A model generated the notes under the pieces. It had not been told where the DNA came from, did no database searches, and saw nothing but the letters and a program-made list of their open reading frames with translations. The translations under genes and the position numbers were made by a program. A DNA stretch of 64,000 nt from Thiomicrorhabdus sp. Lineage in GTDB: Bacteria; Pseudomonadota; Gammaproteobacteria; Thiomicrospirales; Thiomicrospiraceae. Positions within the stretch are counted from its first letter, which is position 1; each line of letters begins with the position of its first letter. Positions 1 to 64,000 of this stretch are shown here, piece by piece. The stretch is from positions 2,314,985 through 2,378,984 of the forward strand of contig NZ_OY759719.1 in NCBI RefSeq assembly GCF_963662555.1, written 5' to 3'.

Positions 1-108
1 TGTGTGTTTACTTTATGTTTTATTTATATTTTTAGACAGTATCTCCTGCCTTCAATACCTTTAACGGACACGAAAGATAAAACTTTAGAAAAAATTAAAA
101 AAAAACCG

Positions 109-148
109 AAAAAAAAGCCCAAAGTCCTAAAAAAGGAGCTTTGGGCTT
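109..148 (-). terminator. Intrinsic terminator after the Maf-type gene
   Basis: A stem of AAGCCCAAAG (115-124) against CTTTGGGCTT (139-148) is followed, read on the minus strand, by a run of T. It lies 29 bases past the stop of the minus-strand glycosyltransferase gene and probably ends the nonulosonate operon. Bases 1-108 hold no gene I can support. Confidence 0.8.
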
Positions 149-176
149 AAAAAAAGGGTTTAAATCTATATTAAAT

Positions 177-2642
177 CTATAAGCTATATTGAATAGAATT
201 TAGAAAATCAGAGAGTTGTTGCTGATTAATCTCTGAACTAGACTGCGCTTTTATAATGATTTGATTTGTTTGTTGTTTATCAACAGAAGCCAATAAATTA
301 ATTAAATCTAAAACCGCTGAGGTATCTTTGAACAGGTTAGGGTATTGTTTTAATAACTCTATTGCTCCTTCAGAATTCCCTAGAAAGGCGATAAGGTTTG
401 CTAGCCTTGGCAGATAATTAATATCAACTTGGCATAATGACTGTAATGACTTGATGGCTACTTCATAATCTTCAAGCTTAACTGCTAATGGGTAAACACT
501 GTTTTGAATGAGATATAACTCATAATTTGGATCTAAAGTAATTAAATGAATTAATGCTTCTTTTTCTTGACCTTGAAGTTGCATGATTAAAGTTGCGGTA
601 TATTTTTTGTAAAAAAGTAATTCAGCATCCTGTTGGTTTTCTAATTGTTGATAAATTTCTTGTACCTCTTCTAGTGAAGAAGCCTGAAAAGCCTTTAAAA
701 GTCTATTAATCAATTCAGCAGGATCTATTTCCATTGTCGTTTGCTCAAATTTTGCATCAAGGTTTTTATTTGAGGTAAATACTTCTGCATACTGAGCATC
801 TAAATCAGCGACCAGGCCTGGAACATTTTCTTTATAGTAATCTATTGAGTTAGGTGCAAAATAATCTAACCATACATAAAACCGCCCAGGAACCCCACTC
901 TCAATCCAATGATGCACTAGAGCCTCAAAATCAACATTTTGGGTTATCTCATTTTCCCTAAACTTAATTTCTTCTTGAGCCTTTTCTAGCTTTTCAATAA
1001 ATCGTTTTGTAGCAACTCTAATGCCTGAGAAAAAATCGATAAATGACTGACTAATCTCATCATTAGACATCGCTTGTTCAGAATCAAGCGGCTTTAAGGT
1101 TTGCATAAATTCATCATAAGCGTAATTGACCATTACTGAATAATCACTGGCTAGCTTTCCTTCCAATCTTTTTTTAAGCTTAATGATTTCGTTAATACGC
1201 TTTTGCTTCAAGGCAGGCTTTTCAAAAAGTGTAGAGGCTAACTGCTGCCCCTGTTGAGATATTTTTTGTAATGCATTTAACCAACCAACATGTTGATTTA
1301 TTTGACCTCTCATTTCTTTTAAAAAATGTCGTGTTGTCTCAGCATCAAAAGCCAATTCTTTAGAAAAAAGTTCAATGGCATTTTGCTTATTACTTACCAA
1401 ATCAATCTCTTTCGTTGCTTGATAGGATATCCCTTTTGCAACCGCGGCCGTTTCACTTAAGTTAAATACGTTTAAGTTTGAACAAAACGCTTTAAAGTTC
1501 ATCAATTGATTTTCAAAACTATTGAGAGCCATATAAAGCTGTAGATTGGTAGTCGTCATCTCTCCCAAATAATTAGTGACTTGAACCTCGCCTTTTGCAA
1601 CCACTTGCTTTCGTGCTTCAACACTTGCAGACTCGTGCGTTTTTCCTTCAGGTGTGAAGCATAAATCGACACCAGCCAAATAAATGTTTCTTAATCCTAA
1701 ACAAACAGCGGCACCAAACAGGCTATTAGAGACCGTTGGTCCGCCTGCATCAAAATTATTTTCGCTTCCTCTTCTCCAGGGAAAACGGTTTTGTGCATAG
1801 GTTTTTAAACCACCCCATTGCCGAATAATCGTTGGGCAAGGATGATTGCCAGTAATCAAAACACTTTGTTCCTGAAATAAATACATTTCTCTAGAATAGT
1901 CAAACATCAATGGTTGAGGGTCAACTACCCCGATAAAATCTGGTGTAATACCCTCTTGCTTAAGACGTCCACAGATCCGACTTACTGCAAAAATCCACAA
2001 TTTATCTTGGTTTTCTTTTATCCAAGGTATCAGACCATCAAGAGAAGGCCCTCCTCCCAAAACGATTGCTGGCACATTTTTATCTAACTTATTTTCAAGC
2101 TTGGATATGGGGTGCATTAAATCACTCAAGTTTTCTAACTGACAATCATAAAACTGTTTAAAATTTTGATTATCCTGTCTATCGGCAGAAAAACGATTAA
2201 TTGCTTCTGTCATTTTCTCAGACACCCCTTGGTAGGGCTGTTCATTACCTGAGGCCATTATGGAGTTCAAAGCCATAACGGCATTACGTACAATATAATC
2301 ACGATAATCCGTATATAGCTGATCCAAATCAAAATCTTCTATATTGAACAACTCAAATTTAAAGTTTTCATACTCAGCGGTTAAATTTGGTCGAGTAGAG
2401 TTCAAAGATTCAATGACTTCAGGGAAATCCAAACAGATAAAACGTTGACCTGAAGTTGAAATTTGAGCCAAGTAGTCCAACAACAATCCAGAATCCGTTC
2501 CCAAGACAACAAACAATTGATTTTCTGGCAAAGACGTTCCAACAAATTGGCGATACACATCACTGGAACGGTGTTGTTTAAAGACCTCAGGATAATAGCC
2601 AGTCAAAACGGTTTCATTAAAAGCGGTGTTGGTTATAGTCAT
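177..2642 (-). CDS. Maf-type motility accessory factor / flagellin nonulosonate glycosyltransferase (DUF115, MptE-like)
   Basis: The 821-residue protein has the DUF115/MptE-like core: AIVLGGGPSLDG near residue 193, then ICGRLKQEGITPDF and IGVVDPQP. This is the signature of Maf (motility-associated factor) proteins, which transfer pseudaminic or legionaminic acid from the CMP-sugar to Ser/Thr of flagellin in the cytoplasm. The C-terminal half is helical with TPR-like character (residues about 640-820). It is the last gene of a minus-strand cluster encoding nonulosonic acid synthesis and lies downstream of the flagellar flg genes, which supports the role. The flagellin substrate is not in this window. 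Which nonulosonate it uses cannot be told from sequence alone. Confidence 0.85.
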   Translation of the reverse strand: MTITNTAFNETVLTGYYPEVFKQHRSSDVYRQFVGTSLPENQLFVVLGTDSGLLLDYLAQISTSGQRFICLDFPEVIESLNSTRPNLTAEYENFKFELFNIEDFDLDQLYTDYRDYIVRNAVMALNSIMASGNEQPYQGVSEKMTEAINRFSADRQDNQNFKQFYDCQLENLSDLMHPISKLENKLDKNVPAIVLGGGPSLDGLIPWIKENQDKLWIFAVSRICGRLKQEGITPDFIGVVDPQPLMFDYSREMYLFQEQSVLITGNHPCPTIIRQWGGLKTYAQNRFPWRRGSENNFDAGGPTVSNSLFGAAVCLGLRNIYLAGVDLCFTPEGKTHESASVEARKQVVAKGEVQVTNYLGEMTTTNLQLYMALNSFENQLMNFKAFCSNLNVFNLSETAAVAKGISYQATKEIDLVSNKQNAIELFSKELAFDAETTRHFLKEMRGQINQHVGWLNALQKISQQGQQLASTLFEKPALKQKRINEIIKLKKRLEGKLASDYSVMVNYAYDEFMQTLKPLDSEQAMSNDEISQSFIDFFSGIRVATKRFIEKLEKAQEEIKFRENEITQNVDFEALVHHWIESGVPGRFYVWLDYFAPNSIDYYKENVPGLVADLDAQYAEVFTSNKNLDAKFEQTTMEIDPAELINRLLKAFQASSLEEVQEIYQQLENQQDAELLFYKKYTATLIMQLQGQEKEALIHLITLDPNYELYLIQNSVYPLAVKLEDYEVAIKSLQSLCQVDINYLPRLANLIAFLGNSEGAIELLKQYPNLFKDTSAVLDLINLLASVDKQQTNQIIIKAQSSSEINQQQLSDFLNSIQYSL
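812..821. repeat. CCAGGCCTGG, exact 10-base core copies inside genes
   Basis: This is the first of seven exact cores translated within genes but lacking one or both TTA/TAA flanks: 812, 8238, 31878, 41470, 51488, 52541 and 52976. An eighth, at 35694, is in a terminator loop. One-base variants lie at 3058, 6929, 21646, 28615, 30460, 59048 and 62295. Confidence 0.9.
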
Positions 2643-2694
2643 AATGCCTTCGTTCTTGAATCACTGATTAAAAATGCTTGAGTCGCTTTAACAG

Positions 2695-3327
2695 CTATGC
2701 TGTCGGTTTTTCTAATAAAAACCAAGTAGGATCATCTAGTGGATATGATGGGTCGTTATGATAGACAAAACCATAGTCAACTAATTTTAAGTCTGGATGT
2801 TGTGCCATTAATTCCCCTGCAAAGTCACGTTTAAAATACTTACTGGTATTTCCTCGGTAATTCACTTCAACAGGTGTTGGATTATAGGATTCCGCTAAAA
2901 ATATCCATCGATGACTGGCATCGTATAGTTTTTTATAAACATGGGTTAATTCATCAGGGTTAATATGAATTAACACATGCAAAACCATAGTCATTTCATA
3001 GGTTTTTTGAGGTACAAAATCTAAAATTGATTGCTCAAAAATATCCTCGCACTTACCCCAGGCCTGTAAAGATTGTGCGGCAGTGTTGTTAATTTCAATT
3101 GCTGATAATTCAGTGCTTGGCAACAGTGCATTAACCGCTTTTAGGTTTAAACCAATATTTGAACCAAATTCTAATACCGATTGAATTAATCCTGTTTTTG
3201 CTAAAATTTTTGAAAATAAGGCTGTTTTACTAATCAGTAATCGTTCATCCTGATTTCTTGCTATATAGTCATCGCCAAATTGTCCTGCCCAAAACTTCTC
3301 TTGCTCTGTTTTATATTCCATATCCAA
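2695..3327 (-). CDS. Pseudaminic-acid-biosynthesis-associated methylase (SAM-dependent)
   Basis: This 210-residue class I SAM methyltransferase begins EQEKFWAGQFGDDYIARN, the N-terminus typical of the methylase family found in pseudaminate clusters (TIGR03587-like). The SAM-binding glycine loop is VLEFGSNIGLNLKAV near residue 51, followed by the acidic ELSAIEIN. It lies 52 bases upstream of the Maf-type gene in the same operon. The likely role is methylation of the nonulosonate or a precursor, but the position and substrate are unknown. The family call is firm; the function is inference from context. Confidence 0.75.
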   Translation of the reverse strand: MDMEYKTEQEKFWAGQFGDDYIARNQDERLLISKTALFSKILAKTGLIQSVLEFGSNIGLNLKAVNALLPSTELSAIEINNTAAQSLQAWGKCEDIFEQSILDFVPQKTYEMTMVLHVLIHINPDELTHVYKKLYDASHRWIFLAESYNPTPVEVNYRGNTSKYFKRDFAGELMAQHPDLKLVDYGFVYHNDPSYPLDDPTWFLLEKPTA

Positions 3328-3349
3328 TCCTATAAATGTGCCAATTTTG

Positions 3350-4006
3350 TTAGAGTCCGTAATACTTTATTGTTTTTATAAGTGCGTTAAGTATTTTTAA
3401 ATTACTGGTTAACACACTGCCAAATCTTGGCTTGTCTAAACGCTCTTTTACCTTAAAATTTATTTGTTCTGCCTTGGCCCCTGAGTGTAAAGCAGAAAAC
3501 ATTAAATCAGTACCTATAGACGGGTAACGGGTAAAACACCCATGTTGTCGATAAAACGTCATGGAATAACCTTTTAGTCCGCAACACGGGTCTTTAACAC
3601 CAAATTTTTTCTTAGTGTAAAAAGCAAATAGTTTTTCTGAAAAGCGCGGTAACTTGTCTCTAACACCCAAAACTAATAATTGATTTTGCTCAAAAAGATT
3701 AATCATAGTGTTCAAAAGCTCGGAAGGATGTTGGCCATCGGCATCTAGCGTTATGGCAAAATCAACATTAAGTTCATTCGCTTTAGCAAACCCAGATTCA
3801 AGTGCTGAGTCATAGCCTTTGTTGATATTGTGTTTTACTACAATCGCCCCGGCTTCTATGGCCATTTTTGATGTGTTATCGGTAGAGCAATCATCCACCA
3901 CTATTACACTACCTGCAAACTTAACGCTGTTAACCACTTTCTGAATAGTCATCTGCTCATTAAAAGCCGGAATAATTATCGCTGTCTTTAAATGAGATCG
4001 CTCCAT
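3350..4006 (-). CDS. GT2-family glycosyltransferase (dolichol-phosphate-mannose-synthase-like)
   Basis: This 218-residue single-domain GT-A protein starts KTAIIIPAFNEQMTIQKVV, with VVDDCSTDNT as the nucleotide-binding segment and the metal-binding DADGQHP near residue 88 (DxD-type). It lacks C-terminal membrane helices, so it is the short soluble form. Its first codons overlap the 3' end of neuB by 19 bases, so translation is probably coupled. Given the operon it probably acts on the flagellar glycan or on a lipid-linked sugar. It could also be a general polyprenyl-phosphate sugar transferase. Confidence 0.7.
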   Translation of the reverse strand: MERSHLKTAIIIPAFNEQMTIQKVVNSVKFAGSVIVVDDCSTDNTSKMAIEAGAIVVKHNINKGYDSALESGFAKANELNVDFAITLDADGQHPSELLNTMINLFEQNQLLVLGVRDKLPRFSEKLFAFYTKKKFGVKDPCCGLKGYSMTFYRQHGCFTRYPSIGTDLMFSALHSGAKAEQINFKVKERLDKPRFGSVLTSNLKILNALIKTIKYYGL

Positions 4007-5064
4007 TTAAGGTGCTCTCCTTTGATTAAATTTTTGCAGACAGACTTCCCAATAACTTGTTCTATTTCATAAGGAGGAATCGCATCTTTAGGACATGGTC
4101 GAAGCACTTCTAAATCCTCTTTCTGAAGAGTTGTGTTAGCGGTAATGTCGTGTTTTAACCTGATAGAACGTCTCTGTAAAACAACAGTTTCTAGTTCATT
4201 TTCTTCTATCTTTTTGATTCCTGTACCCATTGCATTTTCCAGCTCACGAGTAGCGTTAACCATCTCTTTCCAAGACTGCGGGTCCATTGAAAATGCGTGA
4301 TCAGGTCCAATACGAGTTGTGTCGTCAGTAAAATGTTTTTCAATCATTCTTGCACCAAACGCCACTGCCCCTAACACGGTGGTATGTCCAGGAGTGTGAT
4401 CACTTAAGCCTAAAACTAGGTTCGGATACAAAGCCTCATACTCTTTAAGTACATTAAGCTGTATATACTTAAAGTTTTCTAAACTCGCGGTGTAATTAGT
4501 ATTGCACTGCATTAAACCCAAACTTTTATTTACAGCAAGGCCGGCACTAACGGCACGCTCAACATCTTTTAAATTTGAAGCACCTGTTGCGATGATATAA
4601 GGCTTTTGCTTTGAGGCAATGTATTCAATCATCTCAATCCAAGTAATGTCACCTGAACCAATTTTGTACGCTGGTACATATGGATCGATGTAATCAACCA
4701 AATCAAATGAATAGGGACTGGTAAAAAAAGTGATGCCAGCTTCTTTACAACATGCTTTTAAGGTTTCTGTCCAATCAAGGTTAACGGTGGCATCTTGATA
4801 AACATCAAACACCGATTTTTGCCACTTAGCTTGATGAGAAGATTGCGTTCCTAAATCTTTAAAGCCTTTATCGCTAACAATCGTTTTTGCATTAAAGTGC
4901 TGAAATTTAGCAGCATCAGCACCTGCTTCAGCAGCCAAAAAAATTAAATCTTTTGCTCGCTCAAGATCTCCATCATGATTAGCTGCAATATCAGCAATAA
5001 AATAGACGGGGTAATCTTTACCAACTCGCGTATCTTCAATTTGTAAAAACGGGTTTTTACTCAC
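3988..5064 (-). CDS. neuB: NeuB/PseI-family nonulosonic acid synthase
   Basis: The 358-residue protein condenses phosphoenolpyruvate with a hexosamine to give a nine-carbon nonulosonic acid. The NeuB barrel is visible: FIADIAANHDGDLERAK at the N-terminus, FFTSPYSFDLVD, YKIGSGDI, the LGLSDHTPGHTT loop and ARMIEKHFT. A C-terminal SAF/antifreeze-like domain follows (residues about 295-358, RRSIRLKHDI to GEHLKWSDLI). Sequence inspection does not separate sialic, legionaminic and pseudaminic acid synthases. The adjoining PseB-type gene favours a pseudaminate-like product. It overlaps the upstream reductase gene by 8 bases. Confidence 0.85.
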   Translation of the reverse strand: MSKNPFLQIEDTRVGKDYPVYFIADIAANHDGDLERAKDLIFLAAEAGADAAKFQHFNAKTIVSDKGFKDLGTQSSHQAKWQKSVFDVYQDATVNLDWTETLKACCKEAGITFFTSPYSFDLVDYIDPYVPAYKIGSGDITWIEMIEYIASKQKPYIIATGASNLKDVERAVSAGLAVNKSLGLMQCNTNYTASLENFKYIQLNVLKEYEALYPNLVLGLSDHTPGHTTVLGAVAFGARMIEKHFTDDTTRIGPDHAFSMDPQSWKEMVNATRELENAMGTGIKKIEENELETVVLQRRSIRLKHDITANTTLQKEDLEVLRPCPKDAIPPYEIEQVIGKSVCKNLIKGEHLKWSDLI

Positions 5065-5938
5065 CTTTATACTCCTTAGAAACCAGTTTTATTTCATCTC
5101 TTAATGTTGGCATTTGTTGTTCTAGTAGCGATTCAATTTTTTCTACATTCATTAACATCCCTCTAGGCCGATACTCTTTTAAGAAAGTGGCTTCATTAAC
5201 ACTTTTTGGTTTTAGTAACTTGGTTGGCAACCCCAACTCTTCTGCCAAACTAAAGGCAAATTCGGCTTTGCTCATTCCTTCACGAGAGCCTAAATTAAAA
5301 ATACCTACAGGCTGTAAACTTGAAATTTTTGCAATGTTTTTGCTCAATGTACAAAGTGATAAAGGGTTAAAAAACACATCGTTAAAAACATGAATTTGAT
5401 CACCACTAGAGAGCGACTCTACAATCCAATCTGAAAAGCTTCTTTTTTGTGCCACACTTTTTCCAAAAAAATTGGTTCTTAAGCAGCTCGCTTTTATGCC
5501 TTTAAAAGCCATTTCCGATGCATATTTAGAAAAAGCATAATTATTGGTTAAACAAACTTGGCTTTCAGAATTAGGCTGACGGGCATCATAAACATGATCA
5601 GTTGAGATATGTAGGACATATGGCTGAGAAGAATGTGTTTGCACACTTTCAGCTAAGTTCTCAGCTGTTTTAACATTCCCTAAATACGCATTTTGAACAT
5701 TAGCACAAGCATCCACATCGGCTAAAGCAACCAAATTCAAAACTGTATTAGGCTGGACTTTATTTAATAACCTTTTTACCTCTTCCAGCTTAAGCATATC
5801 GGCTTTAAAGGTGTTAAATGGATTTCGGCTATGTTCATATATAGAAAAATCCGAAGCCAAGTGTTTACTAACATAACTACCTAACAATCCACCAGAACCT
5901 AGAATAAGCAGTTTTTCTTTATCTGAAAACCTTTGCAT
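5057..5938 (-). CDS. RmlD-like NAD(P)-dependent sugar reductase (extended SDR)
   Basis: This 293-residue Rossmann protein has the N-terminal GSGGLLGS dinucleotide motif, the RmlD-like NLVALADVDAC and HISTDHVYDA segments, and the catalytic YAFSK (YxxxK). The family reduces dTDP-4-keto-rhamnose or other keto sugars. Here it sits between the CMP-sugar synthetase (sharing base 5938) and neuB (8-base overlap). It therefore belongs to the nonulosonate route, not to a rhamnose pathway, since no rmlA, rmlB or rmlC is nearby. It occupies the place where pseC, pseG or pseH are found in standard pseudaminate operons. The substrate is unknown. Confidence 0.75.
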   Translation of the reverse strand: MQRFSDKEKLLILGSGGLLGSYVSKHLASDFSIYEHSRNPFNTFKADMLKLEEVKRLLNKVQPNTVLNLVALADVDACANVQNAYLGNVKTAENLAESVQTHSSQPYVLHISTDHVYDARQPNSESQVCLTNNYAFSKYASEMAFKGIKASCLRTNFFGKSVAQKRSFSDWIVESLSSGDQIHVFNDVFFNPLSLCTLSKNIAKISSLQPVGIFNLGSREGMSKAEFAFSLAEELGLPTKLLKPKSVNEATFLKEYRPRGMLMNVEKIESLLEQQMPTLRDEIKLVSKEYKGE

Positions 5939-6636
5939 TAGATCTCTGCTGTTTCTTTAAGAAGTGAATACATTAATTCAGCACGCTTCCAGTCTTGATC
6001 GTTATCAATATCTTGCACAAAATAACGTGGTATAAGCATAGCCTTAGATTTTTTTGAGTAAAAAGGTAACTCATTTTGATAGGCTTGCGGTTTACCCCAA
6101 TAAAATTGCCCGGCATCATGAAAAGCGGCTTGTAAATCTTGTGATCTCATGTTGTAACACTCAGGCTGAAACATCTCAACATAGTGGTTTGAATCAACCT
6201 TGAAGGCACGTTGAATGGGAGCGGGATAGTCGGTTGCTGTAAAACAATAATCGGCATTACTTTCAATTAATTCGTTGTAGGCTTTAATTATAAACTCGGG
6301 TTTGATTAATGGCGCTGTTGGATAAATACAACAAACATAGTCAAATTGCTGTCCTTTATTTTCAAACCAATCTATCGCGTGTTTAATAACCGGTACTGTT
6401 GTAGCATGATCATTAGATAAATTACCAGGCCTGGTAAAAGGAACCTGTGCACCTAAACTTAGTGCAATATCAGCAATTTCATCATCGTCGGTAGAGACTA
6501 CAACCATATCAAAACATTCTGATTTTTGGGCAGCCTCTATTGAATATTGGATAATAGGTTTACCGTTAAATTCTTTGATATTTTTACGAGGGATTCTCTT
6601 ACTCCCCCCTCTTGCAGGAATCACACAAAGATTCAT
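5938..6636 (-). CDS. neuA: CMP-nonulosonate cytidylyltransferase (NeuA/PseF family)
   Basis: This 232-residue protein activates the nonulosonic acid with CTP for transfer. The N-terminal IPARGGSKRIPRKNI is the CTP-binding signature, followed by STDDDEIAD and the GQFYWGK segment. The size matches single-domain PseF/NeuA enzymes. The gene is second in the operon, 57 bases after pseB. A perfect copy of the 16-bp palindrome TTACCAGGCCTGGTAA lies inside the coding sequence at 6422-6437, where it is translated. Whether the sugar is pseudaminate, legionaminate or another nonulosonate is open. Confidence 0.85.
   Translation of the reverse strand: MNLCVIPARGGSKRIPRKNIKEFNGKPIIQYSIEAAQKSECFDMVVVSTDDDEIADIALSLGAQVPFTRPGNLSNDHATTVPVIKHAIDWFENKGQQFDYVCCIYPTAPLIKPEFIIKAYNELIESNADYCFTATDYPAPIQRAFKVDSNHYVEMFQPECYNMRSQDLQAAFHDAGQFYWGKPQAYQNELPFYSKKSKAMLIPRYFVQDIDNDQDWKRAELMYSLLKETAEI
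6422..6437. repeat. TTACCAGGCCTGGTAA palindrome, perfect copy (inside neuA)
   Basis: A perfect 16-bp copy within coding sequence. Confidence 0.95.
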
Positions 6637-6693
6637 GACTGCTCCGTTTAACTAATTTGTTTTCTGCAATTAAAAACAATGACGTCTCAATAT

Positions 6694-7692
<999 letters not shown>

Positions 7693-7724
7693 TTATTTCC
7701 TTTGAATGGAATATTTCAATATGA

Positions 7725-9053
7725 CTAAGCCGCAAAATTCAGGAGTTCTTTATAACGGTTTTTGGCCTGGGTCACTTTTTCAATGTATCGTTTTGTTTCA
7801 TCAGACTGATGAGAATATCTTAAGGTACGATAGACCTGGCGTGGGTGCAACTGGTTAATTCGTTTAATTGCTTGCTCAGGTGTTTTACCAAATAGTTTTA
7901 ACACAGTCGATAATCCACCATTATAAGCTGAGATAGCGACTAACTCTTTATTGTCTGAATTACGAATCCCTTTTAAATAGAGATTATTAAGTAAACTCAT
8001 ATAAGCCGTACCCACTCTAATATTTTCTTTTGGATTAAACAATTCTGATTGCGTAGGTTGGCCTGATCGCTGATCGATGTATTTATACACATCTCTCCCC
8101 GCTGCATTGGCTTTTACTTGCATTAAACCTAGGGCGTTAGATTGGCTTACCGCTTTAGGATCAAATGCACTTTCCACATGCATTATGGCAAAAATTAATT
8201 CCGCTGAAACCTGATATTTTTTTGCATACTCTTTTACCCAGGCCTGGTAATTTTTAATTGACTGAGGAAGCTTATGCTCAGTTAAAGGAATGGTTATTAC
8301 TTTAAACTCACCTTGTTCATCTTGCACTTTCTCAGAATTATTTAACATTAAGTACTCCGCGTATCTAAATGCTTGTGCAGGGTAGCGAACAGGTTTTTTA
8401 TATTCATTTAGTGCTTTGCCATAAAGGTAGGGTTTTAAACGGGTATTAATAACGTTTGAAGAAACTAAATCGTCTGCATCTAAGTGATTTGGTTGAACTA
8501 AAAGCCGTGATAATGCTTTTTGCATCTCATGTTCAGAATAGTCTGCTGAAAATTCGACCAACACCTCATTATCTAACTCCACAACTAAAGGAGGATTTTT
8601 GGTTGAAGAAGCGGAATTTGTTTTACCATCATTATTTTCAATCAGATTATCTTTAATTAAATCACCTTGATGCGAGCGATTATCCCGATTATCCTGATTA
8701 TCCTGATTATCAAAAATAACCTGATTTTGATTTTGTCGATTTGAGACTTCGCTATCTAACTGATTACTTTCTTGCTCTTTAGGTGTTTGATTTTTGACAG
8801 TAGTTAAATCAACAGAGTAATGTTCAGCTTTTACAGGCAAAGAATACGGCGCGGGTGACAATCTATTTTCTGAAACAATCGTACGAATACCAACTCCGTC
8901 AAAAACTGGGTTAGCCCCTGAATTTAGCGTGGTATTGGCTGAGACAGAATTTAATACAACCCAGTTTTGAAAAGGTGCGACATAGCTAGCGCTGAGTAAT
9001 ATCAACCCAGAAACAAACACTGTTGTTGTCATTGTTATGATTTGTTTATCCAC
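7725..9053 (-). CDS. MltC-like exported lytic murein transglycosylase
   Basis: This 442-residue protein has an N-terminal hydrophobic signal/anchor (residues about 8-28), a Gln/Asn/Asp-rich low-complexity linker (about 95-145), an MltC-like middle region and a C-terminal SLT domain. The SLT domain shows the catalytic Glu in IFAIMHVESAFDPKAV, then SNALGLMQVK and ISAYNGG. The predicted start is GTG. Its Shine-Dalgarno GGAGG lies 7 bases upstream inside the 3' arm of the flgL terminator hairpin; an ATG 21 bases inside is an alternative. It follows flgL directly, and FlgJ here lacks a muramidase domain. This enzyme may therefore open peptidoglycan for the rod; that role is inference. Confidence 0.8.
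   Translation of the reverse strand: MDKQIITMTTTVFVSGLILLSASYVAPFQNWVVLNSVSANTTLNSGANPVFDGVGIRTIVSENRLSPAPYSLPVKAEHYSVDLTTVKNQTPKEQESNQLDSEVSNRQNQNQVIFDNQDNQDNRDNRSHQGDLIKDNLIENNDGKTNSASSTKNPPLVVELDNEVLVEFSADYSEHEMQKALSRLLVQPNHLDADDLVSSNVINTRLKPYLYGKALNEYKKPVRYPAQAFRYAEYLMLNNSEKVQDEQGEFKVITIPLTEHKLPQSIKNYQAWVKEYAKKYQVSAELIFAIMHVESAFDPKAVSQSNALGLMQVKANAAGRDVYKYIDQRSGQPTQSELFNPKENIRVGTAYMSLLNNLYLKGIRNSDNKELVAISAYNGGLSTVLKLFGKTPEQAIKRINQLHPRQVYRTLRYSHQSDETKRYIEKVTQAKNRYKELLNFAA
8678..8713. repeat. 9-bp tandem repeat coding for Asp-Asn-Gln/Arg
   Basis: Four imperfect copies of GATTATCCT stand in tandem on the plus strand inside the linker of the lytic transglycosylase gene. They encode the repeated DNQ/DNR triplets. 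In-frame copy-number change would alter only linker length. Confidence 0.85.
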
Positions 9054-9056
9054 AAA

Positions 9057-9079
9057 AAAGCCTCCATATAGGAGGCTTT
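9057..9079 (-). terminator. Terminator hairpin after flgL that also contains the next gene's ribosome-binding site
   Basis: AAAGCCTCC (9057-9065) pairs with GGAGGCTTT (9071-9079) around a short AT loop; on the minus strand it ends in six T. It lies 67 bases past the flgL stop. The minus-strand 3' arm contains GGAGG spaced 7 bases from the GTG start of the lytic transglycosylase gene, so the folded hairpin would hide that site. Confidence 0.8.
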
Positions 9080-9146
9080 AGCAAAACAGATACCAAGTAG
9101 CGTTTTGATACCCAAAAGTCTGTAAATAGACTAGTAAGTGTTAGAG

Positions 9147-10175
9147 TTAGCGTAAATAATTAAATAAAGACATATCTTGTACACGAGTAAAAACTTGTTG
9201 TGCCATTTGTAGAGCATTTTGAGATCGTGTTAAATCCGTTACACCCTTAACCGTATCCATATCTTCTAGACCCATACGTCGCTCTTCTAATGCTAATTTA
9301 AAAGATTCACCTGAATCATACTGTGATTGTATGCGGTTTTGTCTCCCACCAATTTCGGCTCTAACTTGAGATAGTTGAGTGATACCAGACTGCAAATCCT
9401 CAGCAATTCCAGCAGGAGGCTCTAACCCTGCACTTAATGAATTTTTAAGTTCAACCAGTACATTTAAAATATTGCTGTCTGGAGTGCCTGTAAATGTAGT
9501 GGTTGTAGAAATACCAAATACTCTTTGACCATTATCGGTAATACGAACACGGCTTGAGTCACCTTGATCATTTGGAACTGATTTATTATCTGCATCAAAT
9601 CCAATCTGTACAAAACGAGAACCATAATTGGCCAACGAATCTTCTACTGGAGTTACCCCGTCAGACTCAACTTGACCCGCTGCATTAGTGCTACCAATAT
9701 AGGCGTAATAACCTGGATTATTAACATCTTCAACAAACGCTTTTTCAGCAGTCACACTACTACCTGCAAAGATTAATTCACCGTCTGAATTCCTGTAGTT
9801 CATATTGTTTTGAACTTGCTGAATAATCTGATTAATCTCTTCTGATGCAGCCTGTCTATCTTCTGAGTTGTAGGTTCCGTTAAGCATTTGAATCGTTAAT
9901 TCACGGGCTCTCTGTAATGAATCTACAGTATCACTGATCGCCGTTTCTTCTTGAACTAGCTGAATTTGAGCATATTGGCCATTTTTGGCATATTGATCAA
10001 TGGTACTCATCGTTTTATTCAATGAGTGAATTTGACTCATTGCAACAGGATCATCGCTTGGAGCGTTAACTTTTTTACCGGTGCTGAGCTTTAATTGAGC
10101 ATCCAAAATATCCGTTTGATGTTTTTGAATAGAGTTAATGCCCTGGCTCTGGAATAAATTAGTAGAAACTCTCAT
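9147..10175 (-). CDS. flgL: Flagellar hook-filament junction protein FlgL (HAP3)
   Basis: The 342-residue flagellin-like protein joins the hook to the filament with FlgK. The N-terminus MRVSTNLFQSQGINSIQKHQTDILDAQLKLSTGKKVNAPSDD matches the flagellin/FlgL N-domain in outline, and the C-terminal heptads (NALQMAQQVFTRVQDMSLFNYLR region) match the C-domain. It is secreted by the flagellar export apparatus. It lies 4 bases after flgK and is followed by an intrinsic terminator. It is expected to be a late gene read from the sigma-28-type promoter inside flgJ. Confidence 0.95.
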   Translation of the reverse strand: MRVSTNLFQSQGINSIQKHQTDILDAQLKLSTGKKVNAPSDDPVAMSQIHSLNKTMSTIDQYAKNGQYAQIQLVQEETAISDTVDSLQRARELTIQMLNGTYNSEDRQAASEEINQIIQQVQNNMNYRNSDGELIFAGSSVTAEKAFVEDVNNPGYYAYIGSTNAAGQVESDGVTPVEDSLANYGSRFVQIGFDADNKSVPNDQGDSSRVRITDNGQRVFGISTTTTFTGTPDSNILNVLVELKNSLSAGLEPPAGIAEDLQSGITQLSQVRAEIGGRQNRIQSQYDSGESFKLALEERRMGLEDMDTVKGVTDLTRSQNALQMAQQVFTRVQDMSLFNYLR

Positions 10176-10179
10176 GATT

Positions 10180-11970
10180 TTATCTTCCTACCACGCCTAA
10201 TAGCGTTTGAAATATTGATTGTGAAGTTGAAATTATTTGTGCAGCAGCCTGATAGGCATGCTGATATTTAATTAGATTGGCAGCTTCTTCATCTAAACTC
10301 ACCCCTGAAATAGACTCTCTTTGATCAACTAGCTGCTGAAAAACATTAGTTTGTGCGGTAAGTTGAATATCAGAGTTTCTTACGTACATCCCAACATTAG
10401 ATGCCATTTTAGAATATCCACCCAATAAGGTTTCTGAAGCTTGACCGCTTTGATCTGCAAATAAAATTTTGGCCGACTGTAAACTAGCCATATTGGCAAT
10501 ATTCACATTATCTCCGTCAGCGGCAGGCGTTGGATTGGTATCCGCTGGATCTGGTGATTGTCCACGTGTCGCAATAGAATCTGTATCAGTTGTTACGGTG
10601 GCAAAGTCTTGCAAAATTTGTTGATGCGGCTTAACTAAAAAGCTGTCTCCAGCTACATTTGTATTAGCACTTAAATCAAACAATAAACCATCTAACTGAA
10701 AGGTATTAGCCACGGTTCCAGGAGTAGGCGTCAGTTCTTCGTGAGTGTTTTTATCATAAAACTTATACCCTGCACCATCGGCTTTAATTTCATATTCGCG
10801 TGAAGCAAATTGGCCTATCGCTGAAAAAGCATTTTCTAAATAACCTTGTTTTTGAATGTATGTACCCGCTTCAGGTAAAGAATATGGCGGTTCTGATACA
10901 CCTTGATTAGGATTAAAACTCACCTTAATGGCACTACCATCCTGTGCGTTATTTACCTCTCCATAAACCCCATCAATTTCTAGAGGTTTAAAGATATTGC
11001 CTCCAGGTTGATCGTTTACATCATACCCTTGATAATTCTGCCAATTCATTGAGCCAACTAGGCCGTTTAAAGCGACCCCTAAATCGTTTTGAGCTTGATC
11101 AAGCATATTGGTTCTAAAATCAAGTACTCCACCTAACTCGCCCCCTGAAATTCGATCACTAACTACCTGTGTCGCGCCATTGATAGTCATGTACAATTCA
11201 ACACGATTTTCATCTTGGTATGGACTTAAAGCAGCTTTGATTGGAACAATTTTATTGTCAGCTAACAGAGGCAATTTACCATCATTAGTAAATAAATCTA
11301 GTCGCCCATCTTTTTGTGGAAAAGATTTAATGTCAATGTATTTACTCAGCTCCATAATGGCTTGATCACGCTGATCAAGTAAATCATTAGGTGGTTGCTG
11401 AGAGTTACTTAAAGCTCTTTCAACCTGAGAGTTAATAGTCTGGACAGTCTGTAATCGATTATTAATCTCTACGGTCAAATCTTTTATTTGGTTATTAACC
11501 TGCGCTTGAGTATCGTTTAGTATTGACGTTAAATTTGAGATATGACTACTTAATCCGTTAGCTTGATCTAATACAAGTTGACGACTTGTTGTTGAGGTTG
11601 GGCTATTAGCTAACGTTTGTAATGAATCAAAAAAACCTTGCACAAACTCTTGCACACCAGCATCATTTCCGGCAATTACGCCTTCAACCTGACTTGATAA
11701 ACTGGCTTGTAATTCATAACGGCTTACCATCGCATTACCGTTATTCAGTTGAGACTGCAAATACTCTGCACTGATTCTTTCTACTGAATCAACCTGAGAC
11801 CCGCCACCCATAAAGCTTGTTCCCACAGTATTCGGCGAGTTACTAGAAATTTCAGCACGCTGACGACTATAACCTTCAGTACTCACATTAGCGACATTAT
11901 GACTCGTTACATCCAATGCTTTTTTAAAAGTCATGGTTGCTGAAGAACCTATCGTTAACATATCAGCCAT
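10180..11970 (-). CDS. flgK: Flagellar hook-associated protein FlgK (HAP1)
   Basis: This 596-residue hook-filament junction protein has the rod/hook family N-terminus with ALDVTSHNVANVSTEGYSRQRAE. Its C-terminus is conserved: SGVSLDEEAANLIKYQHAYQAAAQII followed by LLGVVGR. It is exported through the flagellar type III apparatus. It follows flgJ by 42 bases and is 4 bases from flgL. A sigma-28-type promoter about 200 bases upstream within flgJ would allow late expression of flgKL separately from flgIJ, as in enteric bacteria. Confidence 0.96.
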   Translation of the reverse strand: MADMLTIGSSATMTFKKALDVTSHNVANVSTEGYSRQRAEISSNSPNTVGTSFMGGGSQVDSVERISAEYLQSQLNNGNAMVSRYELQASLSSQVEGVIAGNDAGVQEFVQGFFDSLQTLANSPTSTTSRQLVLDQANGLSSHISNLTSILNDTQAQVNNQIKDLTVEINNRLQTVQTINSQVERALSNSQQPPNDLLDQRDQAIMELSKYIDIKSFPQKDGRLDLFTNDGKLPLLADNKIVPIKAALSPYQDENRVELYMTINGATQVVSDRISGGELGGVLDFRTNMLDQAQNDLGVALNGLVGSMNWQNYQGYDVNDQPGGNIFKPLEIDGVYGEVNNAQDGSAIKVSFNPNQGVSEPPYSLPEAGTYIQKQGYLENAFSAIGQFASREYEIKADGAGYKFYDKNTHEELTPTPGTVANTFQLDGLLFDLSANTNVAGDSFLVKPHQQILQDFATVTTDTDSIATRGQSPDPADTNPTPAADGDNVNIANMASLQSAKILFADQSGQASETLLGGYSKMASNVGMYVRNSDIQLTAQTNVFQQLVDQRESISGVSLDEEAANLIKYQHAYQAAAQIISTSQSIFQTLLGVVGR

Positions 11971-12012
11971 AACGTACTCCTATTTCTGCTCAGTATATTT
12001 TTTAATCTTTAT

Positions 12013-12477
12013 TTACTTGATATTTCTTAGTTTTAGAACCGCTTCCGTAGAAGGCGTAACATTTTCGCTATCTAAAATCTTTCCCTGCATATTCGTTTTT
12101 TCCACCATCTCGGGTGACTTAGCTTTTTCAACAGCAGGAAGACTAGGTAGAAGGTCCTCTACTATCTTATCGGCAAAACCCAAGGTTCCTTTAGCCGCTA
12201 AATCTTGAGCGAGTTGTTTATCATGCCAATCTTTATAAAAATCACCTTGATTTCCGTCTAACCAACCATCATCAAAACTGACTTTTCTGGCCTCTTTAAA
12301 AACCTGCTGAACAAAAATTGCTTCAAACTGTTCTGCAACTGGTTTTAAGGCTGATCGCTGGTCTTCTCTAGCCTTTTGCTTGAGCTCTTCTAAACCTTGA
12401 ATATTGACATAATTTTGATGCGACTGAAGCGTGCTATTATTTTCTGGCAATGTTAAAGGATTACTTTTTATATCCAT
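12013..12477 (-). CDS. flgJ: Short FlgJ: rod-capping protein without a muramidase domain
   Basis: About 154 residues cover only the N-terminal rod-binding domain of FlgJ (AEQFEAIFVQQVFKEARKVSF and KDWHDKQLAQDLAAKGTLGFAD). The C-terminal peptidoglycan hydrolase domain of the enteric protein of about 310 residues is absent, and no remnant follows. I chose the ATG at 12477, 7 bases after GAGGAG; the ATG at 12480 is also possible, and the TTG at 12492 would put the ribosome site inside the gene. flgI lies immediately upstream. The missing enzyme could be supplied by the MltC-like protein after flgL. Confidence 0.9.
   Translation of the reverse strand: MDIKSNPLTLPENNSTLQSHQNYVNIQGLEELKQKAREDQRSALKPVAEQFEAIFVQQVFKEARKVSFDDGWLDGNQGDFYKDWHDKQLAQDLAAKGTLGFADKIVEDLLPSLPAVEKAKSPEMVEKTNMQGKILDSENVTPSTEAVLKLRNIK
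12167..12193 (-). promoter_or_regulatory. Sigma-28-type promoter inside flgJ for flgKL
   Basis: On the minus strand TAAAGGAA (12193-12186), 11 bases, then GCCGATAA (12174-12167) matches the flagellar sigma-28 consensus TAAAGTTT-N11-GCCGATAA. It is about 200 bases upstream of the flgK start, the same arrangement known for class 3 expression of flgKL in enteric bacteria. Confidence 0.6.
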
Positions 12478-12495
12478 CATATTACTCCTCAATGA

Positions 12496-13596
12496 TTAAA
12501 TAATCATCAAATCTGCCTTAAGAGCACCAGATTGTTTTAACGCTTCCAAGATAGCAACCAAGTCGCCAGGGGCGGCTCCTACCTTATTCACAGCTTGCAC
12601 AATATCATTTAAAGAAGCACCTTTTGGAAACTTAAACATGCGTCCTGTGCCATTTTTTTGAACATCTACAACTGAGCTTGGTGTGACGGCTGTATTACCA
12701 CCTGCAAAAGGATTAGGTTGAGAAACATCTGTATTTTCTGTGATTTTAACAGTCAAACCACCATGCGTAATCGCAGCTGGGCTAACTCTTACATTTTGTC
12801 CAATGACCACCGTACCCGTTCTTGAGTTAACGATGATTTTGGCCGCGCCTTCACCAGGCGTTACTTCAATATTTTCTAACAGCGACAAAAAGGCCACACG
12901 TTGATTAGGCAGTCTTGGTGCCATTACTTCAACAGACTCTCCGTCCAATGCATTTGCGGTGCCTGCCCCAAGTTTTTTATTAATTGCATTCACTAAATTT
13001 GATGCCGTAGTAAAGTCGGCATCTTTTAAATTTAAAGTAATAGTATTGCCCAGATCAAATCCCGTGCTAACAGTTCTTTCAACCATTGCACCGTCTGGAA
13101 TTCTGCCCACACTTGGAACGTTAATGGTAATTCTTGAACCATCCGCCCCACTTGCATCTAACCCGCCAACAACCAAATTACCTTGTCCCAAAGCATACAC
13201 ATTACCATCCACCCCTTTTAAAGGGGTTAGTAATAAGGTACCACCTCTTAAACTTTTTGCATTACCTAGAGAAGAGACCGTAATATCAATTTTTTGGCCT
13301 GACTTAGCAAAAGCAGGAAGCTCTGCATGAACGGCAACCGCGGCTATATTTTTAGAATTAGTTTTTACTCCTGCCGGAACTTTGATACCAAACTTATTTA
13401 ACATACTAAGTAAGCTTTGCTCGGCAAAAGGGGTCTTATCACCAGAGCCGTTCAAACCAACAACCAAGCCATAACCAACCAATTGGTTAGCTCTCACACC
13501 TGCCACATTGGCGATATCTTTGACTCTTTCGGCGTAACTACCGCTACTCCAAGAAAGCAGTAATGTCAAAATGATGACTATTTTTCTGTTATACAT
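12496..13596 (-). CDS. flgI: Flagellar P-ring protein FlgI
   Basis: This 366-residue periplasmic protein forms the P ring around the rod in peptidoglycan. A Sec signal peptide is present ([17 protein letters not shown], residues about 6-22), followed by the FlgI start [33 protein letters not shown], which is strongly conserved, and the C-terminal [20 protein letters not shown]. Size and domain are standard. It begins a transcription unit with flgJ behind a sigma-54-type promoter at 13707-13721. Confidence 0.97.
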
Positions 13597-13706
13597 CGAA
13601 CAATCCCCTGCGTAAGGTTTTTTCTGGTTATGAATAGCTCTAATGGCTCATTTTATATTTTTATCCATCTCTTTTCTAAAGAGGGACTTTTCTATTAACA
13701 CTTTAA

Positions 13707-13721
13707 GCATAGCCTGTGCCA
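13707..13721 (-). promoter_or_regulatory. Sigma-54-type -24/-12 promoter for flgIJ
   Basis: The minus strand reads TGGCACAGGCTATGC, which has GG and GC at the required 10-base spacing and TGGCAC exact. It is about 110 bases upstream of the flgI start. Confidence 0.7.
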
Positions 13722-13737
13722 AAAAAATAAAAAAATC

Positions 13738-13764
13738 TAAGGTATATAAGAATATGGCCGATAC
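13738..13764 (+). promoter_or_regulatory. Sigma-28-like element on the plus strand (or activator box)
   Basis: TAAGGTAT, 11 bases, GCCGATAC reads as a weak sigma-28 promoter pointing away from flgI and against flgH. The GCCGATA box also lies about 60-68 bases upstream of the expected sigma-54 start, a usual enhancer distance. Either use is possible. Confidence 0.35.
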
Positions 13765-13828
13765 AGTTTCTTATGAACAAATAAAATATGAAACGTTAAA
13801 AACGAAAAATTGAAATAAACAAAGTAAA

Positions 13829-13844
13829 TTACCAGGCCTGGTAA
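13829..13844. repeat. TTACCAGGCCTGGTAA palindrome, perfect copy (intergenic)
   Basis: One of five perfect 16-bp copies in the window; it lies between the flgH terminator and the flgI promoter. See the finding on the CCAGGCCTGG family. Confidence 0.95.
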
Positions 13845-13872
13845 AACAAAAATAGAGAGATAAAAGGGAAAG

Positions 13873-13914
13873 AAAAAACCGACTTGCAAAAAGGAGATTT
13901 AAAAACAAGCCGGT
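13873..13914 (-). terminator. Intrinsic terminator after flgH
   Basis: On the minus strand ACCGGCTTG pairs with CAAGTCGGT (one G-T pair) around a 19-base loop, followed by TTTTTT. It ends the flgFGH unit. Confidence 0.7.
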
Positions 13915-14027
13915 AAAAAATGGTACAGGCTGCTAACAAAGTAACAACCTTAATGTAATTTGAACAGATAAGGATTTTAACTTATTTATTAAAAAAATCC
14001 AAGCATTAACAGATAGTTACCACCCTT

Positions 14028-14753
14028 CTAAAGTGGCCAATACTTACTTAGCCACTGACTAGCTACACCCGGACGAGCATTATTTCCCGCCATACCGACG
14101 TCTTTATAGACAAGCCTAACATCGGCAACTTTTTCAGAGGCAATCGTGTTGTCTGGCTGAATATCTTCTGGACGAATAATACCTGCAAATTGGATCACTT
14201 CATCGCCATCATGGATGGTAATCCATTTCTCGCCGCGAATGACTAAGTTCCCATTAGAGATAACCTCAACAACAGTGACCGCAATAGACCCCGTTAAACT
14301 TGAATTTTGTTTAACATCACTTTTACCAGCAAACGCCCCCTCTGAACCATAACCTAAACTTAAACCTTTTAATGGAGAAGCAACCGTACTGATAGCATTA
14401 CCAATTACATTATTAGGCGTTGTCACACTAAAGGGAGTGCTTACCCCATAATCCTGGCTGTTTGATTTATTATATTTAGCTTCATCTTTCTTTTTAGCCG
14501 TCATGCTTTCGCTTAATGAGATGGTGATAATATCACCCACCTTGTGAGCTCGAGCATCGTTAAATAAGGTCATTGCACCCGCCTGATAAAGTGAGCCATT
14601 TTTAGGCTGTTCAGCTTGCGGTATATTTAACGGATAACTTGGAGCATAACTCATATGCTGTAATCTTTCTGGTGTACTAGAACAACCCGTTAACACCAGA
14701 GAACTTAATACAAAACTCAGTATTAATAGTTTTTTGTCTGTTAACTTTTTCAT
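14028..14753 (-). CDS. flgH: Flagellar L-ring lipoprotein FlgH
   Basis: FlgH forms the outer-membrane L ring. The lipoprotein signal (LLILSFVLSSLVLTGC) has a lipobox with Cys near residue 23 of the chosen product. The conserved core reads GSLYQAGAMTLFNDARAHKVGDIITISL, and the C-terminal ARPGVASQWLSKYWPL is typical. I chose the ATG at 14753: it is preceded by AGGA at 8 bases and gives a compact signal peptide; an upstream ATG at 14792 would add 13 residues. It is third in the flgFGH unit, 65 bases after flgG. Confidence 0.95.
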   Translation of the reverse strand: MKKLTDKKLLILSFVLSSLVLTGCSSTPERLQHMSYAPSYPLNIPQAEQPKNGSLYQAGAMTLFNDARAHKVGDIITISLSESMTAKKKDEAKYNKSNSQDYGVSTPFSVTTPNNVIGNAISTVASPLKGLSLGYGSEGAFAGKSDVKQNSSLTGSIAVTVVEVISNGNLVIRGEKWITIHDGDEVIQFAGIIRPEDIQPDNTIASEKVADVRLVYKDVGMAGNNARPGVASQWLSKYWPL

Positions 14754-14818
14754 TATTCTCATCCTATATTTTTTGCTAAGTAACTCATTCAAATCATATT
14801 GAACCTAGTATTGTTAGC

Positions 14819-15610
14819 TTAGGTATTATTGTTTAGGTACTGCATCATGCCATCAGCTGCAGAGATTGCCTTTGAATTCATCTCATAGGTTCTCTGTGCC
14901 TCAATCATGCCAATTAATTCTTCAACGGTATTTACGTTAGAAGCCTCTAGAGATCTTTGTGTTACGGCACCAGCTTCTGCGGTTTGAGGGTTATTAATGT
15001 TAGGAGTTCCACTTGCGGTAGTCTCTTTGTAAAAGTTATGCCCTATTGACTCTAAACCTGCTGGATTAATAAAAGAGGCTAATTCAATTTGACCCACTTG
15101 GTTTTGATCAATATTTCCAGGTTGACTAACAAATACCGCACCATCTCGAGAAATAGAAATATTTGTCGCATCTTGAGGAATATTGATATTAGGTTCCAAT
15201 AAATAACCCGAAGAAGTTACAACATCACCATTTTGGTTTACCTGAAATGAACCATCACGCGTGTACATAAGATTGCCTTCCTGATCCAAGGCCTGAAAGA
15301 AACCTTTACCTTCAATGGCAACATCCAATTCATTACCGGTTACCATCAAGTTACCTTGTGTATGGATTTTTTGCACCCCTACGGCTGTAACACCAGTACC
15401 AAGTTGTAAACCAGAAGGCAGAGTGTTTGCTATATCTTGAGAGGCTTGTGCACCTGGCTGTCGAACATTTTGATAAAGTAAATCATCAAATTCAGCACGG
15501 CCAGATTTATAACCATAAGTATTGGCATTCGCTAAGTTATTAGAGATTGCCGCTAAGCGAAATTGCTGGGCTTCTAACCCTGTTTTTGCAATATATAAAG
15601 CTCTGTTCAT
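14819..15610 (-). CDS. flgG: Flagellar distal rod protein FlgG
   Basis: This 263-residue axial protein has the standard FlgG N-terminus ALYIAKTGLEAQQFRLAAISNNLANANTYGYKSGRAEF, the GTGVTAVGVQKIHTQGNL segment and the C-terminal TVEELIGMIEAQRTYEMNSKAISAADGMMQYLN. It is exported through the flagellar apparatus and builds the distal rod through the L and P rings. It follows flgF by 14 bases in the flgFGH unit. Length is normal (about 260 residues). Confidence 0.97.
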   Translation of the reverse strand: MNRALYIAKTGLEAQQFRLAAISNNLANANTYGYKSGRAEFDDLLYQNVRQPGAQASQDIANTLPSGLQLGTGVTAVGVQKIHTQGNLMVTGNELDVAIEGKGFFQALDQEGNLMYTRDGSFQVNQNGDVVTSSGYLLEPNINIPQDATNISISRDGAVFVSQPGNIDQNQVGQIELASFINPAGLESIGHNFYKETTASGTPNINNPQTAEAGAVTQRSLEASNVNTVEELIGMIEAQRTYEMNSKAISAADGMMQYLNNNT

Positions 15611-15624
15611 TTCAATCTCCTAAT

Positions 15625-16368
15625 TTAACGAATCGACAATAATGAGTCAGATTTTTGAGCATGGCTTTTGGCGGTTGACATCATTTTTACCTGCATCTCA
15701 TATTTTCGTGATAACTCAATCATATTCACTAAAGCTTCAGCGGTATTCACATTACTCCCTTCCAAAGCTCCACTTACTACAGAAACTGGTTCTTGCACTA
15801 AAGGAGCTGTACCTGGTTTTAATCGAGCATAGCCATCTAAACCTTTTTCTAAATCTGCAATATTAGGTTTAACCAAACGAATACGATCTAATACTACTAG
15901 CTGATTGCTTTGTGAATCTGCCGGTACAATAGAAATAGTGCCATCGTCACCTATTGTTATACTTTTAGTGGGTGGAATATTAATGGGTGTACCGCTTTCA
16001 TTTAAAACAGAATTACCTTTAACATCAACTAAGTTACCGTTTTCTAAAACTTGCATACTAGCGGTTCTAACATAGGCTTCATCACCCGTAGGTGATTGAA
16101 TACCAATAAAACCATCAGAGTTTGTGGCAATATCCAAATTACGGCCTGTCACTTTTATGGCACCCGCACTAAAGTCCGTCGCAGGCCTTTCGTCCATTGA
16201 GTAAGCTCGGGATTCCCATCCCGGACCTTCAACATGCTGTGCTCTAAAAATATTAAAATCTTTTTTAAAGCCATCGGTATTCGCATTCGCCAAATTATTA
16301 GCGTTATTAGCTTGTGAAAGCATAACTTCCTTAGCTCCGCTCATTGCGATATACAGCATACGATCCAT
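15625..16368 (-). CDS. flgF: Flagellar proximal rod protein FlgF
   Basis: The 247-residue rod protein begins DRMLYIAMSGAKEVMLSQANNANNLANANTDGFKKDF, and its C-terminus AEALVNMIELSRKYEMQVKMMSTA is the shared axial-protein motif. It opens the flgFGH transcription unit behind a sigma-54-type promoter at 16551-16565. The roughly 170-base leader between that promoter and the start is longer than for flgB. Confidence 0.96.
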   Translation of the reverse strand: MDRMLYIAMSGAKEVMLSQANNANNLANANTDGFKKDFNIFRAQHVEGPGWESRAYSMDERPATDFSAGAIKVTGRNLDIATNSDGFIGIQSPTGDEAYVRTASMQVLENGNLVDVKGNSVLNESGTPINIPPTKSITIGDDGTISIVPADSQSNQLVVLDRIRLVKPNIADLEKGLDGYARLKPGTAPLVQEPVSVVSGALEGSNVNTAEALVNMIELSRKYEMQVKMMSTAKSHAQKSDSLLSIR

Positions 16369-16550
16369 GATGCTTACTCCATATTTATTTGGTTTTTGCC
16401 AAAACTGTTCTAGTCAAAAAGAGGATGAAAACCTATCACTTTCATCCTGTTAGCTTGAAACACTTTTATATAATTTTGGGTCTAAGTGCCCGGATGTGTT
16501 TCCCTTATGTGTTAGCATTTTGTCACGCTATTACGTTCAAGGAATATTTA

Positions 16551-16565
16551 GCAGAGATTGTGCCA
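16551..16565 (-). promoter_or_regulatory. Sigma-54-type -24/-12 promoter for flgFGH
   Basis: The minus strand reads TGGCACAATCTCTGC: TGGCAC exact, GG and GC at correct spacing. It is the only clear promoter between flgE and flgF in the direction of flgF. Confidence 0.72.
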
Positions 16566-16584
16566 AAAGAATTGTTTTTTTAAC

Positions 16585-16610
16585 TAAAGATTTTAGAAGA
16601 CGGCCGATAA
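16585..16610 (+). promoter_or_regulatory. Sigma-28-type promoter pointing antisense to flgE (or activator box)
   Basis: TAAAGATT, 10 bases, GCCGATAA carries a perfect -10 octamer and the same 10-base spacing as the flgM and flgB elements. On the plus strand only the 3' end of flgE (opposite strand) lies downstream. The box is also about 65 bases upstream of the expected flgF sigma-54 start. Confidence 0.5.
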
Positions 16611-16635
16611 GCCTATATAGAGAGGTTTTTTTAAA

Positions 16636-16662
16636 TAAAAAAGCCGGCAAAAAAATGCCGGC
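16636..16662 (-). terminator. Intrinsic terminator after flgE
   Basis: On the minus strand GCCGGCA pairs with TGCCGGC around a T-rich loop, followed by six T. It lies about 30 bases after the flgE stop and ends the flgBCDE unit. Confidence 0.85.
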
Positions 16663-16691
16663 AAGACCAGAAAAGGGTTTAGTTAACTCTT

Positions 16692-18134
16692 TTATAAATT
16701 CAAAATTGTTTGAGTCAACTGCTGTGATGTTGAGATAACTTGAGCTGATGCTTGATACGTTCTTTGAGTTTGAATCATGTTAACTAACTCAGCGGCAGTA
16801 TCAACGTTGGAATACTCTAGTGAGCCTGACACGATAGAACCAAAACCATTATTCTCCGGCTGACCTAACTGAACAGGACCTGAAGCAAATGACTGCGCGT
16901 AAGTCTGTCCACCTAATTTTTCCATCGCATTTTTATCTGCAAAGTTAGCTACCGCTAACTGGGCTACAGGAATAGAACGACCATTTGAGTAACGTGCCTC
17001 AATAACACCATTAGAAGCAGTACTTAAGCCTACTAAATCACCAATTGAATAACCGTTTTGTGTCGTACCGCGCTGATTATAACTACCAGCAAACTGACTC
17101 ATATTACTAAAATCTAGTGAGATACCTGCAAGATCACCTAGCGGATCGGTTGCACCTGTAACTGGGTTATCAATAACAAAGTCTAATGCTGGTGTAACTT
17201 TTGCATCAGGAGTTGCACTAGTAGGGTCAAAAGCCCCTAAAAATCCGCCATTAGTATCAAAGCGAAGCTCATAAACCTGGCCTTGATCGCCGGTTCCATT
17301 TACATGCCCGGTATAGGTTGTATTGCCCTGAGCATCAGTTGCGGTAATTGAGTATTGAGCAAGCCAAGACGTATATTTAACACCAGAACCAGCCGCAACG
17401 GTATTACCATCAGCATCAATCAAAGAAGTCGCCTGATCAACCACGTCATTTTTATAGAAATTAGAGTTTAAAGTGTGTTCACCACCTAAACTATCGTGAA
17501 TTGTCATTGGATAAAAATAATCTGGAAAACCATCATAAGCATTCAAATTATCATCGCCAGGAGTAGTCAGTTGTGCAATGCTAGCACCCACTGAAACCCC
17601 GTTAGAGTCAACGTTATTAATCTCTTCACCATCTAGGTTAATGTCATACGTCATTTCAGATGTTGCTTTAGGCTCTTTATTTAATGCATCTAAATCCATT
17701 GAAGATAATGCAGTACTAAAGACTGGATTGGCTTCAGTAGATAAGGCTTCATTTAATAAATACCCCTGTACCTTATTACCAGTTTGATCTGTTAAGAAGC
17801 CATCTTTATCCAATTTAAATGAACCATTACGAGTATAAACATTGTCATACTTACCAGTTTGGTCTTCAAGAACAAAAAAACCTTCCCCATTCATTGCCAT
17901 ATCCAAATCTCGGCCAGTACCGTTTACAGTACCTTGTGTAAAGTCTTGGGTAATCGATTCTACACGAACACCAGCTCCTGGAGAGCTTTGTGCACCTGCA
18001 AACATATCTGCAAACTCTGCTCGCGAGGCTTTAAACCCTACAGACTGTGAGTTAGCTAAGTTGTTAGAAATAACGGCCAACCCGCTAGATGCAGCATTAA
18101 TACCACTTAAAGCATTTAAATCAAATGAAGCCAT
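16692..18134 (-). CDS. flgE: Flagellar hook protein FlgE
   Basis: The 480-residue hook subunit has the N-terminus SFDLNALSGINAASSGLAVISNNLANSQSVGFKASRAEF, the central variable hook domains, and the C-terminal SGSLEYSNVDTAAELVNMIQTQRTYQASAQVI. It polymerises outside the cell into the universal joint. It is last in the flgBCDE unit, with a 128-base gap after flgD. That gap has an inverted repeat (AGGTTG...CAACCT, 18173-18202) but no clear promoter. Length is somewhat above the enteric protein of about 400 residues, as in many marine gammaproteobacteria. Confidence 0.96.
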   Translation of the reverse strand: MASFDLNALSGINAASSGLAVISNNLANSQSVGFKASRAEFADMFAGAQSSPGAGVRVESITQDFTQGTVNGTGRDLDMAMNGEGFFVLEDQTGKYDNVYTRNGSFKLDKDGFLTDQTGNKVQGYLLNEALSTEANPVFSTALSSMDLDALNKEPKATSEMTYDINLDGEEINNVDSNGVSVGASIAQLTTPGDDNLNAYDGFPDYFYPMTIHDSLGGEHTLNSNFYKNDVVDQATSLIDADGNTVAAGSGVKYTSWLAQYSITATDAQGNTTYTGHVNGTGDQGQVYELRFDTNGGFLGAFDPTSATPDAKVTPALDFVIDNPVTGATDPLGDLAGISLDFSNMSQFAGSYNQRGTTQNGYSIGDLVGLSTASNGVIEARYSNGRSIPVAQLAVANFADKNAMEKLGGQTYAQSFASGPVQLGQPENNGFGSIVSGSLEYSNVDTAAELVNMIQTQRTYQASAQVISTSQQLTQTILNL

Positions 18135-18262
18135 AATGACTCTCCCGTTTTGCTTGTATTTTGTTTATCAATTAGGTTGACACTCTCTGTGTAGCACAAC
18201 CTCACATAACTTATTCTTAAGGAATTAATCAACTTAATATTGATTAACATTTCTTATAATAT

Positions 18263-18955
18263 TTAACCGCTAATCTCGCGTACTTTATCCATACCCACAC
18301 GCTCTCCTGTTGCTAACGTAAGCGTCATGCCACCATCTGCACTTACTCCAACCGAATTAACTCTTGAGGCCACCACAGTATCAATCGATTTTAAATCTCC
18401 ATTTTCATCCGTTCCATAAGCCGTTAACGAGTAAACACCAGATGGCTTAGAACGTTCAAAATTATCCAAACCATTCCAATCTACGACTTTCTCTCCGGCC
18501 TGCATATCGTCTAAATCCAATTCTTTTACAACACCATTTTCATCAGTAATAACCACTTTTACATCAGTTAATGGCTGATCTGCAGATAATCTAAATTGCG
18601 ATGCAACATCTTGAGTATGGGAAAAATCTTCGCCATTAACTTGAACATTCTTACCAATAATAGAAGCCGCTTGCATGGTTTGTAAATTTTGAAACCCCTG
18701 TGTCATCGCCAAAATAGACGCATTCATTTTGGTAGTTGCTTCTAACTGACTCATTTGAGTTAAGTCGGTTACAAAACTTGTCGGATCCATTGGTTTTGAA
18801 GGGTCTTGATTTTGTAACTGAGTCGTTAACAACATCAAAAAATCAGCCTGACCCATAACATCTTTAGGAGCAGATGCACTTGGATTACTGTCTTGCTGCA
18901 TAGCTTTTACGTAATCAGCATTACCCGTTGTCACGCCTGGAAAATAATCTGCCAT
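18263..18955 (-). CDS. flgD: Flagellar hook-cap (hook assembly) protein FlgD
   Basis: The 230-residue protein caps the growing hook and is lost in the mature structure. The conserved N-terminal FlgD block DFLMLLTTQLQNQDPSKPMDPTSFVTDLTQMSQLEATTKMN begins near residue 37. A C-terminal FlgD Ig-like/Tudor region follows (KVVDWNGLDNFERSKPSGVYSLTAYG). It is 15 bases after flgC and belongs to the flgBCDE unit. Confidence 0.95.
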   Translation of the reverse strand: MADYFPGVTTGNADYVKAMQQDSNPSASAPKDVMGQADFLMLLTTQLQNQDPSKPMDPTSFVTDLTQMSQLEATTKMNASILAMTQGFQNLQTMQAASIIGKNVQVNGEDFSHTQDVASQFRLSADQPLTDVKVVITDENGVVKELDLDDMQAGEKVVDWNGLDNFERSKPSGVYSLTAYGTDENGDLKSIDTVVASRVNSVGVSADGGMTLTLATGERVGMDKVREISG

Positions 18956-18970
18956 AACCTACTCCTTTAC

Positions 18971-19381
18971 CTATTTGCCCAACTGAATGGTGCGTAGTAA
19001 TAACTGTTTTGAGGTATTCATTACTTCGATATTTGTTTCATAAGAACGCGATGCTGACATCATATTGGCCATCTCTTCAACCACATTTACATTAGGCTTA
19101 TAGATATATCCGTTCTTATCTGCCATAGGGTGATTTGGGTTGTACTCCATAATCGGAGGTGCTTTGCTTTCAGCAATCTCTTTAACCCTAACTCCGCCTG
19201 TTGGCTCGTTACCCTGCCCCTCTAAAATAGTTTGAAAAACAGGTTGTTTAGATTTATAGGTTTCATCTTTATTAGAGCTGACACTATCAGCATTAGCCAT
19301 ATTAGAAGCGATGGTATTTAAACGCACCGTTTGTGCATGCATCCCAGAAGCGGAAATATCTAAAATATTGAACATTGACAT
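18971..19381 (-). CDS. flgC: Flagellar proximal rod protein FlgC
   Basis: The 136-residue rod protein has FNILDISASGMHAQTVRLNTIASNMANADSVSS at the N-terminus and NVVEEMANMMSASRSYETNIEVMNTSKQLLLRTIQLG at the C-terminus, both diagnostic. It lies 22 bases after flgB. Length is normal for the family. Confidence 0.97.
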   Translation of the reverse strand: MSMFNILDISASGMHAQTVRLNTIASNMANADSVSSNKDETYKSKQPVFQTILEGQGNEPTGGVRVKEIAESKAPPIMEYNPNHPMADKNGYIYKPNVNVVEEMANMMSASRSYETNIEVMNTSKQLLLRTIQLGK

Positions 19382-19403
19382 CGTTATTTCTCCTTACTCA
19401 TGG

Positions 19404-19805
19404 TTATTCACCACGAAGTGCTCCTCGAATACCAGAAATCTTGCCATTTATAAACTCTAAAGTGGCTTGTTGTTGCATGGCGTTTTCCATAAACTGGGCT
19501 TTTTCAATATGGGTTTCAACCGTATTACCATCCAAAGAAGGTTGTGTTGGCTGTCTGTACATTAAGTATTGTGATGTAGAGGTAAAGTCATCTCCAGAAA
19601 TATGGCCCGAACTGGTTTTTGCCATCTTAATTTCATCACCGTTGTTTACATGAGATGTCGCATCTTGCATCGCTTTTCTAAAGTCGATGTCTCTAGCCTT
19701 AAAATTAGGCGTATCTTCATTAGCCAAGTTATTAGCTAATAACTCTGCTCTTTGCGTTCTGATTTTTAAGGCTGCTTCATGAATACCAAAAATTGACTCT
19801 GACAT
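19404..19805 (-). CDS. flgB: Flagellar proximal rod protein FlgB
   Basis: The 133-residue rod protein shows IFGIHEAALKIRTQRAELLANNLANEDTPNFKARDIDF and the C-terminal EKAQFMENAMQQQATLEFINGKISGIRGAL. It is the first gene of flgBCDE. Upstream there is a sigma-54-type promoter 70-85 bases before the start and a strong sigma-28-type promoter further out, so expression may be under both sigma factors. Confidence 0.96.
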   Translation of the reverse strand: MSESIFGIHEAALKIRTQRAELLANNLANEDTPNFKARDIDFRKAMQDATSHVNNGDEIKMAKTSSGHISGDDFTSTSQYLMYRQPTQPSLDGNTVETHIEKAQFMENAMQQQATLEFINGKISGIRGALRGE

Positions 19806-19875
19806 CTCACTTTCCTTATCTGTTTTTTATTTGGGTATTTTTTTGACACCCCAATAATCTATTAGTTAAGAGTTA

Positions 19876-19890
19876 GCAACAGAGATGCCA
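19876..19890 (-). promoter_or_regulatory. Sigma-54-type -24/-12 promoter for flgBCDE
   Basis: The minus strand reads TGGCATCTCTGTTGC, with GG/GC spacing of 10 bases and TTGC exact. The leader to flgB would be about 60 bases. Confidence 0.75.
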
Positions 19891-19926
19891 AACTTCGTTT
19901 TTTTCTCCTATTCCTTTAAAAAAGGC

Positions 19927-19952
19927 TAAAGTTTTTAAAAAATTGCCGGTTA
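19927..19952 (+). promoter_or_regulatory. Sigma-28-like element on the plus strand
   Basis: TAAAGTTT, 10 bases, GCCGGTTA. The -35 part is perfect and the -10 part matches 6 of 8. A transcript would run about 200 bases to the terminator at 20140-20165 without a gene. Part of the match may come from the dyad symmetry with the opposite element. Confidence 0.35.
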
Positions 19953-19975
19953 TCGGCTGATTTCTGAAAACTTTA
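19950..19975 (-). promoter_or_regulatory. Sigma-28-type promoter upstream of flgB
   Basis: On the minus strand TAAAGTTT (19975-19968), 10 bases, GCCGATAA (19957-19950): both octamers match the sigma-28 consensus exactly, with 10 instead of 11 spacer bases. Confidence 0.65.
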
Positions 19976-20075
19976 ATAAAAAAACGGAAAAAATTGCCGC
20001 ATGGCATACAACATAAAAAATTCTCTTTATAAAACAGTTGATTACTTAAAGAAAAAAATACCTTTTAGATGAATT

Positions 20076-20091
20076 TACCAGGCCTGGTAAA
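20076..20091. repeat. TTACCAGGCCTGGTAA palindrome, perfect copy (intergenic)
   Basis: A perfect 16-bp copy between flgB and flgT, between the promoter cluster and the flgT terminator. Confidence 0.95.
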
Positions 20092-20139
20092 TTTAAAAAC
20101 CTTTGAATATTTTCAAAATTCCTTAAATCGCAGACATAA

Positions 20140-20165
20140 AAAAACCTGTTAAAAACAGGTTTTAT
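20140..20165 (-). terminator. Intrinsic terminator after flgT
   Basis: AAAACCTGT pairs with ACAGGTTTT around TAAAA. The minus strand continues in a T run; the plus strand also continues in TTTTAT, so it may be bidirectional. Confidence 0.75.
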
Positions 20166-20200
20166 ATTGCTGTCAAAACATTTACAGTAATTTAAATTCA

Positions 20201-21634
20201 CTACCAAGCTTTAACAATATCGCCCACCTGAACGATGCCTTTTTTTGCTGTTATCTCTGCGATTGCAAATTTTGGCATAATTCGAGTAATCTTTAAAAAA
20301 GCACCTGGAATTTGATCTGTTCCTAAATTCATGCCGTTAAAACGAACAGGTCGGCCTGTTTTGTGATAAACCGCCAAGTCGTCGCCAACCTTAGCTCCTG
20401 AGTTAGCATTTAGGTAAATCACATACTCATTATCTCGCACATCAATAATTTCACTTTCAAACGATTTGCAGTGTAAATAATCAAGGGCATCATTCACCTC
20501 TTGCTCAAGAAGAGCATGAAACACTTTGCCTGTATCAGTAGCAAAAAAAGCATTGGTTCCAAAAGGTCTATCTCGGCCTACCGTAACATCACCTTTTATA
20601 TCAAACCCGCCACGTGATTGATGCACAATTTCATTACGCATTAAATCAACCACATACCAATCCGTTTCAATATGACGTTCTGTAGGTTTAACTTCTAAAT
20701 CGTAAAGGCGTTTCATGCTATTAAACACGGAGTCTTCTTGATGAGATGACATTGAACGCAAAATAGTTAAAAGTAAATATTGTGCTCCTGTTTGATTACG
20801 AATTGATGCCAGCAATTCAGGGTCTAAATTAGGGGCGACTTGCAAATTAGGTTGTAAATCTACTGGCTGCTTTAATAAGGTATAGTTTTTATAGCCTTGA
20901 TTACGAATACGACGATCTAACTCTAACTGGTAACCATTCAGCAAATTAGAGATATCATTAGCCTGACTAGCGTGAGCAAATACAGCAGGTGCAACTGCTA
21001 AACGGGTTTGATACTTGTTACCTGGTAAATTAGTACATACTCCCCGCTCCTCAGTTAAACAAACATTCATGGTCACCTCGTAATTTAAAGACCCTTCTTT
21101 TGTTTTGCCATACATATCATCAGAGTCTTCATACCCTTCTTTAAGAACCTCAAAACTTTTTACCTTACTATTTGAGATAAAACGAGTACTATCAAGCTTG
21201 AGTTGATAGGCTTCAACTGATTGATCTGTTTTAACCACAACATTGTTTTTTAAACTGGCTTGCTGTAAAGCGTCTCTAATTGCCATTTTTCTGGCAAATG
21301 CTTTACTTACATCTTTAGAACTGGCAGAACCCTTAACCACAACACATTGCTCGCTGCTATCAGATTGTTTTACTGCCGATTGAGAATCGTGCCTTGAAGC
21401 TTGAGGCTTAGACATGCCTGAGTAAGAATTTGAATCATGCCCAATGTTGTTATTTTTAACATCATCTTTATTATCTTCATTATTTTCATTATCACCATAA
21501 TCTACAGGACATTTTTGTTCTGGTGAATTAGGGTTATCAATACAAGAATCTGGGCTTAAATATAGCGTGACATTGTTGGCCAAACTAATTGAGCTATAAA
21601 TCAAGAAAAAAATACCAAGTATCGTTTTATACAT
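20201..21634 (-). CDS. flgT: Flagellar assembly protein FlgT (H-ring)
   Basis: The 477-residue protein has a Sec signal peptide (ILGIFFLIYSSISLA), an Asn/Asp-rich linker (residues about 45-90) and then the FlgT-like N, M and C domains. These include VVVKGSASSKDVSKAFARKMAIRDALQQA, a middle part with VAPAVFAHASQANDI, and a C-terminal GDDLAVYHKTGRPVR barrel. FlgT forms the periplasmic H ring around the basal body in Vibrio-type sodium-driven flagella. It fits the FlgP gene and the PomAB-like motor genes in the window. It follows cheV by 10 bases. The linker is longer than I would expect from Vibrio. Confidence 0.82.
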   Translation of the reverse strand: MYKTILGIFFLIYSSISLANNVTLYLSPDSCIDNPNSPEQKCPVDYGDNENNEDNKDDVKNNNIGHDSNSYSGMSKPQASRHDSQSAVKQSDSSEQCVVVKGSASSKDVSKAFARKMAIRDALQQASLKNNVVVKTDQSVEAYQLKLDSTRFISNSKVKSFEVLKEGYEDSDDMYGKTKEGSLNYEVTMNVCLTEERGVCTNLPGNKYQTRLAVAPAVFAHASQANDISNLLNGYQLELDRRIRNQGYKNYTLLKQPVDLQPNLQVAPNLDPELLASIRNQTGAQYLLLTILRSMSSHQEDSVFNSMKRLYDLEVKPTERHIETDWYVVDLMRNEIVHQSRGGFDIKGDVTVGRDRPFGTNAFFATDTGKVFHALLEQEVNDALDYLHCKSFESEIIDVRDNEYVIYLNANSGAKVGDDLAVYHKTGRPVRFNGMNLGTDQIPGAFLKITRIMPKFAIAEITAKKGIVQVGDIVKAW

Positions 21635-21644
21635 ATGTAATTCT

Positions 21645-22616
21645 CTAGGCCTGGTGTTGTTTGGCTCTATTTACTTCATCAATACGATTAACGACCGTAT
21701 TGGCTAACTCATCCGAATGCCATTTAGACAAAAATACATTAGCCCCAACCTTTTCGGTTAGGGTTTCATTAAAACCGCCACTAAGCGATGAGTTAAGCAC
21801 CACAAAAATATCTTTTAAGCGATCATCTTTACGAATACTTGAGGTTAACGTATAACCATCCATCTCTGGCATTTCAATATCAGAGATTACCATCAACACT
21901 CGATCACTCACCCTAGGGGAAATTCCTTTATCGGCATCGTCAGCCCATTTTTGTAAAAACTCTAAAGCCAATTTACCGTTGTTGACAATTTTATTGGCAA
22001 TACCCATTTTGTCGAGAATACTTTTTAACTGAGTACGTGCAACGGTTGAATCATCCGCACCTAAAACAAAGTACTCTTGATCTTTAGTCTTACCAATGTG
22101 TGATGAAATAAACTCATCGGATACTTCATTACTCAAGCCTGAAACTTCAGCTAATACCTTTTCAACGTCAACAATTTGTACAATTTGCTCTTGAGCACGG
22201 GTAATACCTGTCAAATAATTAACATTTTGTAAACTATCTGGTGGAGCCAAGATATCTTCCCATCTAAGATGCACAATACGATCTACATCTTCAACCAAAA
22301 AACCTTGAATTGAACTGTTGAACTCCGTGACTATCGTCAAACTCTCTGAATATTTTGCTGGGTCCACTGGCTCTAAATCAAGTGCCTTGGCCAAATCAAT
22401 CATAGGCATGGTTTGCCCACGAATATCAGCAACTCCTACTACTCTAGAATCGGCCTTAGGAACAGAAGAAATTTCAGGCGTGCGAATCACTTCACGCACT
22501 TTAAATACATTAATACCAAACAACTGCTTCCCTTTTATAGTAAAGAGAAGCAACTCCATCCGGTTCATACCTGCTAGAGAAGTTCTTTGATCAACCCCTT
22601 TTAAAAAGCTCGCCAT
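21645..22616 (-). CDS. cheV: Chemotaxis coupling protein CheV (CheW domain plus receiver)
   Basis: This 323-residue two-domain protein links chemoreceptors to CheA. An N-terminal CheW domain (residues about 20-165, LLFTIKGKQLFGINVFKVREVI, VVGVADIRGQTMPMIDL) is followed by a receiver domain whose phospho-acceptor Asp is in VISDIEMPEMDGYTL near residue 245. It precedes flgT by 10 bases and is divergent from flgA. The flgA-flgM-flgN / cheV arrangement is common in Pseudomonas and Vibrio. The final codons overlap a near copy of the AGGCCTGG repeat (21646-21655). Confidence 0.95.
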   Translation of the reverse strand: MASFLKGVDQRTSLAGMNRMELLLFTIKGKQLFGINVFKVREVIRTPEISSVPKADSRVVGVADIRGQTMPMIDLAKALDLEPVDPAKYSESLTIVTEFNSSIQGFLVEDVDRIVHLRWEDILAPPDSLQNVNYLTGITRAQEQIVQIVDVEKVLAEVSGLSNEVSDEFISSHIGKTKDQEYFVLGADDSTVARTQLKSILDKMGIANKIVNNGKLALEFLQKWADDADKGISPRVSDRVLMVISDIEMPEMDGYTLTSSIRKDDRLKDIFVVLNSSLSGGFNETLTEKVGANVFLSKWHSDELANTVVNRIDEVNRAKQHQA

Positions 22617-22792
22617 GTTAACGCTACCTTATTCCATTTAATCTGTATGCATTCTTAAAGCATCTATTGTATAACTCAAAATGTTTTACGTATTACTTTA
22701 CTTACTATTCGGTTGACTTGAAAAAAAACAAGCCACTTAGGTTGCTTTCATGTCACTTTAAAAGCCAACTCCAGTCATGTTAGACTGAGCAC

Positions 22793-23542
22793 ATGAAAAA
22801 AATTAAACCATTTATTATGTTTTGGCTCATGCTTAATTTGGCATTTATGTATATAAATGCTCAAGCAAACCAATCAATAAACCAACATCCTTCTCCAACA
22901 GAGCCTGAAACACAAGTCTATCAGTCGCTTGAGGAAATACATGAATTGGTCTTAAAGCATGTTAAGCAAAAAATTGACCAAAAAATATTTGACCCAACAA
23001 TTCAGTTGAGAAAACTTACTCCAGATTTAAAACTTCCAAAATGTCTAATACCATTACGGTTGGTTGATAAAAATCTAGAAAATGTGGCTGGACGAATGAC
23101 CATTAGCGTTTTCTGCAACAAACCCAATTGGAGAGTTTTTGTCCCTGTTACCGTTGAAGGCAAAAAACCTGTTGTTATTTCGACTCATGGAATTCTTAAA
23201 CGTGCCGTTATAAAACCTGGAGATGTTCGTCAAGTTTTATTAAATTACAAACATATACCTTCTGGCGGAATGATTGACCCCAATAAAGTTATTGGCATGA
23301 GAACCAAAAAAGCCATTGCTCCTAATGCCGTGATTAAAATAAGAGACTTGCAACCACCTTATTGGGTATTTAAAAATAAACAAGTCAATATTATTACTCG
23401 TATTGGTGGCATTGAGGTAAAAACCAAAGGTACCGCTTTAGATGATGCGGTGGCTGATGAACAAGTTCGTGTTAAAAACAATGCATCTGAAAAAATCATT
23501 AAAGGCATAGTTATTGCTCCTAACGCAGTATTGATTCCATAA
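22793..23542 (+). CDS. flgA: Flagellar P-ring assembly chaperone FlgA
   Basis: The 249-residue periplasmic protein has a signal peptide (FIMFWLMLNLAFMYINAQA). It also has a C-terminal SAF/ChapFlgA domain: RVFVPVTVEGKKPVVIST, then GDVRQVLLNYKHIP, MRTKKAIAPNAVIKIRDLQPPYWVFKNKQVNII, ending VRVKNNASEKIIKGIVIAPNAVL. It helps FlgI assemble. It is divergent from cheV across 176 bases. After the stop, an AT-rich inverted repeat (23548-23575) may slow transcription ahead of flgM. Confidence 0.94.
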   Translation: MKKIKPFIMFWLMLNLAFMYINAQANQSINQHPSPTEPETQVYQSLEEIHELVLKHVKQKIDQKIFDPTIQLRKLTPDLKLPKCLIPLRLVDKNLENVAGRMTISVFCNKPNWRVFVPVTVEGKKPVVISTHGILKRAVIKPGDVRQVLLNYKHIPSGGMIDPNKVIGMRTKKAIAPNAVIKIRDLQPPYWVFKNKQVNIITRIGGIEVKTKGTALDDAVADEQVRVKNNASEKIIKGIVIAPNAVLIP

Positions 23543-23571
23543 ACTTTTTTAGAAAAATAAGTATTTTTTTC

Positions 23572-23597
23572 TAAAGCTTTCTAATATCTGCCGTTAC
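23572..23597 (+). promoter_or_regulatory. Sigma-28-type promoter for flgMN
   Basis: TAAAGCTT, 10 bases, GCCGTTAC lies 64 bases before the flgM start. Spacing equals that of the flgB and flgF-flgE elements; the -10 part matches 6 of 8. Sigma-28 control of its own anti-sigma factor is the known pattern. Confidence 0.6.
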
Positions 23598-23660
23598 AAA
23601 TATTAGAAACAATACACAATACTGTTAAAATGACAGTAAATACTAGGTGAGGCTAGAGAA

Positions 23661-23969
23661 ATGGACATTAAAAATTTAACGACAAGCGTCGCGGCCAATA
23701 GAGCTAATGACTCGGTTAAACCGCAGCTAAAAGGCATGGAAGAAGGCAATAAACAACTTTCTTCAACTGCAAACACTGATAAAGTCACGCTAACCGATGT
23801 TTTGTCTCAAGTAATGGATTTAGAGACTCAATCTAAAGACGTAAACATAGATAACTCAGCAAAAGTAGCCGCTATCAAAGCAGCTGTGCAAGATGGTTCA
23901 TACCAGGTTGACACTCAAAAAATCGCTGAAAAACTGATTCAAACTGAAGCACTGTTCGCAAAGGCTTAA
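23661..23969 (+). CDS. flgM: Anti-sigma-28 factor FlgM
   Basis: The 102-residue protein holds sigma-28 (FliA) inactive until it is exported through the completed hook. The C-terminal sigma-binding part KVAAIKAAVQDGSYQVDTQKIAEKLIQTE is diagnostic; the N-terminal half is low-complexity and probably disordered, as known for FlgM. It follows flgA and precedes flgN by 9 bases. AGGTGAGG upstream provides a ribosome site. Confidence 0.93.
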   Translation: MDIKNLTTSVAANRANDSVKPQLKGMEEGNKQLSSTANTDKVTLTDVLSQVMDLETQSKDVNIDNSAKVAAIKAAVQDGSYQVDTQKIAEKLIQTEALFAKA

Positions 23970-23978
23970 TTCATCACA

Positions 23979-24467
23979 ATGACTGATCAACTAAACGAAT
24001 TAAATTCTAATCAATTTCCCTCACAGATTGAGGAATTAGTTCGTTTATTGAATCAGTTTTCTGATGTACTTGATACAGAATCAAACTGTATTAAAAAAAA
24101 CCTACCTGAAAAACTTATTGAAAATGCTCAAAATAAAAATGCCTTAGCTGATCAGTTGAGCAATGCAACTAATCGCATTGAAAAACAACTTGAACCTTTG
24201 AACTTAACTCTAACCACATTAATTGATCACAACAGTTTTCAGATGCTTAGTGCCAACACGCAAGCAAACATTAGAGACTTAATGGTTAAAATTAAAGACT
24301 GTCATGATAAAAACCTTGCCAACGGCATGTCAATTCAAATGCTTAGCAATATCAACAAGCATGCTTTGGATTTAATCTCAGGAAAGCCGCAAGATTTAAA
24401 GCTCTATGGTTCAAGTGGCGAAAAAACCAATAGCAGCAGTTCTCAGGGCTCTCTAGGTAAAGCTTAA
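23979..24467 (+). CDS. flgN: Flagellar export chaperone FlgN
   Basis: The 162-residue mostly helical protein is the chaperone of FlgK and FlgL. It has coiled-coil heptads in residues 10-80 and the family segment ANIRDLMVKIKDCHDKNLANGMSIQMLSNINKHALDLI. Identification rests on that segment, length and position after flgM (9-base gap). The C-terminal 20 residues are Ser/Gly-rich. Confidence 0.88.
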   Translation: MTDQLNELNSNQFPSQIEELVRLLNQFSDVLDTESNCIKKNLPEKLIENAQNKNALADQLSNATNRIEKQLEPLNLTLTTLIDHNSFQMLSANTQANIRDLMVKIKDCHDKNLANGMSIQMLSNINKHALDLISGKPQDLKLYGSSGEKTNSSSSQGSLGKA

Positions 24468-24737
24468 TAACAAAAAATTCTTTTTGAGAATTTCATAAAA
24501 ACCGCATTACCTTTTTCTTTAATTCCTTTCAAAAGAAATCCCCTAAAGATAAACCCTGGCGTATTTAATGCTTATTCAAGCTTTATTAAACACTTATTCT
24601 TTAAAATAGAATCTAAATAATTTTTTATGATTAAAGAGACTTTAGTGTTAAGAGTTATTTTGTAATAAACTAACGCAATCCATTATTGAGCCATAAATAA
24701 TATGCTCAGCCTTTTGATATGATTTAGAGAGACCACT

Positions 24738-25328
24738 ATGCGTAAAGACCAACGTTCTTATTACCGAATTGATGTCATCATGCCATGCAGCTACCGTATT
24801 TTGTCACAGGAAGAGGCTGAAAATACTTTACTGCCCACTTCTCCAGATGCTAAGTACATTGAAGATTACTTTATGGAAAACTTGACTCAGTTAGATGAAC
24901 AAATCAATGAAGTCATCTCACATATTAATCAAAAAAGTTCTCTTCTAGCCACTGCGTTAACCGCAATGAATAGTAAAATCAATTTCTTACTACAAACGGT
25001 AGATGAGAAACAGCTCTCTAGAGCAATTCCGCAAAGATTAGTGAATTTAAGTGGAAGCGGTGTTGCTATTGATGTAGAAGAAGATGTTCAGATGAGTGAT
25101 AAGGTTGATTTACTGATTAAACCTCTACCAAATGAATCTCCAATCCTCGTGCGTTGCAATATTATAAAAATCACACCATTAGCAGATGGATCTTCAACAG
25201 GCTCTACAATTGCCTTAGAATATACCTCTCTTTCAGAAGATGATCGAAGAAAACTTGTCTATTTTGTTCAAGCTAAAGAAATTGAGTTTGCTCAGAAAAA
25301 ACGCAATAAAGAAGAAAAAAACAAATAA
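24738..25328 (+). CDS. PilZ-domain protein (probable c-di-GMP receptor)
   Basis: The 196-residue protein starts RKDQRSYYRIDV, an RxxxR-type motif, and carries NLSGSGVAID, the (D/N)xSxxG part of the PilZ site, near residue 105. Both halves of the cyclic-di-GMP site are therefore present, with a helical insertion between them (residues about 40-90, LTQLDEQINEVISHINQ). The position after flgMN suggests a link between c-di-GMP and motility. The 270 bases upstream contain no gene. Confidence 0.78.
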   Translation: MRKDQRSYYRIDVIMPCSYRILSQEEAENTLLPTSPDAKYIEDYFMENLTQLDEQINEVISHINQKSSLLATALTAMNSKINFLLQTVDEKQLSRAIPQRLVNLSGSGVAIDVEEDVQMSDKVDLLIKPLPNESPILVRCNIIKITPLADGSSTGSTIALEYTSLSEDDRRKLVYFVQAKEIEFAQKKRNKEEKNK

Positions 25329-25392
25329 ACGCTTTTCATTATAAGCAATCCTCTTATAAGTTAATTAACGACCCAGTTTTAATTCAGACACA

Positions 25393-25446
25393 AAAAAGCC
25401 CCTTAGTTGAATTGAAAAAATTCATTTTAACTAAGAGGCATTTTAT
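25393..25446. terminator. Bidirectional terminator between the PilZ gene and the FlgP-region genes
   Basis: A long stem, GCC-CTTAGTT against AACTAAG-GGC with an inner GAATT/AATTC helix, is flanked by A on the left and T on the right. The genes on both sides converge on it. Confidence 0.7.
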
Positions 25447-25512
25447 AAATTTTGAGTAATTTGAGTAATCTAAATATTGGCTTGTGGGTATTAACTTACT
25501 AACGTTATTAAA

Positions 25513-25800
25513 TTATGGATAAGCATAACGCTTATCACGTCTTTCTGCCTTTTTAGGTGAGTTTTGATCTTTTAACAACCCAGAAAGCTTTTTTTCTAAA
25601 GCTTGAATCTTAGCCAATCCTCTATCTACTTTTAAAGCATTGTCTTTTTGTGATTCAGCAGAGTCTTTAATAACCTTATTCTGCTTTGCCACCTTACTTT
25701 CTAGTATACGAACTCGCGTACTAATACTTGCCGCATCAGCGACACTTTGCCACATAAACAAAGATAATAACAAACCTACTAAGACTTTTTTAATCTTCAT
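25513..25800 (-). CDS. Small exported coiled-coil protein, function unknown
   Basis: This 95-residue protein has a clear signal peptide (VLVGLLLSLFMWQSVADAAS) and then one predicted coiled coil (residues about 25-75, RVRILESKVAKQNKVIKDSAES and VDRGLAKIQALEKKLSGLL) with a basic tail. I do not recognise a family. It is the last gene of the minus-strand run that includes FlgP. A periplasmic accessory role in the flagellar basal body is possible by context only. Confidence 0.65.
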   Translation of the reverse strand: MKIKKVLVGLLLSLFMWQSVADAASISTRVRILESKVAKQNKVIKDSAESQKDNALKVDRGLAKIQALEKKLSGLLKDQNSPKKAERRDKRYAYP

Positions 25801-25875
25801 GTCATCACACCTTAATGTCCCTTACCCATTAACTAAATATCAAATATTTTTTGGATATATAGCTATAAGGCAATC

Positions 25876-26418
25876 TTAGTAAGAACTTATTTTATAAGCG
25901 GCTTCAGGCTCTACAGCTTGCGTCTTTGAGCTCGAGTAAATAAAAGCCTCTTCAAAGAATTTTTTATCTACATAAACCTCTAATACAGTTTCATAGTTTT
26001 GATCAGCCATTGGAGTAACACTTACCACTCTAGCTCCTCTTACCACAGCATTAACACGAGCTCTAAAGCTATCATTTTTTGCCGTTAAGGTAGAGACAGA
26101 TGTATTACTGTCAATTTTAATACCATATAACTGTTCAGCAAGCGCTCTATAAGCATCCAATTTAGAAGCTCGAATTGCCATTAAACGTCTTTGCCCAGGA
26201 GTGTAAGCAGCGTAGGTACTTTCTGCCCCATAACCAATACCTGTAATCTTTAATAATTCAGCCTTTTTCTCAGGTTGGTGCTGTGGAACAACTTGAACCG
26301 GAGCTGCCTGCTGAGCTTGGACTGGTGCTGCAGAAGGTGAATCAGACTTAATCTCATTACAACCGGACAGAACAGCTACACTGGCTAACCCTGCTATTAA
26401 AAATGAACGTTTTTTCAT
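25876..26418 (-). CDS. flgP: FlgP-like outer-membrane lipoprotein (LPP20 family)
   Basis: The 180-residue lipoprotein has the lipobox LASVAVLSGC and a Gln/Pro-rich linker. An LPP20-type domain follows (GIGYGAESTYAAYTPGQRRLMAIRASKLDAYRALAEQLYGI, then GARVVSVTPMADQNYETVLEVYV). This is the family of FlgP, which forms the outer-membrane basal disk or H-ring component of Vibrio and Campylobacter flagella. No FlgO-type gene is beside it. The match to LPP20 is strong; assignment to FlgP depends on context with FlgT. Confidence 0.8.
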   Translation of the reverse strand: MKKRSFLIAGLASVAVLSGCNEIKSDSPSAAPVQAQQAAPVQVVPQHQPEKKAELLKITGIGYGAESTYAAYTPGQRRLMAIRASKLDAYRALAEQLYGIKIDSNTSVSTLTAKNDSFRARVNAVVRGARVVSVTPMADQNYETVLEVYVDKKFFEEAFIYSSSKTQAVEPEAAYKISSY

Positions 26419-26488
26419 GGTTTATACTCCACTTTTACTCAAATATTTACTCAAAAATTTAATGTTTATACTTAATCTATTTAGCTAT

Positions 26489-26734
26489 TTAGTTACATTG
26501 ATTTAGTTTTGCAGAGCAATCTAAATCATTTAAATCGTATTCTTTTGCAAACTGATAATTTCTATTCAATTGCTTAGTTGAATAATAATCAGGTTTTTTC
26601 ATTGTCCTTACTTCAACCAGACCCACTGTTTGACCAAATTTAACCGTTTTACTTTTAATGTTGGTTAATAAGGAACTATCACTGCAACCTGTTAAAAACA
26701 TAGTTAATACACAAACGCTTAGTCCTAGCTTCAT
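26489..26734 (-). CDS. Small lipoprotein, function unknown
   Basis: About 81 residues with the lipobox VLTMFLTGC (Cys near residue 17) and no recognised domain afterwards. I chose the ATG at 26734: AGGTG stands 6 bases before it, and the upstream GTG overlaps that ribosome site. Two cysteines near the C-terminus (LDCSAKLNQC) could form a disulfide. It lies between the coiled-coil membrane protein gene and flgP in one operon-like run. Confidence 0.65.
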   Translation of the reverse strand: MKLGLSVCVLTMFLTGCSDSSLLTNIKSKTVKFGQTVGLVEVRTMKKPDYYSTKQLNRNYQFAKEYDLNDLDCSAKLNQCN

Positions 26735-26749
26735 AAAGAACACCTAAAT

Positions 26750-27916
26750 TTATGGATAAGAATCCGTAACCGACTGGTCATACATACCTCCATCAGGAGC
26801 ACTGTATTGGTATCTTTGTTTATTGGCGGCTTCTTTGGCCTTTTCTTCTTTGGCCATTTTTTCAGCTTGCTCTAATAAGACCTGTTTCTCTACCGTTTTA
26901 ACACTATGTATTAAAGAATCGTACTGTGCCTGAATTTTTTTCACTCGGCGATTCACTTCATCAATACGTCTTTGAGCAGTAATTAACTTCTTATTTACCG
27001 AACTCACTTTACTCAGCAATGCAGGATCTTGTGATACTGTATTTTTTATCGCCTCAGTATGCGTTACAGCAGTTACTGCAGCTGGATTAACCATTGGTGT
27101 AGTGCCATGTGCTCCTTGATTTGCCATATGCGCATTACTAGCGTGACTACCAGGCTTGTTTTGATTTCCTAAACCGAGAGGATCAAGTACTTCATTTTGT
27201 GCCGCCTTACCAACGCCGCCACCCACTTGACCGATATCAGCAGAAAGTTGTTCAAATTGAAATGCTAAAGCATCCAGCTTTTTCTCTATCGACTTAACAC
27301 TTTTTTCAGCAGACTTAACAGACTGCCCATTATGTTCGCTTGAGACCTTAATCGATTCAATTAAGGTTTGTGTTTCCTCATCTATACCTGCAGAGGAAGC
27401 TGATAAAGCACTCCAAACACCGATACCTATTCCAACAACTGCTAATACACTAAGAATAGAACCAAAGATAATGATAAGTTTTTTTATAGAATCCATATCT
27501 GCCGCCATTTTCTTGGAATTTTTTGCTTCTGATGCTGAGTCTCGTTTTGCGAGAATCTCGTCGTTTATAGAACGATCCTTAGTATTATCAATTTTAGAAT
27601 CTGTACTTTTTTCAGCTTCTACTGATTTTACGGCTGGCTCTCTAACTTCTTTAGACTGTAAAACAGGCTCAGAAACACCAATCACTTCAGGTTCGCCATC
27701 ATCGGTTGCAACTAAATCATCGATGGAATCAAGCAAATCTTCTTCAGTTGCCTTTATATCTTCGGCATTATCAGAAATGTCAAAATCATCAAGCTGATCA
27801 TCTGGCACAACCTCTTCATCAGCAACTTCTGACACAGCTTCCAGCTCTGCCTCGTCTAATAAAGCATCAATACTTTCAAGATCATTAGGATCAAATGTTT
27901 CGTCAGTAGTTGCCAC
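26750..27916 (-). CDS. Membrane-anchored acidic/coiled-coil protein, function unknown
   Basis: About 388 residues: an acidic N-terminal third (many Asp/Glu, ESIDALLDEAELEAV), one transmembrane helix near residues 145-172 (LIIIFGSILSVLAVVGIGIGV), then two coiled-coil blocks separated by a Gly/Ala/Asn linker. The layout is cytoplasmic acidic tail, single membrane pass and long periplasmic coiled coil. I chose the GTG at 27916 because AAGGAAGG lies 4 bases before it and within the longer reading frame from 27934. I do not recognise a family. Its neighbours are FlgP and an LpoA-like gene, which suggests an envelope or flagellar accessory role. Confidence 0.65.
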   Translation of the reverse strand: MATTDETFDPNDLESIDALLDEAELEAVSEVADEEVVPDDQLDDFDISDNAEDIKATEEDLLDSIDDLVATDDGEPEVIGVSEPVLQSKEVREPAVKSVEAEKSTDSKIDNTKDRSINDEILAKRDSASEAKNSKKMAADMDSIKKLIIIFGSILSVLAVVGIGIGVWSALSASSAGIDEETQTLIESIKVSSEHNGQSVKSAEKSVKSIEKKLDALAFQFEQLSADIGQVGGGVGKAAQNEVLDPLGLGNQNKPGSHASNAHMANQGAHGTTPMVNPAAVTAVTHTEAIKNTVSQDPALLSKVSSVNKKLITAQRRIDEVNRRVKKIQAQYDSLIHSVKTVEKQVLLEQAEKMAKEEKAKEAANKQRYQYSAPDGGMYDQSVTDSYP

Positions 27917-28017
27917 TAATCCTTCCTTAAGCATACTTAGAGTAATAACAAGTTGTTACCACCCAAGGCACAAACTTTATGGGCAAATTAGAGTAATAGA
28001 TAGATAGTTTGTTTAAT

Positions 28018-29451
28018 TCATTCAGAAAAATTAACAAACTTTTCGAAGACACCATCATCTGCCCAGTAAACATCTGGCAATAAGTGAAATTGTCCATTAG
28101 CATCACGAATATAAGTTCCGTTAGCCGTCTCAATCAAGGTATCTACATCAGATGAAAGATTGCTTGATTTGACAATTTCAATCGCCACACGTCCTAAAGC
28201 ATAAAATAGGCCATTATTAGAAAATGATTGTGATTTTGATTTATTGTTTGTCATTTCAGTTGACAAAGAGAGAGGTAAAACAGCAAATGTTTCTTGCCAT
28301 GCATCAAGATGGTTAAGCAAGTAGTTAGCTGACGGGTTCTTACTCGGATACCAAATATGAGTAATGGGTTTAGAGTTTCCAATAAAATTCAAATAAGGTG
28401 CAACTTGGATAGCAAGGTTTTGAGGTACAAAAGAAATAACCGCATCTATATCTTTACGAGCTCTTGGCGAAAACTCTAAGTGGGTATGCAATACTTTTTG
28501 TAACCAAGCTTTACGAGCCTCAGACTGATTAATATTTAAACCATCATCAATTGCCTGACCAACTGTTTTCTCTATATCTTTAGAAATATAGCTCTCTGCA
28601 TGTGGATAATTAGACCAGGCCTGTAAAAATGCTTCCTCAAGCTCTTGGGAAGTTGGTTCTGGTTCTTTTAACACCAATACACGCTCATAACCTGCTTGAT
28701 TAAGGATTTGAAAAACCTGCTCTAAACCCGCTTGTTTTCCTGGAGACAAACTAAATTCATAATTCGTAAAAGAGGTCACATCATTAAAATAAAGTGTTTG
28801 AACTCCAGTCTTTAGTTCTTGCCATTGAGCGATTTTTTCTTTTTGCAATGGTCCAAAAATAAAACTCGGATCATAGTATTTTAAAACCTCCCAGGCTTCA
28901 AAAGCTGAATCGTAAATAGCTAAATCTAAAGCGATTAATTTGCCTTCAAAACCGGCCTCTGTTAGGCCTTTCTGTAACGCTTTTTGAATACTTGCTCCCA
29001 CACTGCCATAAACACCAGTCACAGGAAGCACTATAGCAACTACCGCATTTTTGTCATGCATTGGAAAATCAATCGATTTGCCCGATGAAAAAAACGAAAA
29101 AAATGATGAGCTTTTCTTAGGAATAGACTCAACATATTTTCTTAATCTTTCTATTCGCGCTTGAAAACCAGGCAGAATATATTGCTTATCAAGCTGATTT
29201 AAATACTGCTTTACCTGCTTTGCATCACCGTGCTTTTGAGACATTTCAGCACGAAGGATCATGATTTCTTGATCTAACCGCTTAACCTGTTGTAATCGAG
29301 AACTAGATTGATTTTGCCTATTTTCATTACCCGCATAAGCACCTGATTGTTTTGACCCTTTTAGCAGTTCATCCCACTCACTTGCATAGGCAAAGGTTGC
29401 CATAGGCAAAAAAATCACTAGCCAACTAAACATTACAAGCCAAATTCGCAT
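28018..29451 (-). CDS. LppC/LpoA-like periplasmic protein (possible PBP1a activator)
   Basis: The 477-residue exported protein (signal peptide WLVIFLPMATFAYA) has the periplasmic-binding type I fold of the LpoA C-terminal domain. Segments include VAIVLPVTGVYGSVGASIQKALQKGL, FIFGPLQKEKIAQW, DAVISFVPQNLAIQVAP and NGLFYALGRVAIEIV. LpoA stimulates the peptidoglycan synthase PBP1a. This form lacks the lipobox and most of the LpoA N-terminal TPR domain, so activator function is uncertain. It lies 101 bases before the coiled-coil protein gene. Confidence 0.65.
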   Translation of the reverse strand: MRIWLVMFSWLVIFLPMATFAYASEWDELLKGSKQSGAYAGNENRQNQSSSRLQQVKRLDQEIMILRAEMSQKHGDAKQVKQYLNQLDKQYILPGFQARIERLRKYVESIPKKSSSFFSFFSSGKSIDFPMHDKNAVVAIVLPVTGVYGSVGASIQKALQKGLTEAGFEGKLIALDLAIYDSAFEAWEVLKYYDPSFIFGPLQKEKIAQWQELKTGVQTLYFNDVTSFTNYEFSLSPGKQAGLEQVFQILNQAGYERVLVLKEPEPTSQELEEAFLQAWSNYPHAESYISKDIEKTVGQAIDDGLNINQSEARKAWLQKVLHTHLEFSPRARKDIDAVISFVPQNLAIQVAPYLNFIGNSKPITHIWYPSKNPSANYLLNHLDAWQETFAVLPLSLSTEMTNNKSKSQSFSNNGLFYALGRVAIEIVKSSNLSSDVDTLIETANGTYIRDANGQFHLLPDVYWADDGVFEKFVNFSE

Positions 29452-29503
29452 TACAAAAACCTTATTTTATTGATGCCGTATTAGCCATCTATTAACCCAT
29501 GGC

Positions 29504-32145
29504 TTAGGTAATATTAAGGGATTTAGACACAATCTCATAAACATCTTTAGATAAGTTATCTGTTTTTAAGATGCTATTTAAGGCCTGTTTCATCATCTCT
29601 TGGCGTTGAGTGTCATACCTTTGCCAGTGAGTGAATGGTGCCACAATTCTAGCCGCAACTTGTGGATTAATGGCATCCAGTTTAATCACTTGCTGTGATA
29701 AAAAGGTATACCCTTCACCGTCTATACGATGAAAGCCCAGCATGTTTAAACGACCAAATACTCCTAAAACACTTCTCACTCTATTTGGATTGGTATAACT
29801 AAAATCTTTAAGCTCTACCAGTGCCTTAACATGTTCTAAGGCATGAATATGATGAGAAGAGGCTTGAAGTGTGAACCATTTATCAAGCACTAAAGAATCC
29901 TCTTTCCATTTAGAGTAAAAGCTCTCTAAACAGACTTGTCTTTGCGGGCTATCAGTATGTGACAAGGTTTCTAATGCCGCTAAGGTATCAGTCATATTAT
30001 GTGCGTTATTAAACTGATTTACGGCTTTATCGATATGATTATCTGCACTCATTAGATAGTTTAAGCAAATATTTTTTAATTTTCGATTAGCAATATCATC
30101 TTTTTGATATCGATACACCTCTGAAGAATCACTTAATTCTCTATACAGATCTGTAAAGACCGATTCATAATGATTTGCCAATGCCGTTTTTATCCAGCGG
30201 TGGACGTGATAAATTGCATCAACATTAATCTGTTTATATTGCTCACCGATATAAGTGAAATCTGGTAATGTCAAAGCAAGTGCTCTTAATGCATTATCTA
30301 AAGAATGATTATTTAAAACACCGCCAAACGCTGCTATAAAGTTCTTAGACAGATGCAAATCTTGTTCATTCTCATAAGCGACAATATTACGACCAATCTC
30401 TCTTAAGGCCAAAGACTGCATAGATTCCCATTGCACAAAACTATCGGTATCAAATTGTACCAGGCCTGCTAAATCCTCATCACTCTGCTGATAATCGAGA
30501 ATGACTGGTGATGTAAAACCTCGTAACATAGAGACAACAGGTTCAACCGTTACGTTTTCAAACTTAACGATTTGTGTATTTTTAGTTAAAGAAACTAATG
30601 CTTCATAATCCGTTATCTTAACAAAATCTTGACACGATTCAGAAACCTCTAAAGCCAATGACTGACCTTGTTTTGAGAATAGAGCAAGTTTTACCGGCAA
30701 TAAAAGTGGCGTGAAGTTATTTTCTAAAGCAGGAATCGTTTGGGTAAATTCAATGGTTAGACTTTGAGCTCGTTGATTATATGAAGTGACTACTGAAAGA
30801 ACAGGCGTTCCATTTTGTATATACCATTGATGCATTTGAGATAAATCGACATCATTAGCATCTGCCATTGCATTTCTAAAATCATTCACCGTCACAGCTT
30901 GACCGTCATGTCTTTTAAAATACAAATCCATTCCTTTTCTAAAACCTTGCTCACCCAGCAAAGAATGGTAAAGCCTTACTACTTCGGCACCCTTTTCATA
31001 AACTGTCATCGTATAAAAGTTATTCATTTCAATATACGACTGAGGCTGAATGGGATGGGACATCGGGCCAGCATCTTCTGGAAATTGATTACTTCTTAAA
31101 CGCTTTACATCTTCAATTCGTTTTACGGCTGGAGAGAGCATATCCGCAGTAAACTCTTGATCTCTAAAGACCGTTAAACCCTCTTTAAGAGTTAATTGAA
31201 ACCAATCGCGGCAGGTTACTCTGTTGCCTGTCCAGTTATGAAAATACTCATGACCAATTACTGCTTCAATACCTTCATAATCAACATCAGTAGCTGTTTC
31301 AGGTTTTGCTAGTACAAACTTAGAGTTAAAGACATTTAACCCTTTGTTCTCCATCGCCCCCATATTAAAATCATCAACTGCAACAATCATATAAATATCT
31401 AAATCATAAATAAGACCAAAACGTTCTTCATCCCATTTCATTGATTTGATAAGTGACTTCATAGCATGTTCGCATTTATCTATGTTTTTTGGTTCAACAT
31501 AAATTCTAAGATCCACATCACGATCATCTAATGTACGGTATGTATCTTGAATATATTCAAGATTACCTGCAACCAGAGCAAATAGATAACAAGGCTTTTT
31601 AAATGGATCCTGCCAAACAGCGTAGTGCTTATTATTTGGGAGGTCTCCAGAATCAATCAGATTTCCGTTAGATAGTAATACGGAATTTTCAGATTTGTCT
31701 GCAATGATCTTAGTCGTGAATAAAGTTAAAACATCAGGCCTATCCATAAAGTAGGTGATTTTTCTAAAACCTTCCGCCTCACACTGAGTGCAATAATTAC
31801 CACTTGTACGATACAAACCTTCTAAAGCCGTATTATTTTGTGGGGCGATTCCGTTGTAATCGTTAATTCAAATTCTTCCAGGCCTGGTAAACAAACAATA
31901 AGGCTCTCAGTTGTTTGCTGGCATTTTTGTGTAATTTCTTCACTGTTAATGAAAACCGATACTAGTTTTAACTGCTCACCATCCAAACTCAGTTGCGTCT
32001 GCTTTGATGAATTAATTATTTTCATAGAATTCGTTACAACCGTTGCTGTCGGCTGTAAATCAAAAGTTAAATAACTTGATTGAATCTCAAGTTTAGGTGC
32101 TTGGTAATCAGATAAATAGTGAACTAGTGGGGTATCATTTTTCAT
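29504..32145 (-). pseudogene. pepN: Aminopeptidase N (pepN), split by a one-base frameshift
   Basis: Two adjoining frames together give a full-length M1 aminopeptidase N. The 5' part (32145-31822) has the N-terminal domain with LVSVFINSEEI. The 3' part continues from NTALEGLY through [15 protein letters not shown], the GAMEN motif, the zinc site HEYFHNW with the downstream Glu in [14 protein letters not shown], and the C-terminal helical domain. The frames join if one A is restored in the GAATCG at 31846-31851 (plus strand CGATTC), giving [16 protein letters not shown]. All catalytic residues lie after the break. No slippery heptamer is visible. It is either a recent mutation or a sequence error; the rest of the gene shows no decay. 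Confidence 0.85.
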
Positions 32146-32169
32146 AGGTAAACTCGGTAATTTTAAACA

Positions 32170-32206
32170 AAAAAGCCTCCCTGTCATTATGACAGGAAGG
32201 CTTTAA
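32170..32206 (-). terminator. Intrinsic terminator between pal and pepN
   Basis: AAGCCTCCCTGTCA pairs almost fully with TGACAGGAAGGCTT around TTA, with T on the minus-strand 3' side. It lies 33 bases after the pal stop and overlaps the in-frame ATG at 32187, which is why I start pepN at 32145. Confidence 0.85.
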
Positions 32207-32238
32207 AAAAACAGTTAGCTACTAAACTAAATTTTCAA

Positions 32239-32775
32239 TTAATAAGAAAACTCAGCTCTACGGTTTTTAGCCCATGCAGCCTCGTTATGTCCCTCATCAA
32301 CTGGGTTGTCTTCACCGAAACTAATAACATTAATACGGCTTGGACTAACACCTTCTGCAACTAAAGCGTTTTGTACCGCTTGTGCACGACGCTCACCTAA
32401 CGCTAGGTTATATTCACGAGTACCACGTTCATCACAGTAACCTTTGATTGTTACAGATGCGTCTTGCTCAAGATTAAGATAATCAGCATTAGCTTTAATT
32501 AACTCATAATCTGAAGGACGAATTTCAGATCGATCAAAATCAAAATGAATTACTTTGCCGTTAATCATCGCTTGCAACTCAGCTTTTTTAGCAGCCAAAT
32601 CAGCAGCAGCCTGTTCAGCTGCTGCACGTTTAGCAGCTTCAATATCTGTATCAACTTGAGCAACAGCAACCTCTTTACTGTCATCTGAATCATTTTTTGG
32701 TGTAGAACTACAACCAACTAAGGCAAATCCTAAAAAACCAACTAAAAATAACTGTGAAATACTTTTTAAAGACAT
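32239..32775 (-). CDS. pal: Peptidoglycan-associated lipoprotein Pal
   Basis: The 178-residue outer-membrane lipoprotein has the lipobox LGFALVGC, an Ala/Lys-rich helical linker (residues about 45-72) and an OmpA-like peptidoglycan-binding domain (VIHFDFDRSEI, TIKGYCDERGTREYNLALGERRAQAVQNAL, NRRAEF). With TolA/TolB it tethers the outer membrane during division. The tol genes are not beside it here; pepN follows and fnr precedes. Length is normal. Confidence 0.93.
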   Translation of the reverse strand: MSLKSISQLFLVGFLGFALVGCSSTPKNDSDDSKEVAVAQVDTDIEAAKRAAAEQAAADLAAKKAELQAMINGKVIHFDFDRSEIRPSDYELIKANADYLNLEQDASVTIKGYCDERGTREYNLALGERRAQAVQNALVAEGVSPSRINVISFGEDNPVDEGHNEAAWAKNRRAEFSY

Positions 32776-32958
32776 CGTTTTATTCCTAAATTTATAAGTA
32801 AATGGATAGTATTAATATACCGAACTTAATGGCAAAAGACCATTAAAAAAGTAAAAATTTAACAAATCAAACTATTAATTAAAAATAAATACTTTTTCTG
32901 AAAGAAAATTGAAAGGAATATTAATAAGGAGTGTTAGATAACGTTTTCAGCAAAGGCT

Positions 32959-32984
32959 AAAAAGACCCCGACCGAAAGGCCGGG
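32959..32984 (-). terminator. Intrinsic terminator of fnr or of the candidate sRNA
   Basis: The minus strand reads CCCGGCC, loop TTTC, GGTCGGG, then TCTTTTT: a GC-rich stem with a stable tetraloop and T tract. It lies about 145 bases past the fnr stop. Confidence 0.88.
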
Positions 32985-33033
32985 TAAGCGGGCTACATTA
33001 TGAAAAACGTAAATCCAATTACAACGTTTTCAT
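32959..33033 (-). ncRNA. Candidate FNR-activated small RNA (about 75 nt)
   Basis: The predicted start near 33033 is 41.5 bases from the centre of a perfect FNR box, with TCTAAT (5 of 6 to TATAAT) at -12 to -7. The RNA would fold into a 5' hairpin (arms 33024-33036 and 32997-33010, ATTATGAAAACGT against ACGTTTTTCATAAT), a single-stranded linker with GUAGCCCGCUU, and the GC-rich terminator. No conserved protein is encoded. Its arrangement resembles FnrS of enteric bacteria in logic but not in sequence. No homology search was possible; the call is inference from promoter geometry and terminator. Confidence 0.5.
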
Positions 33034-33039
33034 AATTTT

Positions 33040-33081
33040 ATTAGACCATAACTGAGCTTGAATCAAATTGATTGAAATCAA
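33040..33081 (-). promoter_or_regulatory. Class II FNR-dependent promoter
   Basis: TTGATTGAAATCAA (33068-33081) is a perfect TTGAT-N4-ATCAA FNR site. A -10 hexamer TCTAAT lies at 33045-33040, at the spacing expected for a site centred at -41.5. No minus-strand protein gene follows before the terminator at 32959. Confidence 0.6.
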
Positions 33082-33127
33082 TAAAAAACCATATAAATAC
33101 TAAGTATTCATTTTAATTTATAAAGAT

Positions 33128-33871
33128 TTAACCAACTTCTTTACAAACATCGCAACTACTAATACCAGCCAAGCTTTTTAATGCCGCTTCATTATAAATA
33201 ATTACTTCTTTTTTCTTCCAGCTAACAATACGTTCTGTATTCAGCTTAGCTAATATTCGAGACACTGTTTCAGGCGTTAGTCCTAAGTACAATGCAACGT
33301 CTCGATGCAAAATGCTTAATCGAAATTCATCATAAGCATACCCTCTGCTTCTGTAGCGTTCTGCCATATTCCAAATAAATTGTGCTACACGCTGATCTGC
33401 ATTCCTCTTGATTAATAACTCAGAATGTAAACGCCCATCTTGCATTTTTTTACTCATAACGGTCATAATTTGATGATTAAGATTTGGTATCTTCATCGAT
33501 AAATCACTTAATTCTTCATAGGGTAGATTGCACACACTTGTACTATCCAAAGCAACCGCATTGTATAAATAATGCTGATCAACAAGGCCATCAAACCCAA
33601 CGACATCGCCGGGTAAATAAAAACCATGAACAATTTCTTCGCCTGAATCAGAGTATGAATATAATTTAAGAACTCCTGCACGAATGGCATAAATAGAGTG
33701 AAATTTCTGCCCAGCTTCATAGAGAAGCTGGTTCTTTTTTAAAGGGGACTTTCTCTCAACAATATCATCAAGACGATCAACATCTGATTTTTGTAATCCT
33801 GTAGGAAAGCATATTTTTTGTAGCCCGCAATTTAAACAACTTGCGTTAAACGCTGATTTGACTTGATTCAT
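33128..33871 (-). CDS. fnr: FNR-family oxygen-sensing transcription regulator
   Basis: The 247-residue CRP/FNR regulator has the N-terminal cysteines Cys12, Cys15 and Cys21 and the central Cys114. Together these fit the four ligands of the oxygen-labile [4Fe-4S] cluster. The effector barrel spans about 25-150 (GEEIVHGFYLPGDVVGFDGL). The helix-turn-helix DVALYLGLTPETVSRILAKL carries the E-SR recognition residues of FNR, so it should bind TTGAT-N4-ATCAA. One such site lies 47 bases past its own stop codon. The upstream 580-base gap is AT-rich without a perfect FNR site. Confidence 0.92.
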   Translation of the reverse strand: MNQVKSAFNASCLNCGLQKICFPTGLQKSDVDRLDDIVERKSPLKKNQLLYEAGQKFHSIYAIRAGVLKLYSYSDSGEEIVHGFYLPGDVVGFDGLVDQHYLYNAVALDSTSVCNLPYEELSDLSMKIPNLNHQIMTVMSKKMQDGRLHSELLIKRNADQRVAQFIWNMAERYRSRGYAYDEFRLSILHRDVALYLGLTPETVSRILAKLNTERIVSWKKKEVIIYNEAALKSLAGISSCDVCKEVG

Positions 33872-34451
33872 AGTAGCCCTAATGAATTATCATTTGATTG
33901 GTTTTTTTGGTTTTATATTATTTTTATTGTTCTATTTTTTTGATTGTATCGTTTTTAATCTTTTTGTCATCTTTTAGCGAATATTTTTTCTTCTTTTTGT
34001 GCTTATGAACACATAAAGTTATTTAATATTTGGGATTTTTTAATCAAAAAATCATTCTGCTTATTTTTTAAGCAGTTTAATGTTTTTTGGCTAATTTAAA
34101 GCACTTAAGGCATTTTTATTAACTTTACACACAAAGTTATCCACAGGTTTTGTGGAAAAGAAAACAAATTATAACAGTCTATAAAATAACTCCATAAGGA
34201 CACCCTATACCTCTTTATTTACAAGGTGTTACAACATAAACATAAAACTAGTTTTAACTATCGAAAACTAAATCAACATAAAGCATTGTCAAGCTTTTTT
34301 TAATTTTATTCACCTTTATACAAAAATCACAAGATCTACACAGTTTGTATACCTATGTTAAAATTCTTTGCAATTTTCTATGGTGCTTTGAAGATTCTTA
34401 AACAAAACCTTTAAATCACTACATTCATTAAAAAAATTTGGAAAGCATGAC
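33872..34451. other. AT-rich intergenic region between fnr and the kinase-Rieske gene, with paired DnaA-like boxes
   Basis: No gene is seen in 580 bases. It contains a perfect DnaA box TTATCCACA (34137-34145) and an inverted near copy TGTGGAAAA (34151-34159), within very AT-rich DNA. The divergent promoters of the flanking genes should lie here, but I cannot place them with confidence. Confidence 0.6.
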
Positions 34452-35645
34452 ATGTCAAAAATTTTAGGCATCGGAAATTCAGTTTTAGATATCATCTTAA
34501 CCGTTGACCACCACCCCCAAGAAGATGAAGAGTTACGAGCAAGCAATAAACAAATCTCTACTGGTGGCAATGTTAACAATTCTTTATACGTGCTTAATCA
34601 GCTAGGTCACCAAACCGACATTTGCACTACCATTGCAGCAGATAGTGAATCTAAACAACTTTTGTCAGGCCTTGCAGAACGTAACATTTCTACTGAGCAT
34701 GTTCAAAAATTTATAAAAGGTAGAACGCCAACCTCTTTTGTGACGTTAAATGCAGAAAACGGTCATAGAACCATTGTTCATTTTCGTGATCTGCCTGAAA
34801 TCAGCTTTGACTTTTTTGCCAAAATAGAAATAGAGGAATATGACTGGTTACATTTTGAAGGCCGTAATATGGCTCAACTACCAGGCATGGTTAATATTGC
34901 TAAAACGTTTTTAACCTATCAGCCAATTTCTCTTGAAGTTGAAAAACCTAGAGAAGGTATCGAAACCTTATTTAACAGCGTTAACCTAATCATATTTTCA
35001 CATCATTATGCTAAAGCGAAAGGATTTGCAAATGGTAAAGAACTACTAGAAAGCCTTGACCTACCAAATGCTAATCTTGTTTGTACTTGGGGAGAAGATG
35101 GCGTTTGGTTGAAAGCGCCTGGAGGCTCTATTGAACATGTTGAAGCCGAGCAAGTTAATCCTGTAATTGATACTTTAGGCGCTGGAGATACATTCAATGC
35201 TGGCTTAATTCACGCTTTAACAGAAAAACAACCACTTGCTGATGCCGTTAGTTATGCCAGTAAACTTGCTGCCAAAAAATGCCTGCAACCAGGCTTAGAT
35301 AATTTATTGAAGGCAAATGAGGCGAATAAAGCTTTAGCCAACATTAAACAATTAAGCAATGCTAAAACAACTATTGTGAACGATGCTTCTGGCCGATCAT
35401 TGGTATTAATTAAATATGAAGATGGTGTGCGTTGCTTTTTGAATAATTGCCCACATCAAGATGTACCTTTAAATGAAGCTTACAAAATTGATGTAAATCC
35501 TTTTGAGAAAACCATGAAATGCTCAGTACATGATGCCTATTTTAATATTGAGGATGGTTTATGTATTGAGGGACCGTGTTGGGACGAGTCTCTGACATCA
35601 ATTGCTATCAAGTTAGATGAAAACGGTGATATTTTCCTGGCTTAA
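34452..35645 (+). CDS. PfkB-family sugar kinase fused to a C-terminal Rieske [2Fe-2S] domain
   Basis: The 397-residue protein has two domains. Residues about 1-295 are a ribokinase/PfkB carbohydrate kinase: ILGIGNSVLDIILTVDHHP, the GGNVNNS substrate segment and the catalytic DTLGAGDTFNAG near residues 240-251. Residues about 307-397 form a Rieske ferredoxin-like domain with Cys333-Pro-His335 and Cys357-x-x-His360 as cluster ligands. The frame runs unbroken across the junction. Adenosine/ribokinase-like kinases are normally about 300 residues and have no iron-sulfur domain. The substrate is unknown. It is divergent from fnr and ends at a strong bidirectional terminator. Confidence 0.85.
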   Translation: MSKILGIGNSVLDIILTVDHHPQEDEELRASNKQISTGGNVNNSLYVLNQLGHQTDICTTIAADSESKQLLSGLAERNISTEHVQKFIKGRTPTSFVTLNAENGHRTIVHFRDLPEISFDFFAKIEIEEYDWLHFEGRNMAQLPGMVNIAKTFLTYQPISLEVEKPREGIETLFNSVNLIIFSHHYAKAKGFANGKELLESLDLPNANLVCTWGEDGVWLKAPGGSIEHVEAEQVNPVIDTLGAGDTFNAGLIHALTEKQPLADAVSYASKLAAKKCLQPGLDNLLKANEANKALANIKQLSNAKTTIVNDASGRSLVLIKYEDGVRCFLNNCPHQDVPLNEAYKIDVNPFEKTMKCSVHDAYFNIEDGLCIEGPCWDESLTSIAIKLDENGDIFLA

Positions 35646-35680
35646 ACAACATATTGTTTAAAACATATCCTACAAAAGCA

Positions 35681-35754
35681 AAAAGCCAATTTACCAGGCC
35701 TGGCATGTCCTATGGCCATCTATGACGTGTGAGCATAGGGTAAATTGGCTTTTT
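35681..35754. terminator. Bidirectional terminator with a 15-bp stem and a repeat-containing loop
   Basis: AAAAGCCAATTTACC (35681-35695) and GGTAAATTGGCTTTT (35739-35753) are perfect complements. The 43-base loop carries most of a CCAGGCCTGG motif and the CCTATG/CATAGG arms of a second repeat. It separates the convergent kinase-Rieske and rlmB genes. Confidence 0.8.
35690..35744. repeat. Composite repeat, copy 1
   Basis: TTTACCAGGCCTGG, then CCTATG and TGAGCATAGGGTAAA about 36 bases further on. The same order with 14 of 15 matching bases in the last block recurs at 59044-59099. Confidence 0.6.
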
Positions 35755-35792
35755 AAATACTAATAAAATAAAAATATGTAATTAATTTGCTA

Positions 35793-36536
35793 TTAGGATT
35801 TTGCTTTTATAGCTCTTTGTCTAAACGCTTCATAAACGGTTACACCTGTTGCAACAGAAACATTTAAACTTTCAACAACACCTACCATTGGAATAGCCGC
35901 CAAATGGTCACAGGCTTCACGGGTTAAACGACGTAAACCACTGCCTTCCGTTCCCATTACTATACCAATTGAACCGGTTAAATCATGGTCGTAGATTGTT
36001 TGCTCAGTTTCTCCAGCCAAACCAATCATCCACATACCTTCTTGCTGCATCTCTTTCATGGTTCTAACTAAGTTAGACACAACAATCAATTTAACATTAT
36101 CAGCGGCACCAGAAGCCACCTTACGAACTGCTGGGTTCATTCCAACAGAATTATGCTTAGGAATAATGACCGCATTAACTCCTACCGCATCTGCTGTTCG
36201 TAAAATAGCACCTAGATTATGAGGGTCTTGCACTTCATCTAGAAAAACAAAAAGTGGATTAGAGGTTTCTTCAATCAGTTTTTTTAGATCAGATTCTACT
36301 AAATCAGCTTGCTTGGCAACGGTTGCCATAACACCTTGATGATTTCCATCAATCTTATTAAAAGCAGATTTACTCACAAGCTCTATATTTAAACCAACTC
36401 TTTTAGCTTGGTCATATAAAGCTTGTTGGCGATTATTTAATCGTCCTTTCAAAAAACTCAGGTTATATACAGATTGCGGTGATTGTTTAATAAACTTTTC
36501 AATCGCATGTAAACCATAAATGACTTCTTGCTTCAT
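35793..36536 (-). CDS. rlmB: 23S rRNA (guanosine-2251-2'-O)-methyltransferase RlmB
   Basis: The 247-residue SpoU/TrmH-family knotted methyltransferase shows EVIYGLHAIEKFI, the family motifs FLDEVQDPHNLGAILRTADAVG, GMNPAVRKVASGAADN, IGIVMGTEGSGLRRL and ESLNVSVATGVTVYEAFRQR. It methylates G2251 in the peptidyl-transferase centre of 23S rRNA. Start and rnr stop overlap as TAATG, so translation is coupled; rnr-rlmB is the standard order. Confidence 0.95.
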   Translation of the reverse strand: MKQEVIYGLHAIEKFIKQSPQSVYNLSFLKGRLNNRQQALYDQAKRVGLNIELVSKSAFNKIDGNHQGVMATVAKQADLVESDLKKLIEETSNPLFVFLDEVQDPHNLGAILRTADAVGVNAVIIPKHNSVGMNPAVRKVASGAADNVKLIVVSNLVRTMKEMQQEGMWMIGLAGETEQTIYDHDLTGSIGIVMGTEGSGLRRLTREACDHLAAIPMVGVVESLNVSVATGVTVYEAFRQRAIKAKS

Positions 36537-38875
36537 TAGTCAGCCTTTGGCTTTGAACCAGAGCGTTTCTTTTTACGGTAGAAACGTTTTTTACGACCTG
36601 GTTTTTTCTCTTCTTCACCTTGTGATTCAGCAGAGTCATCACCATTAGCATCAGTCATTTCTGGTTCAACATGTTCCGTGAGGCTTTCAATAAAACGTAA
36701 ATCAACTTTACGATCATCTAAATTCACCTGAGCCACTTGTACTTTAATACGATCACCTAAACGATATGTTTTCCCTGTACGCTCACCTTTCAAACAATGA
36801 CGAGCATTATCGTAATGGAAATAGTCTTCACCTAGCTCTGTAATATGAACCAAACCTTCAACATATAAAGGTTGCAGTTCAACAAACAAACCAAAGTTAG
36901 TCGCCGCAGAAACCACTGCTTCATATTCACCGCCAATACGATGAGATAAGAATTCACACTTCAAGAAAGTCACGGCATCACGAGTTGCTTCATCTGCACG
37001 TCTTTCTGTATCAGAACAGTGCTGCCCTAAATCAGCCATTTGGTTTTCAGTGTAATCAAATTTCTCAACCCCTTCTTTGCTCCACACGTGACGAATTGCA
37101 CGGTGAATCAATAAGTCTGGGTAACGACGTATAGGAGAAGTAAAGTGAGCGTAATGTTCGTAATTCAACCCAAAGTGCCCTTTGTTTTCTGGTTGATAAA
37201 CGGCTTGACTCATACTTCTTAAAAGAACGGTTTGCACTAAATGTTCGTGAGGTTCACCAGCAACTTTAGCTGAAACTGCAGCATAATCATGTGCAGTAGG
37301 CTCATCACCACCTTCCAACGTTAAACCAAAGTCTGATAAGAAAGTTCTTAAGTTTTTAAGACGTTCTTCCATTGGTTTTTCGTGAACACGATAAAGTATT
37401 GGCATTTTATGCCACTTTAGGTAACGTGCAGTTGCAACGTTAGCCATTAACATACACTCTTCAATTAATTTATGAGCATCATTACGAGTGACAGGAACGA
37501 TTTCTTGAATCTTACGTTCTTCATCAAATACCATACGTGTTTCAGTAGTTTCAAACTCTAAAGCACCACGTTCAGCACGAGCAACTTTTAATACTTTATA
37601 TAGATCATGCAGATCATGCAGTAAAGGAACTTGCTCTTTAAACTCTTCACGGTATTCACTGTCTTCATTCGTTAAGATATCGTTCACTTGCGTGTACGTT
37701 AAACGTGCTTTTGAATTCATCACTGCTTGATAAAACTGACTACGTTCTAGCTTGCCATCTTCGGTAAGTGATAAATCTGCAACCATACACAATCGGTCAA
37801 CTTTAGGATTTAACGAACACAACCCATCAGATAACTTAGACGGCAACATTGGTACAACTCGTTGCGGGAAGTAAACTGAATTACCACGTTTAAAAGCTTC
37901 TTTATCAAGCTCTGTACCTGGCTTAACATAATGTGAAACATCAGCAATCGCAACCACTAAACGCCAACCGTTTTTACGACGTTTTGCAAAAACAGCATCA
38001 TCAAAATCTTTAGTATCAGCACCATCAATAGTCACTAACTGAAGAGCACGTAAATCTTTACGATCTTCAAGATCCGTTTCGGTTACTTCATCAGGAATAT
38101 TTGCTAGTTCAGCTTCAAGCTCTTCAGACCACTCATTAGGGATACCATAAGCGTGAATAGCAGAATCAATTTCCATTCCTGCCGCCATGTAATCGCCAAC
38201 AACTTCTACAATTTTACCGATTGGCCCAGAACGTACAGATGGCTGGTGGATAATTTCAACTAAAACAATCTGCTCTTCTTTAGCTTCAAGTAACCCGTCA
38301 TTAGGAATGAAGATATCTTGAGTAATGCGATTATTGTTTGGACGAACCCAAGATAAACCATCTTCAAAATTTAAACGACCCAACACTTGTTTAGTGTTAT
38401 GTTCGGTAATTTCAATAATCGCACCTTCTTGACGACCACGACGATCTTCACCAATCACCGATGCAATCACGATATCGCCATGCAATACTTTATGCATCTC
38501 TTTCTCAGAAAGGAATAGGTCTTTACCACCTTCTTCAGGCACTAAAAATCCGTAACCATCTGGGTGGCCCAAAACACGACCTTTGATTAAGTCCATTTTC
38601 TTTAAAAGACCAAAAGCACCACGACGGTTACGAATTAGTTGACCATCACGCACCATTGCTTTCATACGGCGTGAAAGAGCTTCAAAACGCTCTTCATCAT
38701 CTTCATCAACATCTACTGCTTTAGCAACTTGAAAAAGTCTTAAAGGCTTTTGAGCCTCTTCTAAAACTTCTAAAATAAACTCTCTACTAGGAATTGGGTT
38801 TTCATACTTCTCAGCTTCACGCTGTGCATGTGGATCCTGTTGACCCGATGTATTTTCTTTGCTCACGAATACCAT
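36536..38875 (-). CDS. rnr: Ribonuclease R
   Basis: The 779-residue 3'-5' exoribonuclease has an N-terminal winged helix (SREFILEVLEEAQKPLRLFQVAKAV), two cold-shock domains (GRVLGHPDGYGFLVPEEGGKDLFLS), the RNB catalytic domain with the magnesium-binding Asp residues in DGADTKDFDDAVFAKR and YFPQRVVPMLPSKLSDGLCSLNP, an S1 domain (FGLFVELQPLYVEGLVH) and a basic tail. It degrades structured RNA. The size matches the enteric enzyme. It is transcribed with rlmB. Confidence 0.97.
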   Translation of the reverse strand: MVFVSKENTSGQQDPHAQREAEKYENPIPSREFILEVLEEAQKPLRLFQVAKAVDVDEDDEERFEALSRRMKAMVRDGQLIRNRRGAFGLLKKMDLIKGRVLGHPDGYGFLVPEEGGKDLFLSEKEMHKVLHGDIVIASVIGEDRRGRQEGAIIEITEHNTKQVLGRLNFEDGLSWVRPNNNRITQDIFIPNDGLLEAKEEQIVLVEIIHQPSVRSGPIGKIVEVVGDYMAAGMEIDSAIHAYGIPNEWSEELEAELANIPDEVTETDLEDRKDLRALQLVTIDGADTKDFDDAVFAKRRKNGWRLVVAIADVSHYVKPGTELDKEAFKRGNSVYFPQRVVPMLPSKLSDGLCSLNPKVDRLCMVADLSLTEDGKLERSQFYQAVMNSKARLTYTQVNDILTNEDSEYREEFKEQVPLLHDLHDLYKVLKVARAERGALEFETTETRMVFDEERKIQEIVPVTRNDAHKLIEECMLMANVATARYLKWHKMPILYRVHEKPMEERLKNLRTFLSDFGLTLEGGDEPTAHDYAAVSAKVAGEPHEHLVQTVLLRSMSQAVYQPENKGHFGLNYEHYAHFTSPIRRYPDLLIHRAIRHVWSKEGVEKFDYTENQMADLGQHCSDTERRADEATRDAVTFLKCEFLSHRIGGEYEAVVSAATNFGLFVELQPLYVEGLVHITELGEDYFHYDNARHCLKGERTGKTYRLGDRIKVQVAQVNLDDRKVDLRFIESLTEHVEPEMTDANGDDSAESQGEEEKKPGRKKRFYRKKKRSGSKPKAD

Positions 38876-38984
38876 CTAAAAATTGAAAACGCTCCACCTA
38901 ATGACTTAAAACTCCACAAAGTGATTAGATTTAGAGCGTTATATTAAAAAAACTCGCAGTATTATAACAAATAGTTAGTCAAGT

Positions 38985-40397
38985 TTATTGCATTACTGTT
39001 AACTCTGCTTTAATTACTCTTTCACCCTCTGAATATAAGGCTTTGTAAAGTAGATATAATGCCGATTGAATCGCCTCTTCTAATACTGGGTGATAAAATG
39101 GCATTTTTATTAACTCTAAAACCGTCATTTCTTGCTCAACAGCCCAGGCTAGTAAATGAGTAAAATGCTCAGCATGAGGCATAAATATTTCACCACCAAT
39201 TAACTGCTTGGTCTCCTTATCTCCATACAATGAAATCACCCCATGGTCTTCAGCCATAACAATCGCTCTGCCATTATTTTTTTCTAGGTTAAAGTTCACC
39301 ACTTCTACTTTTTGCAAATCTAAGTCACGATAACTTTGACCAAAAAAACCAATATCTGGGTCTGTAAACGCAATACCTAATGGTGTTTTTCGTTTGTAAG
39401 CGGTAACACTTGGAAAATCCATTGCATTAAGACTAGCAATTTTTCCCTCATGCCCAGCTTCATGCAAAATAGGTCTAAAGACGTTTACATCGCCCGCAAT
39501 AAAGATGGGTTTATCTTCAATCTGCATAGTGTTTACGTTAAATGAGGGCATCCCTCTTTCATCCAATTTAACTCCGGCTTTTTCAAGTTGAATTCCATCG
39601 ATATTTGGTCTTCTTCCAAGAGCAGCTAATACCACATCTACCTCAAAACTCTCTTTTTCAACACTAACCTTTACGCCTGTTTCTGCATTCTCTAATCTAG
39701 CCGCTGCACCAAGATAAACTGGAAATTCTTTAGAGAACATTTCAGTGGCTTTTTCAATCACCACAGGTGAAGATAAACCACCAACAGTATGTTGCATTTC
39801 AAAACCAATTACCTCAACACCTAAACGAGACAATGCTTGCCCAAGCTCTAAGCCAATAATACCTAAACCAATGACGGCGATGCGCTTTGGTAAGTCGGTT
39901 AATTCAAAAATTTCATCACTGGTTAATAACTTTTCACCAAGCTCTAACCATGGTGCAGGCACTACTGGACGAGAACCTGTAGCAATAATAATTTTTTCGG
40001 CTTCTATAACCTCTCCATTTACTTCCAACTGATTTTCACCAACAAACTTTGCATACCCTTCAATAAATTGCTCAGGTTTTAAAGTTTCTGTTGTACCAGC
40101 TTTAACGCCACTGGTAAATCGGTCTCGCAACAGCCTTACTCTTTGCAGTACTTTTACATTATCAACCTCAAGAGATTCACCGCCTTCGAGGCCAAATTGG
40201 CTTAATAGATGTTTTTTAAAATTCAAATTAGCGGACTGAATCATTGCTTTTGAAGGCATACACCCTACTCGTGCACAGGTTGTACCTAGATGGCCACCAT
40301 TAATAATGACAAAATCATCTGTCTGTTTTCTAATAATCCCTAATGCAGTTAAACCTGACGTTCCTGCACCTAAAATGGCATATTTAACTTTTCGCAT
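38985..40397 (-). CDS. Dihydrolipoyl-dehydrogenase-like flavin disulfide reductase
   Basis: The 470-residue class I pyridine-nucleotide disulfide oxidoreductase has the FAD motif AILGAGTSGL, the redox pair CARVGC (Cys41/Cys46), the NAD(P) motif AVIGLGIIGLELGQAL, the FAD segment PIFIAGDVN and the C-terminal HPVLEEAI with the active-site His. It resembles lipoamide dehydrogenase, but no pyruvate or oxoglutarate dehydrogenase genes are near. The partner (lipoate, mercury, glutathione or another disulfide) is therefore unknown. It stands alone, 110 bases after the divergently placed rnr start. Confidence 0.85.
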   Translation of the reverse strand: MRKVKYAILGAGTSGLTALGIIRKQTDDFVIINGGHLGTTCARVGCMPSKAMIQSANLNFKKHLLSQFGLEGGESLEVDNVKVLQRVRLLRDRFTSGVKAGTTETLKPEQFIEGYAKFVGENQLEVNGEVIEAEKIIIATGSRPVVPAPWLELGEKLLTSDEIFELTDLPKRIAVIGLGIIGLELGQALSRLGVEVIGFEMQHTVGGLSSPVVIEKATEMFSKEFPVYLGAAARLENAETGVKVSVEKESFEVDVVLAALGRRPNIDGIQLEKAGVKLDERGMPSFNVNTMQIEDKPIFIAGDVNVFRPILHEAGHEGKIASLNAMDFPSVTAYKRKTPLGIAFTDPDIGFFGQSYRDLDLQKVEVVNFNLEKNNGRAIVMAEDHGVISLYGDKETKQLIGGEIFMPHAEHFTHLLAWAVEQEMTVLELIKMPFYHPVLEEAIQSALYLLYKALYSEGERVIKAELTVMQ

Positions 40398-40619
40398 TAA
40401 GCACTCCTTTTAATTTGTATTTATTACTACTACCAATTCTAGCCTTTTTAATTGAAATATTGGGTTTTAAACAGCCTTATTTTTTTCAATTTTTCTTTCT
40501 TAAACAGGAGGTTTAACCTGACCTATATCGTGATTTATAGAATACCTAATTTTTTTTGGTTTTATTCGCAGTACAACTCAACTAGAATAACCATTCACAA
40601 ACCTTAATGGGGCAGACTT

Positions 40620-42152
40620 TTGCAAAGGTCAACATTCAGTTTATTTACGACAAACCGATTCCTGATAACCCTTATCGGTTTAACACTGTTTGTTAGCTTA
40701 AAATGCAACGCTAGTATAATTACAAACCCCAAAAGCATTACTGAACGCATTAACCAACCATTTATTGGCGATCTAGACAAAATCAGAGAACGAAGAATCT
40801 TAAGGGTTTTGGTTAGTTACAATAGAACAAATTTCTTTCACACTTTACGTGGAGATAGAGGTCTTGAACATGACCTAATGAAAGAATTTGAAAAGTATCT
40901 TAATCGAGGGCCTCGTAAAGAGCGTTATCGAACTCACATTGTGTTTTTAGCCCACCCTTTTGACCAGCTAGTACCCGACTTAAAAGCAGGCTATGGTGAT
41001 ATAGTCGCGGCAGGTTTGACGGTCACCCCTGAGAGAGAGAGTTATGTTGACTTTACCAGGCCGTACATTACAGACATAAGCGAAATTTTAATATCCAACA
41101 AAAACAACCCCGCTCCAAAAACACTTCAAGAACTTTCAGGTAAACAAATTGTTGTAGTTGGCAATAGTAGTTACATCATACATATACAACGATTAAACCA
41201 AGAGCTTGGACGACTTGGATTACCAGCTATTGAAATAGTGACCGCAGACCCTCTTTTAGAGGCAGAAGATATTCTTGAAATGGTTAATGCCGGAATATTT
41301 GATTACACCGTTGTTGATGATCATATCGCTGAAATATATCAAAACGTTTTTCCTAACATTCGATTACAAAAAGATTTTGCCTTTCACTATGGTGGGAATA
41401 TCGCCTGGGCTATAAACCAAAACCTTCCTGAACTTAAACAGACACTTAACGACTTTATTACCAAATATGCCAGGCCTGGTAAATTTTTAGGAAACAGCCT
41501 TTATAAAAAATATTTTAAAAACCCTTATTGGGTTAAGCAACCACTCTCTTTAAATGCTTTAGATGAAACGCCCTGCTTGCAATATTATTTTGAAAAATAT
41601 GCCGTATTTTTTGATTTTGATTGGTATCTAATTGCATCACAAGCTTTTCAGGAATCAGGCTTTAAACAAGATTTAAGAAGCCGTGCCAATGCGATAGGCA
41701 TTATGCAAATAAAACCGTCTACAGCTCGATCAAAAATCGTCAATGTGCCCAATATTAATAATCTAGAAAATAACATTCTGGCTGGTGTTAAATACCTAGC
41801 ATTTATTAGAGACTATTACTTTAGTAAACCTGAATATTCTAAAGAAGACCGTATCAACTTCACTTTAGCTGCCTATAACGCTGGGCCTGGTCGTATTCGT
41901 AAACTACAACGCATGACAAAAGCCAAAGGCTTAAACCCTTATAAATGGCATTACAATGTTGAAGTACTTGCAAGACAAGAGATTGGTCAAGAAACGGTTA
42001 ACTATGTAACCAAAATTCAAAAAACCAAGATAGCCTTAAAACTGGCTAAAGAATTGGCGATTCAAAAACATCAATTCAAAGAAGAGACGCTTGAAGAACA
42101 TCAAGATTCTCAGACTGACAATGACCTGCCTCAAGAACCTTCGGGCAATTAA
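40620..42152 (+). CDS. mltF: Membrane-bound lytic murein transglycosylase F-like protein
   Basis: The 510-residue exported protein has an N-terminal hydrophobic signal, an SBP_bac_3-type domain (ILRVLVSYNRTNFFHTLRGDRGLEHDLMKEF through GNIAWAINQNLPELKQTLNDF) and a C-terminal SLT domain. The catalytic Glu is in IASQAFQESGFKQDL, with NAIGIMQIKPSTA and LAAYNAGPGRI. This order defines MltF, which cleaves peptidoglycan at the outer membrane. The predicted start is TTG at 40620 after GGGG. One exact CCAGGCCTGG copy (41470-41479) is translated within it. Confidence 0.9.
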   Translation: MQRSTFSLFTTNRFLITLIGLTLFVSLKCNASIITNPKSITERINQPFIGDLDKIRERRILRVLVSYNRTNFFHTLRGDRGLEHDLMKEFEKYLNRGPRKERYRTHIVFLAHPFDQLVPDLKAGYGDIVAAGLTVTPERESYVDFTRPYITDISEILISNKNNPAPKTLQELSGKQIVVVGNSSYIIHIQRLNQELGRLGLPAIEIVTADPLLEAEDILEMVNAGIFDYTVVDDHIAEIYQNVFPNIRLQKDFAFHYGGNIAWAINQNLPELKQTLNDFITKYARPGKFLGNSLYKKYFKNPYWVKQPLSLNALDETPCLQYYFEKYAVFFDFDWYLIASQAFQESGFKQDLRSRANAIGIMQIKPSTARSKIVNVPNINNLENNILAGVKYLAFIRDYYFSKPEYSKEDRINFTLAAYNAGPGRIRKLQRMTKAKGLNPYKWHYNVEVLARQEIGQETVNYVTKIQKTKIALKLAKELAIQKHQFKEETLEEHQDSQTDNDLPQEPSGN

Positions 42153-42200
42153 TAATACAACTCGTTAATCTAAAGAAATAAAGAGGAATTCAAAACCTTC

Positions 42201-43643
42201 TTAACTTACCAAAGGACGATAAACCTTAACATTTTCAAAGCCGGCATCTCTTAAATACTGTGCATGTAACTGGCTCATTACCCCTTTATCACAATACAAA
42301 ACATACTCTTTAGACTGATCTAAGTTTTTAAAAGTTCGATTTAATTCGTTAAATGGAATATTGGTATTTTCAATGGACAGTGGCGAATGACTTGCTTCTG
42401 TTTGACGCCTAATATCAATCACTATCGCATCATCAGGTGAATTAACAACCTCAACAGGTGCAGCAGCATTCACATCCTCAATAATCTTATCAACCGCAAT
42501 ACTAACGGATCTTTCTACAGCCGTTTCCAAAACATCATAGTTAAACCTGCCAGCCTCTCTTTCCATCCTAGAAAAAGAAGCATTCGTCACTGGATTTTTA
42601 GAGATTACGCCACAATACTCTGGCATATTTTCAGCAAACTCACGAGTGCCAATTTTATCTGCTATGTCAATAATTTCAGGCTTATTCATTGTCGCAAGAG
42701 GTCTTAAAATCAATTTATTAGAAACCTCATCAATAACCGCTAGATTACGTAAAGTTTGACTACTTACCTGAGCCACGCTTTCTCCAGTAACAAGTGCATC
42801 AATCCCCATTGCATCCGCTACTTTTTCTGAAGCCATAATCATCAATCTTTTTAGAGTTACCCCCATATAACTCTCGTGAGTTGATCTAAAGATTTCTTCT
42901 ATTACCTCTTCAAATGGCACAGAAATAAATTGAACACGATGAGAAGCTCCAAATTGACTCCATAAATAGAGTGCAACTTGCTTAACCCCAACTTCATGAG
43001 CTGCCCCACCTAAATTAAAAAAGACAAAATGGGTTTTAATTCCACGCTTCATGGTTAAAAAGCTTGCTACCGTAGAGTCAAAACCACCAGACATTAGAGA
43101 TAAAACATCTCCTTGTGTACCTATTGGAAAGCCAGCCAAGCCAGATTGTCTTTTAGTAATCACACTCAAAATATTTTGATTGAGCTCAAATTCAACCTTA
43201 ACTTCTGGATTGCGTAAATCAACACCCTTTGGATTCCCCTTATTAAAAAGATAAGAACCAACATAACGCTCAATTTCAAAAGAAGTTATTTGATGTTCGC
43301 CACTGCGTTTTGCTCGGACCACAAAAGTTTTACCGTCAATCAAAGCTATTTTATGCTTAGCAACGATCTCAGCAATGGCTTCTAAATCCTCTCCTGTTTC
43401 ATATTGAATGACTTCCAAAAACTGCTCAACACCTGGTGTTTGTTTTAAAATTCTTCGCACAGCATCTACATGCTGTTCAACAACCTGAACTTCTATCTTG
43501 TCAAAGAAACGTTTAATTTCAATTTCTTTATCCACTCTGTACAGAAGCGTTCTCAAATTATCCGTAAGCATATTAATCATGCGTTTTTTAACAGGGCCAC
43601 CCTTAATCATGATTTCTGGAAATAACTTAACAATAAACTTCAT
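42201..43643 (-). CDS. thiI: tRNA 4-thiouridine synthetase ThiI with rhodanese domain
   Basis: The roughly 480-residue protein has an N-terminal ferredoxin-like/THUMP region, the PP-loop LMSGGFDSTVAS near residue 185 and a C-terminal rhodanese domain with the persulfide Cys in VLYCDKGVMSQLHAQYL. It inserts sulfur into U8 of tRNA and, with the rhodanese part, can feed thiamine thiazole synthesis. I start at 43643 (MKFIVKLFPEIMIKG), the usual ThiI start; a longer frame adds seven residues. Confidence 0.94.
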   Translation of the reverse strand: MKFIVKLFPEIMIKGGPVKKRMINMLTDNLRTLLYRVDKEIEIKRFFDKIEVQVVEQHVDAVRRILKQTPGVEQFLEVIQYETGEDLEAIAEIVAKHKIALIDGKTFVVRAKRSGEHQITSFEIERYVGSYLFNKGNPKGVDLRNPEVKVEFELNQNILSVITKRQSGLAGFPIGTQGDVLSLMSGGFDSTVASFLTMKRGIKTHFVFFNLGGAAHEVGVKQVALYLWSQFGASHRVQFISVPFEEVIEEIFRSTHESYMGVTLKRLMIMASEKVADAMGIDALVTGESVAQVSSQTLRNLAVIDEVSNKLILRPLATMNKPEIIDIADKIGTREFAENMPEYCGVISKNPVTNASFSRMEREAGRFNYDVLETAVERSVSIAVDKIIEDVNAAAPVEVVNSPDDAIVIDIRRQTEASHSPLSIENTNIPFNELNRTFKNLDQSKEYVLYCDKGVMSQLHAQYLRDAGFENVKVYRPLVS

Positions 43644-43675
43644 CTTTAACTCTTTCTTTAACACTTTTTATAAAA

Positions 43676-43691
43676 TTACCAGGCCTGGTAA
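43676..43691. repeat. TTACCAGGCCTGGTAA palindrome, perfect copy (intergenic)
   Basis: A perfect 16-bp copy between the divergent thiI and fbp genes, close to the thiI start. Confidence 0.95.
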
Positions 43692-43903
43692 TTTTATTAA
43701 TTTAAATTTTAAATTTGTTTGACACTGCTTTTTAAATGTAATTTTGGATAAACCAGCTTTAAACATAAAAGTGCCATGAATGCTCATATTGTACAACACT
43801 AACCATCTCTAATCTTAAGAGGATGTCAGCTCACAACGCTTTAGAAAAATGACTAGAGACTTCAATAAAACCCCTACCATAATAGATGAATTTTGATATT
43901 CAA

Positions 43904-43933
43904 TTGATAAATATGACTTGTGCATGTTAAAAT
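43904..43933 (+). promoter_or_regulatory. Sigma-70-type promoter for fbp
   Basis: TTGATA, 18 bases, TAAAAT, each one base from consensus, followed about 40 bases later by the fbp start with GAGAGA as ribosome site. Confidence 0.5.
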
Positions 43934-43975
43934 TCTTAAAGTTTACTATTTCAATTTAAAACAGAGAGACCCTCG

Positions 43976-44947
43976 ATGAAAAGATTAGATCAAGTACTAG
44001 CTGCTGATGGTGTAAATGCTGAATTAGAGCTTGTTATCAAAGACGTAATGGTTGCATGTAAAGACATCGCATACAAACTAGGTCAAGGTGAGTTAGCTGG
44101 TATTTTAGGAGCAACTGAAGACGAAAACGTACAAGGTGAAACACAAAAGATGTTAGATGTTATCTCTAACGATCTTCTTAAAGACATCTTAGTTGCTAAC
44201 CCATATGTTCGTGGTGTTGGTTCTGAAGAAGAAGACTACACCATCGCTGCTAACGCAGATGGTAAATACCTTGTTACTTTTGACCCATTAGACGGTTCTT
44301 CAAACATCGACGTTAACCTTTCTGTTGGTACTATCTTTTCAGTTTTAGAAGCTCAAGATAATACTCCAGGTGACAACCAAGAAGTATTCTTACAGAATGG
44401 TCGTAAGCAAGTAGCTGCTGGTTATGTTCTTTACGGACCATCTTCTTTGTTAGTAATGACAACAGGCAAAGGTGTTAACTTATTCACTTTAGATACAAAC
44501 ATTGGTGAATTCGTTCTAACTAAAGAAGCATTAGAAATCCCTGAAGATACTGCTGAATTTGCTATCAACATGTCTAACCAGCGTTTCTGGGAACCTGAAA
44601 TGAAGCAGTATATTGATGACTGTTTACAGGGTGAAGAAGGTCCTTTAGGTAAGCGTTACAACATGCGTTGGGTTGCTTCTATGGTTGCAGAAGTTCACCG
44701 TATTCTTATCCGTGGTGGTATCTTCATGTACCCATACGACAGCCGCGATCCGTCAAAAGCTGGTAAACTTCGTCTAATGTACGAAGGTAACCCAATGTCT
44801 ATGATTGTTGAACAAGCTGGTGGTGCATCTTCAACAGGTCGTATGGACATTATGGATGTTCAACCTGAAGGTATTCATGACCGTGTACCAGTTGTACTTG
44901 GTTCTAAAAATGAAGTGGCTAAAGTTGTGGCTTACCACAATAAATAA
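43976..44947 (+). CDS. fbp: Class I fructose-1,6-bisphosphatase
   Basis: The 323-residue enzyme hydrolyses fructose-1,6-bisphosphate to fructose-6-phosphate in gluconeogenesis and the Calvin cycle. The metal-site motifs GVGSEEEDY and VTFDPLDGSSNIDVN, the GGIFMYPYD substrate loop and KAGKLRLMYEGNPMSMIVEQAGG are visible. Codons and the third-position pattern look highly expressed, like the following ppa and ppc. Neighbouring inorganic pyrophosphatase and PEP carboxylase suggest a carbon-metabolism cluster, which fits an autotroph but does not prove it. Confidence 0.95.
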   Translation: MKRLDQVLAADGVNAELELVIKDVMVACKDIAYKLGQGELAGILGATEDENVQGETQKMLDVISNDLLKDILVANPYVRGVGSEEEDYTIAANADGKYLVTFDPLDGSSNIDVNLSVGTIFSVLEAQDNTPGDNQEVFLQNGRKQVAAGYVLYGPSSLLVMTTGKGVNLFTLDTNIGEFVLTKEALEIPEDTAEFAINMSNQRFWEPEMKQYIDDCLQGEEGPLGKRYNMRWVASMVAEVHRILIRGGIFMYPYDSRDPSKAGKLRLMYEGNPMSMIVEQAGGASSTGRMDIMDVQPEGIHDRVPVVLGSKNEVAKVVAYHNK

Positions 44948-44988
44948 GCTTATTTAGCTTATTAAGCCTCAAACACCCGCAAAAGTTA

Positions 44989-45132
44989 ACCACGAAGACA
45001 CGAAGTTTTTGTTGTCTAAACGGAAAATTAATGCGGGTGTTTTGCGTTATAAAAACGATAAAATTCACTCTATATAAAGCACCACTGACCGATTCACGCC
45101 TTTCTTTATTCGTGTCTTCGTGTCTTCGTGGT
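44989..45132. repeat. Inverted repeat with 17-bp arms of the CACGAAG type
   Basis: ACCACGAAGACACGAAG (44989-45005) and its perfect complement CTTCGTGTCTTCGTGGT (45116-45132) flank about 110 bases between fbp and ppa. The right arm is preceded by a further copy of CGTGTCTT. A second, inner/offset pair (AAACACCCGC 44971-44980, GCGGGTGTTT 45033-45042) interlocks with it. This sequence type resembles short repeats common in many bacterial genomes. Confidence 0.85.
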
Positions 45133-45153
45133 AAAGACAAAAGGAAATAAAAC

Positions 45154-45681
45154 ATGGGATATTCAGCAGTTCCTGCCGGTAAAGACGTTCCTAATGACGT
45201 AAACGTTATTATTGAAATTCCTGCTTTTGCAGCACCAATTAAATACGAAGTAGATAAAGATACTGACCTTGTATGGGTTGACCGTTTACAAGGTGCAACC
45301 ATGTCTTACCCAGCTAACTACGGCTACATTAATGACACCCTATCTGACGATGGTGATCCAGTTGACGTTTTAGTTGTGACGCCGCATCCATTAATGGTTG
45401 GCTCTGTAATTCGTTGTCGCCCAATCGGAATTTTTAAAATGACGGATGACGGTGGTGAAGACGCAAAAGTGATTGCCGTTCCAGTAGATAAACTAACGCC
45501 AATCTACTCTAAAATAGAGAAAGTAGAAGATATTCCTCTTTTAAAAGAGCAAGTTGAACATTTCTTTAGCCACTATAAAGATCTTGAACCAGGTAAATGG
45601 GTAAAAGTTGATGGTTGGGGAGATATTGAAGCCGCTCGTGAAGAAATTTTGAATGGTGTAAAAGCTTACCAAGCAAAATAA
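45154..45681 (+). CDS. ppa: Inorganic pyrophosphatase (family I)
   Basis: The 175-residue enzyme hydrolyses PPi. It shows [20 protein letters not shown], the YPANYGYI segment and the catalytic [17 protein letters not shown] 8 bases before the ATG is the ribosome site; it lies just outside the inverted repeat ending at 45132. A terminator follows. Confidence 0.97.
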
Positions 45682-45718
45682 TTTTTCGAACTTTCAACAT
45701 TGAAACCCTGTCTTTTTA

Positions 45719-45743
45719 AGCCCTCTTAAAGAGGGCTTTTTGC
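45719..45743 (+). terminator. Intrinsic terminator after ppa
   Basis: AAGCCCTCTT pairs with AAGAGGGCTT and is followed by T. It lies about 40 bases past the stop. Confidence 0.85.
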
Positions 45744-45812
45744 TTTCCATACCTAAGAATTAACTAAAAACCCCACATAGACCCAAATATACTGGATATT
45801 CCCTTCTATCTG

Positions 45813-45841
45813 CTTAATTCATCAGAAATATCTGCTATAAT
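45813..45841 (+). promoter_or_regulatory. Extended -10 promoter for ppc
   Basis: TGCTATAAT (45833-45841) is an exact extended -10; the -35 position is weak. It lies 34 bases before the ppc start. Confidence 0.55.
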
Positions 45842-45875
45842 TCCTACTAATTTTGTTTTAAAACTGAGAGTAAAA

Positions 45876-48665
45876 ATGGCAGCTGATATTCGTGATAAGC
45901 AGTTAAGGGCACGTGTTAAACTTCTAGGGATTGTCCTTGGAAAAGTAATCACTTCACAAGTAGGTGAAGATACATATAACTCGATTGAAAAACTTCGTAA
46001 AGGTTATATAAGTTTACAAAAAATTGATAATCCAGAATTACGCCAAGAACTTACCGCATTCATTGAGTCTAGAAGTGCAGATGAATTAAATCTAATCATT
46101 CGTGCATTTAACTTGTACTTTAGCTTAGTTAACCTAGCTGAAGAAGAACATCACTACCATGAAAGACAAAGCCAGCTAAAATCAGATGGCCCTCTATGGA
46201 TGGGTTCTGTATTAAATACCGTTGGTGAATTTAAAGAACAAGGCATGGATGCCAATCAAGTTCAAGAACTACTGAACAAACTTCACTATATTCCAGTTTT
46301 TACCGCTCACCCTACTGAATCAAAACGCCGTTCAGTTATGGATAATCTAAGAAGAATCTTCTTGGATATCGGTACACTAAATGAAGCGGATGCATACAAC
46401 AACGAGTATGTAAAAGAATCTCTATATCAACAGCTAGAATCACAAATTCAAGTGCTTTGGCAAACTGACGAAGTACGCCGTCAAAAACCTACTGTCGAAG
46501 ATGAAATCCGTAACGGTATTTACTATTTCCGTAAATCATTATTTGATGCTGTACCAACCGTTTATCGCTATATGGAGCGTGCCTTATCTAAACACTATCC
46601 AGAAGCTGAAATTAAAACACCAAACTTCTTAACCTTTGGTTCTTGGATTGGTGGTGACCGAGATGGTAACCCTTTTGTTACTCACGACACAACAATCAAA
46701 GCCCTTCTTCTTCAGTCTCGTGCCGTAATCTATGAATATAAAAAACGTATATTTGATTTAAGTTCTAAGCTTACCCACTCTCGCTATTTATGTAACATTT
46801 CACAAGAAATCATTAACCGCTCTACGATTGTGGATGCTGACTTAATTGAAGCCGTTTTCAAAAAACGTCCTGAACGTTTTAAAGATGAACCTTACCGTCG
46901 TTTCCTATATTTAATGGAAGGCCGCCTAAGTAAAAACCTTCAATATATAGAAGCCTGGTTAAATGATGAGAAAAAAGACAAATCTTCTTTTGCCTACACC
47001 TCAGAAGATGAACTTTTAGAAGATTTAGAGCTCATTTACACTTCATTGTGTAACCATGGCGATGAAAACGTCGCCAATGAAGAGCTACAAGACTTAATTC
47101 GTTTAGTGAAAACATTTGGTTTTTACTTAATGCGCTTAGATATTCGTCAAGAATCTAATGTACATAGTGATGCTGTTGCCGACCTTCTTTCTCACCTAGA
47201 GATCGACTATAAGAAGTTAAGTGAAACTGAAAAGTTAGACCTGCTCGCTAAGCATGTCGCTTCTGCAACTATTATCGACACTCAACATCTCGAATTAGAC
47301 AAGATGACCACTGAGGTACTTGAAGTATTTAATGTGATTCGTGAGATGCGTAAAGAGATTAGTCCAAAAGCCTTTAACAACTATGTTATCTCAATGACTC
47401 ACGAAGCAAGTCATGTTATGGAAGTGTTATTCTTGGCACACCAAGCAGGACTAGCAGGTTACAACTCTGGTAAACCGTATTGCGATATTGAAATTGCACC
47501 TCTTTTTGAAACCATAGAAGATCTAGAACAAATCGTACCAGTAACCCAAGCTCTATTTGAAAACGCAACTTATAAAGCACTTCTACAAGCATCTGGTAAC
47601 CAACAAGAAATTATGTTGGGTTATTCTGATTCAGCGAAAGATGGCGGTAACCTATCTTCAGCATGGAGTTTATACCAAGCTCAACAACAAATTATGAAGT
47701 TAGCCGATGCTCACGGCGTTGACTGTCGATTATTCCACGGTCGTGGTGGGACAGTTGGTCGTGGTGGAGGCCCTACTCACTTTGCTATTCTTTCTCAGCC
47801 AACAGGTACCGTTCGTGGTTCGATTAAGTTTACCGAACAAGGTGAAGTACTTTCTTATAAATACAGCAATTCAGAAACCGCAATGTATGAATTGTCTTTA
47901 GGGGTTACAGGCTTAATGAAAGCCAGTACATGTCTAGTGTCTGACATTAAAGAAGATCATCCTAAATATCTAGAAACGATGAAGACTTTAGCTAAAGATG
48001 GTGAACATTGTTTCAGAGAATTAACTGATCACACTAAAGGATTCTTTGAGTTTTTCTATGAAGCGACTCCTGTTACTGAAATTGGTTTACTTAATATTGG
48101 ATCACGTCCGTCGCACCGTAAAAAAGGCAACCTTTCTAAATCATCAATTCGTGCAATTCCGTGGATTTTTGGATGGGCTCAAGCTCGTCTTACCTTCCCT
48201 GCGTGGCAAGGAACAGGATATGCACTTGATAATTGGATAAACCAACATAGTGATGCAGAACTTAAAGAGATGCACGAAAATTGGCCTTTCTTTAGAGCAT
48301 TATTAAGCAATATTCAGATGGCGTTATTCAAAACCGATTTAACCATTGGTAAAGAGTACAGCAAACTTGGTCAAAACCAAGAAGATGCACAAAAAATCTA
48401 TAATATGATTTCTGAAGAACATAAACGTGCAGTAAAACGCATTTTAGAAATTACCGGTAATGAATACCTAATGGCCGAAACACCTACAATTGCCCTCTCT
48501 CTTAAGAGACGCAACCCATATTTGGTGCCATTAAACAATATTCAAATAGCCCTACTTGCTCGTTACAAAGCCGTAGATGCAACCGATGAAGAACGTGATA
48601 TTTGGTTAACACCTCTACTTAACAGCATTAATGCTATTGCTGCTGGTATGCGTAATACAGGGTAA
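45876..48665 (+). CDS. ppc: Phosphoenolpyruvate carboxylase
   Basis: The 929-residue enzyme adds bicarbonate to PEP to give oxaloacetate. Motifs include VFTAHPTESKRRSVMDN with the catalytic His, TFGSWIGGDRDGNPFVT, MLGYSDSAKDGGNLSSAW, FHGRGGTVGRGGGPTHFAI and the C-terminal RNPYLVPLNNIQIALL. Length and C-terminus are normal for a bacterial PEPC (about 880-930). It replenishes the TCA cycle and supplies oxaloacetate for aspartate, the precursor of the panD product. Confidence 0.97.
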   Translation: MAADIRDKQLRARVKLLGIVLGKVITSQVGEDTYNSIEKLRKGYISLQKIDNPELRQELTAFIESRSADELNLIIRAFNLYFSLVNLAEEEHHYHERQSQLKSDGPLWMGSVLNTVGEFKEQGMDANQVQELLNKLHYIPVFTAHPTESKRRSVMDNLRRIFLDIGTLNEADAYNNEYVKESLYQQLESQIQVLWQTDEVRRQKPTVEDEIRNGIYYFRKSLFDAVPTVYRYMERALSKHYPEAEIKTPNFLTFGSWIGGDRDGNPFVTHDTTIKALLLQSRAVIYEYKKRIFDLSSKLTHSRYLCNISQEIINRSTIVDADLIEAVFKKRPERFKDEPYRRFLYLMEGRLSKNLQYIEAWLNDEKKDKSSFAYTSEDELLEDLELIYTSLCNHGDENVANEELQDLIRLVKTFGFYLMRLDIRQESNVHSDAVADLLSHLEIDYKKLSETEKLDLLAKHVASATIIDTQHLELDKMTTEVLEVFNVIREMRKEISPKAFNNYVISMTHEASHVMEVLFLAHQAGLAGYNSGKPYCDIEIAPLFETIEDLEQIVPVTQALFENATYKALLQASGNQQEIMLGYSDSAKDGGNLSSAWSLYQAQQQIMKLADAHGVDCRLFHGRGGTVGRGGGPTHFAILSQPTGTVRGSIKFTEQGEVLSYKYSNSETAMYELSLGVTGLMKASTCLVSDIKEDHPKYLETMKTLAKDGEHCFRELTDHTKGFFEFFYEATPVTEIGLLNIGSRPSHRKKGNLSKSSIRAIPWIFGWAQARLTFPAWQGTGYALDNWINQHSDAELKEMHENWPFFRALLSNIQMALFKTDLTIGKEYSKLGQNQEDAQKIYNMISEEHKRAVKRILEITGNEYLMAETPTIALSLKRRNPYLVPLNNIQIALLARYKAVDATDEERDIWLTPLLNSINAIAAGMRNTG

Positions 48666-48688
48666 ATTAATCACATTATTAAGCCTAT

Positions 48689-48715
48689 AAACCCCGTTCT
48701 ATCCGGGGTTTTTTT
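48689..48715 (+). terminator. Intrinsic terminator after ppc
   Basis: AACCCCG pairs with CGGGGTT around TTCTATC and is followed by a run of seven T. Confidence 0.88.
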
Positions 48716-48771
48716 ATTGCCTCAAATCCGCAAATATATTTGTTTATAGCTCAACAAACTAAACTTAATCA

Positions 48772-48800
48772 TTAGAATTTTGTAAAAAAAACAGTATAAT
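48772..48800 (+). promoter_or_regulatory. Sigma-70-type promoter for panD
   Basis: TTAGAA, 17 bases, TATAAT (exact -10). The start lies 93 bases downstream. Confidence 0.45.
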
Positions 48801-48893
48801 GTCGTGCTAAAAATTAATTTTTCGCAGTTTACTGTTTAACTAGGCTTTAAACTGAGTGATGGTGATCCCATTCTTCGAACTAAAGAGAATCTT

Positions 48894-49292
48894 ATGCAAG
48901 TTACACTACTAAAATCGAAATTACATCGTGTTACAACCACTCATGCCGAACTCGATTATGAAGGTTCTTGTGCCATTGATGGGCATCTGTTAGATGTAGC
49001 TGGCATTCGTGAGTACGAACAAATTCAAATATATAACGTGAATAATGGCGAACGCTTTACCACATATGCGATTCGTGCTGAAGATAATAGCGGTATCATT
49101 TCTGTGAACGGTGCTGCAGCTCATAAAGCTAATCCACAAGACTTATTGATTATTGCTACCTATGCTTCTATGGATGAAGCAGAAGCGGATAACTTTAAGC
49201 CGAAGTTAGTCTATTTCAATGAAAAGAATGAGATTACACATACACGTAATACCATCCCAACACAGATGGCAGATGTCTCTAAAGCCAGCTAA
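48894..49292 (+). CDS. panD: Aspartate 1-decarboxylase PanD
   Basis: The 132-residue proenzyme makes beta-alanine from aspartate for pantothenate. The self-cleavage site Gly-Ser is in [13 protein letters not shown] (residues 24/25), giving a pyruvoyl Ser; Tyr and Arg residues of the active site are present ([22 protein letters not shown]). The other pan genes (panB, panC) lie 1.7 kb away on the opposite strand beyond motAB, so the pathway is nearby but not one operon. Confidence 0.96.
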
Positions 49293-49350
49293 TATAGCTA
49301 GTAGTTTTATTATTCTAAATCTTTTATTTTTCTATATTATTAGATATAAC

Positions 49351-49378
49351 AAAAAACCGACTATAAGTCGGTTTTTTT
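49351..49378. terminator. Bidirectional terminator between panD and motB
   Basis: AAAAAACCGACT and AGTCGGTTTTTT form a perfect stem around ATA; convergent genes flank it. Confidence 0.9.
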
Positions 49379-49408
49379 GTAATCAAACAGCTGCTCTAAT
49401 CAAATCAA

Positions 49409-50158
49409 CTATTTGGGTCTAAACTTTTCTGGTGTAATTAAGATTTCTACCCGTCTGTTTTTAGCATAATCTTCTTCCGTTGTGCCCGTAGAAACCGGTT
49501 GAGTATCTGCCAAACCAATTGCTTGAGCCTGCTCTGGCCTAATCGCATTATCACTGACCAACTGTTCAATAACACTTGCCGCTCTAGCACTTGAAAGCTC
49601 CCAATTTGACTTAAAACGACCGCCTGAAATTGGTTGGCTATCAGTATGTCCAACAACCTGTAATGCTACCTTTTCATCCCTAAACTGAAAAAACTTTTTT
49701 AACAGCACAATAAAACGTTGTTTTAAATCTGCACTTCCTGGATCAAAGGCTATTTGTTCAGGAAAAACTAATCTGATTTGATTATTTTCTTTGTCATAAT
49801 TAATTTTAATTTCACTATTTTTGCCCGCTTCCGAATAGGTCTTAATCAAACTTTTATAAAGCGGTTGCAAGTTATCAATGATTGTTTGCTGAGTGATTTT
49901 CGGTTCAGGTTTTGGTTGCTGAGTTTTTTTAGATTCCGTATCCATAGAAAGCTGGAGAGATTGAAAAAACTGCTCTTGTTCTGGAGTAAGCTCACTTCCA
50001 TTACCCAGTGCTTCACTCAAAGATTCAACTACTGCTTTATATTTTGGCACGTCGGCACTAGACATTGCATATAGCAGAACAAACAAAGCCATTAACAGAG
50101 ACATTAAGTCTGCAAAAGTTGCCAACCAAGCAGGGCCACCTTTAGCCTTCCTCGCCAC
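49409..50158 (-). CDS. motB: Flagellar motor stator protein MotB/PomB
   Basis: The 249-residue stator B subunit has a single N-terminal transmembrane helix with the ion-binding Asp in LATFADLMSLLMALFVLLYAM, and a C-terminal OmpA-like peptidoglycan-binding domain (LQVVGHTDSQPISGGRFKSNWELSSARAASVIEQL, NRRVEILI). The TFADLMSLLM stretch is closer to sodium-type PomB than to enteric MotB; sodium use is inferred. It overlaps motA by 17 bases. Confidence 0.93.
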   Translation of the reverse strand: MARKAKGGPAWLATFADLMSLLMALFVLLYAMSSADVPKYKAVVESLSEALGNGSELTPEQEQFFQSLQLSMDTESKKTQQPKPEPKITQQTIIDNLQPLYKSLIKTYSEAGKNSEIKINYDKENNQIRLVFPEQIAFDPGSADLKQRFIVLLKKFFQFRDEKVALQVVGHTDSQPISGGRFKSNWELSSARAASVIEQLVSDNAIRPEQAQAIGLADTQPVSTGTTEEDYAKNRRVEILITPEKFRPK

Positions 50159-50915
50159 GATCTTTCACCTTTTTATTCATTTGCAGATAAGGGGCTAATA
50201 AGTCACGCATTACTGATGGGTTGTGTCCCTGACCAATGCTATCAATTGCTTCAATAATTAATAGCTCTCTTTCTGATTCATTTTGCACCCAAGACTCAAT
50301 TTTATCGGCAACAGGCAAAGCAAACAGATTGGCAATCATCGCTCCATAAAGAGTTGTTAACATGGCCACTGCCATTGCTGGTCCAATGGCAGAAGGATCA
50401 CTTAAGTTAGACAACATTTGTATTAACCCAACCAGAGTCCCTATCATTCCAAATGCTGGTGCAGCATCACCAACAGAGCGAAAAACACCAGCACTCGTCT
50501 CTGCTTTCTCTATGAGGAGTTTATTTTTTTCCCTTAATGTCTGTTTAACCAAGTCTAAAGAATAACCATCAACAATCATTCTTACACCTGTTTGATAAAA
50601 GTAATTGTTGACTTCGTAACTCTCCATAGCCAACACACCTTTACTTCTGACTATGCGTAACAGGTCTTCGGTAATATCAACCAGTTCATTAAAATCTCTT
50701 ACTTCTGAAGAGACTTTTAACACACTAAAAGACATGCCTATGGCTTTAAAACTATCAGCCATAGAGTAGCGAATCATGGTCGCGGCAACCGTACCACCCA
50801 CAACAATCATCATGCCTGGTAGGTTAATAAACATACCAATAGACGAACCCATAGCCATGGCCATGAGAACAATAGCAATACCAGCGACTAAACCAATTAA
50901 TGTCGAAAAACTCAT
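50142..50915 (-). CDS. motA: Flagellar motor stator protein MotA/PomA
   Basis: About 257 residues with four transmembrane helices and the PomA-type start SFSTLIGLVAGIAIVLMAM, GGTVAATMIRY and the conserved GDAAPAFGMIGTLVGLIQML and LTTLYGAMIANLFALPVADKI. It forms the ion channel with MotB. I start at the ATG at 50915, which gives the standard PomA N-terminus; a longer frame adds 24 unlikely residues. FlgT and FlgP in the window match a Vibrio-type sodium motor. Confidence 0.93.
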   Translation of the reverse strand: MSFSTLIGLVAGIAIVLMAMAMGSSIGMFINLPGMMIVVGGTVAATMIRYSMADSFKAIGMSFSVLKVSSEVRDFNELVDITEDLLRIVRSKGVLAMESYEVNNYFYQTGVRMIVDGYSLDLVKQTLREKNKLLIEKAETSAGVFRSVGDAAPAFGMIGTLVGLIQMLSNLSDPSAIGPAMAVAMLTTLYGAMIANLFALPVADKIESWVQNESERELLIIEAIDSIGQGHNPSVMRDLLAPYLQMNKKVKDRGEEG

Positions 50916-51009
50916 ATATTTAAAATCGCACTTGTTAAATATTTTAATAAAAGGGTAAGAATTGTTAGGTCGTTTTAAATATAACAACTCATCAAACGTA
51001 TTTTTTGCA

Positions 51010-51870
51010 TTATTTTATTAGCAATATATTGTCCAATAATCGCGTGTTTCCTAATCTAGCAACGCCAAGAATAACTAGGTTTTTATCAAAGGATTTTACA
51101 GGCAATAAAGTATCGGCATCACAAACCTGTATATAGTCAACTTGATCAAATCCTTCTGCTAACAAACTCTGACTTGCCGTATTACACAAATCAATAAAAG
51201 CGTTATTTCCGGATTGAATTGCAGTAGCGATATCTTGTAATAAAGTTTGCAGTTTAGGGGCAATTTTACGTTGCTCTGCAGACAAGTATTGGTTTCTTGA
51301 ACTAAGGGCTAATCCGTCTATATCTCGACCAATAGGAGCTGAAATAATGTCAATTGGCAGTGCCAAATCATCCACCATTGCTTTTATAACCACTAGTTGC
51401 TGGTAATCTTTTTGGCCAAAAATAGCTTTATCAGGCTGCACCATATTAAATAGTTTACAAACAACGGTTGTAACACCATCAAAATGTCCAGGCCTGGTAG
51501 CCCCCTCTAACAGGCCTGTCAAATCGGTTGGCACATGAACACTAGTTTGATTAATTCCTTTTGGATATATTTCATCCACACTCGGATAAAAAACCGCATC
51601 AACCTGCATATCAGCCAATTTTTTTTGGTCAGACTCAAACGTTCTAGGATAAGTTGCAAAGTCTTCATTAGGCCCAAATTGCATTGGGTTTACAAAAATA
51701 CTCACCACGACCTTGTCGCACTTCTGTTGAGCCATTTTAACCAAGCTAAGATGACCATTATGCAAATTCCCCATAGTCGGTACAAAGCCAATGGAATAAC
51801 CTAATTTTTTCCATTCTGATACCTGAACTCGTAGTGGCTTAACTTGTTCTAAGATTTGCATACAATTCAT
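51010..51870 (-). CDS. panC: Pantothenate synthetase PanC
   Basis: The roughly 286-residue enzyme joins pantoate and beta-alanine with ATP. Motifs are GFVPTMGNLHNGHLSLV (HIGH-like), VVSIFVNPMQFGPNEDF, FGQKDYQQL and LALSSRNQYLS (KMSKS-like). ATGs at 51870 and 51861 are both possible. It follows panB by 115 bases. An exact CCAGGCCTGG (51488-51497) is translated inside, with a near copy 22 bases further on. Confidence 0.96.
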   Translation of the reverse strand: MNCMQILEQVKPLRVQVSEWKKLGYSIGFVPTMGNLHNGHLSLVKMAQQKCDKVVVSIFVNPMQFGPNEDFATYPRTFESDQKKLADMQVDAVFYPSVDEIYPKGINQTSVHVPTDLTGLLEGATRPGHFDGVTTVVCKLFNMVQPDKAIFGQKDYQQLVVIKAMVDDLALPIDIISAPIGRDIDGLALSSRNQYLSAEQRKIAPKLQTLLQDIATAIQSGNNAFIDLCNTASQSLLAEGFDQVDYIQVCDADTLLPVKSFDKNLVILGVARLGNTRLLDNILLIK

Positions 51871-51985
51871 TACTCCAGTTAGCTTGATAAATAAAATTCA
51901 CTAAACGATATTTATAAAGTGATACTAAAAACGATAGATTTGAAATTTGAATTGAGGCTAAAAAGAATCTAGCGGCTAATACTAT

Positions 51986-52777
51986 TTAGCCGACTAAATA
52001 CTCTTGTGAAGGAAACTCTGCATTTTTTACCTCGCGGACATAACTAGCTAAAGCCTCTTGAATAGAGTCGGCTTGTTCCATAAAGTTTTTAGAAAACTTT
52101 GGTGTGTTACCCACGGTAATACCTAAAATATCATTCAAAACCAATACTTGACCACTCGTATACAGACCTGAACCAATTCCTATAACAGGAATCGACAAAG
52201 CCTCAGTAATTTCTTTTGCTAATGATTGTGGCACACACTCAAGTACTAACATATCCATACCAGCTTCTTGAAGCTGCAATGCCTCTTTACGCAAACGCTC
52301 TGCAGAAGAATCATCTTTACCTTGCACTTTATAACCGTGTTTTTCTACTGACTGAGGCAAAAGACCAAGATGCCCACAAACAGGAACACCAATTTCAGAC
52401 AAAGCAGATACCGCATTAATGACTCGATTTCCACCTTCTAGTTTTACCATATTTGCCCCCGCCTCTTTCATTAGACGGGCGGCACTTTTAAGGGTTTGCT
52501 CTACAGTGGTATCAGACATAAACGGTAAATCAGCAATACACCAGGCCTGGTGATTTCCTCTCTGAACCATTTTTGTGTGATAAACCATGTCATCTAAAGT
52601 AACGGGTAAAGTTGTTGTATGCCCTTGCACAACCATGCCTAAAGAGTCACCCACCAAAATTACCTCTACACCAGCTTGAGAAACCCAATGGGAAAAGCTT
52701 GCATCATACGCAGTTAAACACGCAATTTTGTTACCTTCTTGATGCATTTTTTTTAGTTTGGAAAGAGTGATTGACAT
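51986..52777 (-). CDS. panB: Ketopantoate hydroxymethyltransferase PanB
   Basis: The 263-residue TIM-barrel enzyme transfers a hydroxymethyl group from methylene-tetrahydrofolate to ketoisovalerate. It shows [32 protein letters not shown], the magnesium ligands in VGDSLG and [18 protein letters not shown] and VIGIGSG. It lies before panC on the same strand. Exact CCAGGCCTGG at 52541-52550 is translated within it. Confidence 0.96.
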
Positions 52778-52901
52778 ATTGATTCCTAAAATGAAAAGCC
52801 CAACTATTGTCTTATAGTAAATTTTGATATGCAGGCTTAAACAGGTTATTTTTGAATATAGATATTATATTGAATTTATAGTTGCCTGATAAAAAATCAG
52901 A

Positions 52902-53387
52902 CTAATTAAGAGTCATAAGATAAGACTCATCAAGATTATCTAACAAATCTGTAACTAAACCTTTACCAGGAATGACCAGGCCTGGAGAAATTTCTGCTAG
53001 TGGTACCAGAACAAAATCTCGTAAAGCAATTTGAGAATGCGGCACGATTAAAGTCTCGGTTTCAATGAGTTGCTCGCCATAAAGCAAGATATCTAAATCA
53101 ATCACTCGCTCACCCCAATGACGTTTTTTTATTCGCCCTTGTTCTTGCTCTATTTTTTGCAATGAAAGCAACAATTCTTGAGGCGATAATTCAGATTGGA
53201 TTTTACATACTGCATTTACAAAATCTGGTTGATCTTGCGGGCCCAAAGGTTTTGAACCATAAAAAGAGGAACACTGATCGAGGTGAGTTTTAGGCAATAC
53301 CGAAATAGATTTTAAAGCTTTTTTTAATTGCTCAACTGGGTTAGCAAGGTTGCTACCCAGTCCAAGATAAATAGTATTGTTAGACAT
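52902..53387 (-). CDS. folK: 6-hydroxymethyl-7,8-dihydropterin pyrophosphokinase FolK
   Basis: The roughly 161-residue folate-pathway enzyme shows IYLGLGSNLANPVEQLKKAL, FYGSKPLGPQDQPDFVNAV, and the signature RWGER-like RHWGERVIDLDILLYG, followed by VPHSQIALRDFVLVPLAEI. I start at MSNNTIYLGLG (53387). It lies 18 bases after pcnB, the usual pcnB-folK-panBC order of gammaproteobacteria. Confidence 0.95.
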   Translation of the reverse strand: MSNNTIYLGLGSNLANPVEQLKKALKSISVLPKTHLDQCSSFYGSKPLGPQDQPDFVNAVCKIQSELSPQELLLSLQKIEQEQGRIKKRHWGERVIDLDILLYGEQLIETETLIVPHSQIALRDFVLVPLAEISPGLVIPGKGLVTDLLDNLDESYLMTLN

Positions 53388-53405
53388 TAACAAACCAATT
53401 TCAGG

Positions 53406-54878
53406 TTAGCTTTTTGATTCAGCAGACTGACTGCGTTTTCTGTAAAAATTACGATTACGACGAACACGTTTTTTGCGTTGTGGTTTTTCAACTGAATTGG
53501 CAAAAGCCACTTGTTCAACCGGGTCTTTTTCTTGATAAGTTGTCCACCAGTCAAATATTGATTGAACTTCAGATTCACCAGCAGCCACCCTAACACCTAA
53601 GAAATCATAAGCCGCTCTAAAACGTGGATGCTCCATCAATTTCTGTGCTCGATCACCATGACGTTTAGGCAAACGGTGTTGTAAATTCCAGATATCTCGC
53701 ATTTGAGCCGTAAAACGTTTAGGAATTGCAGTACGTTTAATTTGTTGTTCAATCACATCATTAGCGGCGGCAAAAAAAGCATCCTGATGAGCAAACCCTT
53801 CATCTAAAAAGAACTGTTTACGCTTTAACATTGGCTCCCAAAGCATTGCTGAAAACAAAAACGCTGGATTAACCGACTTGCCTTCTTGAATACGACTATC
53901 GGTACTTTTAAGAGCTTCAATCACCAACATTCTCGGAAAGCCGTCTTTCTCTTCAGACAGAACTTGTTCGGTCAATGGAAATAGATGGTCAAACATATTG
54001 TAGTGGCGTAGCTTTTCAAAAACTTCTACCGCAACACCACTATGAAAGAGTTTTAATACCTCTTCAAACATACGTGCATTAGAAACATCTTGCAAAAGTG
54101 GCGCTAGTTTTACAATCGGCTTTTCAGTTTTTTTCTCTATGTTAAAACCAAGTTTTGAAGCAAATCGAATTGCACGAATCATACGTACAGGGTCTTCACG
54201 ATAGCGTGTTTCCGGATCACCAATTAAGCGAAGTTGGCCTTTTTTAATATCCTCTAAGCCATTTACGTAATCTGTAATAGAAAAGGTTTTAATATCATAA
54301 TATAGAGCGTTTACAGTAAAGTCTCTACGCCAAACATCTTCTTCAATTGTGCCGTAAACGTTATCTCTAAGTAAACGCCCACTATCATCAACTTGTCTAG
54401 CTGGGCCTGATGCTTTTCCATTTCGACCAAAACGATCTTTACGACCATCTCCATCACCCTGGCCTCTAAAGGTGGCTACTTCAATCACCATACGTCCAAA
54501 ACGTACATGAGCTAAGCGAAATCTACGACCTATTAAGCGACAACGTTGTTTAAAAACCGTTTTTACCTGATCTGGCTCTGCACTCGTTACCACATCAAAA
54601 TCTTTAGGCTCAAGACCTAGAAGTAAGTCACGTACGCAACCGCCAACTAAATAACCCTCATAACCTCCACGTTTAAGACCATATAAAACATCCAAGGCGG
54701 CTTTATCAATTTGCGAGCGAGAAATGCCATGCTCTTGACGTTTTACAATAACAGGTGAATTCTTTCCTATTGAATCGTGTTTAGGAAGGGCTTTTGACCT
54801 TGAAAAAAAGGCACTGATTTTACGAATAATTCGTTGCATATAGGGATATAAATTTGTGTTCAAAGAATAGGGTTTCAT
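53406..54878 (-). CDS. pcnB: Poly(A) polymerase I
   Basis: The 490-residue class II nucleotidyltransferase adds 3' poly(A) tails that target RNA for decay. It has YEGYLVGGCVRDLLLGLEPKDFDVVTSAEP with the catalytic Asp pair, the RRFRLAHVRF segment, RRDFTVNALYYDI, and the C-terminal basic tail (RKKRVRRNRNFYRKR). The basic tail and length distinguish it from CCA-adding enzymes. The start at 54878 gives about 60 residues before the catalytic domain; a later ATG is possible. Confidence 0.94.
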   Translation of the reverse strand: MKPYSLNTNLYPYMQRIIRKISAFFSRSKALPKHDSIGKNSPVIVKRQEHGISRSQIDKAALDVLYGLKRGGYEGYLVGGCVRDLLLGLEPKDFDVVTSAEPDQVKTVFKQRCRLIGRRFRLAHVRFGRMVIEVATFRGQGDGDGRKDRFGRNGKASGPARQVDDSGRLLRDNVYGTIEEDVWRRDFTVNALYYDIKTFSITDYVNGLEDIKKGQLRLIGDPETRYREDPVRMIRAIRFASKLGFNIEKKTEKPIVKLAPLLQDVSNARMFEEVLKLFHSGVAVEVFEKLRHYNMFDHLFPLTEQVLSEEKDGFPRMLVIEALKSTDSRIQEGKSVNPAFLFSAMLWEPMLKRKQFFLDEGFAHQDAFFAAANDVIEQQIKRTAIPKRFTAQMRDIWNLQHRLPKRHGDRAQKLMEHPRFRAAYDFLGVRVAAGESEVQSIFDWWTTYQEKDPVEQVAFANSVEKPQRKKRVRRNRNFYRKRSQSAESKS

Positions 54879-54960
54879 TTTAGCGTGTTTTAGAGATACT
54901 GCAATGAATTCAATTGATTTTTAGCATATTAGCTCAGATTAACTGAACTTTATTGCTTAA

Positions 54961-54992
54961 TTAGAATATCTATTCTAGAATAAGCATTCTAA
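54961..54992. promoter_or_regulatory. Probable operator of the TetR-type regulator
   Basis: TTAGAAT and ATTCTAA flank a central TATTCTAGAATA palindrome, giving nested half-sites 28 bases before the regulator gene. TetR-family proteins commonly bind such dyads in their own promoter. Confidence 0.5.
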
Positions 54993-55019
54993 ATCTAAAG
55001 CCTGTTATCAAAAAGAGTT

Positions 55020-55625
55020 ATGATGCAAACCTTTCTAATCAACGAAAACTTGTCTAAAACCCAAATTAAAATTTTACACAGTGCATTAGTGTTATTTGTA
55101 GAAAAAGGTTTTTTCAACACCTCTATTCCTGAGATAGTAAAACATTCAAAAATCAGTACTGGCTCTATTTATCATGCGTTTAAGGATAAGCAAACCATTG
55201 CTGAAACACTGATGCAAACTTTACTAAGCCAAATCACCCGAGAACAACAAAATATTCTCAGAGAATACTCTTCCAGTTGGGACCGTTTTTATACTCTTTC
55301 TAAATGGATGATTGACACGGCTGAATTACATCCTGAGGTAATGCAATTTATTTTAACGGCTCGTCACAAAGAGTTTATGCCACAGATTCCGCCCATTTGC
55401 TCTTCTCAACCGTTCTTAACATTACGTGACGTTATCTCTCAAGGCATGGAAGAAGGCAGCTTGGTAAAAATGGACGTTATGGTTGCTAGTGCTAGCACTT
55501 TTGGTGGCGTATTACGTTTAGTACAACTTGGTTTAGACAATATGCTAGAACGCCCATTACCAAGCTATCTTGATGAAATTACAACCACTTGCTGGCGAAG
55601 CATTGCCATTGAAAAAATTGAATAA
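55020..55625 (+). CDS. TetR-family transcription regulator
   Basis: The 201-residue regulator has the N-terminal helix-turn-helix IKILHSALVLFVEKGFFNTSIPEIVKHSKISTGSIYHAFKDKQTIAETL, a full TetR motif with the recognition helix GSIYHAF. The C-terminal ligand domain (about 80-200) is not recognisable beyond family level. It is followed by a membrane protein gene and an exported metallo-beta-lactamase-fold gene in the same direction, which it probably regulates. The ligand is unknown. Confidence 0.88.
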   Translation: MMQTFLINENLSKTQIKILHSALVLFVEKGFFNTSIPEIVKHSKISTGSIYHAFKDKQTIAETLMQTLLSQITREQQNILREYSSSWDRFYTLSKWMIDTAELHPEVMQFILTARHKEFMPQIPPICSSQPFLTLRDVISQGMEEGSLVKMDVMVASASTFGGVLRLVQLGLDNMLERPLPSYLDEITTTCWRSIAIEKIE

Positions 55626-55690
55626 TTTTAAAAAAACCTATAAACAACCTACTTGAGTCATACCAAGTTACTAACCATAAAGAGCATAAA

Positions 55691-56107
55691 ATGTTTACAT
55701 CAAAATTTAATTTAATCTGGGTCTACTGGGCCATTACTGATTTACTATTAATTGCAGGAGTTACTATTGAACCTCAAGCACTTATGTGGGCGATAATTTT
55801 TAATGTTATTCAAGTCATTCACTTTTTTTGGTTAACACCAAAAATATCAAACTTTGCAGTACAAGTTAGATTAGCGTATTTACTTTTATTGATAATGGCT
55901 ATGTATCCACCACTGTATTTTATTTTCTACCTTCAAATTATTGGTACAACAGCAATGGTCTTGTTGAACTATTGTTTTTTAGCCCGATTTATGTCGCTGA
56001 TGCCTTGGAACACCACCCAGGCTTATAGCATTCAATCTATTGTTAACACTTTTTTCTCTAAACCTGTAAAAGGCAGTGTTCAGCAGTCAAAACACCCCGT
56101 GCACTAA
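55691..56107 (+). CDS. Small integral membrane protein, function unknown
   Basis: The 138-residue protein has about four hydrophobic helices (WAITDLLLIAGVTI, LMWAIIFNVIQVIHFFWL, LAYLLLLIMAMYPPLYFIFYLQII, MVLLNYCFLARFMSLM). I do not recognise a family. It starts 65 bases after the TetR gene and ends 11 bases before the MBL-fold gene, so all three are likely one operon. Confidence 0.65.
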   Translation: MFTSKFNLIWVYWAITDLLLIAGVTIEPQALMWAIIFNVIQVIHFFWLTPKISNFAVQVRLAYLLLLIMAMYPPLYFIFYLQIIGTTAMVLLNYCFLARFMSLMPWNTTQAYSIQSIVNTFFSKPVKGSVQQSKHPVH

Positions 56108-56118
56108 AGGAGTTCGTC

Positions 56119-57231
56119 ATGAAACAAACAATACTTTATAGTTCAATAATTTTCGCTTTATTTGGGGCTACCGCATCTCAAGCTCAAACTCAAGATCCTT
56201 ATAGTGAGAGCTTTGCTCATTACGCAAAAGAGATGCAGGCATTTCCTGGTGATGACACTATCTCTCAAAGTGTTAAAGCCTATGAAAAAGAAGTGATTAA
56301 AACTCAGGCAAAAAAAGGCTATATAGGCAAAAAAATAACTCTACCCAAACCAATAAAAGTCGCTGACGGTGTCTACACTATTGTGGGCAGTATGATTTGG
56401 CACAACCCAAGTAATTTTGGTTTAAACAACAACCTTACCTTTATTGAATTTGAAGATGGCGTGTTTGTTTTTAATGCTGGGCCAAACCCAGCAGTGGCAC
56501 ATGCTTTTCATCAAGTGATTAAAAAATACACCAATAAACCTGTGAAATGGCTCGCTGTAGAAAACAGCCAAGGTCACGCTTATTTGGGTGCGAGTTACTG
56601 GGTTGCTCAAGGGGTAAAAAACCTCTATTCGCACAGTGTTGCTAATGAAGACTTTCATAATGGGTTCAGTAAGATTAGAAACAGCTGGGGCAACCGCGTA
56701 GGCCATGAAATTACTGATTCTGCAGTTGACGTATCTGATAAATTCACCACCTTTGATGACAAAATGACCGTTGATGTTGGTGGCGGAGAAAAGGTTGAAA
56801 TAATGAATTTTGGTGCAGGTCACACTCCTGGCTCAACCATTGTCTATCTACCTAAGCGAAACATTGTTTTACCTGGTGACTTAGCTTACAACCAACGTAT
56901 GATTGCTCTGTTTTCCTATACCGACACACAAAAATGGGTGACAACCTTTGAAAAGTTTATGAAAGCCATGCCTAAGGATGTTTTAGTTATTCCTGGTCAC
57001 GGTGCACCCACCAATATGCAAAAAGTTAAAGAAGATACTTATGATTACCTTAAGTATATGCAAAAAGAAGTTAAAGCCGTTATTGATGCAGGTGGTTCTC
57101 TTGAAGATCTAGACAAAATAGATCAATCAGCATATAAAGACCGCCCTGTTTTTGAACAAACTCATAAAAACAATGCCGTGCACATTTACAAAGAGTTTAT
57201 GAACGAAGATTTAGGGGAAAGTAATGAGTAA
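56119..57231 (+). CDS. Exported metallo-beta-lactamase-fold protein with a degenerate metal site
   Basis: The 370-residue protein has a signal peptide (SIIFALFGATASQAQ) and an MBL fold (residues about 75-300). The usual THxHxDH is replaced by ENSQGHA at the matching place (LAVENSQGHAYLGAS, about residue 150), so most first-site zinc ligands are absent. The later ligands remain: GHTPGST, LPGDLAY and IPGHGAP. It is related to periplasmic MBL proteins of unknown activity. Enzymatic function cannot be assumed. It is the last gene behind the TetR regulator and the membrane protein, with a ribosome site AAAGGAG. Confidence 0.78.
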   Translation: MKQTILYSSIIFALFGATASQAQTQDPYSESFAHYAKEMQAFPGDDTISQSVKAYEKEVIKTQAKKGYIGKKITLPKPIKVADGVYTIVGSMIWHNPSNFGLNNNLTFIEFEDGVFVFNAGPNPAVAHAFHQVIKKYTNKPVKWLAVENSQGHAYLGASYWVAQGVKNLYSHSVANEDFHNGFSKIRNSWGNRVGHEITDSAVDVSDKFTTFDDKMTVDVGGGEKVEIMNFGAGHTPGSTIVYLPKRNIVLPGDLAYNQRMIALFSYTDTQKWVTTFEKFMKAMPKDVLVIPGHGAPTNMQKVKEDTYDYLKYMQKEVKAVIDAGGSLEDLDKIDQSAYKDRPVFEQTHKNNAVHIYKEFMNEDLGESNE

Positions 57232-57282
57232 TGGTTTAACCACCAAAAATTAAGACTCTAAATTCATTTTTCATCAATAATA

Positions 57283-57322
57283 AAAGCCTCAATAGATATA
57301 ATCTAACGAGGCTTTATTTTTA
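57283..57322 (+). terminator. Intrinsic terminator after the MBL-fold gene
   Basis: AAAGCCTC pairs with GAGGCTTT around an AT-rich loop, then TTATTTTT. Confidence 0.65.
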
Positions 57323-57414
57323 AGTAGCCAAAATTACACCTCAACTATTTAATTTCAACTAATTAAATAATCAAACCAACAATTAAACAATCCAAATTAA
57401 AAAGAGTAAAAAGC

Positions 57415-57861
57415 ATGACAACAATGAAACATCCTGCAGTTTCTTTTAGTTTAGTTACCTTACAATTTGGCTTAATCGCGCTTTTATTGTTGCAACTCCC
57501 CCTTAGCCTAAATACTTTTGTGTTAATAGTAGAAGCCATTGCGGTCTTTATTGGCTTATGGGCAGTTCAAGCCATGCATCTTGGCCACTTTAATATTGTG
57601 CCAGACCCGATGCCAGACATTGAACTGGTAACAGACGGGCCATATCGTTTTATTCGCCATCCAATGTATTTTTCAATTGTGTTGTTTTTCTTACCACTCG
57701 TGATTTTAGATTTAAGCTGGATTGGGCTATCGCTTTTTGGTGCTCTATTTATCACGTTATTTATTAAACTCACCTATGAAGAGTCTTTATTAATCGAAAA
57801 ACTCCCCCACTACCAAATTTATCAGGAACGCACTAAAAAAATAATTCCTTTTATATTATAA
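57415..57861 (+). CDS. ICMT/PEMT-like membrane methyltransferase
   Basis: The 148-residue membrane protein has three to four hydrophobic helices and the isoprenylcysteine/phosphatidylethanolamine methyltransferase motif DGPYRFIRHPMYFSIV (residues about 75-90), followed by EESLLIEKLPHYQIYQERTKKIIPFI. The fold binds S-adenosylmethionine within the membrane. The bacterial substrate is unknown. It stands alone between the MBL operon and trpS. Confidence 0.75.
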   Translation: MTTMKHPAVSFSLVTLQFGLIALLLLQLPLSLNTFVLIVEAIAVFIGLWAVQAMHLGHFNIVPDPMPDIELVTDGPYRFIRHPMYFSIVLFFLPLVILDLSWIGLSLFGALFITLFIKLTYEESLLIEKLPHYQIYQERTKKIIPFIL

Positions 57862-57960
57862 ATATTTGGCTCGCAATCCCCTTTCGTCGCTAGTCTTTAG
57901 ACCTAGAAAATGCGAAAATATTGCCCTATTAAAAATAGCTAAAACAAAGATAAGACTCCT

Positions 57961-58971
57961 ATGACAAACTCAAAACCTATTTTATTCAGTGGTATTCAGC
58001 CTTCTGGCGATTTAATGATTGGTAACTATATCGGTTCAATCAAAAACTGGGTAACCATGCAAGATGATTACGACTGCCTGTTTTCTTTGGTTAACATGCA
58101 CGCCATCACCGTTGATCAAGACCCAAAAGAACTCTATAACCGTAGTTTAGATTTTGTCTCTCTTTATCTTGCTTCTGGAATTGATCCAGATAAAAGCAAA
58201 GTTTTTATCCAATCACATGTACCAGAACACGCAGAATTAGCTTGGGTATTAAACTGCTCAACCTATATGGGTGAACTGAACCGTATGACGCAGTTTAAAG
58301 ACAAGTCAGCAAAACATTCACAAAACATCAACGTTGGTTTGTTTGATTACCCAGTGTTAATGGCGGCAGATATTTTGTTATACCAAACAGAGATGGTTCC
58401 AGTTGGTGCAGACCAAAAGCAGCACTTAGAACTTACTCGTGATTTAGCTACTCGTTACAACAATCGTTTTGATAAAGAGATTTTTAAAATTCCAGAGCCA
58501 TTTATTCCACCAACTACATCAGGTGGGCGCATTATGAGCCTTCAAGACCCAATGTCAAAAATGTCAAAGTCAGATGAAAACAAAAGTAACTTTATTGCAC
58601 TGCTTGATGACCCAAAAACCATTATTAAAAAGTTCAAAAAAGCTACGACCGATTCGGGTTCAGAAATTTATTATGATTTAGAAAATAAACCGGGTGTATC
58701 TAACCTATTAACCATTTATTCAGTGATTAGTGGTAAACCAATTAGTGAAGTAGAAAAGCATTTTGAAGGCAAAATGTATGGACACCTAAAAGTTGAATTG
58801 GGTGAGTTGGTTGTGGAGTATTTAGAACCCATGCAAAAGCGTTTTCACGAAATTCGTAGCGAAGAAACCGAACTACGCAACATCTTATCAAAAGGTGCAG
58901 AACAAGCTCGTGAACAAGCTCAAAAAACACTTAAAACTGTACATGAAGCCATTGGATTTGTTCTTCCTTAA
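57961..58971 (+). CDS. trpS: Tryptophanyl-tRNA synthetase
   Basis: The 336-residue class I synthetase has [21 protein letters not shown] (GNYIG replacing HIGH), [13 protein letters not shown]-like [32 protein letters not shown], and [11 protein letters not shown]. Size is normal. A strong terminator follows. Confidence 0.97.
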
Positions 58972-58999
58972 GCATTCCGTAACTTCATAGTTTTTTATA

Positions 59000-59031
59000 C
59001 TAAAAGGCCCCAAATCTTTGGGGCCTTTTAG
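59000..59031 (+). terminator. Intrinsic terminator after trpS
   Basis: CTAAAAGGCCCCAAA pairs perfectly with TTTGGGGCCTTTTAG around TC. Confidence 0.92.
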
Positions 59032-59043
59032 TTTCAATTGGAA

Positions 59044-59099
59044 TTTACTAGGCCTGGTAAACCCTGTTGCCTTAACATACCCTATGAGCATAGGATAAA
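59044..59099. repeat. Composite repeat, copy 2
   Basis: TTTACTAGGCCTGGTAAA (one base off the palindrome) followed after about 25 bases by CCTATGAGCATAGGATAAA. Same order and spacing as 35690-35744. It lies between the convergent trpS and amidohydrolase genes. Confidence 0.6.
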
Positions 59100-59110
59100 A
59101 TCAATTAACC

Positions 59111-59929
59111 TTAATTATCATGGGTTTTAACCAATAAGTCATAGGCATTATCATAAGCCAGTTTTTTAGACACCTCTGGCGGCAAATCTGCTAACCAGCT
59201 ATGAATATCGTTAACGACAGAATCAAATGTATTCCAACGGTTAACACTAAAAGTATCTACCGCCACCATAAAACGGTCTTGATAATCAATAAACAGCTGT
59301 TGCCACTCTTTAGACAAACCACCATTTTCTAATAACTGTTTATCACGTACAGAAGTATCAATATATAAGTTGTTTGGGTGTTTTTTTAATACCGCTCTTA
59401 AAGCTTCGGGTTCAGGATCTGTTCCCATATGAGCCCACAGTATTTTTATATTTGGTGCTTGAGAAAAGATTTCATCAATAATGACTGAATCACTATGTAC
59501 CTGCAACATTAAATTACGTTCAACGGCCATTTGCACAATCTGTTTTAAAACAGGGCTTTTGCGGTCTTTGGCAAATATATGAAACTCACCTAAACCTCTA
59601 TAAATACCACTTTGCAAAGCCTGCTCAACACGAGGAATAACCGATTCATCCCACATCCAATCACGCTTATCACCTAACGTTTTATATAAACCTAAAAACG
59701 GAATAATACGCTTAGGTGCATATTTATATAATGCTTCAGTTCCATCATTAGGAGTGCTTGAAACCAAGGCATATTCAATCTTATTACGATCAAATATCTC
59801 AATAATCTGTTTTGGCGAATATTGCTTTGCATCCTCTCCACCGTAATGAAGATGACTATCAAACAGTGGCTGCCCTGCATGGACTACAGATGTAAAAATT
59901 AATAGCGTGGCAAACAGTAAAGCTTTCAT
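59111..59929 (-). CDS. Exported amidohydrolase-family protein
   Basis: About 272 residues with a signal peptide (ALLFATLLIFTSVVHA) and a metal-dependent amidohydrolase barrel: FDSHLHYGG (the HxH site), GLGEFHIFA, LQVHSD, ILWAHMGTD and DTFSVNRW. The substrate is unknown. I start at 59929, which has AAGGTG 5 bases before the ATG and places the signal peptide at the N-terminus; a longer frame to 59965 has no such site. It stands alone. Confidence 0.75.
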   Translation of the reverse strand: MKALLFATLLIFTSVVHAGQPLFDSHLHYGGEDAKQYSPKQIIEIFDRNKIEYALVSSTPNDGTEALYKYAPKRIIPFLGLYKTLGDKRDWMWDESVIPRVEQALQSGIYRGLGEFHIFAKDRKSPVLKQIVQMAVERNLMLQVHSDSVIIDEIFSQAPNIKILWAHMGTDPEPEALRAVLKKHPNNLYIDTSVRDKQLLENGGLSKEWQQLFIDYQDRFMVAVDTFSVNRWNTFDSVVNDIHSWLADLPPEVSKKLAYDNAYDLLVKTHDN

Positions 59930-59972
59930 TAAGACACCTTTTTTAAGCGATTTAAATGAACCCAATTTAAAA

Positions 59973-59988
59973 TTACCAGGCCTGGTAA
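59973..59988. repeat. TTACCAGGCCTGGTAA palindrome, perfect copy (intergenic)
   Basis: A perfect 16-bp copy 44 bases before the amidohydrolase start. Confidence 0.95.
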
Positions 59989-60104
59989 AAATGTTTTGAA
60001 TTAAATTTTATTCATCACGTTTATACATGACTTCTTAAATATAGAGTTTAGCAAATTTACAAAGGAAACTTAAAATCGAGACAGGCAGAAAAATTGTAGA
60101 TAAT

Positions 60105-60143
60105 AAAAAAGGCCTGTAATAATTTCTTATTACAAGCCTTTAA
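60105..60143 (-). terminator. Intrinsic terminator after tRNA-Arg
   Basis: On the minus strand AAAGGCTTGTAATAA pairs with TTATTACAGGCCTTT around GAAA, then a T run. It ends the tRNA transcript. Confidence 0.85.
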
Positions 60144-60147
60144 AATA

Positions 60148-60224
60148 TGGTGCGCCCGAAGGGAGTCGAACCCCTAACCGCTCGGTTCGTAGCCGAGTAC
60201 TCTATCCAATTGAGCTACGGGCGC
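60148..60224 (-). tRNA. tRNA-Arg (anticodon ACG)
   Basis: The minus strand gives a 77-base cloverleaf: acceptor GCGCCCG with CGGGCGC, anticodon stem CTCGG/CCGAG with loop CTACGAA (anticodon ACG), T loop GGTTCGACTCC, discriminator A and an encoded CCA. It follows tRNA-Ser by 79 bases, the usual csrA-tRNA-Ser-tRNA-Arg neighbourhood. Confidence 0.97.
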
Positions 60225-60303
60225 CTTGTTTGTTGAGGCGTATTATAGAGAGAATTTGCTAAGAGTCAACTCTTTATTAATACTAAATTTCAACGGTTAG
60301 AAA

Positions 60304-60396
60304 TGGCGGAGACGGAGGGATTCGAACCCTCGATAGAGCTACAAACCCTATACTCCCTTAGCAGGGGAGCGCCTTCAGCCTCTCGGCCACGTCTCC
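60304..60396 (-). tRNA. tRNA-Ser (anticodon GCT)
   Basis: The minus strand gives a 93-base class II tRNA: acceptor GGAGACG with CGTCTCC, anticodon stem CTCCC/GGGAG with loop CTGCTAA (anticodon GCT), a long variable arm, discriminator G and an encoded CCA. Confidence 0.97.
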
Positions 60397-60592
60397 AATT
60401 TCTGGAGCGTATAATACAAGGTTAAGGCTTTGTTGTAAACGTTGATTTGGCTTTTTTTAGTTTTATTTGAACAACAATATGAATTTAAACAGCAAAAGTT
60501 TACTTAACTATATGATTGAGCTTGATATAGTAGATTGGCAGAGTATCGATTAGTAGAGTGTGTAGAAGTGAAATAATTATAATGAATTGCAA

Positions 60593-60793
60593 TTATGCAT
60601 GAGCTTTATCTTTATTTTGGATAACAGGTTTAATCTCTTGGAGCTTTAGTAATAATTCTTCTCTATGAATAGAGACCTCTGAAGGAGCTTCAATCCCTAC
60701 GCGCACTTGACCACCTTTAACAGATAAGATTGTTAACTTGATATCATCACCGATAACCAGAGATTCATTTTCCTTGCGAGTTAAAACCAACAT
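60593..60793 (-). CDS. csrA: Carbon storage regulator CsrA
   Basis: The 66-residue RNA-binding regulator has the full CsrA sequence MLVLTRKENESLVIGDDI, KGGQVRVGIEAP and VSIHREELLLKLQ, including the RNA-contacting Leu4/Arg6 and Arg44 region. It binds GGA motifs in mRNA leaders and controls motility, carbon flow and biofilm. AGGAATAAGCG before the ATG itself provides a GGA. The lysC terminator separates it from lysC; tRNA-Ser lies downstream. Confidence 0.97.
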   Translation of the reverse strand: MLVLTRKENESLVIGDDIKLTILSVKGGQVRVGIEAPSEVSIHREELLLKLQEIKPVIQNKDKAHA

Positions 60794-60940
60794 CGCTTAT
60801 TCCTAAAAATAAAGCTATTCGAATATTTAGTATAATTTCTTTTATTAGCTACGCATAATTAGTTATGCTTATAAAAACATATTAATAATAGTTAATACAT
60901 TGAACGTATGGCATACTCCATTTGCTTTATTTTGGATACA

Positions 60941-60967
60941 AAAAAGCCTGCAATTGCAGGCTTTTTT
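60941..60967 (-). terminator. Intrinsic terminator after lysC
   Basis: AAAAAGCCTGCA and TGCAGGCTTTTT form an almost fully symmetric stem; T run on the minus strand. Confidence 0.92.
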
Positions 60968-61000
60968 GAGGTCAGAATTTTAATAATTACTTATCTAAAA

Positions 61001-62227
61001 TTACTTATCTAATTCAAACGCTTCATGTAATGATTGAACCCCTAACTCTAGGTTTGGTTCGTCAATCACGACAGAGATTTTAATCTCAGTCGTACCAATC
61101 ATTTGAATATTGATATTGTTATCAGCCAAAGTTTTAAACATTTTACTGGCAATACCTGCGTGAGACTTCATGCCCACACCTACCATTGATATTTTAACGA
61201 TAGTGTCATCAGAAATTACTTCACGAGCACCCAACTTCAAAGAAATACCTTGTAAGATTTCTAATGCGGCATCCATATCATTACGGCTAACGGTAAAGGT
61301 AAAGTCCGTTGTACCATCTACACCCTGGTTTTGAATAATCATATCAATTTCAATATTAACATCAGATATAGGCCCAAGAATCTGATAAGCCACGCCTGGT
61401 TTATCTGGCACACCTAAAATCATCAACTTTGCCTCATCTCGGCTAAACGCAATCCCTGAAATGAGTGGCTTTTCCATATCATTATCCTTAAATTTATCTT
61501 CTGTGGTAATTAGAGTACCGCCACCTTCTTTCATTGACGACAATACTCTTAGAGGTACATTGTATTTACTGGCAAACTCTACTGAACGAATCTGTAGTAC
61601 CTTAGCTCCCAAACTTGCTAGTTCAAGCATTTCATCATAGGTCACTCTGTCTAGACGTTTGGCATTTGGTACTACACGAGGATCAGTAGTATAAACACCA
61701 TCAACATCGGTATAAATCTGGCACTCATCAGCGTTTAAAGCAGCCGCTAAAGCCACTGCTGTGGTATCTGAACCACCACGACCTAAGGTTGTAATATCCC
61801 CATCAAAAGACACACCTTGAAAACCAGCTACCACCACAACCTTACCTTGCCCTATTTGGGCTAAAATTTTAGTGCCATCAATTTTTTCAATTCGTGCTTT
61901 TGAATATGAGTCATCTGTTTGAATAGGTACTTGCCAACCTGTGTAAGAAACTGCAGGGCAATCCAATTCTTGAAGAGCCATACTCAATAACGCAATAGTG
62001 ACCTGTTCACCCGTTGTTAACAATACATCCATCTCTCTTTTAGATGGGCGATCTTGCATCTCTTTAGCTAACGCAGTTAAACGATTAGTTTCACCACTCA
62101 TGGCTGATACAGCCACTACAACTTGATGACCTTCGCTAACGGTTTTAGCGACTTGTTTGGCGACATGTTGAATACGTTCTACGTTTCCAACTGAAGTTCC
62201 GCCAAATTTTTGAACGATTAATGCCAT
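61001..62227 (-). CDS. lysC: Aspartate kinase
   Basis: The 408-residue enzyme phosphorylates aspartate for lysine, threonine and methionine synthesis. It has LIVQKFGGTSVGNVERI, the LGRGGSDTTAVALAAAL kinase motif and two C-terminal ACT domains (ILGVPDKPGVAYQILGPISD, ISMVGVGMKSHAGIASKMF). It is a monofunctional enzyme with the length of the lysine/threonine-regulated Pseudomonas type. The alaS-lysC-csrA order is conserved in gammaproteobacteria. Confidence 0.97.
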   Translation of the reverse strand: MALIVQKFGGTSVGNVERIQHVAKQVAKTVSEGHQVVVAVSAMSGETNRLTALAKEMQDRPSKREMDVLLTTGEQVTIALLSMALQELDCPAVSYTGWQVPIQTDDSYSKARIEKIDGTKILAQIGQGKVVVVAGFQGVSFDGDITTLGRGGSDTTAVALAAALNADECQIYTDVDGVYTTDPRVVPNAKRLDRVTYDEMLELASLGAKVLQIRSVEFASKYNVPLRVLSSMKEGGGTLITTEDKFKDNDMEKPLISGIAFSRDEAKLMILGVPDKPGVAYQILGPISDVNIEIDMIIQNQGVDGTTDFTFTVSRNDMDAALEILQGISLKLGAREVISDDTIVKISMVGVGMKSHAGIASKMFKTLADNNINIQMIGTTEIKISVVIDEPNLELGVQSLHEAFELDK

Positions 62228-62279
62228 TTTTTATCTTTACTTAATTAAAAGAGCCATTGACTCTGCGGTTTTAATAATA

Positions 62280-64000
62280 TTATTTTGACTCTGCCCAGGC
62301 CTGTACAGAAGCTAATGCTTCTGCAAGCTTACTTGGATCTTTACCGCCAGCTTGTGCCATATCTGGACGTCCACCACCTTTACCGCCAACTTGTTGTGCA
62401 ACATGGTTAACAAGCTCTCCCGCTTTAAAGGTACTGGTTGCTTCTTTAGAAACACCAGCAACTAAAGACACTTTTTCACCATCTACTGCTGCCAATACAA
62501 TTGCGGCTGGTGCTAACTTGTCTTTTAACTTATCAAGCGTTTCACGAAGTGTATTGACATCTGCACCCTCTAGTTGAGCCGCTAGAATATTTACATCACC
62601 AACTTTTACAGCTTGATTTGCTAAATCGTCACCTTGTGACGAGGCCATTTTTGATTGCAACTGCTTAAACTGTTTTTCTAGCTCTTTATGGTCGGCAACC
62701 AATTGAGCTACTTTTGTTTCAACTTGGTTTTTATCAGATTTAACCGAAGCCGCTACATTTAATAACGTTTTGTCATCTTCATAAATCGCTGCCCATGCAC
62801 CCTCACCGGTTACTGCTTCAATACGGCGAACACCAGAGGCAATACCTGTTTCAGAAAGTAATCTAAACGGGCCAATTTGACCGGTAGAACAAACATGAGT
62901 TCCACCACAAAGCTCTACCGAGAAGTCACCCATATCAACCACACGAACAACATCACCGTATTTCTCGCCAAACAGTGCCATAGCACCTTTCTCTTTAGCC
63001 GATTCAATGTCCATCTCATTGGTGCCAACAGGATTGTTAAGCATAATGTTTTTGTTAACCAGCTTTTCAACTTCAAGTAACTGCTCTGGTTTAATTGGCT
63101 CAAAGTGTGAGAAGTCAAAACGTAAACGATCTGGAGTAACTAAAGACCCTTTTTGCTGTACATGCGTACCTAAAACCGTTCTTAAAGCGGCATGCAATAA
63201 ATGTGTTGCAGAGTGATTACGCTCTGATGAACGACGACCATCAACATCAATTTGAGCGTGTAAAACTTGACCTACAGAAACCGAGCCTGCAGTCACTTTA
63301 CCCATATGCAAAAACGTTTTGCTTTGCTTTTGGCAGCTATCAATATGGAAACTGTTCATTCCTTCAGTCAAACTACCAGCATCACCAACTTGACCACCAG
63401 ATTCAGCATAAAAAGGGGTTTTATCTAGAATAACAACGGCTTCAGTTCCCTCTGCAATAGAGTCAACGGAAGTGCCATCCACAAAAATCGCCATGACTTT
63501 AGCATCGGCATCATCATGAGTGTAACCAATAAACTGCGTTTCACCAGAGTAATCAATTTTACCTGCAGACTGTGCCGCAAAATTACTTGCAGAACGTGCA
63601 CGTTCACGCTGAGCTTCCATTGACTTTTCAAAACCAGCTTCATCAACAGTTAAGCCTTTTTCACGGGCAACATCAGCAGTTAAATCTAACGGGAAGCCAT
63701 AAGTGTCATAAAGCTTAAACGCTATCTCACCATCAATCGATTTGCCCTGCATAGTCGAGATATACTCTTCTAATAACTTCATACCGTTTTCAAGTGTTTC
63801 TGCAAAACGCTCTTCTTCTAATTTCAGCGCACGCTCAACATTAGCCTGCTCTTTGACTAGCTCCGGATAAGCTTCACCCATCTGTTCAACCAAAACAGGG
63901 ACTAACTTATAGAAGAATGCATCGTTCATACCTAACTTATAACCATGACGAATGGCTCGACGAATAATACGACGCAATACATAACCACGCCCTTCATTTG
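62280..64000 (-). CDS. alaS: Alanyl-tRNA synthetase, 3' part (cut by the window end)
   Basis: The open frame continues through position 64000 (NEGRGYVLRRIIRRAIRHG at the edge), so the N-terminal catalytic part lies outside. Present are the tRNA-binding part, the editing domain with the zinc ligands HSATHLLHAAL and CGGTHV, and the C-terminal DHHA1 domain (GGKGGGRPDMAQAGG). About 573 of roughly 870 residues are inside the window. It ends 52 bases before lysC. Confidence 0.97.
   Translation of the reverse strand, partial: NEGRGYVLRRIIRRAIRHGYKLGMNDAFFYKLVPVLVEQMGEAYPELVKEQANVERALKLEEERFAETLENGMKLLEEYISTMQGKSIDGEIAFKLYDTYGFPLDLTADVAREKGLTVDEAGFEKSMEAQRERARSASNFAAQSAGKIDYSGETQFIGYTHDDADAKVMAIFVDGTSVDSIAEGTEAVVILDKTPFYAESGGQVGDAGSLTEGMNSFHIDSCQKQSKTFLHMGKVTAGSVSVGQVLHAQIDVDGRRSSERNHSATHLLHAALRTVLGTHVQQKGSLVTPDRLRFDFSHFEPIKPEQLLEVEKLVNKNIMLNNPVGTNEMDIESAKEKGAMALFGEKYGDVVRVVDMGDFSVELCGGTHVCSTGQIGPFRLLSETGIASGVRRIEAVTGEGAWAAIYEDDKTLLNVAASVKSDKNQVETKVAQLVADHKELEKQFKQLQSKMASSQGDDLANQAVKVGDVNILAAQLEGADVNTLRETLDKLKDKLAPAAIVLAAVDGEKVSLVAGVSKEATSTFKAGELVNHVAQQVGGKGGGRPDMAQAGGKDPSKLAEALASVQAWAESK

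What the first reader, a model, noticed from the sequence alone, without database searches (positions are those of the whole stretch)
812..59988. An over-represented 16-bp palindrome, TTACCAGGCCTGGTAA, scattered through genes and gaps
Seen directly: the core CCAGGCCTGG occurs 13 times exactly (starts 812, 6425, 8238, 13832, 20079, 31878, 35694, 41470, 43679, 51488, 52541, 52976, 59976) and at least 7 times with one mismatch. Five copies are the perfect 16-mer (6422, 13829, 20076, 43676, 59973). With about 39% GC assumed, a given 10-mer of this composition is expected roughly 0.01-0.02 times in 64 kb. It appears in both coding and intergenic DNA, in different reading frames, so protein constraint does not explain it. 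No transposase is near any copy. Its core is two abutting CCWGG (Dcm-type) sites and contains AGGCCT. Possible roles: DNA-uptake sequence, nucleoid or partition protein site, HIP1-like highly iterated palindrome, or methylation target. The spacing is about one per 5 kb, with a gap at 43.7-51.4 kb.
Basis: partly seen in the sequence, partly recalled or inferred. Interest (0 to 1): 0.78.

Follow-up and report, generated by a model that had tools for sequence, protein, structure and literature searches.

The report
Genome-wide palindromic tag in sulfur bacteria
Hundreds of copies of a short palindrome are scattered through this sulfur-oxidising bacterium's genome, relatives carry their own spelling of it, and it looks like the DNA tags by which some bacteria recognise DNA of their own kind, although that job is not shown here.

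Summary
CCAGGCCTGG occurs 13 times in the window and 590 times in the 2.70-Mb genome, reversed control 0; about 285 times an order-3 Markov expectation in a 464-kb sample. The organism is inferred to be a Thiomicrorhabdus. The site extends over about 22-24 bp, with A/T tracts 10-12 bp from the centre. Relatives carry other spellings (ACCGGCCGGT 1,025 copies in one genome; asymmetric AACAGGCCGGGT 482 in another) or none. Copies lie in genes and, 8-fold denser, in gaps; they show no origin/terminus trend, come and go mainly by substitution and persist in diverged orthologous gaps. Intergenic copies favour convergent genes and show arm covariation; asymmetric copies form terminator-like inverted pairs. 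This resembles the uptake sequences of Neisseriaceae and Pasteurellaceae. Methylation is not supported: the genome has no PF00145 or PF01555 methyltransferase. Against uptake: no link to PilT (5 of 29 motif-rich genomes lack it), a palindromic form, no known receptor. Best reading: an uptake-signal-like tag, partly reused as terminators; main rival: binding sites of an unknown chromosome protein.

The parts
812..821 (.). exact core CCAGGCCTGG, in ORF 177-2642 (-)
6422..6437 (.). perfect 16-mer TTACCAGGCCTGGTAA, in ORF 5938-6636 (-)
   Evidence: not kept in G030 or G016 alignments
8238..8247. exact core, in ORF 7725-9053 (-), lytic transglycosylase-like
   Evidence: core kept in G030, G015, G016
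13829..13844 (.). perfect 16-mer in the gap 13597-14027 beside flgI (12496-13596, -)
   Evidence: site in orthologous gap of G030, G009, G015, not G016
20075..20090 (.). perfect 16-mer in the gap 19806-20200
   Evidence: CAGGCCTG in orthologous gap of 4 of 4 relatives
31878..31887 (.). exact core, in ORF 31822-32187 (-)
   Evidence: not kept in 4 of 4 alignments
35694..35703 (.). exact core in the convergent gap 35646-35792
   Evidence: site in orthologous gap of 4 of 4 relatives
41470..41479 (.). exact core, in ORF 40620-42152 (+)
   Evidence: core kept in G030 and G015, not G016 or G009
43676..43691 (.). perfect 16-mer in the divergent gap 43665-43975, 11 bp from the thiI ORF (42201-43664, -)
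   Evidence: site in orthologous gap of G030, G009, G015, not G016
51488..51497 (.). exact core, in ORF 51010-51870 (-)
   Evidence: not kept in 4 of 4 alignments
52541..52550 (.). exact core, in ORF 51986-52777 (-)
   Evidence: core kept in G030 and G016, one base off in G015 and G009
52976..52985 (.). exact core, in ORF 52902-53393 (-)
   Evidence: core kept in G030 and G015, one base off in G009
59973..59988 (.). perfect 16-mer in the gap 59966-61000
   Evidence: site in orthologous gap of G030, not G009
3058..3067 (.). one-mismatch core CCAGGCCTGT
6929..6938 (.). one-mismatch core CCAGGCCTGA
21645..21654 (.). one-mismatch core CTAGGCCTGG
28615..28624 (.). one-mismatch core CCAGGCCTGT
30460..30469 (.). 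one-mismatch core CCAGGCCTGC
34881..34890 (.). one-mismatch core CCAGGCATGG
59048..59057 (.). one-mismatch core CTAGGCCTGG
61390..61399 (.). one-mismatch core CCACGCCTGG
62295..62304 (.). one-mismatch core CCAGGCCTGT

Best explanation
The palindrome is a genome-wide DNA recognition tag of the uptake-signal kind, found in part of the Thiomicrospiraceae. SHOWN: a site of about 22-24 bp (GGCC centre, variable half-core, A/T tracts 10-12 bp from the centre) is held at roughly 400-1,170 copies of its CAGGCCTG core in motif-rich genomes, in genes and gaps; it varies as dialects between lineages, changes mainly by substitution, and in gaps, above all between convergent genes, also takes a hairpin (terminator-like) form. 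INFERRED: a sequence-specific DNA-binding protein reads the site in double-stranded DNA, most likely when DNA of the same species is taken up in natural transformation; recombination of tagged fragments pushes copy number up by molecular drive, permissive gaps fill first, and hairpin-capable copies are reused as intrinsic terminators. NOT SHOWN: uptake, the receptor, competence of any of these species.
For: 590 copies, O/E 285. Coding copies keep the A/T flanks and lie along genes in all three frames, so the flanks are not only a terminator feature. Dialects: ACCGGCCGGT 1,025 in G023 against 0-15 in 31 other genus genomes; AACAGGCCGGGT 482 in G021 and 275 in G004 against 0-3 in 30 others; AACAGGCCTGTT, AGCAGGCCTGCT and mixed forms elsewhere. 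Dialects largely follow clades on a thiI tree of 30 species, as stated for DUS/USS (PMC12616744, passages). Lost sites are mostly ungapped: 21 of 32 alignments have no gap over 26 bp; evolution by point mutation is what PMC1939737 reports for uptake sequences (passages). Density per kb: convergent 2.55, tandem 0.95-1.02, divergent 0.51, the same order as DUS in N. meningitidis (375 in 268 tail-to-tail, 104 in 270 head-to-head regions; PMC1852404, passages and tables). Asymmetric copies are strand-balanced (242/240) and form + then - pairs 22-26 bp apart (8 among the listed G021 places, none in the opposite order), as DUS pairs do. ComEC is in G000 and 32 of 36 other family genomes.
Against: No uptake data and no receptor. 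Most dialects are palindromic; classical uptake sequences are not (PMC12616744 and PMC1939737, passages). Motif richness is unrelated to PilT: 24 with and 5 without PilT among 29 motif-rich, 19 and 2 among 21 motif-poor genomes (Fisher p = 0.68); G035, G063, G075, G080 and G081 keep 840-1,128 copies without it. PilP (PF04351) was found in 0 of 24 genus genomes searched. ComEC was not found in G004, a motif-bearing genome 92% complete in 520 contigs, nor in G006 (82%); both are drafts. Several motif-poor genomes have both ComEC and PilT (e.g. G003, G020, G024), which is neutral at best. Depletion of foreign DNA was not properly tested.
Confidence: 0.4

Rival explanations
1. The sites are bound inside the cell by an abundant, dimeric, sequence-specific chromosome protein (nucleoid organisation, segregation, replication or repair). 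Selection acts on the density of sites, and protein and sites drift together into dialects.
For: Symmetrical half-sites with flanking A/T tracts; coding copies show no arm covariation, as expected for two independently read half-sites; independence from PilT; retention in diverged gaps.
Against: No origin/terminus trend; spacing is exponential, not regular; an asymmetric dialect exists; from memory, no bacterial chromosome protein is known with this many near-exact long sites; dialects turn over inside one genus.
Confidence: 0.32
2. HIP1-like: the palindrome builds up because a methyltransferase acts on its core (GGCC, CCWGG or AGGCCT) and mismatch repair or selection favours methylated sites, as Elhai proposed for cyanobacteria.
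For: High-copy palindrome with a constant GGCC centre; one-off variants are commonest at the outer core position, a pattern that PMC4390886 describes for HIP1 (sections read).
Against: G000 has no match to PF00145 or PF01555, families that the same searches find in 10 and 11 of 14 control genomes; both are also missing in motif-rich G010, G015, G027, G033 and in dialect genomes G018, G021, G023, G025. A 24-bp site with A/T tracts is long for a methyltransferase. Other methyltransferase families were not searched.
Confidence: 0.08
3. The copies are simply intrinsic transcription terminators that share a stem sequence.
For: Intergenic copies: convergent excess and arm covariation at 7-9 bp from the centre (z 5.5); G021 pairs fold at -30 to -42 kcal/mol, three of four just after a stop codon.
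Against: 258 of 413 pooled sites are in coding sequence; 0 of 87 coding copies lie within 60 bp of a stop; coding copies show no arm covariation; copies occur in divergent gaps too (15 of 149 placed).
Confidence: 0.07
4. A Chi-like recombination signal of the RecBCD/AddAB kind.
For: Copy density (1 per 4.6 kb) is like that of Chi in E. coli K12 (1,008 in about 4.64 Mb, PMC1939737 table); sequence differs between lineages.
Against: Chi is short, asymmetric and strand-biased (recalled). Here the site is palindromic or, where asymmetric, unbiased: 242/240 and 19 +/17 - in seven stretches of one contig.
Confidence: 0.05
5. A mobile repeat (REP, MITE or target of a transposon) copied through the genome.
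For: Dispersed, short, palindromic; a few close pairs.
Against: No conservation beyond about 12 bp from the centre; relatives without the site mostly align without a gap; coding copies fit all three reading frames.
Confidence: 0.02

Closest known systems
DNA uptake sequences (DUS of Neisseriaceae, USS of Pasteurellaceae)
   Same: Hundreds to thousands of copies on both strands, in genes and gaps; lineage-specific dialects around a constant inner core; A/T-rich extensions; change by point mutation; tail-to-tail excess and + then - pairs as terminators (PMC1852404, PMC3630211, PMC1939737, PMC12616744: passages and tables read).
   Different: Mostly palindromic here; fewer copies per Mb; no demonstrated uptake or receptor; motif-rich genomes without PilT.
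HIP1 (GCGATCGC) of cyanobacteria
   Same: Highly iterated palindrome, strongly overrepresented, with variant palindromes in some relatives (PMC4390886, passages and two sections).
   Different: Longer site with A/T tracts; no C5 or N6/N4 family methyltransferase in this genome; about 0.2-0.5 copies per kb, HIP1 0.3-2.7 per kb.
18-nt palindrome of Caldithrix abyssi
   Same: Dispersed palindrome of unknown function with a stop-to-stop gap preference (PMC5317091, passages).
   Different: 38 exact copies, absent from well-supported genes, with a strand-specific centre.
matS, SlmA, Noc and parS sites (recalled, no call)
   Same: Palindromic protein sites spread on the chromosome.
   Different: Far fewer copies and domain-restricted (recalled); here no regional trend.

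Membership tests
DNA uptake sequence (DUS/USS) | Strong genome-wide overrepresentation on both strands, in genes and gaps | tested here: met
   asymmetric form 242/240
DNA uptake sequence (DUS/USS) | Lineage-specific dialects around a constant inner core | tested here: met
   the constant part is GGCC
DNA uptake sequence (DUS/USS) | Gain and loss by point mutation | tested here: met
   21 of 32 alignments ungapped; 14 of 32 keep the core
DNA uptake sequence (DUS/USS) | Convergent-gap excess and + then - pairs as terminator hairpins | tested here: met
   termination itself not measured
DNA uptake sequence (DUS/USS) | Non-palindromic, directional core | tested here: not met
   Palindromic in G000 and most dialects; directional only in G021 and G004
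DNA uptake sequence (DUS/USS) | Carriers have the transformation pilus and ComEC | tested here: inconclusive
   ComEC in 33 of 37 family genomes; PilT missing in 5 of 29 motif-rich genomes; PilP in 0 of 24 genus genomes
DNA uptake sequence (DUS/USS) | DNA with the motif is preferentially taken up; a surface receptor binds it | not testable with these tools
   Needs an uptake assay
HIP (highly iterated palindrome) | Extreme overrepresentation of a palindrome | tested here: met
HIP (highly iterated palindrome) | Cognate methyltransferase acting on the core | tested here: not met
   No PF00145 or PF01555 match in G000; other methyltransferase families not searched
REP/MITE | Arises by insertion of a unit; extragenic | tested here: not met
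Intrinsic terminators | Located after stop codons as hairpins | tested here: not met
   True of part of the intergenic copies; 258 of 413 sites are coding
Partition, nucleoid-occlusion or macrodomain sites | Origin or terminus bias | tested here: not met
   23 segments, 1-7 copies each, no trend over the GC-skew switches
Chi-like signal | Strand polarity | tested here: not met
   242/240 and 19/17 for the asymmetric form

The most novel reading that the evidence does not exclude
Thiomicrospiraceae carry a third, independent and mostly palindromic class of genome-wide self-DNA tag, with quickly evolving dialects (palindromic to asymmetric within one genus), that depends neither on the PilT pilus motor nor on C5 or N6/N4-family DNA methylation: either uptake works through an undescribed receptor and motor, or the tag marks self DNA inside the cell.
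Probability: 0.4. Interest if true: 0.85.

Novelty: new variant of a known kind. Interest (0 to 1): 0.65.

Why it matters
The classical sequence tags for self-DNA uptake are known from two bacterial families (recalled, and as framed in PMC12616744, passages). A third lineage that shows palindromic, asymmetric and absent states inside one genus, with cultured free-living members, would make it directly testable how such tags arise, change dialect and vanish, and whether drive or selection keeps them. Either way, a highly iterated palindrome is kept here without the cytosine methyltransferase families usually invoked.

Tried and rejected
Dcm/HIP1 methylation: not supported for this genome. Mobile repeat: not supported. 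Hairpin for every copy: rejected, coding copies show no arm covariation; a first test by genome was too weak to show the intergenic signal. Origin/terminus trend and regular spacing: not found. Depletion in foreign DNA: only one case looked at, a 20-kb stretch with one giant ORF and no copies, which I do not count as evidence; the other long gap (52.8-78.0 kb) is unremarkable and holds near-copies. Strand bias of the asymmetric dialect inside genes: 11 same, 4 opposite, p = 0.12, undecided. PilP absent in 24 of 24 genus genomes while PilT is present in most, so PilP may be too divergent for the model. Viral contigs: the 16-mer is in 4 stretches of the viral collection; hosts unknown, no conclusion. 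The letters of the 10-mer in papers: 49 papers, 20 listed, none of the listed titles on this subject. Judging a genome motif-poor rests on counts of three spellings in the genus and of CAGGCCTG alone in the rest of the family; another dialect is not excluded there, above all in genomes of which I sampled little (G001, G012, G022, G028, G032, G034) or nothing (G058 onwards).
Full report
OBSERVATION. The window holds 13 exact CCAGGCCTGG and 22 sites with at most one mismatch; two coordinates of the finding are one base off. The window is G000:C1:2314985-2378984 of a single 2,696,250-bp contig with 590 copies and 0 of the reversed control. In a 464-kb sample (window plus 20 stretches) there are 93 sites against 0.33 expected by an order-3 Markov model. 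Their symmetrised profile has information out to about 11 bp from the centre, consensus AAWTTACCAGGCCTGGTAAWTT; one-off sites are commonest at the outermost core base (A 21, G 17, T 4), and A or G at that base is what other species' dialects use.

ORGANISM. Most rows shown are Thiomicrorhabdus, Thiomicrospira or Hydrogenovibrio; 12 are clearly unrelated taxa with one hit each. G016 and G027 are 'same genus' as the window, so I infer a Thiomicrorhabdus.

PLACE IN THE GENOME. 1-7 copies in each of 23 segments of 20-24 kb, no trend over the GC-skew switches. Spacing of the first 100 sites is exponential, with two pairs 24 bp apart. With a simple ORF caller 52 of 93 sites are intergenic although 86.5% of the sample is coding: 0.83 against 0.10 per kb. 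In five genomes (179 sites, 87 coding) coding copies use all three frames, Pro-Gly-Leu-Val most often (44 of 87), spread along genes with 0 of 87 within 60 bp of a stop, and keep the A/T preference at 10-12 bp.

DIALECTS. CCAGGCCTGG runs from 0 to 856 in the 31 other genus genomes. CAGGCCTG is 236-1,173 in 18 of the 37 family genomes (G000, G002, G005-G010, G015, G016, G018, G019, G025, G027, G030, G033, G035, G036; reversed control 0-27 in these) and 3-74 in the other 19 (control 0-36). In one search, 25 further family genomes split in the same way (0-67 or 479-1,128). G023 has ACCGGCCGGT 1,025 times, the other 31 genus genomes 0-15. G021 and G004 have AACAGGCCGGGT 482 and 275 times, the other 30 0-3. 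Stretches show the extended forms: G018 AAActgAACAGGCCTGTTcagTTT, G008 AAA.TAAgCAGGCCTGCTAa.TTT (8 sites), G005 and G025 ANCAGGCCTGNT, G023 TTTACCGGCCGGTAAA with A/T tracts at 10-12 bp, G021 AAACTcAACAGGCCGGGT. On a thiI tree of 30 species (15 of 27 inner branches well supported; G004 and G008 not in it) dialects go largely with clades and motif-poor species fall in several places.

GAIN, LOSS, CONSERVATION. Window sites aligned to relatives keep the exact core in G030 6 of 10, G015 5 of 8, G016 2 of 8, G009 1 of 6, with flanks 51-82% identical; 21 of the 32 alignments are ungapped over 26 bp. BLAST may extend through a shared motif, so gaps were also defined by flanking genes: CAGGCCTG is in 16 of 19 orthologous gaps (one comparison of 20 lacked a flanking gene, one gap was 4.3 kb). 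Leaving the 4.3-kb gap out, the full core is in 14 of 18, against 904 of 6,410 (14.1%) other 10-mers of the same gaps; without the long gap at 59973, 13 of 16 against 360 of 4,416. These comparisons share ancestry and are not independent. In the 147-bp gap at 35694, three relatives share none of 101 other 10-mers but all have the site, with new self-complementary flanks in G009 and G015.

HAIRPIN SUBSET. Pooled over 14 genomes (413 sites: 258 coding, 155 intergenic; four of the genomes were sampled at the window's orthologous region, so some sites are shared by descent), arm bases at 7-9 bp from the centre match more often than permuted arms in intergenic copies (275 against 230 of 465, z 5.5), not in coding copies (z 0.5); at 10-12 bp neither does (z 0.8 and -0.7). 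Density per kb is 2.55 in convergent, 0.95-1.02 in tandem and 0.51 in divergent gaps (149 placed sites). Among the listed G021 places, 8 + then - pairs are 22-26 bp apart and none in the opposite order. Four were folded: -30.0 to -41.6 kcal/mol; three lie 28-37 bp after a stop codon, one in a divergent gap. Pairs of this kind and a tail-to-tail excess are described for DUS/USS terminators (PMC1852404, passages and tables; PMC3630211, passages).

METHYLATION. PF00145 matches 20 and PF01555 20 of the 58 genomes searched, G000 in neither. Both are absent in motif-rich G010 (86% complete), G015, G027 and G033 and in dialect genomes G018, G021, G023 and G025. Other methyltransferase families were not searched.

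COMPETENCE. ComEC (PF03772) is found in 33 of 37 family genomes; the misses are G031 (99% complete, motif-poor), G004 (92%, asymmetric dialect), G006 (82%, motif-bearing) and G029 (79%, motif-poor). PilP is in 0 of 24 genus genomes, while 11 of 13 genomes of other families exceed its cut-off (its 14 named controls have none). PilT, taken here as a TIGR01420 hit near 500 bits, is not tied to the motif: of 50 genomes at least 90% complete, 24 of 29 motif-rich and 19 of 21 motif-poor have it (p = 0.68). G035, G063, G075, G080 and G081 hold 840-1,128 CAGGCCTG without it. The table counts G014 and G031, which have only a 415-bit hit, as lacking PilT. This weighs against uptake by a classical retracting pilus unless another motor serves or the loss is recent.

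VERDICT. It works like a DUS/USS-type tag in its anatomy and evolution; membership is not established, because uptake was not testable, the site is mostly palindromic, and carriers without PilT exist. Nine searches of the held open-access papers listed no description of this motif or of an uptake sequence in these bacteria; most subscription journals are not held, and only passages or sections of the eight papers opened were read.

Noticed in passing
L316 1310-19294 (G000:C1 about 276.3-294.3 kb): One ORF of 5,995 codons in a stretch of 46.7% GC (sample mean 37.8%), without any CAGGCCTG; probably an acquired giant gene, not annotated here.
   Followed up: no
L213-L214 (G017), L225-L226 (G029), L201-L202 (G001), L223-L224 (G028): Runs of eight or more G/C are strongly overrepresented in stretches of this motif-poor clade (CCCCCCCC 39 against 0.7 expected in 24.7 kb of G017).
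   Followed up: no
G014 and G031 (genome handles): Both have one TIGR01420 hit of 415 bits and none near 500 bits, unlike most sisters; G031 also lacks a ComEC match, and both are motif-poor.
   Followed up: partly
L009 around 1500-1535; L002 2471-2496; L142 2828-2853: Close pairs of the palindrome 24-25 bp apart, more than chance suggests (2 pairs among the first 100 sites of G000); being palindromic, a pair can form a long stem.
   Followed up: partly
L217 8980, 13856, 17289, 17517; L218 2800 (G021): Coding copies of the asymmetric dialect often read K/E-T-Q-Q-A-G, so the tag imposes a recurring peptide on unrelated proteins.
   Followed up: no
G019:C1:781649-783122: The thiI match is broken into three pieces with stops inside and forms a long branch; possibly a decaying copy or sequencing error.
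   Followed up: no
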